A DNA stretch of 28,258 nucleotides, from positions 1 to 28,258 of IMG/VR virus record IMGVR_UViG_3300007735_000571; one strand, given 5' to 3'. The stretch is from a virus. The position numbers were made by a program, and so were the translations under genes. This document shows positions 1 to 28,258 of the stretch, in pieces. Below the pieces are notes generated by a model. The model had not been told where the DNA came from, did no database searches, and was given only the letters and a program-made list of their open reading frames with translations. Positions within the stretch are counted from its first letter, which is position 1. Every line of letters starts with the position of its first letter.

Positions 1-474
1 CTTACTACGAATCTATTTACGACTGGTAGTAATTTAGCGTATAACCTTTACGTTACTGGTAGCGGTTTGCAAACGCAAGTTAATACGCTTACTACGAATC
101 TATTTACGACTGGTAGTAATTTAGCGTATAACCTTTACGTTACTGGTAGCGGTTTGCAAACGCAAGTTAATACGCTTACTACGAATCTATTTACGACTGG
201 TAGTAATTTAGCGTATAACCTTTACGTTACTGGTAGCGGTTTGCAAACGCAAGTTAATACGCTTACTACGAATCTATTTACGACTGGTAGTAATTTAGCG
301 TATAACCTTTACGTTACTGGTAGCGGTTTGCAAACGCAAGTTAATACGCTTACTACGAATCTATTTACGACTGGTAGTAATTTAGCGTATAACCTTTACG
401 TTACTGGTAGCGGTTTGCAAACGCAAGTTAATACGCTTACTACGAATCTATTTACGACTGGTAGTAATTTAGCG
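1..474 (+). repeat. Perfect 87-bp tandem repeat in the fibre gene
   Basis: The unit starting CTTACTACGAATC recurs at 1, 88, 175, 262, 349 and 436. Copies are identical base for base as far as I can read, for about 5.4 copies, diverging at 475. The period is a multiple of three, so each copy adds 29 residues in frame. The absence of any synonymous change indicates very recent expansion or ongoing gene conversion. The unit uses ACG, GCG and TTG codons more than the surrounding gene. The array continues off the left edge. Confidence 0.97.
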
Positions 475-1245
475 TCTGGCTTCTATGTTACAGGAAGTAA
501 TCTACAGACTCAGATTAATAGTTTAACTTTACAGATTTATAATACTGGTTCAATTTTAGATAATAAAATAAATTCTTTAAGTGGAGTCTCTGTTCTAACA
601 TTCGGAAATCAAGATATTTATGGTAATAAAAGTTTTTATGATACTGTATTTATAAATAATCTTACTGTAACAGGCACAGAGACGATTGTAAGCACTCAAA
701 ACTTTAATGTTCAAAGTCCATACATACTTTTAAACTTAACTGGTGGGGCTACAGATGGAGGCATCTTCTTTGTAACCGGCGCAGGATTAACTGGTATTAA
801 TGATTCTGGGCCAATAATTGGTTTTGATCATAGTGATAATTTTGTTTTTGGCATTTCTACAAGAGCAAGTGATCTCTCAACACTAAATAAAATTGCTTCA
901 AGACAAGATATTGAAAACTATAGTGGCGTAGCTGATAACAAATTTGCAACAATAATCAATTTAAACTCAACTGGCGCAAGTCTTCAAAATCAAATTAATA
1001 CAATATTATCTAATCAACAAATATTCACAACACTTTTAACTGCTGGTAGTGATTCTTATCAAATAAATTATCCAATATCCTTTGGTGGACCTATACCAAA
1101 AATTCAAGCCACACTAGAAGTTCCAGGAAATATACTATATAATTTAAGCATAAGTAATATTCAAACTTATGGATACACAGGTTTATTATCTGATGATTTA
1201 GCTGAAGTTGGAGCTAAAATACATACATTTGCTAGTATTCAATAA
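1..1245 (+). CDS. Tail fibre protein with 29-residue tandem repeats (5' end missing)
   Basis: The reading frame is open from base 1, so the gene starts upstream of the window; 414 residues are visible. The first 158 residues are a perfect 29-residue repeat with two half-units, each carrying a TGS-x-L motif (key strings TTGSNLA and VTGSGLQTQ). Two degenerate units follow up to about residue 190. This looks like an extended trimeric shaft. A GNQDIYGNKSF cassette (about residues 201-211) leads into a beta-rich region with VTGTETI and ILLNLTGG, then another TGASLQNQI segment. A C-terminal domain of about 75 residues with PISFGGPIP and a TFAS ending looks like a fibre tip. Virion surface attachment is inferred from the repeat architecture and the neighbouring fibre genes, not from a recognised family. 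The downstream gene has its own promoter-like motif. Repeat copy number could be underestimated because the window begins inside the array. Confidence 0.75.
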   Translation, partial: LTTNLFTTGSNLAYNLYVTGSGLQTQVNTLTTNLFTTGSNLAYNLYVTGSGLQTQVNTLTTNLFTTGSNLAYNLYVTGSGLQTQVNTLTTNLFTTGSNLAYNLYVTGSGLQTQVNTLTTNLFTTGSNLAYNLYVTGSGLQTQVNTLTTNLFTTGSNLASGFYVTGSNLQTQINSLTLQIYNTGSILDNKINSLSGVSVLTFGNQDIYGNKSFYDTVFINNLTVTGTETIVSTQNFNVQSPYILLNLTGGATDGGIFFVTGAGLTGINDSGPIIGFDHSDNFVFGISTRASDLSTLNKIASRQDIENYSGVADNKFATIINLNSTGASLQNQINTILSNQQIFTTLLTAGSDSYQINYPISFGGPIPKIQATLEVPGNILYNLSISNIQTYGYTGLLSDDLAEVGAKIHTFASIQ

Positions 1246-1253
1246 TATTATTA

Positions 1254-1261
1254 AGTGTAAT
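1254..1261 (+). promoter_or_regulatory. AGTGTAAT motif, putative late promoter core
   Basis: AGTGTAAT in an AT-rich setting, 68 bases upstream of the ATG of the next fibre gene. It is the same motif that occurs in each larger intergenic gap of the window. No conserved -35 box is visible. The long leader contains a small TTGG/CCAA inverted pair and ends in AAAGGAATAAGG just before the start. The promoter role is inferred. Confidence 0.5.
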
Positions 1262-1329
1262 TCTATCTGATTCTTTAGTTCGCCTTAAAAAGCGACAGTT
1301 TGGTGCAAGCCAACAAAAGGAATAAGGAC

Positions 1330-2037
1330 ATGGCAAATATATTTAAGGCTAAAACTCTAGTAGGTAGAAGTGGAATTTTCTCCAATGAAGTAATTGCGCC
1401 AAATCTGGTATATAACACTGGCAATCAAACAATCCTTGGTAATAAAACTTTTGTAGATAACATAGAAGTTCAAGGAACAGGAATCTTTAATTCGGTAGAT
1501 CTTAGTAATATCAGTGAATTTCAATTCTCTGGTGTTACTATGAATTTAGTAGATACTAATGTTTATGTATCTGGTGGTTGGATATATATTTCTGGGAATC
1601 CTGTTTTAACTGGTTCTCAAAGTATAAGTACCATAAATTTAGATAATATAGTTTATACTACAGGAAATCAAAATATTTATGGGGATAAAACTTTTGCTAA
1701 TACTGGCTCTTTTAATACTTTACAAATAACTAACAAAAAACTATCATCTTATTCTTATAATTCAACTAATTTCTTTTTTGGTGATAATTATTTAAATTTT
1801 GCTAATAGTTCAAATAATATAACAGGAATTTTACCTAGTAGCATAATTTCTGGTATTAATTACTATGCTAAAAATCTTAACTCTGGAATATTGCTTATAA
1901 CAGGATCTGTAGAGAGAACTATAGATGGATTTTCTACTCTTAATCTTTATAAAAATGAAAGTGTTCAGTTAGTGGGTGTAAATAACGTTGGTTATACTGG
2001 TTGGGTAACAATTAGTGCTGATGGAGGAATAAGTTAA
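1330..2037 (+). CDS. Short tail fibre / appendage protein with KTF cassettes
   Basis: A 235-residue protein. I choose ATG at 1330 because AAAGGAATAAGG lies directly upstream; the frame can be extended to a TTG at 1300, but that would include the ribosome-binding region as coding. It contains two TGNQ-x-I-x-G-x-KTF cassettes, at about residues 30-41 and 111-122, the first preceded by NLVYN. This cassette also appears in the genes at 1 and 3141. The last 80 residues are beta-rich (NSGILLITGS, RTIDGFSTLNL, GWVTISADGG) in the style of C-terminal caps of phage fibres. The likely role is a virion appendage or receptor-binding component; no catalytic motif is visible. The stop is one base before the next ATG, so the next two genes are probably cotranscribed with it. 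Confidence 0.65.
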   Translation: MANIFKAKTLVGRSGIFSNEVIAPNLVYNTGNQTILGNKTFVDNIEVQGTGIFNSVDLSNISEFQFSGVTMNLVDTNVYVSGGWIYISGNPVLTGSQSISTINLDNIVYTTGNQNIYGDKTFANTGSFNTLQITNKKLSSYSYNSTNFFFGDNYLNFANSSNNITGILPSSIISGINYYAKNLNSGILLITGSVERTIDGFSTLNLYKNESVQLVGVNNVGYTGWVTISADGGIS

Positions 2038-2038
2038 A

Positions 2039-3133
2039 ATGGCTGATATATTAAATAAATTAAATAGCGCAAATTATGTTACTGTTAAAGTAACAGATAA
2101 TGCTATAGTTAATGGTAATAATCTCCTCGCAGCTTACTCTCTTGCAAAAAGCACAAATCCGAATGGAATAGCAAAAAGCGCAACGAATAGACTTAATATT
2201 ATTTTACCAGTTGCAATATATGATCTTGGAACTCAAAGTTTAACTTTAGATGCTGAATATATAGACATAATTGGCTCAACATCTGATACAAACAGCCATT
2301 ATATAAAAACCAATAATTCCACTGGAGTTATAATTCAAACAGCTAATGATGTAGACTTATATAATTTAAAAATACAAAATATTGGGTCTGGTTTTGATTA
2401 TTTTCCAAATAGCGATTTACCTCTTACTTATCTTGAAAATATTTTTTTTGCAGGATCAAAGCCCACTCCTGGTGGGTTAAGTTCTTATCTTATATATAGT
2501 GGCAAGTATGTAAATTGTTCTGGAGGAAATAATTTATTTGGTAGTCTATATGGACATGTTAATTTAAGTGGATCTTTTTTAAACTGTGTTGGCGGAGATT
2601 ACTCTTTCGGTGGAAGGATTTCTTCGTCCATATACAGCAGTGTTCTCTCTGGACAATTTACTAATTGTACGGCTGGAAATTACTCTTTTGGTAATTACTT
2701 TGCTGCTTTATCTTTACCTAATCAAATAACAGGAAATTTTAGAAACTGTAAAGCAGGAGATTATTCATTTTGTGGAGATTTTATCTCTGCGATATTAAAA
2801 TATTGCACTGCTGGAGATTTTTCTTTTCTGGGTGCATTAACTTCAACAGACTTTGAATATTGTAGCGCTGGAAATTACTCTTTTGGAATAGGATATAATA
2901 TAAATTTAAGTAAATTTAAATATTGTAAAGCAGGAGATAATTCATTTGGTGGAAGAATTGGTTTTGCTGTAGGATCAGTATATGGAGATTTTATAAATTG
3001 TATTGGCGAAGGCAATTCTTTCGGTAGTGCAGGCCCTAATGTAACAATAAATGAAAATTCAAAATTTATAAATTGTTTTGGTTGCAATCCTTATTCTAAG
3101 TATGGTACTTATATTAATTGTAGCGTAAATTAA
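2039..3133 (+). CDS. Cys/Gly repeat beta-solenoid appendage protein
   Basis: A 364-residue protein whose N-terminal 140 residues resemble the start of a right-handed beta-helix (alternating hydrophobics such as LNIILPVAIYDL, YIDIIGS, GVIIQT, DVDLYNLKIQNI). From about residue 158 to 350 there is an imperfect repeat of 19-27 residues built on F-x-N/Y-C-x-AG-x-YSFGG. Cysteines at 160, 183, 210, 237, 256, 275, 296, 321 and 346 mark successive turns. The regular Cys would stack along one face of a solenoid. No signal peptide or catalytic acid cluster is evident. It sits between two fibre-type genes (one base after the first, seven before the next), so a spike or receptor-binding role is inferred. 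It could alternatively be a depolymerase, but I see no direct evidence for enzyme activity. Confidence 0.6.
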   Translation: MADILNKLNSANYVTVKVTDNAIVNGNNLLAAYSLAKSTNPNGIAKSATNRLNIILPVAIYDLGTQSLTLDAEYIDIIGSTSDTNSHYIKTNNSTGVIIQTANDVDLYNLKIQNIGSGFDYFPNSDLPLTYLENIFFAGSKPTPGGLSSYLIYSGKYVNCSGGNNLFGSLYGHVNLSGSFLNCVGGDYSFGGRISSSIYSSVLSGQFTNCTAGNYSFGNYFAALSLPNQITGNFRNCKAGDYSFCGDFISAILKYCTAGDFSFLGALTSTDFEYCSAGNYSFGIGYNINLSKFKYCKAGDNSFGGRIGFAVGSVYGDFINCIGEGNSFGSAGPNVTINENSKFINCFGCNPYSKYGTYINCSVN

Positions 3134-3140
3134 AATACAT

Positions 3141-5225
3141 ATGAATCATATTATATATAGTAAAAAAACATCTTCAATAGATCAAAAATTTAATATTGAT
3201 GATTCTACAGCTACAGTTAATTTAACAAATTTAACTTTAAATTCTAATTCGACTGGTAATTTTAATGAAATATACGCAGGTAATATTTTAAATAATTATA
3301 CAAGTGAACCAAGTGGATATTTAACTGGTATAAATTATTCTGGAAATTATAATGCAGGATATTTTGTTGGAAAAATAAATATTCTAGACGGAGTTAAACA
3401 AGTTGTTAACCCTAGAATTGGAGAAAAATTTACTCCATCAAATTTATCAAATCCAACTAATCCTTTATTTAAACAAGTCGCAGGTAGTACAGACGGAAGA
3501 TATTTAACTGCTGTAGCTGGAAATGTTTTTGGAAATACTACAGGAAATATGTTTAATTCTAATGATTATGGAAAAAATTGGAATATAAATCAAAATCTAT
3601 CGCCAAAAACGTGGTTTGGTATTGCAGCTAGCGCAGATGGTAAATATCAATCAGCCGTTGTTTTTAGCGGAAACATTTATCTTTCTAAAGATTATGGAAA
3701 CAATTGGCAAGAAAAAATCATTAATGATGTTGACGGATATTCAAGGTTCTCATCAATTGCTGTGAGCGCAAATGGTAGATATCAAACAGCAGTTGTTTAT
3801 TATGATAGAATCGATATTGAGAACGAACCTTTATTTGGTTTATATACATCAAATAATTATGGCGAATCTTGGATCTCACAGGGTGGTCTTTATCCTATAG
3901 TAGGAAAAGTAGGTAGAACACAATTATTATTCAAAAGTTGTGCTATGAATGGAGATGGACAGTATCAACTAGCTGTTTCTTATGGTTTTCCACCTGATAC
4001 TGGATTTTTTTATACTTCAAATGATTATGGAAATACTTGGACTGAAAGATATTTGCCTTTATCAGTATGCAATCAAAGATTTATGGCGGCAGGGATGTCT
4101 AATTTAGGTAAAATACAACTCTTATGTACTCAATCTGTTCCATCTGAATTAAGTAAAAAAAGTATTTTTATTTCATATGATTATGGAAACAGTTGGAATA
4201 CAGGGGTTGGTCCAACTGGTTTACCTATAGATGGAATAGGAGGTATGAATGATGACGGCTCTGTAATTGGCGTATGCGGATATAATAATAAATTATATAT
4301 ATCAACAAATTATGGGGCTGATTGGCAAGAAAAAAGTGATACAAAAAATTGGACCTCATTATTTTTAAGTTCTAATGCTAAATATCTAGTAGGAACAGTC
4401 TATGGTGATCCTTCTGGGATTTACATTTCTAAAACGCCAGAGTTTACGGATGGAGATTTTTATGCAGATAATTTTTATGCAAATAATATAATTTATAATA
4501 CTGGAAATCAGACTCTTGATGGAATTAAAACTTTTGCATCAGGCATTATTTCTCCTAATCTAGTTTATAATACAGGCAACCAAAATATAAGCGGTATTAA
4601 AACTTTTGCTAATAACATAAACGTTTCTGGTATTGGAATTTTTAATAATATAATTGTTCCAAATTTAGCATCAAATTATCCACCATCGCAAAATATTAGA
4701 AGATATGTCCCAGATTCAACAGTAACCTTTGGTACAGCAATATCGCCAAGTGGTATTATTAATTATTTTCCATTTGTTCTAAAAAAAGACGCTATAAACC
4801 CAAATCTTTGCATAGAGAGCACGTCCGCAGTGGGAGCATCAGATACATCAATTAAAATTGGTATTTATTCTGGCGCAGGATTTGAAGGGGGTAATTTATT
4901 TTATTCTGGAACATTAGATGTTTTAACAAGTGAGGTACCAAGCATTCAACGTTTAAAGACTAATATTACTTTATCTAAAGGAGCTTATATCCTAGCGTCT
5001 TGCAATACTGGAACAGCGTCTCCAATTACATTTAGAAATATAGCCGCTAATGGATTTTTAAGTTACTTTGGGGTTGCTACCGGATCATCTACATTTTTAG
5101 ATGGAGGTAGTCCTACTTTATCTGATTTTGTTATTTATGAAAGTGGCTCAGATTTGAAATCTAAAATTGGCACAGGAATATGGTCTAGAACACGTAAATC
5201 TCCCGTTGTATGTTTAGAATACTAA
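3141..5225 (+). CDS. Tail spike-like protein: Asp-box beta-propeller, KTF cassettes, jelly-roll-like C-terminus
   Basis: A 694-residue modular protein. Residues 110-430 contain six Asp-box-like motifs of the form S-x-D/N-YG-x-x-W at 140, 182, 237, 293, 345 and 388, each following a strand pattern A-x-S-x-DG-x-YQ-x-AV. A seventh blade around 414-432 lacks the box, which together suggests a BNR/sialidase-type propeller. Residues 449-505 hold two TGNQ-x-x-x-G-x-KTF cassettes like those in the genes at 1 and 1330. Residues 520-694 are beta-rich and probably form the terminal domain. Asp boxes are structural rather than catalytic, and I cannot identify the arginine triad of a sialidase, so glycan binding is as likely as cleavage. 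The start ATG follows the previous stop by seven bases with no clear Shine-Dalgarno sequence. It ends the left fibre cluster. Confidence 0.65.
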   Translation: MNHIIYSKKTSSIDQKFNIDDSTATVNLTNLTLNSNSTGNFNEIYAGNILNNYTSEPSGYLTGINYSGNYNAGYFVGKINILDGVKQVVNPRIGEKFTPSNLSNPTNPLFKQVAGSTDGRYLTAVAGNVFGNTTGNMFNSNDYGKNWNINQNLSPKTWFGIAASADGKYQSAVVFSGNIYLSKDYGNNWQEKIINDVDGYSRFSSIAVSANGRYQTAVVYYDRIDIENEPLFGLYTSNNYGESWISQGGLYPIVGKVGRTQLLFKSCAMNGDGQYQLAVSYGFPPDTGFFYTSNDYGNTWTERYLPLSVCNQRFMAAGMSNLGKIQLLCTQSVPSELSKKSIFISYDYGNSWNTGVGPTGLPIDGIGGMNDDGSVIGVCGYNNKLYISTNYGADWQEKSDTKNWTSLFLSSNAKYLVGTVYGDPSGIYISKTPEFTDGDFYADNFYANNIIYNTGNQTLDGIKTFASGIISPNLVYNTGNQNISGIKTFANNINVSGIGIFNNIIVPNLASNYPPSQNIRRYVPDSTVTFGTAISPSGIINYFPFVLKKDAINPNLCIESTSAVGASDTSIKIGIYSGAGFEGGNLFYSGTLDVLTSEVPSIQRLKTNITLSKGAYILASCNTGTASPITFRNIAANGFLSYFGVATGSSTFLDGGSPTLSDFVIYESGSDLKSKIGTGIWSRTRKSPVVCLEY

Positions 5226-5294
5226 TAATACTAGTGGTCTTGGCAACATTTTGAATATAGAATTATTTAATTCAGAAAAAATAGTCTCTACTTT

Positions 5295-5332
5295 ACTTTA
5301 AATTTATAATAATTTAAAGTGTAATTTAAAGT
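5295..5332 (+). promoter_or_regulatory. Triple 10-mer (one inverted, two direct) around a late-promoter motif
   Basis: The 10-mer AATTTAAAGT is present at 5311-5320 and 5323-5332, the second copy ending on the base before the ATG at 5333. Its exact reverse complement, ACTTTAAATT, lies at 5295-5304. The inverted pair could form a 10-bp stem with a six-base loop. The second half of the stem overlaps the AGTGTAAT motif at 5318-5325. This could be an operator, or a structure that limits access to the promoter or the start codon. The sequence fact is certain; the function is inferred. Confidence 0.5.
5318..5325 (+). promoter_or_regulatory. AGTGTAAT motif, putative late promoter core
   Basis: AGTGTAAT ends only seven bases before the ATG of the connector gene at 5333. 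No Shine-Dalgarno sequence separates them, so a transcript starting about 7 bases after the motif would be leaderless or nearly so. It heads the plus-strand run of connector genes. Confidence 0.5.
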
Positions 5333-5842
5333 ATGATTATTAATACTGTTACATCTATTGCACAAGAAATATATGAGGAAATGGGAGAACCATCAGATTT
5401 TAGTATAGCCGCAATTGCAGCATGGGTAAGAAGAAATATTGGTGGACTAGGTAATATGATAAATACTGAATTTATTATTGATAGCTCAACATTAGAAATC
5501 ACGCCAAATCTTACTGATATACAAAAATATATATTCAAAAAAATGTACTCTATATACTTTTTTGATATTAAAATTAAAAGCATAGGAAGTCTTGCTTCTA
5601 GTGATTATACTTCAATTAAAGATGACTTTGGTAGTGTTCAAAAATTAAATACAAACGAAGTTTTAAAAAGTTTTTATCAAATCCGTAAGCAAGAATATGA
5701 AGAATTAAAATCTTTAGTTTATAAATATGAAATAAATGAAATTACCCCGCTTCAAGTCGCTGGAGATGACACAATACCAGGATCTTATAATTCAGAGAGG
5801 GATGCGTTATATAATATTCGCACAATATATAACGCTGGTTAA
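5333..5842 (+). CDS. Putative head-tail connector (adaptor) protein
   Basis: A 169-residue, mostly helical protein. It begins with an alpha-helical stretch (VTSIAQEIYEEMGEPSD) followed by SIAAIAAWVRRNIGGLGNMINTEF, a pattern like that of small connector proteins which form the first ring below the portal. It is the first of four genes in the order and sizes expected between capsid and tail tube in lambda-like phages, so an adaptor role is inferred mainly from position. No ribosome-binding site is visible; the promoter-like motif lies seven bases upstream of ATG. The next gene starts two bases after its stop, implying translational coupling. Alternative: another neck protein. Confidence 0.5.
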   Translation: MIINTVTSIAQEIYEEMGEPSDFSIAAIAAWVRRNIGGLGNMINTEFIIDSSTLEITPNLTDIQKYIFKKMYSIYFFDIKIKSIGSLASSDYTSIKDDFGSVQKLNTNEVLKSFYQIRKQEYEELKSLVYKYEINEITPLQVAGDDTIPGSYNSERDALYNIRTIYNAG

Positions 5843-5844
5843 AA

Positions 5845-6282
5845 ATGAGTTTTATAGATCCCAGCGTAGCAGATAAATTCTCTAAAGAGTTTGATAAGTT
5901 TTTTGAATATTTTTCTAGAGAATTTGTTGTTAATAAAGAACCTTTAAAAGTTCTTGTTACTCCTGCAACAACTCCCTTATTTGGTTATGATACTCAATCA
6001 ACGCCCGAAGCTTACAATTATATACCAGTTCAAGCTACATTTAAAGGCAGAATATCATATAATAAAAAACAAAGCGAAGATTTATTAACAGATTTAAGAC
6101 TAAGTATAGCTGAAGGTATTGTAACTTTAATTGTTAAAGAAAGCGCCAAGAATTATATAGATAACGGCACAACCTTAAATATTCAATTCGATGGCAAGAC
6201 ATTTAATAAAATAACAACTGCTGGAGTAAGAAAATATTTAAATAATACTTATTATCAATACTACTTACAGGAGACAAAATAA
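5845..6282 (+). CDS. Putative head closure / head-tail joining protein
   Basis: A 145-residue protein with an N-terminal amphipathic helix (residues 5-28). The middle is beta-rich and includes YIPVQATFKGRISYNKKQ. The C-terminal segment, around FDGKTFNKITTAGVRKYLNN, resembles the end of small barrel-type joining proteins. In lambda order this position would correspond to FII (head-tail joining) or U (tail terminator). No member-specific motif allows a firm choice. Its TAA shares its last base with the ATG of the next gene, so the two are coupled and probably made in matched amounts. Confidence 0.45.
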   Translation: MSFIDPSVADKFSKEFDKFFEYFSREFVVNKEPLKVLVTPATTPLFGYDTQSTPEAYNYIPVQATFKGRISYNKKQSEDLLTDLRLSIAEGIVTLIVKESAKNYIDNGTTLNIQFDGKTFNKITTAGVRKYLNNTYYQYYLQETK

Positions 6283-6863
6283 TGGCTGGTCGAATTAATA
6301 GGTCTATTTTAAATAGTGAAATTTCTAAAGTGCAGTCTAAATCTTTAGAGAAAGAAGCAAGTATAATTGCAAATAAAATTCTAGAAGAAAGAAAAAAAGA
6401 ATATATATCTGAGATTCTCGAACATCCGATATCTCAAGAAATTGCTGGTGGACCAGAAGCAGAAAATATTTCTAATACTTTAAATGGAGAAGGTAATTTA
6501 TATACTTTCATTGGATTTGATGCTGGAGATAAACCAATAGATGATTTAGTAGATATCGTTGAAAAGAATACAACAATTAGACAAATTTCTTCGAAAGATG
6601 GAATATTTAATTTTCAAGTATATTCACCATCTTTAGATGAATTAAAAGGTTATACTCCAATGCCATTCGAAGGTGGTAATAGTTGGTTGAAAAGAGTAGA
6701 AAAGGGTATATCTGGATTTAGTAATTATTTATATGGCTTATTATTTCCAACTAGTCGTTCTGGAAAAGCTATACAAAGCAAAAATAAAATTAGACGAGCT
6801 TCTTATAAACCAACAAAATATTTCAGTGTATTATATAAAAATTTTATAGAAAGTTTTAAGTAA
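6282..6863 (+). CDS. Putative tail completion / neck protein (Z-like by position)
   Basis: A 193-residue protein, close in length to lambda Z (192) and at the same place in the gene order. The first 50 residues are a charged helix. A central segment carries HPISQEIAGGPEA and GEGNLYTFIGFDAGDKP, and the C-terminus is basic (KNKIRRASYKPTKYF). The basic tail fits a protein contacting DNA or the inner neck. The assignment rests on position, size and general composition, not on a diagnostic motif. It overlaps the previous gene by one base (TAATG) and is followed by the next ATG one base after its stop. Confidence 0.4.
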   Translation: MAGRINRSILNSEISKVQSKSLEKEASIIANKILEERKKEYISEILEHPISQEIAGGPEAENISNTLNGEGNLYTFIGFDAGDKPIDDLVDIVEKNTTIRQISSKDGIFNFQVYSPSLDELKGYTPMPFEGGNSWLKRVEKGISGFSNYLYGLLFPTSRSGKAIQSKNKIRRASYKPTKYFSVLYKNFIESFK

Positions 6864-6864
6864 A

Positions 6865-7728
6865 ATGAAAGTACAATTCAATAATATCGCAATGACTAGT
6901 ATGTTATTTTGGTTTGATAATAAACTATTAACTCAAGGGGAAGCTTTTACAAATCACTCTAGTTATTTTTGGCCAATAGACACTAGGTACTACGGATATT
7001 ATACTTATGGTGCTCCATTTAAACAAATGGTTATTGATGAATCAGTACCTAACGCAAATATTATCAGCGGGGTATATATTAATAATGTTTTCACTCAAGT
7101 TGGTCAAAATTATCTAAGCGGAATTAATGCTAGTCAAGGTCAATTATATTTTAGTCAACCAATAGCTGGCGCACCAAGTTCAATAAGTGGAAATTATGCA
7201 GTTAAAGATTTCAATATTTATCTAACTAGTGAAACAGAAGAAGATTTATTATTTGAGACTCAATTTCAATTAAAGCCTCAAACCTTTCAAAATCCTACTG
7301 GACTAGCTTCAAATGCTGAAACTTATCCTGTTATATATCTTAAATATCAGGGCGGCTCTAATGAGCCATTAGCTTTTGGAGGTATGGATACTACATATAT
7401 TAACGTAAGAGCTATAGTGCTATCAGATAATATATTTAAATTAGATGCAGTTACTAGTATATTTAGAGACACAGCTAGACAATTTGTACCTCTAATATAT
7501 GATAATCAAATGCCATTTAATATGCTTGGTAGTTGCACAGGGCATTGCTTTAATTATCAAGAATTAACTGCAAATAAACAGTCTGATTATGAATATTTAT
7601 ATATTAATGATGTGAGTATTTCTAAAACAGATAGTAGGCTTAGTAATAGTTATAATAAGTTAAATCCTAATCTTTTCACAGCTTTTATTGATTTTGAATT
7701 AGCTCAAAATAGGCAACCCCATCAATAA
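6865..7728 (+). CDS. Virion structural protein, neck or tail-terminator position
   Basis: A 287-residue protein rich in aromatic residues and beta-strand patterns, without signal peptide or membrane segment. Notable segments are SSYFWPIDTRYYGYYTYG near residue 31, the GSCTGHCF pair of cysteines near residue 224, and the C-terminal AFIDFELAQNR. It lies immediately before the tail tube gene, where lambda has its tail terminator U, but at 287 residues it is about twice that length and I do not recognise the family. Given its place it is very likely a virion protein of the neck or upper tail. A short A-rich gap with a promoter-like motif separates it from the tube gene, so the tube is probably transcribed separately as well. 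Confidence 0.4.
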   Translation: MKVQFNNIAMTSMLFWFDNKLLTQGEAFTNHSSYFWPIDTRYYGYYTYGAPFKQMVIDESVPNANIISGVYINNVFTQVGQNYLSGINASQGQLYFSQPIAGAPSSISGNYAVKDFNIYLTSETEEDLLFETQFQLKPQTFQNPTGLASNAETYPVIYLKYQGGSNEPLAFGGMDTTYINVRAIVLSDNIFKLDAVTSIFRDTARQFVPLIYDNQMPFNMLGSCTGHCFNYQELTANKQSDYEYLYINDVSISKTDSRLSNSYNKLNPNLFTAFIDFELAQNRQPHQ

Positions 7729-7752
7729 AAAAAAGAAAAATATAAAAAAATC

Positions 7753-7760
7753 AGTGTAAT
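7753..7760 (+). promoter_or_regulatory. AGTGTAAT motif, putative late promoter core upstream of tail tube
   Basis: AGTGTAAT is followed by a 24-base leader with GGAG nine bases before the ATG at 7785. This gives the major tail protein a promoter and a good ribosome-binding site, and with the terminator at 8965-8996 would make a monocistronic unit. Confidence 0.55.
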
Positions 7761-7784
7761 AAAGATAAATGGAGAAACAATAAT

Positions 7785-8939
7785 ATGCCAAGAAATAGAA
7801 TAATTTATCAATCTGAAGCTTTATACGCTGGCCCAGCACCAGCCACAGGTTATCATTATGGTACTTTCACACCTGGAGTTGGTGGAGATACAAATACACC
7901 AAATGATAATACTAATCTAGTAAAACAACTTCAAAGAATTCAAACTGCAAACTATAGTTTTACAGTAGATCGTACAGACGTTAATCAATTTGGCCAACTA
8001 GCTGCAATTGATCGCGTAATTTTAACGAACCCAACTGTATCTCTTGATTTTAGCTACATCTTAGCAAATCTAATTAATGAAAATAATTTAGGATTTACAA
8101 TTGCTACCGCTGGAACAACTCAAGATATTTCTGCTATTTCTGGATTCCTTAATGGAACTCAAGATGAAAGAAATTATTTTATTCGCACTGTTCCAGAAGG
8201 AAGTGATGCTGTTGGATTTAACAACTCAACAAGCGGCTCAAACGGAGTAATTGGAATTGGTAATGGATTCATTACTTCTTACTCAACCGAAGGTTCAGTA
8301 GGTAATTTCCCAACCTGCACCCTTAATGTTGAAGGATTGAATATGAACTTCCAACAAGGATTGAGTGGAAATTATGTCCCAGCCGTAAATCCAGTGAATG
8401 GTTCTAATTTAAATAATTTTTATCAATTACCACTTGCACTGCAAAATACTTCTACAAATAGTACAGTAAGTGGAATTAGCGCTCTTCGTCCAGGAGATAT
8501 TACATTAACAATTCCTCAAACAACTGGTGGTGGAGTAAATACAAGCACAATGAATGTTCAAAGCTATACAATTAGCTTTGATTTAGGTCGTACTCCAATT
8601 GAGAGACTTGGAAGTAGATTCGCTTTCACAAGGCCAATCGATTTTCCATTAACAGTAACAATGAGTGTTGATGCTCAAGTAACTGATATGGTAGCTGGAA
8701 ATCTTGCATCTCTAGTATGCGATGATTCTGCGACATATACACCAGTCGTTACAATTGAAAAACCAGCATGTAATGATACAACTGTAGTTGCTCAATATAA
8801 GTTAAAGGGCGCTAAACTTGATAGTCAAGAATTTAGTTCTGATATCGGTGCAAATAAGACCGTAACACTAACATTCAGTACTCAAGTTGGTGGACCAGAA
8901 GACTTAAATAATGGATTGTTTATTAGTGGTCAATATTAA
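7785..8939 (+). CDS. Major tail tube protein
   Basis: A 384-residue beta-rich protein without membrane segments. It forms, by inference, the hexameric rings of the tail tube. Support: it lies between neck-type genes and the chaperone/tape-measure block; it is alone between a promoter-like motif with a clear GGAG ribosome-binding site and a strong terminator, as expected for the most abundant tail protein; and its strand pattern is tube-like (VSLDFSYIL at 85, GFITSYSTEG at 161, SYTISFDLGRTPIERLG at 260, FPLTVTMSVDAQ at 287, TVTLTFSTQV at 359). Collinear similarity to the 275-residue protein at 25712 identifies that protein as a paralogue. At 384 residues it is longer than lambda V (246), so it may contain an extra surface domain in the 110-240 region. 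Confidence 0.75.
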   Translation: MPRNRIIYQSEALYAGPAPATGYHYGTFTPGVGGDTNTPNDNTNLVKQLQRIQTANYSFTVDRTDVNQFGQLAAIDRVILTNPTVSLDFSYILANLINENNLGFTIATAGTTQDISAISGFLNGTQDERNYFIRTVPEGSDAVGFNNSTSGSNGVIGIGNGFITSYSTEGSVGNFPTCTLNVEGLNMNFQQGLSGNYVPAVNPVNGSNLNNFYQLPLALQNTSTNSTVSGISALRPGDITLTIPQTTGGGVNTSTMNVQSYTISFDLGRTPIERLGSRFAFTRPIDFPLTVTMSVDAQVTDMVAGNLASLVCDDSATYTPVVTIEKPACNDTTVVAQYKLKGAKLDSQEFSSDIGANKTVTLTFSTQVGGPEDLNNGLFISGQY

Positions 8940-8964
8940 TAAATAATTAAGTTAACTTACAAAG

Positions 8965-8996
8965 TAACCCCCGCATTCTCGCGGGGGTTATTTTTT
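8965..8996. terminator. Strong intrinsic terminator after tail tube gene
   Basis: A perfect 10-bp stem (TAACCCCCGC at 8965-8974 pairing with GCGGGGGTTA at 8981-8990), a six-base loop and then six T. It is the only GC-rich hairpin with a T tract that I found in the window. The arms begin with TAA and end with TTA, but only the plus direction has a T tract of six. Confidence 0.93.
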
Positions 8997-9003
8997 GTGT
9001 AAT
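8997..9003 (+). promoter_or_regulatory. GTGTAAT motif abutting the terminator
   Basis: GTGTAAT begins on the base after the terminator T tract, so the signals that end the tube transcript and begin the chaperone transcript are adjacent. It lies 38 bases before the ATG at 9042, with an AAAGG-type ribosome-binding sequence in the leader. Confidence 0.5.
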
Positions 9004-9041
9004 AATATTTAGGTTAAAGGTTTAAATAAAGGTAAAAGATT

Positions 9042-9266
9042 ATGGAAAATAGTCCTATAAAAGATATTACTCTTTTTCAGATAAAGAGAAAAATTACAAA
9101 TATATACAAGAATTTCTTTTTTATTCTTGAAGATTTAAGTGATTCAGGATATAATATAAATGATGAAACCTATCAAAAAATACGTAAAAGAGTTCTCGAT
9201 AATGCAAATGATGCTATAAGAGAAATAGAAGAAAGTTTCAGTAAATTAAATATATCAATAAAATGA
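9042..9266 (+). CDS. Small helical protein in the tail chaperone block
   Basis: A 74-residue, charged, predominantly helical protein (ITLFQIKRKITNIYKN, then YQKIRKRVLDNANDAIREIEES). No recognised family. It is the first of four genes linked by overlaps between the tube and tape measure genes, where lambda has the assembly chaperones G and GT. A chaperone or accessory role is inferred from position only. Its TGA overlaps the ATG of the next gene (ATGA). An A-rich leader with AAAGG precedes the start. Confidence 0.55.
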   Translation: MENSPIKDITLFQIKRKITNIYKNFFFILEDLSDSGYNINDETYQKIRKRVLDNANDAIREIEESFSKLNISIK

Positions 9267-9538
9267 GACCCAAAAAAATAAATTATAATTTTAGTATAGA
9301 TCAAATAATTGAGGGTAATCTTTCTGTTCAAAGCATTCAAAAAAGTCTTAAAGATAATTTTGGTATCTTAAAACCAAGTGTTACAGTTTTTAAAAATCCT
9401 AATTTTATTAAAAATTATAAAAATTGGGATGAAAATAAAAAACATCAATTTATTAAAACAATTGGTGGAGTAGTTTACTATGGAAAAATAAAAAAATATC
9501 TAAATGATATTTTAGAAAATAATGGAGAAAATATATGA
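9263..9538 (+). CDS. Small basic protein in the tail chaperone block
   Basis: A 91-residue, Lys/Asn-rich protein with no hydrophobic segment. It contains SVQSIQKSLKDNFGIL and a central FIKNYKNWDENKKHQF. I do not recognise it. ATGA overlaps join it to both neighbours, so translation is probably coupled along the block. No independent Shine-Dalgarno sequence is visible at its start. Confidence 0.5.
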   Translation: MRPKKINYNFSIDQIIEGNLSVQSIQKSLKDNFGILKPSVTVFKNPNFIKNYKNWDENKKHQFIKTIGGVVYYGKIKKYLNDILENNGENI

Positions 9539-10296
9539 AAACAATGTTTGAATTTGATATCTATCACGAAAAAGAAGTAGAAAAAGTAGATGTTTCTACT
9601 AACGAAAAGGGAGAAGAAGTTAAAGTGACTTCAAAAGTTAAAACTACTGTTCCTGTTAAACTTGCGATTAAGAAACCAACAAGAAGCCTTTTTGATGAAG
9701 CTGAACTTTTCTATGGAGTTAGACTATCAGAAGGAATTAAAGCTGGACTATTAACTCGCGCGCTTCTTGCTAAAAGATTTAATAATGATGGCGGGGTTCT
9801 GAGTGAAGAAGAGCAAAAGGAATATAATGATCTTTATAATAAATTTTTCAATTTACAAACAGATTTTCAAAAACTTTCTCTCAAGCAAGAATCATTAAGA
9901 ACAGATGAAGAAAAAAGTGAACTATCTAAAGTTATTGAAGACATGACCGAAGCTAGAGAAATGATTCAAAAATATGAAATGGCTCAAGCTAATCTTTTTG
10001 AACAAACCGCAGAAAATAGAGCAAGAAATAAAACTATTATGTGGTGGGTTCTTCAACTAAGTCTTATTGAAGGTGAAGATAAAAAGTTAAAAGAACTTTT
10101 TGGCGATGGATCTTACGAAGATAAACTTAAAAAATATGATGAAATTGAAGAATCTGAGCTTGGTCTTGAAAAGATTGCTTTGCAAAAACTATTATATTTA
10201 ATCAGTTTCTGGTACATAGGTAGAGCCGCTAGTCAAGAAGAGTTCTCTAAACTTCTCGATGCGATCAATAAGGATAATGCTAAAGCGGAGAAATAA
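9535..10296 (+). CDS. Putative tail assembly chaperone
   Basis: A 253-residue protein. The N-terminus is beta-rich with paired charged strands (EVEKVDVSTNEKGEEVKVTSK). The helical remainder includes RSLFDEAELFYGVRLSEGIKAGLLTRALLAKRF, a long coiled-coil-like stretch around residues 85-160, and KIALQKLLYLISFWYIGRAAS near the end. It sits where tail assembly chaperones keep the tape measure soluble during tube polymerisation. GGAG lies eight bases before the ATG. It ends with tandem in-frame stops TAA TGA, and the following gene continues in the same frame. Confidence 0.55.
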   Translation: MKTMFEFDIYHEKEVEKVDVSTNEKGEEVKVTSKVKTTVPVKLAIKKPTRSLFDEAELFYGVRLSEGIKAGLLTRALLAKRFNNDGGVLSEEEQKEYNDLYNKFFNLQTDFQKLSLKQESLRTDEEKSELSKVIEDMTEAREMIQKYEMAQANLFEQTAENRARNKTIMWWVLQLSLIEGEDKKLKELFGDGSYEDKLKKYDEIEESELGLEKIALQKLLYLISFWYIGRAASQEEFSKLLDAINKDNAKAEK

Positions 10297-10299
10297 TGA

Positions 10300-11316
10300 T
10301 TGGAAACAGTAGATAAAAATAAGATAAGATTACTGTTTATTGATATACTCAAAGGTTATTCAGAAGTATATTACAAAAATACCAAAATTTATTTTAAACA
10401 TAATACAAGCTTTGATTCTGGTGATATAGATTCTAAAAGACAAGAATTTATAAGAAAAGCTAAGAGTAATGGTTTACCAACAGAAGAAGAAAAAGAAGCG
10501 TATTTAATAGCTGAAAAGCTTTGGTCAAAAGAAAAGAATGAAGAGATACAAAGAATAAAATCATATATTTCTAATCTTAAAACTACTAAATCGAAATTAT
10601 TTAGAAATGAAGAAATTGATTCAATTAATAAACAAATCAATGAACAAAATATAAAATTAATAGAATTAGCATCTGAAAGAAAAGAGCTACTTGGTTTTAC
10701 GGTAGAGGATTATGCTAATAAAAAAGTTAATGAATATTATATGTATAATTCCTTATATAAAGATAAAAATTTAAATGAAAGATATTTCTCAGAAGGCGAT
10801 TTTGATGAATTAGAAAATAAAGATATTTCAGAGATAATTGAAATATATAATAATGTAAATAAAGATTTTTCAGAAAAAAATCTTAAGAAAATAGCTCTAT
10901 CGTCTTTCTATCTTAGTCTTTATAATATGTGCGAAGATAGTCCATATTATCTTTACGGTAAACCAATAATATACCTTACTTTTTATCAAGTCGAAGTATT
11001 TAGCTATTCTAGATATTTTAGAAATGCACTTTCTGAGGCAAAACATAAACCCGCAGACGAACTATATGAGGATCCAGATAAACTTATTGATTGGCTTGAA
11101 AGTAGTAAAAATGTAGAAGAAGTACTCAATAAAAATAGTATTAAAGAGAATAAGAAGAGTGAAGGAGCCGTTGGTACTTCTATCATAGGGGCTAAAAAAG
11201 AAGATTTAGCTAAAATTGGAGCAGATGAAAAGGGAGTCAGTTTACATAATGAAGCTTTGAAAAAGGGCGGTACATTAAACATGCAAGATTTAATGAAGCT
11301 TCATGGTATCAAATAA
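10300..11316 (+). CDS. Putative tail assembly chaperone partner, TTG start
   Basis: A 338-residue helical protein with a coiled coil around 75-130 and a conserved-looking core, SSFYLSLYNMCEDSPYYLYG then FYQVEVFSYSRYFRN. The C-terminus is flexible and basic (KNKKSEGAVGTSIIG, TLNMQDLMKLHG). I chose the TTG at 10300: GGAG at 10287-10290 is nine bases upstream, and the next in-frame Met is over 140 residues in. An ATG at 10296 opens only a six-codon frame ending TAA. The frame is the same as the preceding gene, separated only by TAA TGA, so a lambda-like -1 frameshift cannot join the two; read-through of two stops would be needed. The role is inferred from position before the tape measure. Confidence 0.55.
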   Translation: METVDKNKIRLLFIDILKGYSEVYYKNTKIYFKHNTSFDSGDIDSKRQEFIRKAKSNGLPTEEEKEAYLIAEKLWSKEKNEEIQRIKSYISNLKTTKSKLFRNEEIDSINKQINEQNIKLIELASERKELLGFTVEDYANKKVNEYYMYNSLYKDKNLNERYFSEGDFDELENKDISEIIEIYNNVNKDFSEKNLKKIALSSFYLSLYNMCEDSPYYLYGKPIIYLTFYQVEVFSYSRYFRNALSEAKHKPADELYEDPDKLIDWLESSKNVEEVLNKNSIKENKKSEGAVGTSIIGAKKEDLAKIGADEKGVSLHNEALKKGGTLNMQDLMKLHGIK

Positions 11317-11345
11317 CCAAAACTATCATATTTAATCATATTTTC

Positions 11346-11352
11346 GTGTAAT
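11346..11352 (+). promoter_or_regulatory. GTGTAAT motif upstream of the tape measure gene
   Basis: GTGTAAT lies 23 bases before the ATG at 11376, with AAAGGAATAAGG in between. That ribosome-binding block followed by CATGGC is nearly identical to the one before the fibre gene at 1330. Confidence 0.5.
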
Positions 11353-11375
11353 TTATTGTAGTAAAGGAATAAGGC

Positions 11376-14300
11376 ATGGCTAGGACTTCAGCTACAATTT
11401 CAGTAGGTGCAGATACAAGGCAACTCGAAAGAGATATTCAAAAAGCCTTGGGGCGTGATTTTAAATTTAAAGGATTAAATGAAAAAGCATTTACTCAACC
11501 ATTAGGTAGAATAACTGGGGCAGCAAATGAGTTTCAAAAATCATTAGATGCTTCTAATGCTCGTGTTATTGCATTCGGAGCTAGCGCAGGACTAATTTAT
11601 GCAGTAGAAAGGGCTTTTACTTCACTTGTTAAAAGTACTATAGATGTTCAGAAATCATTAACTGATATTAATGTTATTTTAAATGTTAGTACAAAAAGTC
11701 TTCAAAATTTTGGGGCTGGTCTATTTAATATAGCAAAAGATACTGCTCAATCTTTCGATACAGTTGCTCAAGCTGCAACAGAATTTTCTCGTCAAGGTTT
11801 AGGCTTAGAGGAGACTCTTAAAAGGACTAGAGACGCCCTTATCTTAACCCGTTTAAGTGGGTTAGATACAGTTAGCGCGGTAGAAGCCTTAACAGCTACC
11901 ATTAATAGCTTTAGTAATGCTGCTTTAGATTCTACGACAATTATTAATAAATTAGCAAATGTTGATGCTGCTTTTGCTGTAAGTTCCGCTGATCTTGCTG
12001 AAGCTATTAAACGAGTTGGAAGTTCCGCACAAGATGTAGGAGTAGACTTTAATGAATTACTTGCTATTGTAACTAGCGTACAACAAACTACTGCAAGAGG
12101 TGGCGCTGTCATCGGTAACTCATTAAAGACGATATTTACAAGAATACAAAGAACAGATACTTTAGATCAACTTGAACAATTAGGTATTCAAGTAAGAACA
12201 TTAGAAGGAAATACTCTTCCAGCAATCCAAATTTTAAGTAATTTAGCTAATACATTTAATCAATTAAGCGATTCGCAACGTGCTCAAGTAGCAGAAACTG
12301 TTGGTGGCGTATTCCAAATCAATATTTTAAGAGCAGCATTGGCAGATTTAGGAAAAGAATACTCAGTATATTCAAGAGCATTACAGACTTCTAATGATGC
12401 AACAGACCAAGCTATAACTAGAAATGAAAAACTAAACCAAACTCTGTCCGCTTTGATTAATCGTACTTTTGTTAATTTAACAGAGCTTGGAGCAGAATTT
12501 GGAAAAATATCTTTACAACCAACTTTTGAAAGCGGATTAAATTTGTTAAATAAAGGTTTAGAATCTTTAACAACAGATTCTGAAGGAATAGGAAGTAGAG
12601 TCGCTAAAGGTATATTTGAAGGTATAGGAACTTTTGTAAGTGGCCCTGGGGTAATACTTTTGACTGCAGTATTTGGTAAACTATTTTTAAATTTAGCTAA
12701 ATTTGCTGGGGAATCTTTAAAAACTTTATTAAATATAAATACTCAAGCAGAGCAAAGAGCTCAAATACAAACAAAAATAAATCAAGTATTAGCTCAAGAA
12801 CCAGCATTAGTTGCAGCTGTGTATAATAAACAAATTAGTGTTTTAGATGTTGAAAATAAAATATTAAATATTATTCGTCAACAAACGCTAGAGAGAGAAA
12901 GAGCCGCATCTATTTCAACTACAATTGCTGGCGGATTATTAGCGAGAGGTGTTACTACAAAAGGTGGAGCTTTAAAAGCAAAAAGTTCTGGATTTATACC
13001 TAATTTTGCAATGTCCGAAATTTTTGGCGCATTAGCTGGAGGCTACAGACCAGGTAATGTAAGAAGAATGAATATTCCAGGAGAAGGATCGATTACTTAC
13101 AATAGCGCAGAAAAAGTAAAAAAATTTCCAGGATTAACACAGCCCGCTATTATGCCTCCTGGTCAAAGTATAGCTGGAAAAAATTATAAAAGTCAATTTA
13201 ATTCTATATATGGATTTGACCCTTACGCTTCAAAAGGATTTATTCCTAATTTTTCTGTAGCTTCATTAGTTAGTCAAACATTAAAAGGAAATATTAGTCA
13301 AGAAAAAGCTATAAGTCAATTAAGGACAAAAAGAGAACAAGAGCAATACAAGCAAGGTTTAGCGAATGCTAAACTTGAACCTCAATTTTATAATGCATCT
13401 AAACTTGGAATTGTAGGAGTATTAGGAGCAAGCGGCCCAACTACTGCTCAAACAACATTTTCAAAGATTGGATTTCCAGGTGATGAAAGAAAAATAACTT
13501 TCCAAGGAATACAAGCAAGAACAATTAAAGATTTAGAACGTAATGCTTTACAAAATGAAAATGAATTTTCTAGAACAATAAATACTTTATTTGTTGATCC
13601 ATTAACTCAACTCGCAACAAACATATTTGGACCTGTAAATCCTGATCCTAATTTTTTAAGAATACTACAGTCTAATGCGCGTGGAGGTATAAATCTATTT
13701 CCTAAAGGAACAGAGGGATCTATATTTGAGGCAGCAGTAAATCTCGGAACAAAAACTGGCACAGGAGCTTTAGAGAAAGCTTTCAATCAAGACACAGCTC
13801 AAAAACCTTTCGATTTTGAAGAGGCTTCTCCACCAACATCAAAATTTAATGAAATATTTAAATTTAATCCATATGTAATCAAAGCTGATGCAAAAAGAGT
13901 TATAGATGACGTTGCTCGTAGAGATATTATTCAAAAAGCATATCAAGTTGGCTCTGGTGTTCCTGGTCTTCCAGCAGGAAAAAGAATAAAAAATGCAGCA
14001 AAAGGATTTATACCTAACTTTACTGCGTTAAATGATGCAATAGATCGAGAACTTGGTGCTGGAGTCTCTCCTTCTAGAGTAAGAATAGGGACAGATAAAA
14101 GATTAACTTCTGCCTATAATCCACTTGGTCTTGGTGTTTATAATACTCAAGATGAACCATTAGGTTTAGGTCAGGGAGTATCGCGAATGGGGCTAAAAGC
14201 AAAGACGAGTGGAGCATTTAATGGATTAATACCAAATTTTGTTAACTTACCTACGACATTCATGGGGGATCCAAAGGTTTTGCAGTATCAAATAACCGCT

Positions 14301-17300
14301 CTAACAGAAGCGCAGAATAAATCAACGAAGCAACTTGTCAGAGATTTTAAAGATTTAAGCAGAGAGACAAGAAATGCTTCAAGAGGATTTCAAAATTTTA
14401 GTGGCGCTGCTCTTGCCCTTAGTGTCGGTGTACCAATAATTTTGCAAACTTTATCTCAATTTAGTTCTAGCCAAGATATTAAAACTCAAGCTGCAATTAA
14501 TGGAATAAGTACAGCATTAAGTTTTATCGGTACTGGAGCATTTGTAGGTGCAGGGATGGGGAGAGCGGGTGGTTTATATGGAGCGGGTGCGGGAGCACTT
14601 ATCGGTGGTGGAATAGGATTTTATCAATTTATACAATCTTTAAAAACAGAAGATCTGCAAAAACTTCAGAAAAATTTGCAATTCCTTCAAGATGAATTTC
14701 AATCTTCACAATCTGCTTTGCAAAAAGTTATTCCTCTTATTGAAGAATATAAAAAAGTTCAAGCTTCTGCCGCAGAAGAGCAAGTAAAAGCTTTTAATTT
14801 AGAAAAAATTGTAAATGAAATTTCTACTGGTCTTAGTCCTCTTGGAGAAGAAACGGTAAATAAAGTATTAGAATCAATTAAAAATGCAGATTATGATACT
14901 ATTGGTTTAATTATTAATAAAAAATTAGCTGAAAGTAGCGCTCAACTTTCAAATGAAGGAGTTAAAGTCTTATTAAAAGAATTTAGCAAAGAAGGACAAA
15001 TACAAGATCCTACAAAAGCTAAAGTTTTAGGAAAAAGTTTATTGTCTCTTCAAACATCTACTGGAGAATCTGTAATAAGAAAATTAGCTGCAACAGAAGA
15101 AGGTAGAAAAAGAATAGATATTGTTAGTAAGAATTTAGAAAAATTATTAACAGAACGAATACAATTACAAAAAGAATTGACAGAAAATCCTCCATTAGAA
15201 ATGAAAGCTGGTATAGTTGAATCTAGCAAAATTTTAGGAAAAGCAATAATGAAAAATCCTGGGGCTTTGTTTGGGGATTGGCAGGAACTTGAAAAAGATG
15301 CAGAAAAAATTGCTGCAGAAATAAATTTAAATTTACAAAATATATTAAATACAGTTGAACCTCTTTATAAAGACAGCGAAGAAACAAGAACAAAATTTGC
15401 TGAATGGAAAATTGCTTCAGGAAGTACATCATTAAATCAAGAATCTGCAACAGCGCTTATTGAACAAATTGTAAAAGATCTGAAATCTCAAGGAATTAGT
15501 ACTGAAAAAATAGATAATATTCTTAAAACTAGCGCAATTGACAGTATTGAAGCTTATGTTCAAGCTTTTAAAACAAACACATTAACATTAAGAAAAGCAG
15601 ATGAATTTATTAAAAATACTTTATTTAAAAGATTACAAGATCCTCTTGATGTCTTAGGAAAAGAACAAGCTGCATTAATACAAAATATTGGAGAAGATAT
15701 ATTAACACCATCTAGAAGAAATCGAGTCTATGATGAAGTAGATAAAGCGACAGAAAAACTTAGATCTCAATTAAATGATGAAATAATCCGAAGAGAAAGA
15801 TTAGACGCCCAGCTTGCAAATAAAGAAATAACAGAAGAGCAATATCAGAAAGATATAGAAAAAACAATTATTACCGAAGATCAATATAGGAAAAGACTAC
15901 AAGCTCTTCGCGAAAAAATATTATTAGATCAAAGAAAAGTGGGAGGTATATTTGCCGAAGACTTTAGAGGAGGAAGACAAGACACAAGAGAGGCTAGAAT
16001 TCTTGGTCAAGAAACTCAATTAAAAGATTTTGGCGCAGCATTTTTTGATGAATTTGATTATAGAACAGAAGACTCATTTCGTGAGGCACAATTAGGAGCC
16101 AAAGAAACAGCAAGAACAATTAAGAGCGAATTTAATAATGCTTTCTTTGAATTTGCTCAGGGTTCAGTAACTGCTGGCCAAGCATTTGAAAAGTTTGCTC
16201 TTAATATATCTAATAAAATACAACAGCTTGCATTAGAGTTTAGTTCAAATCTTTTATTTGGTAAACTTTTTGGAAGCACAAGTAATATATTCGGACTTGG
16301 TGGGGGCGGTGGGGGCGGTGGTGGCGGTGGAGGTTTTGGAAATTTATTTGGATTTAAAAAAGGTGGACTAATAAAAGGCTATTCTTCTGGTGGAAATGTA
16401 ACTGGCGGATCTGGAACAAAAGATGATGTTCCTGCTATGCTAAGTGCTGGAGAATATGTTATACGAAAAAATGCTGTTAAGAAATATGGTCCAGAATATT
16501 TACAAATGTTAAACGAAGGCAAAGTTTCCAAAAAGTTTCTTGGTGGAGAAGCGCGACAAGCTATATTTAATGCTGGCGTCCAAGCAATTATGACAAGTAT
16601 TGTAGGACATATTGCTTCCCAAAAGTCTTCGTCTAATAGTGCCTCAAGTGTTAATACTTTTTCAGGCATAGCTCTTAATAATAGAGAGAGAGATTCTAAA
16701 TATTTTAAATATGGTGGAGGGGTTCAAAAATTTGCTAGAGGTGGAGAAGCTTCTTTTATTAATGATAATTATTTTACATCTGATTTTGAAGGAATTACCG
16801 TACCAGAAACTGGTCAAACTTTATATAGACCAAAAGATGGTAAGACTATTGCACCAAATTTAAATTTAAGAGCTATATTAGATTCTTCTAATCCTCAAAA
16901 TGAAGCCAGAAGAAGAGCTGAAGATTTTTATAATAGTAGAATTGATGAAATTGATAAATATCTTCAATATGTAGATGATGTACGTAAATCAAATGAAGAA
17001 GCATATAAAGAGAATCTAAGATTAAATCAAGAAATTAGGGATCAATATAATAAACAAAAAAGCTCAGCTTCTAAAGGAGCTTGGTTATCTTTCCTTTTGG
17101 GGGCTGGAGCTGCAGGATCAACATTTCTTGCTTCTGGTGGACAAGTTAAGAAATTTGCAAAAGGAGGATCAAATCAAGATAATATTCCAGCGCTCTTAAT
17201 GGATGGAGAGTTTGTTATGCGCAGAGAAGCTGTAAATTTATATGGCAAAAAATTCTTTGATGATTTAAATACTGGGAGAGTCAAGAGGTTTGCGAATGGT

Positions 17301-17558
17301 GGATCTACCTCAAATGCAGGAGCTGAGGGGATTATATCGGACAGTAATTACAATTCTGTAAATAATGTAAATATTACAGTCAATATGTCAAATAATCAAA
17401 ATACATCTACTTCTGAAACAGGTCGTACTAGTAATGAAGAACAAGATCAGAAATTAAAGTTATTAAGTTCACAAATCAAAGACCAGGTCATCAGAACTCT
17501 TGTAGCAGAACAAAGGCCTGGCGGTATTTTAAGTAGCACTTATTATAGCAAGCGTTAA
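11376..17558 (+). CDS. Tail tape measure protein
   Basis: A 2060-residue protein spanning the tail lumen and setting tail length. At roughly 0.15 nm per residue this implies a tail of about 300 nm. The N-terminal 330 residues match the TP901/PhageMin_Tail type core (VIAFGASAGLIYAVERAF, KSLTDINVILNVS, EALTATINSFSNAALDSTTI, then ARGGAVIGNSLKTIFTRIQ). Four (K)GF/LIPNF motifs occur at 539, 621, 877 and 950. A hydrophobic glycine-rich segment (about 1007-1085, GGLYGAGAGALIGGGIGFY) could insert into the host membrane. A long helical region (1090-1600) follows, then 12 Gly at 1642-1653. Two copies of a C-terminal module with D-x-x/I-PA-L/M-L-x-x-GE-Y/F-V lie near 1663-1722 and 1919-1976. The gene converges on the minus-strand cassette with one base between stop codons. 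Confidence 0.95.
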   Translation: MARTSATISVGADTRQLERDIQKALGRDFKFKGLNEKAFTQPLGRITGAANEFQKSLDASNARVIAFGASAGLIYAVERAFTSLVKSTIDVQKSLTDINVILNVSTKSLQNFGAGLFNIAKDTAQSFDTVAQAATEFSRQGLGLEETLKRTRDALILTRLSGLDTVSAVEALTATINSFSNAALDSTTIINKLANVDAAFAVSSADLAEAIKRVGSSAQDVGVDFNELLAIVTSVQQTTARGGAVIGNSLKTIFTRIQRTDTLDQLEQLGIQVRTLEGNTLPAIQILSNLANTFNQLSDSQRAQVAETVGGVFQINILRAALADLGKEYSVYSRALQTSNDATDQAITRNEKLNQTLSALINRTFVNLTELGAEFGKISLQPTFESGLNLLNKGLESLTTDSEGIGSRVAKGIFEGIGTFVSGPGVILLTAVFGKLFLNLAKFAGESLKTLLNINTQAEQRAQIQTKINQVLAQEPALVAAVYNKQISVLDVENKILNIIRQQTLERERAASISTTIAGGLLARGVTTKGGALKAKSSGFIPNFAMSEIFGALAGGYRPGNVRRMNIPGEGSITYNSAEKVKKFPGLTQPAIMPPGQSIAGKNYKSQFNSIYGFDPYASKGFIPNFSVASLVSQTLKGNISQEKAISQLRTKREQEQYKQGLANAKLEPQFYNASKLGIVGVLGASGPTTAQTTFSKIGFPGDERKITFQGIQARTIKDLERNALQNENEFSRTINTLFVDPLTQLATNIFGPVNPDPNFLRILQSNARGGINLFPKGTEGSIFEAAVNLGTKTGTGALEKAFNQDTAQKPFDFEEASPPTSKFNEIFKFNPYVIKADAKRVIDDVARRDIIQKAYQVGSGVPGLPAGKRIKNAAKGFIPNFTALNDAIDRELGAGVSPSRVRIGTDKRLTSAYNPLGLGVYNTQDEPLGLGQGVSRMGLKAKTSGAFNGLIPNFVNLPTTFMGDPKVLQYQITALTEAQNKSTKQLVRDFKDLSRETRNASRGFQNFSGAALALSVGVPIILQTLSQFSSSQDIKTQAAINGISTALSFIGTGAFVGAGMGRAGGLYGAGAGALIGGGIGFYQFIQSLKTEDLQKLQKNLQFLQDEFQSSQSALQKVIPLIEEYKKVQASAAEEQVKAFNLEKIVNEISTGLSPLGEETVNKVLESIKNADYDTIGLIINKKLAESSAQLSNEGVKVLLKEFSKEGQIQDPTKAKVLGKSLLSLQTSTGESVIRKLAATEEGRKRIDIVSKNLEKLLTERIQLQKELTENPPLEMKAGIVESSKILGKAIMKNPGALFGDWQELEKDAEKIAAEINLNLQNILNTVEPLYKDSEETRTKFAEWKIASGSTSLNQESATALIEQIVKDLKSQGISTEKIDNILKTSAIDSIEAYVQAFKTNTLTLRKADEFIKNTLFKRLQDPLDVLGKEQAALIQNIGEDILTPSRRNRVYDEVDKATEKLRSQLNDEIIRRERLDAQLANKEITEEQYQKDIEKTIITEDQYRKRLQALREKILLDQRKVGGIFAEDFRGGRQDTREARILGQETQLKDFGAAFFDEFDYRTEDSFREAQLGAKETARTIKSEFNNAFFEFAQGSVTAGQAFEKFALNISNKIQQLALEFSSNLLFGKLFGSTSNIFGLGGGGGGGGGGGGFGNLFGFKKGGLIKGYSSGGNVTGGSGTKDDVPAMLSAGEYVIRKNAVKKYGPEYLQMLNEGKVSKKFLGGEARQAIFNAGVQAIMTSIVGHIASQKSSSNSASSVNTFSGIALNNRERDSKYFKYGGGVQKFARGGEASFINDNYFTSDFEGITVPETGQTLYRPKDGKTIAPNLNLRAILDSSNPQNEARRRAEDFYNSRIDEIDKYLQYVDDVRKSNEEAYKENLRLNQEIRDQYNKQKSSASKGAWLSFLLGAGAAGSTFLASGGQVKKFAKGGSNQDNIPALLMDGEFVMRREAVNLYGKKFFDDLNTGRVKRFANGGSTSNAGAEGIISDSNYNSVNNVNITVNMSNNQNTSTSETGRTSNEEQDQKLKLLSSQIKDQVIRTLVAEQRPGGILSSTYYSKR
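16299..16334 (+). repeat. GC-rich poly-glycine microsatellite
   Basis: Twelve consecutive glycine codons (residues 1642-1653 of the tape measure), including two tandem copies of GGGGGCGGT. The GC content contrasts sharply with the surrounding AT-rich sequence. It lies between the helical rod and the C-terminal GE-Y/F-V modules and is probably a flexible hinge. The repeat could slip during replication, by multiples of three without loss of frame. Confidence 0.85.
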
Positions 17559-17559
17559 T

Positions 17560-18984
17560 TTACAATATTAATTTTGCGGAGAAATTAATTAAATCTTTTT
17601 CAGAAATAATTTGATTTTTATTTATATTTAAATTTTCAGAAAGATATTCGTTCAAAGAATTTAGATTATAAGAATATTTGAATAAAAATGTTATATATTC
17701 TTTGTTATCTATTAAAGTTTTATATTTTTCTTGAAATTTAAGGTTTGAACTTGCATCTATATAGAACTTTTCATTATTATAATATAATGTTATAAATTCA
17801 ATATAAATATTGCATATATCGTCTATTTCTTCGATATCTATTATCTTAACGTCTTTAACCCCTTGATTTTGAAGATAATCAATATCCATAATAATATCTT
17901 CATAATCCGTCATATTCTTGGCATAATATCCAAGATAATCACTATTAAGATTGTAAGAGTTATCTTGTATTGTATCGGTATTTAGATCATCAGATAAGCA
18001 AATAGTTTTATTGTCTTGATTTTTATTTAATAATGGGAAATATTTATTAAATGTTATACTATTTATATTTAGATCGGTATTTAAACAGTTTGTATTTAAA
18101 CTATCTTTATTAAATAAATATATATAATTTTGATAATATATTAATGTCTCATTGTTAGAGACTTGTTTGTATATTTTACCAATGTCGAAATATTGATTAC
18201 TAAAAAATTCTTTATAAAAATTATTAATGTCGTCTTCTTTTTCATTTTGTTCTAAAAGGAATTTATAAAGTTCAGATTGAAAATAATTTAATGGTATAAT
18301 TCTTATATTTAAATTTTCAGATATTTCTACCAAGTCAATTTCTTTAAATGGAATAGTTAATAATATATCATCTCCATTAATATCTAAAGCTTTCTCTTTA
18401 ACATTTTCTATAAATAAATTTGATAATTTTTTTTCTTTTATGAATCTATTGGAAATATCGCTTAATATTAAGAATGAAAAAATTTGTTTTTCCTCAAAAT
18501 ATTTCTTATTTGTTAAAATTTTAATATTTATATAATCATTACTTCTATAAATTTTTTTAAATAGTGAATTTTTATTTAGATTATCTAGCTCGGCATATTC
18601 CGCATTTAATTCAAAATCGCCTTTTCCATCATTATCATAATCTACGTCAAATATTATTTCTTTATAGAATCCTATTTTATTATTAATTTTTTTATAATGA
18701 GAATAATTATCATAAAAATTATATTTAAATATATTTTTTGCTCGACTTGTAGATATATTAGAGAAAAATTTTGTTTTTTTCGCAAATTCTAAATTTTCAA
18801 TTCTATATTCTGTAATAGGCTCGTATTCTTTTAATCCAATATAGTTTTTTATAATAGTATTATTTTTATTTTTTACATTTATATTATAAGAAGGAAAATC
18901 TACGTTTACATTAAAATTTTCCAATTCCGGAATATTTCTAATAGTTTCCCATTCTAAAGTTAGATTTAAATTGTTTATTTTCAT
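17560..18984 (-). CDS. Protein of unknown function at the end of the tail-tip operon
   Basis: A 474-residue protein, last of the minus-strand cassette, starting one base after the J homologue stop. It is very rich in Asn, Ile, Lys, Tyr and Asp, with almost no Cys, Trp or Pro and a marked bias to AT codons. The first 35 residues (LTLEWETIRNIPELENF) resemble a fibronectin-like or structural-repeat start. An acidic DVDYDNDGKGD stretch at 113-123 resembles a calcium-binding loop but lacks the exact EF-hand ending. No membrane segment is present. Position after J suggests a tip-associated fibre or baseplate component. Its stop is one base from the tape-measure stop, so the two transcripts converge without an evident terminator. 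I do not recognise the family. Confidence 0.6.
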   Translation of the reverse strand: MKINNLNLTLEWETIRNIPELENFNVNVDFPSYNINVKNKNNTIIKNYIGLKEYEPITEYRIENLEFAKKTKFFSNISTSRAKNIFKYNFYDNYSHYKKINNKIGFYKEIIFDVDYDNDGKGDFELNAEYAELDNLNKNSLFKKIYRSNDYINIKILTNKKYFEEKQIFSFLILSDISNRFIKEKKLSNLFIENVKEKALDINGDDILLTIPFKEIDLVEISENLNIRIIPLNYFQSELYKFLLEQNEKEDDINNFYKEFFSNQYFDIGKIYKQVSNNETLIYYQNYIYLFNKDSLNTNCLNTDLNINSITFNKYFPLLNKNQDNKTICLSDDLNTDTIQDNSYNLNSDYLGYYAKNMTDYEDIIMDIDYLQNQGVKDVKIIDIEEIDDICNIYIEFITLYYNNEKFYIDASSNLKFQEKYKTLIDNKEYITFLFKYSYNLNSLNEYLSENLNINKNQIISEKDLINFSAKLIL

Positions 18985-18985
18985 T

Positions 18986-21900
18986 TTAATAGATATTAAA
19001 TCCTGAAGCTTGTACTGTAAATACAGAAGCCTGAGCGGTTAAATTGTAAGAACTATTAATTGGAAAACTTCTTTCACCAATACTATTTTCTGAAAAAACT
19101 CTAAAATAGTATATTCCTGCACCAGTGGGTGTTAAAAATGGAGGTATAGTTCCGGCGCTCCAATCCATCGGAGTTAAACCAGTTCTTAAATTCTGTGGAG
19201 ATAGAACGCTAACAAGATATTGTTCTGGTGTTTCAGTCGAATTAATATAATCGATATATGGTTTCGCGTAAACATAATACAAACTATTACTTTGACTATT
19301 TGATGGAGGCCTTATATTATACATTATACTATTTATTCCTCCTTGATTTGTTGTATAATGTGTCCCATTGCATGGGCTCGTAGTGCAATATGAATTTGTG
19401 GTTGGGCTACGAAATATACCACTTAGAAATAATGTAGGCTCCACAGGCGAAGCAACCTTAATTGGAACATTTACTAACTCTCCTATATCGTCTATATCCT
19501 CGTATTTTTTATCATTATACTCTAAAGCATTTATTGAGAATATAGAATCTTCTTTTTCGGAAATATTTAAAATTCTATATTTTTTTGGTTTATTCATGTA
19601 TGGTTCCAAATAATATCCTGGATATAAAGTATTTCCGGGATTATTTATAGGTGATCTAATAGTAGGACTTTTATTAAAGTTATAGCTATATTCATTTAGA
19701 TCTATAGTCCATGTTGTATTTTGTGGTAGATTGTAATTTATATTATCTAATAGAGTTGGAAATGTCACTTTAACATTTGTTGAATATATTCCATTACCAC
19801 TTGCTATAGCTGTAGATGGATTATTTATTTGTATAGATTGTACTTGACTTCTTCTTAAGAAAGAATCATTAATACCTGTTGTCCCCGAAGAGGTTACATT
19901 CGTTCCTGTAATATACATATCCCCTATTTGTGTTCCTGGGTTTAAGTTGTAAGTTGGCGTAAGAATATTAATCTTAAAATCATTTAAAACCCCAGTTAAA
20001 AAGTTCAAATTGGATGCATTCGCTTTAATATCAAGAATTCCATATGAGTTTGTAAGTTCAAGCGTGCGTCCTCCATATACTTGATTTTTTCTATTTTGAT
20101 CATAAATAGAAATAATATCTCCAGGCTTTAAAAATATACCTTCTAGTCCTGCTTGAAAATCTACAATTTCTGTTTCAGAGTTATCTGTAGCAAGAACCCA
20201 TTTTCCCATTCTCTTTGCTTGATTTTTACTTGTGCAACCAAATGCAGATATCTGAGTTTCTCTAATGCCATATTTTAAAATAGCTTCTTTATTTTCTACA
20301 TATTCAATCGCTGGCTTATAATTATCATTTTCATCATTATATCTCACAAAAGCTACAGTTTTTCTTGATTTCTTTGATGAATCTGAATAGTTAAAATCTC
20401 CATTTATTACATTACTATTATTAAAAATATATATTGGTTCTTTTAATGAGTCTTGAGATACTGTAATTTGCCCTGCTGAATAATAAACGATTGCTCTAAA
20501 TATACTCGCCATATCATTCAGAACTTTATAAGCTTCTTCTTTTGTGTTAATATACAAATTACATCTAAATCTTGGCTCTAGTCCTCCCACGCCATCTGGG
20601 ACAAATTGATCACAATATTGACCAATTTCATATAAAGTCCATTTATCAGTTAGAGTTGAATCGATATATTTTCCTAAACCATATCGATTGTTTGTAATTA
20701 AATCATAAAAACACCATGCTGGATTATCTGTCCATGCTACTTTAAATTGACCATTCCAAGGGCCAATATATTTTTTTGTAATTGGATCATAATTAATAGG
20801 AACCTTGACTTTTAATAGTCTTACATTATAAGATCTAGATGGAATCTCATTAAAATACCTAGCATCAAATTTAGAAAATACCAAAGCTGTATCTGGATAA
20901 ACAAATCTATCTGAATAAACTTCAGTAATACTATCTACATATGAAGCATTACCGATGCCTGCATTTATAGATTCTCTAGTACTTTTAACTATATCTATTG
21001 CCCATCCAATTTGATTTGCTAGAAGTCCAAAAGAAGGAGAGTTTTCTGCGTAGGGCCTTAGCGTAATTTCATAAGTTATAATACATGGAGATTGAGCAAT
21101 TTTTCCGTATGCAGCTATTTCATCATAAGAATAATAATTTCTAATATATGGAAAATACTTAGAAGTATCTAAAACTACTTTTTCTCCATTTTTTAAAACT
21201 CTACTCACTAAAAATCTAAATGTAGCCAATTGTCTTTCTACATCTCCAGCATTTAATCCAGTTAATATATTCTCATAAAGAGAGCCAAGTTTTATATTGA
21301 CTTTAATTGCAGAAACGTCTGTATTATAAATATAATATGTTTTTGGAGATAAAATTTGAGTTAATCCGCTTAGTGTATAAAATCCATAAAGTTGATCGCC
21401 AATAGATTTTGTAACAGAAGTTTCTAATGGTATTTTATTTATATCTACTTGTTGACCAAAATAGTTATATCTGTCTTCATATAAATTTATATAAGGATTA
21501 TAAATAGTATGGTCGTTACTTTTTTCTCCATAAGTAAATTTATAATCTGCATACTGAAAATTAAAAAATCCTGCTTGATCCGTTAATGGTGTGTCATTCC
21601 AAATTATAGATCTCGTTTCTGGATTGCTCTGTGTATATGGTTGAAAAGTAACGTTTGTATATCCAATGTCTCCGGTTGTTTTACCGCTTAAATTATATAA
21701 ATATATTCCACTAACAAAACCTTCGATTGGTCCTTCTGATATTAAATCAAGTATTTGAACTTCTGCAATTGTATTAAATGCTCTAGAATTTTTAAATCTT
21801 TCTGTTGTTATTGAACCGTCATCGTTTCTTGCGGCCCCAGCTTCTACAGCTGCAATTTCACTAACTTTATATATGGTTCTTAAATCTGGTGCATTGAATT

Positions 21901-22228
21901 TATTTAATGCTCGAATTCCGGCGGGCGTAAAATCTATAACAAATCCTTTAAGATTTGCGGGAGCACTAGGAAATAAACTGCAACCTGTTAATACTGCTAA
22001 TGGGGTAAATCTTGTAGCAAATCCACTTGGACCATATCTATAGCTAAAAGCAGAGCTTGTAGGACCAGCAAATGGAATTACGCTTCCGCTAAAAGATAAA
22101 GAAACTGCTCCGCCATCAAGATCTTGAGCGGTACTTTCTGGAAAATTATAACCGCATGCGCCAAATCCAATATTACCTGGAAAAAGTAAGTATTGTAAAC
22201 CATCTGCGTATTTATTAGAATTACCCAT
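18986..22228 (-). CDS. J: Tail tip / host specificity protein J homologue
   Basis: A 1080-residue central tip protein that in lambda binds the host receptor. The match is strong: SEGPIEGF at 164-171 (lambda has ISEGPIEG near its start), then further on VPINYDPITKKYIGPWNGQFK, AWCFYDLITNNRYGLGK, YEIGQYCDQFVPDGVGG-EPRF, AFGCTSKNQAKRMGKWVL and LKPGDIISIYD. The C-terminus has a fibronectin type III-like segment (residues about 970-1060). About 130 residues precede the usual N-terminus, with GACGYNFPES and LTGCSLFP segments that I do not recognise. The distal end, which determines receptor choice in lambda, has no recognisable similarity to anything I know. It starts four bases after the I homologue stop. 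Confidence 0.93.
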   Translation of the reverse strand: MGNSNKYADGLQYLLFPGNIGFGACGYNFPESTAQDLDGGAVSLSFSGSVIPFAGPTSSAFSYRYGPSGFATRFTPLAVLTGCSLFPSAPANLKGFVIDFTPAGIRALNKFNAPDLRTIYKVSEIAAVEAGAARNDDGSITTERFKNSRAFNTIAEVQILDLISEGPIEGFVSGIYLYNLSGKTTGDIGYTNVTFQPYTQSNPETRSIIWNDTPLTDQAGFFNFQYADYKFTYGEKSNDHTIYNPYINLYEDRYNYFGQQVDINKIPLETSVTKSIGDQLYGFYTLSGLTQILSPKTYYIYNTDVSAIKVNIKLGSLYENILTGLNAGDVERQLATFRFLVSRVLKNGEKVVLDTSKYFPYIRNYYSYDEIAAYGKIAQSPCIITYEITLRPYAENSPSFGLLANQIGWAIDIVKSTRESINAGIGNASYVDSITEVYSDRFVYPDTALVFSKFDARYFNEIPSRSYNVRLLKVKVPINYDPITKKYIGPWNGQFKVAWTDNPAWCFYDLITNNRYGLGKYIDSTLTDKWTLYEIGQYCDQFVPDGVGGLEPRFRCNLYINTKEEAYKVLNDMASIFRAIVYYSAGQITVSQDSLKEPIYIFNNSNVINGDFNYSDSSKKSRKTVAFVRYNDENDNYKPAIEYVENKEAILKYGIRETQISAFGCTSKNQAKRMGKWVLATDNSETEIVDFQAGLEGIFLKPGDIISIYDQNRKNQVYGGRTLELTNSYGILDIKANASNLNFLTGVLNDFKINILTPTYNLNPGTQIGDMYITGTNVTSSGTTGINDSFLRRSQVQSIQINNPSTAIASGNGIYSTNVKVTFPTLLDNINYNLPQNTTWTIDLNEYSYNFNKSPTIRSPINNPGNTLYPGYYLEPYMNKPKKYRILNISEKEDSIFSINALEYNDKKYEDIDDIGELVNVPIKVASPVEPTLFLSGIFRSPTTNSYCTTSPCNGTHYTTNQGGINSIMYNIRPPSNSQSNSLYYVYAKPYIDYINSTETPEQYLVSVLSPQNLRTGLTPMDWSAGTIPPFLTPTGAGIYYFRVFSENSIGERSFPINSSYNLTAQASVFTVQASGFNIY

Positions 22229-22232
22229 AAAA

Positions 22233-23003
22233 TTAGAATGGACTACTTTGTAACGGAGTCTGAGTTATCAAATAGCCTTTTGAATTAAATAAATATTGTT
22301 CGAGTCCTTGATAATCTAGTTGTAATGTTGCATCACTATAACTTGATAAAAATGTTCTATAAAGAATATTATAACTGCTAAAAACATTATTTCCGCCTAT
22401 AGTTAATTGTCCATATCCTATTGGCACGGGACCTCCTTCTCCCATTGTATTAACTGGACCATTAAACAAATATGAGGTTGGTCCACCAGCAACACCACCT
22501 TCTCCTTGTATTGGATTTACTTGTTGAGCAGTAAATGGCACAGATGGAGGTGGTTTAGACAATAATTCACTTGTGCCAGCAGCAATTAAACCAACGCTAG
22601 CCACACCTAAAGCAATAGAAAAAGGTATAGCTGGTGGAACAAATACACCTAATAAAACCGCTCCTGCTAATCCTGCAGTTCCAGCTATGACTTTTCCCCA
22701 TGCGCCTGAACCAATAATTTTAGGAATAATATCAATTGTGTGTATTTTATTGTCTAGTTCGCAGAATAGTTCTGAATTTCTAATATCTTCGAGCGAGTCA
22801 AATTTTTTGCTTTCTGTTATTAAGCTGTAGCTATTTACAAATATTTCATATTCATATTCATTTAAATATGTTACTAACCATTTTCTTAATTTTTTTGTAT
22901 TAGCTTCAATTGCCCTAAAAGCTTCAGCTACACTTTTTACGTCAAGATCCCATTCTTGACCAAGATCTCCACCCAATTTTCCATGTAAATTTACTTTAAT
23001 CAT
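22233..23003 (-). CDS. I: Tail assembly protein I homologue
   Basis: A 256-residue protein. The N-terminal region, GKLGGDLGQEWDLDVKSVAEAFRAIEAN, matches the beta-grasp-like start of lambda I, which is needed for tail-tip assembly. A hydrophobic glycine-rich region (about 98-147, AGTAGLAGAVLLGVFVPPAIP) follows, then the diagnostic GGPVPIGYGQLTIGGN at 190-205. It overlaps the K homologue by one base (TAATG), with AGGAG six bases upstream of its ATG. As in lambda, it lies between K and J, but on the opposite strand relative to the tape measure. Confidence 0.9.
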   Translation of the reverse strand: MIKVNLHGKLGGDLGQEWDLDVKSVAEAFRAIEANTKKLRKWLVTYLNEYEYEIFVNSYSLITESKKFDSLEDIRNSELFCELDNKIHTIDIIPKIIGSGAWGKVIAGTAGLAGAVLLGVFVPPAIPFSIALGVASVGLIAAGTSELLSKPPPSVPFTAQQVNPIQGEGGVAGGPTSYLFNGPVNTMGEGGPVPIGYGQLTIGGNNVFSSYNILYRTFLSSYSDATLQLDYQGLEQYLFNSKGYLITQTPLQSSPF

Positions 23004-23722
23004 TATTTTCTCCTAAAAAGTGCATATAATTTTTTTTTATAAAAGTCTGAATAATTTTCTATTTTAGAAAATCCGTTCATAGGCTGATGTAAAATTGTAT
23101 CATTACCTAAATATAAAGCAAAATGTTTGGGATTTTTATCTAAAAAGAAATCCATAAAAAGTATATCATGCATATGATATGAATTATCTTTTATTAATTC
23201 AAAATTATTCTGTTCAAAATATTTAAATATTTCACTTTTTATATCCATTTCTATAAGGGATTTACGGTAAAAATTACGATCATAATTAAAATTAATATTT
23301 AATTCATTTCTATAATAATCTTCAATAAGTTTAAAGCAGTCATATTTGCCGTGTTCGTAATATCTCCCGATGTATTCATTTTGAATATTTATTGGTTTAT
23401 AAATTTTAATTAAATCATAATTTATATTATACATAATAATAGGTATTAGTAAATTTTCTGAACAGGTTTTGTCTTTTTCGGTTATTTCTTGATTGTCATT
23501 TGTATGGCTATGATATATATAATATATTTTTTTATATTTTTGTTTTACTTTTAAAAAATCTAAACTTGATATCTCAAAATTTTCTTTTGGATTTTGTGAT
23601 ATATTCTTAATAGGAATACATCTAAACTTTTCATCTTCTTGAATAATAAAACCACAGCATTCATTCGGATTATTTAATAAAGCTTCTTTTTTTATGAAAT
23701 TTTTTATTTTTTTATCTATCAT
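23003..23722 (-). CDS. K: Tail tip protein K homologue: JAMM peptidase plus NlpC/P60
   Basis: A 239-residue two-domain protein, like lambda K. The N-terminal JAMM/MPN domain has E21, H71-S-H73, then T81 and D84 at the canonical spacing (HxH-x7-S/T-x2-D), so the metal ligands E, H, H, D are intact with Ser replaced by Thr. The C-terminal NlpC/P60 domain has C129 (YDCFKL), H200 (KHFALYLG) and H212. It probably cleaves peptidoglycan cross-links during DNA entry and acts in tip assembly. I start it at 23722, one base after the L stop; the longer frame to 23776 would overlap the end of L by 53 bases. It shares TAATG with the I homologue. Confidence 0.88.
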   Translation of the reverse strand: MIDKKIKNFIKKEALLNNPNECCGFIIQEDEKFRCIPIKNISQNPKENFEISSLDFLKVKQKYKKIYYIYHSHTNDNQEITEKDKTCSENLLIPIIMYNINYDLIKIYKPINIQNEYIGRYYEHGKYDCFKLIEDYYRNELNINFNYDRNFYRKSLIEMDIKSEIFKYFEQNNFELIKDNSYHMHDILFMDFFLDKNPKHFALYLGNDTILHQPMNGFSKIENYSDFYKKKLYALFRRK

Positions 23723-23723
23723 A

Positions 23724-25106
23724 TTACATTTGTGGTTGATTTGTTCCTGGAAAGCCGCCAAATGGCAAAAATCCATTTAGATAATTTCCATTTGCATCTT
23801 TAGGTATTCCATGTGAACTTGCTGAAGAAGGGTTTTCTGCTCCAGGTCTTCTTGGGAAATTAATTAAGTTGCCATTACTCCCAGTAACGAATAGATCTCT
23901 CTCTCCGCTAGAATATAACCAAGTCATTCTATTTCTTGTTTGTATATATGTTTCTCCGTTTCTATCTGTTGGCCATATTATAGGTCTAAAAGCAGGATTT
24001 TTCAACCATCTTAATCTGCAAGCTGATATACTTTTTGAGCAACTATCTGATGTCCAGTAATTTTTATTTGGTGGAGCATTAAAAAAATCGGATAGATGAT
24101 TATTGGTGCAAACATAATAAAATTTAATGCCTTTTGTAGATAAAAATACAAAGTCTCCAGAAATGTAACTATAATTATTTTGCCATGGACCAAGATTTCC
24201 AGCTCCGCCAGTTATTCTTAATATTGCGTTATTTGCATTTATATGCACTCCACTATCAAATACTCCTCCTTGACCTATAAAAAGCTGATCATTTTCTGTT
24301 GCAACTGGCGGTGCGGTTTGCAGTCCTCTTATTTGATATGGAGGATTTGCAATATTCGCATAAACGCCACTATGAAGATATGTTAATCTATTATTATATT
24401 CATATAAACATCCTTCTCCTCGATATTGAAATGGACATCTTGTAGATAAAAGTGTTCTTCCTGGTAATGTTAAGTTTTCTATATCTAATATTGAAGCTAA
24501 ATCGTATTGAATAATATCTTTTGTTTCTAAAGATTTTCTATCTATATAATATATATCTTTTGGTAATTCCATTTCATATAATCCAGTTTGAGGATTAAAT
24601 ATGTTTATATTGCCAGAAAAATTTGATCCATCTAAGTATTTTAAGAATGTTTTTATTCTTGTAAATTTTGCCCCAACTATATCTCCTAAAGATTGAATTT
24701 GCATTCGTAAATATCTATAGAAAGAATTAGCTGAGTAATCTGGAGATAAATTAGATATTGATATTCTTGGAGTAGGTAAAGTTCCAGCGGAAGTGTATTC
24801 AAATCCTTCTGCGGCTATTGGAAAGGGATAATAAAAGTTATTTTGCCATTTAATTGCACCATATTTTTGTGGATCACTATTTGTTGAAATTTTAAATAAA
24901 TTATAATCATTATATACTCTAAAAACACCATTATTAATTGGTTGATTTTCCACTGGATAATTTACTGTTGTTGGTGCAACTTCTGATATATCTAATTCAT
25001 AAAGAAAAATTTGTGCTGATGGAGATAAAGAAGAGATTTCTGTATTTATGGATCTAGCGCCACTAATTAAATAATTATAAACTTGAGATTGTGGTACAAT
25101 TGGCAT
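23724..25106 (-). CDS. L: Minor tail protein L homologue with probable Fe-S site and an inserted module
   Basis: A 460-residue protein. The C-terminal half has Cys pairs C224/C233 (RCPFQYRGEGC) and C356/C363 (SCSKSISACRLRW). Lambda L binds an iron-sulphur cluster through four Cys; as I recall their spacing is 9, 23 and 7, and here it is 9, 123 and 7. The roughly 100 extra residues between the pairs contain a module with W308-QNNYSYISGDFV, KFYYVCTNN and W351, which resembles a type 5/12 chitin-binding fold. The N-terminal part (LYELDISEV) and the glycine-rich end GFLPFGGFPG are also L-like. It lies between M and K, five bases after the M stop. Confidence 0.88.
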   Translation of the reverse strand: MPIVPQSQVYNYLISGARSINTEISSLSPSAQIFLYELDISEVAPTTVNYPVENQPINNGVFRVYNDYNLFKISTNSDPQKYGAIKWQNNFYYPFPIAAEGFEYTSAGTLPTPRISISNLSPDYSANSFYRYLRMQIQSLGDIVGAKFTRIKTFLKYLDGSNFSGNINIFNPQTGLYEMELPKDIYYIDRKSLETKDIIQYDLASILDIENLTLPGRTLLSTRCPFQYRGEGCLYEYNNRLTYLHSGVYANIANPPYQIRGLQTAPPVATENDQLFIGQGGVFDSGVHINANNAILRITGGAGNLGPWQNNYSYISGDFVFLSTKGIKFYYVCTNNHLSDFFNAPPNKNYWTSDSCSKSISACRLRWLKNPAFRPIIWPTDRNGETYIQTRNRMTWLYSSGERDLFVTGSNGNLINFPRRPGAENPSSASSHGIPKDANGNYLNGFLPFGGFPGTNQPQM

Positions 25107-25111
25107 AATTA

Positions 25112-25660
25112 TTAAACAGGTGTTTCTGTAAGATCAACTTCTATATTGTAATTATTATAAGAAACATAGCTTGCGTTCCAGCTAAACGAAGTAAATTTTG
25201 TAGTTAAATCATTAGAAGATTTAGAGTATATCGTAGGTATGTTATAAACAAAACTTTGTTGCCCATTTCTCTCTTTTAAGAAATGAAGTATAGACACTGT
25301 TTCTAATTCGCTTCGGTTTTGAAAACTTAAATTTAATTCAATTAGATCATTATTTATGCCATCATTTAACCTTTGTTGATATCCATTACCAAATTGATTT
25401 ATTTTTAATTTTGGTTTATGTTGAATTGATCCATTATAAGATGGTTTCCACCAAAAATTTGGGTATAAAACATTATTTAAAGAAATGTATCCATCCCAAG
25501 TTGAACCTAAATATGAAGGACTAGTACTTGTTGGGTTTTTATTTTGGTTGCTATTAATTACAGAGTAATAGTACCTTCCATCGCTACCTATTACAATATT
25601 GAACTTATTGTATGTAGTTGCCGCGCTCCAGTTAGGAACTGTATCATAAATACTAGCCAT
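25112..25660 (-). CDS. M: Minor tail protein M homologue with N-terminal carbohydrate-binding-like module
   Basis: A 182-residue protein, first gene of the inverted cassette. Residues 70-182 match lambda M (KPKLKINQFGNGYQQRLNDGIN at 82-103, then HFLKERNG and F-x-YN). Residues 11-56 (WSAATTYNKFNIVIGSDGRYYY, then W55) form an additional module with the W-Y-x-GD-V-x-G-x-Y-Y-x-W pattern of small type 5/12 carbohydrate-binding modules. A strong AGGAGG lies ten bases before the ATG. The minus-strand AGTGTAAA motif is at 25681-25688. M is the distal tail component joining tube to tip. Confidence 0.85.
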   Translation of the reverse strand: MASIYDTVPNWSAATTYNKFNIVIGSDGRYYYSVINSNQNKNPTSTSPSYLGSTWDGYISLNNVLYPNFWWKPSYNGSIQHKPKLKINQFGNGYQQRLNDGINNDLIELNLSFQNRSELETVSILHFLKERNGQQSFVYNIPTIYSKSSNDLTTKFTSFSWNASYVSYNNYNIEVDLTETPV

Positions 25661-25680
25661 ATACCTTTTACCTCCTATAT

Positions 25681-25688
25681 TTTACACT
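25681..25688 (-). promoter_or_regulatory. AGTGTAAA motif for the tail-tip operon, divergent
   Basis: The reverse complement reads AGTGTAAA, a one-base variant of the plus-strand motif. It lies 20 bases before the M start with AGGAGG in between. It is the only copy found on the minus strand and would serve the whole M-L-K-I-J-474 operon. Confidence 0.5.
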
Positions 25689-25701
25689 TAAAAGAAGTGT
25701 A
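25683..25701. promoter_or_regulatory. Inverted repeat of two promoter motifs in the divergent gap
   Basis: TACACTT at 25683-25689 and AAGTGTA at 25695-25701 are exact reverse complements separated by five bases (AAAAG). They are the cores of the two divergent motifs. The closeness suggests that two polymerases could not bind together, or that one regulator binds the palindrome. Confidence 0.6.
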
Positions 25702-25703
25702 AT
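25696..25703 (+). promoter_or_regulatory. AGTGTAAT motif upstream of the tube-paralogue gene
   Basis: AGTGTAAT ends eight bases before the ATG at 25712, with no Shine-Dalgarno sequence between, as at 5318 and 27344. A leaderless transcript is possible. Confidence 0.5.
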
Positions 25704-25711
25704 TATATTTA

Positions 25712-26539
25712 ATGTTTAACGTATATTCTATAGAAAATCAAAATTTTTATCTAAATAATTCTATTATTTCTGGAGTGCAAGGGGTAAATATATCTTATAA
25801 TAATAATGTTGATTCGTCCTTAGCAGTAAATGATTCTAATTCTAATTATTTTGTTTCTAACCCAATAGTTGCAAATCTAGACATAGATTACTTATTAAGC
25901 CAAAAAGATAGATTTATAAATTTTATAACTGGAGATCTTTTTGAAGGTAAGGTAGAATATGGGAATAAATTTTTAACTTTTTCTAGTGGTTATCTGACAA
26001 ATTATTCATTAAATTATAGACTTGGTGAATATCCTATAGTAAATACAAAAAATATAATATTTGGAGAATTAGGCAATACTTCTGGAGTTTTTTCATATAT
26101 ACCAAACAGATTAAATAATTTTACTTTGGGTGATAGTTGTTATGCAGAAATAAGTTTAAATGAAGTAAATTCTAATCGATTAGAGTCTTTTTCTATAGAA
26201 ATTGAAGTACCCCGTGAACCAGTTTACACAATAGGAAATTATTTACCTGATAATGTAATTATCAAATATCCAATATATATTAATATGGATCTTAATTTTT
26301 CTATGAGTGAATATAATCAAGAGAAGGTCTCAAATATATTTACTGGAATCAAATCATATCCAGCTAATATAAAAATTAAAGAATATAATTCTAATTCAAA
26401 TCTTTTGGTATTAAACTTGTCTGGGCTTGTTAATGATCAAAGTTCTATAAACTATACTTTAAATAATGACGCAAAATTAAATTTAAATCTAAAAACTCAA
26501 ATATTAAATAACAATATAAATTTAGATTTTTTAACATAA
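25712..26539 (+). CDS. Divergent paralogue of the tail tube protein
   Basis: A 275-residue beta-rich protein collinear with the tube protein at 7785. Blocks: residues 22-29 with tube 52-59 (I/V-Q-x-A/V-N-x-S-F/Y); 49-62 with 81-93 (NP-x-V then LD and Y-x-L); 93-108 with 161-176 (G-F/Y-I/L-T-x-YS ... G-x-F/Y-P); 158-197 with 259-298, ungapped (S, I, R, P, G, P, M retained). It lacks much of the tube 110-160 and 190-240 regions. The likely job is a minor tube ring, perhaps at the tip or neck, since it sits next to the tip operon. It has no Shine-Dalgarno sequence; the promoter-like motif ends eight bases before the ATG. Confidence 0.7.
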   Translation: MFNVYSIENQNFYLNNSIISGVQGVNISYNNNVDSSLAVNDSNSNYFVSNPIVANLDIDYLLSQKDRFINFITGDLFEGKVEYGNKFLTFSSGYLTNYSLNYRLGEYPIVNTKNIIFGELGNTSGVFSYIPNRLNNFTLGDSCYAEISLNEVNSNRLESFSIEIEVPREPVYTIGNYLPDNVIIKYPIYINMDLNFSMSEYNQEKVSNIFTGIKSYPANIKIKEYNSNSNLLVLNLSGLVNDQSSINYTLNNDAKLNLNLKTQILNNNINLDFLT

Positions 26540-26558
26540 TTGCAATATAATAGTTTAT

Positions 26559-27029
26559 ATGACAATAGATAAAATACTAAATTCTCAAGCTTTTTTCACA
26601 ATTTTCATGAAAAATGATGTTTTTTTTAATTCTTTAAAAGAAAAATTTCCAGATATTTTAGCAGATCTTGTAAGTTCTAGAGATAATCCAAATTGCTCTT
26701 GTAGAAACAGAGTTAGGTCATATTTAAGTCCAAAAACTGTAACTGAAGTTGTATATTTTGAAGATCTTTTAAATAATCAAGAAATTAAAAAACTAATAGA
26801 AGAAAATAAAAAAGATATTGAACAAAGTCAATCTCAAATCCATTATCCAATGATGCCTATTGTTAATCAACAAAATATGTTCTTAACTACTGGCGGCAGA
26901 GTATTCAAAATTGGCAAAGATGAAGAGGATTGGAAGAATCTTTGTAAAAAAATTCAAAATGATAAACTTTTATTTAGATCTTTTTCAATCTTAGAAAAAG
27001 AAGATCATTTATTAATTTATTTTGTTTAA
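26559..27029 (+). CDS. Small protein of unknown function
   Basis: A 156-residue soluble protein. The N-terminal half is helical (FFTIFMKNDVFFNSLKEKFPDIL) and is followed by NPNCSCRNRVRSYL (Cys at 46 and 48). The middle is charged with EENKKDIEQSQSQ, and the C-terminal part is beta-type (GGRVFKIGKDEEDW, HLLIYFV). No family recognised. It starts 19 bases after the tube paralogue and its stop abuts the next ATG with no gap. No Shine-Dalgarno sequence is visible, so translation is probably coupled. Confidence 0.5.
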   Translation: MTIDKILNSQAFFTIFMKNDVFFNSLKEKFPDILADLVSSRDNPNCSCRNRVRSYLSPKTVTEVVYFEDLLNNQEIKKLIEENKKDIEQSQSQIHYPMMPIVNQQNMFLTTGGRVFKIGKDEEDWKNLCKKIQNDKLLFRSFSILEKEDHLLIYFV

Positions 27030-27323
27030 ATGTTTTATCAATTTTTAATCTATCTTTTTGTTTGTTTGGGCGTCTCTTATGCTTGGAGTGATACAGAAGT
27101 AGCAAGACCATTTAGAAATTTTGTTGCAAAAATACCTTATATACATAAACCTTTATTATGTCATGAATGCTCTAGTTTTTGGATATCTTTAGGTGTTAGT
27201 TTTTTTATTAATCCATTTTTTGGATTGACATATCCTATTCTTAGTAATATTTTAAGTGCTTTTTGTGGATTTTTTATTAATTTGTATTTTGTAAGAAATA
27301 GTTTAATACGATACAGAAATTAA
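27030..27323 (+). CDS. Small membrane protein with CxxC, DUF1360-like
   Basis: A 97-residue protein with two or three hydrophobic segments (residues 3-20, 50-68 and 69-88). Between them is LLCHECSSFWISL, with C44 and C47. The C-x-x-C-x-x-F-W pattern at the start of a membrane helix resembles the DUF1360 family found in phages and sporulating bacteria, whose function is unknown. It would lie in the host inner membrane. The ATG immediately follows the previous stop. It is unclear why a membrane protein lies in the late virion region; a lysis-associated or superinfection-related role is possible but not shown. Confidence 0.6.
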   Translation: MFYQFLIYLFVCLGVSYAWSDTEVARPFRNFVAKIPYIHKPLLCHECSSFWISLGVSFFINPFFGLTYPILSNILSAFCGFFINLYFVRNSLIRYRN

Positions 27324-27343
27324 ATAATTTTATATAATTCTTA

Positions 27344-27351
27344 AGTGTAAT
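27344..27351 (+). promoter_or_regulatory. AGTGTAAT motif upstream of the Cys-rich gene
   Basis: AGTGTAAT ends eight bases before the ATG at 27360. No Shine-Dalgarno sequence lies between them. The arrangement is the same as at 25696. Confidence 0.5.
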
Positions 27352-27359
27352 AAGATTAT

Positions 27360-28258
27360 ATGGGATCATGTAATCAAAATTGTGAAAATTGTGCTCCAGG
27401 AGTATCACTTTTTAGTATTAGTACATCAGCTAATGTTGTTCCTGGTGGTTTTGGATGTTTAAACGGAGACTCTTTACCAGAAGGTACTCTTGGTTATAGA
27501 AATTATAATTCTAGGATGGCTGGTAGTTACACTTTTTCAAGGGCAAGAGATAACTATGCCCCAGTATTAGAGTATCGCTCATCGTTAAATGAGCGAGCTA
27601 ATGAAAATGGAAACAGTAATTATACTTATACTATAAGAGGTTCTGTGGATGGATATGGTAGATATATAGAAACAGCTAGCGCAATGTCTACGTTTAATGC
27701 TGCTGGTAGTACTAATAACAGTTATTTGTATTTTCCAGGTCTTGCCACTTATAGTGACAGCTCTAATATAAAAACAAATATCAACTGCAAACTAGTGGAG
27801 TGTGATTTTAGTTCGTGCGAGGTAGCTCCTTGTAATTACTTTGTTTGTGAAGAAAATTGCTCAAATTCTTTCAGCATGAGTTCAAATTTTACACCAGGAA
27901 GTAATGACTTTCCTTCTCCTCGTAGTGAAAGTATACAAGGTAATAGTTGTGGAGGTTTTCCATCGTGTAATCCAAGCGAAGGAAGTTGTACGAGGACAAC
28001 TTGTTCCAGTTCAACTATTGAAGATTTATATTGTCCTCCCTACTACGATGGAAATCCCCCTTGTGGAGCGAGTATGGTTAGTGCTGATGGTGCTATAGAA
28101 ATAAGTTCGCATGTGACTATATCTACAGCTAAAGGATACTCTAGATCATCTGTTAATACACGGATGAGCATTTTACAAAATAATAGCAACCAAGACCCTT
28201 GTGGAACTACTTGTGGATCTGGTAGAGATGCTTGTTGGGGTGCTGGATTCTCATTTGT
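27360..28258 (+). CDS. Cys-rich protein of unknown function, 3' end missing
   Basis: An open frame of 299 codons from ATG at 27360 runs off the window end without a stop. It begins MGSCNQNCENCAPG and has 19 cysteines: four in the first 35 residues and the rest after about residue 145. The intervening 110 residues are Tyr/Ser/Asn-rich and beta-type (NYTYTIRGSVDGYGRYIE). Many Cys occur in Ser/Thr/Pro/Gly contexts (SSCEVAPC, NPPCGAS). No signal peptide is visible. The short open frame at 27904-28098 is in another frame and is a shadow. It could be a virion surface protein held by disulphides, or a metal-binding protein. The gene has its own promoter-like motif. Confidence 0.7.
   Translation, partial: MGSCNQNCENCAPGVSLFSISTSANVVPGGFGCLNGDSLPEGTLGYRNYNSRMAGSYTFSRARDNYAPVLEYRSSLNERANENGNSNYTYTIRGSVDGYGRYIETASAMSTFNAAGSTNNSYLYFPGLATYSDSSNIKTNINCKLVECDFSSCEVAPCNYFVCEENCSNSFSMSSNFTPGSNDFPSPRSESIQGNSCGGFPSCNPSEGSCTRTTCSSSTIEDLYCPPYYDGNPPCGASMVSADGAIEISSHVTISTAKGYSRSSVNTRMSILQNNSNQDPCGTTCGSGRDACWGAGFSF

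Follow-up and report, generated by a model that had tools for sequence, protein, structure and literature searches.

In the window, the whole stretch of 28,258 nucleotides of viral DNA that was analysed, the gaps between genes carry a short repeated element, GTGTAAT, and the genes that follow it include a tape measure gene, a leftward tail-tip operon and a Cys-rich gene (Table 1). All seven plus-strand sites of the original prediction, where the element was given as (A)GTGTAAT, are found in the window sequence, as is the minus-strand AGTGTAAA, but the leading A is absent at two of the seven (TGTGTAAT and CGTGTAAT). The elements in front of the tail-tip operon and of the gene starting at 25712 form a back-to-back divergent pair. 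It is also noted that a hairpin with a T run directly abuts the element that follows it.

Table 1. Candidate late promoter elements and associated features in the window.
Feature	Position	Strand	Start codon and leader	Orthologous sites
Candidate late promoter element AGTGTAAT	1254..1261	+	68 bases to ATG 1330; 38 to alternative TTG 1300	
Candidate late promoter element AGTGTAAT	5318..5325	+	7 bases to ATG 5333; leaderless predicted	n=19: distance 7 in 13, 9 in three, 55 in two; one motif-free
Candidate late promoter element AGTGTAAT	7753..7760	+	24 bases to ATG 7785; GGAG in leader	motif in 18 of 22; distance 24 in 15
GC hairpin and T run, intrinsic-terminator-like	8966..8996	+	by-eye reading of the sequence	
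Candidate late promoter element TGTGTAAT	8996..9003	+	38 bases to ATG 9042	motif in 19 of 19; distances 26-40 bases
Candidate late promoter element CGTGTAAT	11345..11352	+	23 bases to ATG 11376 (tape measure gene); AAAGG in leader	motif in 18 of 18; distance 23 in 15
Candidate late promoter element AGTGTAAA, leftward tail-tip operon	25681..25688	-	20 bases to ATG at 25660; AGGAGG in leader	GTGTAA[ATC] in 15 of 15; distance 20 in 14
Candidate late promoter element AGTGTAAT	25696..25703	+	8 bases to ATG 25712; leaderless predicted	distance 8 in 14 of 16
Candidate late promoter element AGTGTAAT	27344..27351	+	8 bases to ATG 27360; leaderless predicted	distance 7-8 in 4 of 4
Genic GTGTAAT, left out of the promoter count	27965..27971	+	within Cys-rich gene beginning at 27360	

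Taken alone, the window total of eight GTGTAAT is not remarkable, with a shuffle mean of 3.9 and eight or more copies in 6 of 100 shuffles. The placement, unlike the total, is remarkable: seven of the eight copies lie inside the 484 of 28,258 bases that are gaps (binomial p ~3e-12), the remaining one lying inside a gene, where the original prediction had noticed none. As had been claimed, all seven gaps of at least 35 bases contain the motif pointing to a gene, with 0.07 copies expected (Markov resampling of the joined gaps, repeated 2000 times, gives a plus-strand mean of 0.065 and a maximum of 2), and the only other gap of at least 15 bases (26540-26558, 19 bases) is without it. The scan of intergenic against genic copies with a shuffled control, suggested together with the original prediction, finds the copies concentrated in gaps, and the observation is real and was understated.

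In 19 related contigs the same word ranks first among the 7-mers found upstream of genes (776 genes), with 220 copies compared with expectations of 5.8 (Markov) and 0.8 (genic rate), although in two contigs, G038 and G004, it is not the top-ranked 7-mer; three contigs were analysed without their final bases (G012, 595; G016, 2325; G025, 3358). Among 298 copies in 20 sequences, a count in which the window is kept separate from each of the two near-identical contigs that flank it, 230 are intergenic and gene-directed, 20 are otherwise intergenic and 48 are genic. The five control phage stretches, which are 40-50 kb pieces rather than whole genomes and come from different hosts, have 0-1 upstream copies each, and the same ranking of upstream words recovers TATAAAT from the T4 control stretch. 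A search of the literature for the motif letters gave no phage promoter among the matches listed, as judged by title, with few subscription journals covered.

The orientation of the 6-mer GTGTAA depends on the class of gap (21 contigs, gaps of 15-400 bases). In same-direction gaps 267 copies face the gene and 9 are opposite, in divergent gaps there are 40 and 39 in the two directions, and in convergent gaps there are nearly none (1 and 2), which is the behaviour expected of a promoter. It could alternatively be supposed that the motif is an operator for a non-sigma DNA-binding regulator, overlapping the -10 region in late promoters, as palindrome-like inverted pairs TTACAC-N(7-12)-GTGTAA occur in 20 gaps. 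However, 19 of these 20 pairs sit between divergent genes and are best taken as two promoters, single oriented copies prevail in the same-direction gaps, and an operator needs neither orientation nor the fixed distance of 7-8 bases to the start codon described below, so that this explanation is very unlikely.

The distribution over the genome is also uneven. In related contigs taken without dereplication for the Fisher test, GTGTAAT is present in 177 of 337 gaps of the late (structural) arm and in 6 of 177 gaps of the early (replication) arm. The 6-mer is less restricted, being present in 212 of the 337 and 21 of the 177, with the early-arm genes V1_79, V1_100 and V1_102 among those that bear it. 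No strong second motif is present in 65 dereplicated early-arm upstreams.

As the original prediction had stated, no shared -35 box accompanies the motif. No position upstream of -16 exceeds 0.10 bits in 116 dereplicated sites, and among the best 15 upstream words in 125 dereplicated sites no -35 element is found, all 15 being TACAC-type words at about -12 to -22, which fit the opposite-strand motif of divergent pairs (the totals of independent sites used here and below, 116, 112 and 125, differ by dereplication procedure). These results bear on whether a host sigma, primary or alternative, reads the promoter, making a phage sigma unnecessary. It had been pointed out that TGTAAT is one base off the sigma-70 -10 box TATAAT, which is a weak lead in this direction, and TTGAC boxes upstream of some genes in the related phages suggest that the host holoenzyme probably acts there too. 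Nevertheless, reading of GTGTAAT itself by a host sigma is improbable in view of its rarity at replication-arm genes, the lack of a detectable -35 with the element and the absence of enrichment in the control stretches, though these have other hosts.

An important point, absent from the original prediction and new here, is the spacing. The most frequent distances from motif to start codon are 7-8 bases, which account for 48 of 112 dereplicated sites where 4.7 would be expected. A distance of 5-10 bases is seen at 62 of the 112, about half, and the distances are conserved gene by gene among orthologues. The gene starts come from a caller made for this analysis that prefers ATG and Shine-Dalgarno starts and is thus biased against the leaderless class. 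The 7-8 base distance predicts leaderless late mRNAs. Shine-Dalgarno-like words occur in only 5 of 70 cases where the motif distance is at most 12, compared with 161 of 766 motif-free gaps and 293 of 941 genes without a gap; since such words are uncommon in these phages anyway, their absence gives modest support only. The fixed distance at many genes without Shine-Dalgarno might also be expected if the motif acted in the mRNA as a translation-initiation signal in its place. This is hardly credible, because at other genes the element is 20-40 bases off with the distances conserved, and genes without a preceding gap rarely have room for the motif yet are only in the above minority Shine-Dalgarno-like.

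Regarding the reader of the element, the search for a phage sigma that had been proposed gave two sigma factors encoded in the clade. Sigma-A is an ECF-like protein of 227 aa whose gene, located in the terminase operon, lies some 22 kb to the left of the window on a near-identical contig (G001:11843-12526). In 6 records the sigma-A frame exceeds the Sigma70_r2 cut-off; the V1 protein alone scores 21.7 of 24 bits, below cut-off, and NCBIfam sigma70-ECF gives E 5e-7, under its cut-off. Pfam Sigma70_r4 has no sequence match to sigma-A. The structural model has a mean pLDDT of 71, with the linker below 50, and Foldseek finds no PDB match for it at E 0.001 or better. With a second-look aligner, residues 3-84 match RpoE (Z 8.6, 2.6 A over 78), corresponding to region 2, and residues 150-221 match the SigD -35 binding domain (Z 9.0, 1.8 A over 62), corresponding to region 4, Z of 8-9 being modest for helical domains. 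All 194 full-length members share four invariant Cys (198 loci, from which four not full length were removed), and the four-cysteine linker is probably metal-binding. A tblastn search of 50,697 phage records with sigma-A as query gave no match at E 0.01.

Sigma-A and the motif occur together. Of the 194 sigma-A loci, 159 have GTGTAA in front of a gene and the other 35 show no upstream copy, with only 9 of 21 loci positive in clade 7. The motif tail varies with the sigma-A clade, AT/AA versus TA/TT being 93:10 in clade 8 and 3:17 in clade 2 (Fisher p 2e-11; most frequent tails only, with possibly one further AA in clade 2), while an alternative dereplication of clade 2 gives 10 GTGTATA and 6 GTGTAAT, a milder shift. 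Both the co-occurrence and the tail shift could result from shared descent alone.

The second factor, sigma-B, is represented by open frames of 196-213 aa in which both region 2 and region 4 are present. With this factor also in the clade, the promoter might instead be read by sigma-B made from the early (replication) arm, the arm expected to supply a late switch. Sigma-B matches Sigma70_r2 and, mostly under cut-off, Sigma70_r4. Of 19 contigs, sigma-B was found in 11 and sigma-A in 10, and both together in four (V1, G021, G028, G037); since the contigs are fragments, the absence of either sigma proves little. However, region 4 of sigma-B would predict a -35 element, and the motif is present around loci picked for sigma-A alone, down to ~43-50% identity. 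Sigma-B as the reader is thus unlikely, albeit the least unlikely of the alternatives, and sigma-A is the likelier reader.

In ECF factors region 4 usually reads the -35 element of target promoters. The predicted region 4 of sigma-A would usually imply such an element as well, and if sigma-A is the reader, the conserved -35 element usual for ECF targets is not seen here, a point against this reading.

Other polymerase systems were considered. A phage multisubunit RNA polymerase as reader was rejected, with beta-prime PF00623 (RNA_pol_Rpb1_2) in 0 of 22 records, which are fragments, and in 14 of 14 control genomes. A T4-type system is not favoured either, single-sequence queries with gp55, gp45 and gp44 yielding no believable homologue. 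Phmmer with gp55 gave two weak matches (E 7e-4 and 4e-3) to stop-to-stop frames of 110-114 aa, un-sigma-like in length; no similarity of gp55 to sigma-A was detected; and phmmer with a single T4 gp45 clamp sequence matched nothing, a query that distant clamps would escape. As for the host, MAG contig matches gave the labels Flavobacteriales, Halobacteriovorax and uncultured bacterium, and since the three conflict and may be binning noise, no host is claimed.

T4 late promoters are short elements without a -35, with the core TATAAATA. The likeness to them in the original prediction holds in that late genes are served by a short element without a -35, but the core differs and, in the above single-sequence queries, no gp55-like or gp45-like protein is found here, T4 late transcription being described as involving gp33 and gp45 beside gp55 (gp33 and gp45, PMC2988020). 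The closest working model is the phiEco32 gp36 promoter rather than T4. The middle/late promoters of this ECF-type factor, tAATGTAtA, are described as a single element without -35 and with start sites 6-8 bp downstream (PMC8948821, PMC4281155). The present element shares with them the lack of a detected -35, the core TGTA (clade 2 GTGTATA being nearer still) and structural genes transcribed in the direction opposite to other genes, and its ATG placement at 7-8 is compatible with such a start; a phage sigma acting on host polymerase is common to both, although here only proposed. By contrast, hhalign of sigma-A with gp36 (E 0.27, 11 columns) detects no homology, very distant kinship being possible; region 4 is predicted in sigma-A, which also has a Cys4 linker, while gp36 is reported, in the account of PMC8948821, without homology to region 4; V1 has 21 upstream GTGTAAT versus six phiEco32 promoters; and the leaderless spacing belongs to the present phages. 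Phage 7-11 likewise has a late regulon under a phage sigma, gp47, but with the bipartite consensus GTAAtg-(16)-aCTA (PMC8948821) rather than one element. The phiKZ late motif TATG, with G as the start (PMC4666361), and the AR9 late promoter AACA-6N-TA/G (PMC5312081) are also short and close to the start site, but are promoters of non-virion RNA polymerases and need the phage multisubunit enzymes.

Based on these results, we infer, with a probability of about 0.65, that GTGTAAT is a single -10-type late promoter element of a clade of large uncultured siphophages, read by sigma-A and giving leaderless messages at about half of its sites. The late-promoter regulon of the original prediction is thus supported by the orientation over gap classes, the late-arm restriction, the absence of a found -35 and the presence of sigma genes in these phage genomes. 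In the proposed mechanism, host RNA polymerase would be turned to the structural genes by sigma-A through recognition of GTGTAAT, with transcription starting ~7-9 bases past the element. About half of the sites would then be transcribed from at or near the start codon, giving leaderless mRNAs, and at the remaining genes a longer leader, in many cases bearing a Shine-Dalgarno, would be retained. The stronger proposal, that a new ECF-like phage sigma family with an invariant Cys4 linker uses the single GTGTAAT to place the start on the start codon, leaving much of the late proteome leaderless, is more tentative, and we give it slightly less than an even chance.

To our knowledge, few cultured phages have had their late sigma factors described in detail. 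Here the sequence by itself makes a whole candidate late regulon legible, with its orientation, spacing and evolution. The group that carries it is common in environmental viromes, and a sigma-A relative is encoded by at least 582 IMG/VR stretches. The conserved 7-8 base spacing offers a large-scale testable case of leaderless translation of phage structural genes, and the four-cysteine sigma is a concrete candidate protein for testing. If the stronger proposal is true, the phage would switch polymerase and ribosome-entry mode together, with leaderless or Shine-Dalgarno entry set per gene.

The window, a virus record by itself of 28,258 bases and about 30% G+C, contains a siphovirus tail module identified by PHROG matches. 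It overlaps two contigs from one dataset, G001 (15,876 bases, 99.7% identity) and G002 (12,509 bases, 99.97% identity), and together they make up about 101 kb of a single virus, here called V1. Genes 1-66 of V1, mostly rightward but including the leftward tail-tip operon, encode terminase, head and tail (the late arm), and genes 67-108, leftward, include those for DNA polymerase, helicase, primase, UvsX-like recombinase, exonuclease and ribonucleotide reductase (the early arm). The tail-tip operon products we take to be relatives of the lambda tail proteins M, L, K, I and J. Three proteins of the window, used as search queries, matched 37, 64 and 31 related viral loci, and AGTGTAAT is present in 34 of the 35 records tested. 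It is also noted that the first window gene (1 to ~500) has near-identical repeats (LTTNLFTTGSNLAYNLYVTGSGLQTQVNT) in its translation and looks fibre-like, that the tail genes at 23003-23776 and 23724-25106 share 53 bases if read as longest ORFs, with the gene caller placing the start of the former at 23722 instead, and that a weak homing-endonuclease match (phrog_314, E 4e-5) at 6216-7013 of locus L136 adjoins the ribonucleotide reductase genes.

In the window, all eight sites of the element GTGTAAT named in the original prediction are found, two of them lacking the leading A, and the element is present, as had been claimed, in every gap of at least 35 bases (7/7); a 19-base gap has none. No copies inside genes had been noticed, but one GTGTAAT does lie within a gene, at 27965. 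The proposed scan of intergenic versus genic positions with shuffled controls places 7 of the 8 window copies in the gaps, which total 484 bases and would hold 0.065 by chance, the whole-window count itself being ordinary (8 versus 3.9 in shuffles, with at least 8 in 6 of 100 shuffles). Within 8966-9003 a terminator-like hairpin is seen, its T run stopping exactly at the next promoter element.

Among 19 related contigs, metagenomic fragments that were rebuilt and given genes by our own simple codon-score caller, GTGTAAT is the top 7-mer upstream of 776 genes, with 220 copies against 5.8 expected by dinucleotides and 0.8 by the genic rate. Orientation was examined with the word GTGTAA in gaps of 15-400 bases of 21 contigs. 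In same-direction gaps (n=773) there are 267 forward and 9 reverse copies, in divergent gaps (n=75) 40 and 39 in the two orientations, and in convergent gaps (n=43) only 1 and 2. Such a dependence on gap class fits a promoter, not a terminator, an undirected operator or a replication signal. We predict that GTGTAAT is a promoter, with a probability of about 0.95. G+C-rich words such as CGGGGG are also enriched upstream of genes in the clade.

The expectation of a late regulon is supported when genes of the 21 contigs are assigned to arms by best match to V1: GTGTAAT occurs in 177/337 late-arm versus 6/177 early-arm gaps (odds ratio 31.5, p 6e-34, over related contigs that are not dereplicated) and in 75/510 gaps ahead of genes that match none in V1, the corresponding counts for the 6-mer GTGTAA being 212/337, 21/177 and 117/510. 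The early-arm exceptions having the motif are V1_79, V1_100 and V1_102; the last, the small-subunit ribonucleotide reductase gene (G002:5108-6172), has CGTGTAAA 9 bases ahead of its start, and GTGTAA[ATC] stands at distance 9 in 8 of 10 orthologues.

The profile of 116 dereplicated sites shows A/T-rich positions ahead of the core GTGTAAT and, upstream of -16, stays at or below 0.10 bits throughout. A shared -35 box, whose lack had been noted from the sequence, is seen neither in this profile nor among the best 15 upstream words (125 sites), which are all of TACAC type at about -12 to -22. These words we ascribe to the opposite-strand element of back-to-back pairs, since 19 of 20 such pairs, with 7-12 bases separating the two 6-mers, lie between divergent genes. 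The window pair at 25681-25703 sits in a 51-base divergent gap (25661-25711), with both gene distances kept in 14 of 21 contigs. Such tight pairs leave little space for each element to have its own -35 box, and two polymerases could hardly bind the pair simultaneously.

Element and start codon are most often 7-8 bases apart (48 of the 112 dereplicated sites, against 4.7 expected from random placement within the gap), and 62 of the 112 fall at 5-10 (14.1 expected). This distance is conserved for each gene: 7 or 8 in 12/12 for V1_43, 8 in 14/16 for V1_64 (window 25712), 7 in 13/19 for V1_48 (window 5333), 20 in 14/15 for V1_63, and 23-24 in 17/18 for the tape measure gene, with 30 in one. Within 20 bases of the start, Shine-Dalgarno-like words are present at 5 of the 70 sites whose distance is 12 or less (1 of the 70 has one between element and start, a stretch scarcely long enough for it) and at 13 of 24 sites at distance 13-30; they precede 293/941 genes without a gap and 161/766 genes with a gap and no motif. 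The scarcity at short distance is thus clear relative to the 13-30 class and modest relative to the others. In phiEco32, according to PMC8948821 and PMC4281155, transcription starts 6-8 bases past the element. By this analogy, a distance of 7-8 would set the start on or beside the ATG, and the transcripts would very probably be leaderless. At L306 and related loci, some upstream regions have TTGAC boxes about 17 bases ahead of a -10-like hexamer near the ATG, which suggests that host-type promoters may also be leaderless.

The proposed search for a phage sigma factor was productive: of 35 records, 17 match PF04542 (sigma-70 region 2) at E<=1, 9 of them above the cut-off, and the matches form two families, sigma-A and sigma-B.

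Features of V1 (window coordinates unless a contig is named)
Feature	Coordinates	Strand	Description
sigma-A	G001:11843-12526		227 aa, in terminase operon, two genes in between
sigma-B, V1 copy	G002:431-1018 (L136)		195 aa, regions 2 + 4, replication arm
tape measure gene	11376-17558		PHROG match
tail-tip operon	25660-17560	leftward	PHROG matches

The structure model of sigma-A (mean pLDDT 71, linker below 50) has an ECF-like region 2, which aligns to RpoE over 78 residues with Z 8.6, and a region 4, which aligns to the SigD -35 domain over 62 residues with Z 9.0; four cysteines between the two regions are invariant in 194/194 full-length sequences (159 distinct rows). One solved structure among the hits is, by its title, that of an engineered region 2 of sigma-E with GTAAAA, giving some precedent for a GT-first element among ECF factors. 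At E 0.01 sigma-A has no match among phage records, the closest PHROG, phrog_1740, matches it weakly (E 7e-4), and PF00623 found no multisubunit polymerase gene. In V1 no GTGTAA[AT] stands ahead of the terminase/sigma-A operon, whose first gene has the motif in 2 of 9 orthologues, at distances 18 and 49.

At loci picked by sigma-A alone, GTGTAA is upstream of a gene in 70/77 and 159/194 (overlapping sets). Eight sigma-A-clade sequences have 8-22 upstream GTGTAAT each, and the control stretches 1 (phiEco32), 1 (HTVC008M) and 0 (949, K and T4). The same script ranks TAATGTA in the top five for phiEco32 (5, 0.31 expected) and TATAAAT in the top five for T4 (10, 1.4 expected); in G038 and G004 GTGTAAT is not first-ranked. 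In clade 2 (35 loci, sigma-A ~43% identical to that of V1) the word leans to GTGTATA, with AT/AA versus TA/TT tails of 3:17 against 93:10 in clade 8 (p 2e-11); when almost the same loci are dereplicated differently, the counts are 10 GTGTATA and 6 GTGTAAT. Clade 7 (21 loci) has little signal, with GTGTAA in 9/21. This co-variation could stem from shared descent. We consider sigma-A the probable reader of GTGTAAT. A less likely reader is sigma-B, which V1, G021, G028 and G037 carry alongside sigma-A. The open frames of sigma-B measure 196-213 aa and match region 4, mostly under the cut-off; in V1 it belongs to the early arm, and no target promoters of its own were found.

Nearest in working is gp36 of phiEco32, for which PMC8948821 and PMC4281155 describe a single element, tAATGTAtA, with no -35, the former ascribing this to an absent region 4. 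One element without a -35 is common to both. By contrast, sigma-A has a predicted region 4, yet the -35 is still absent, and sigma-A showed no homology to either gp36 or gp55. The GTGTAAT system is, on our prediction, a phage late sigma regulon, in which the sigma family and the leaderless design are new.
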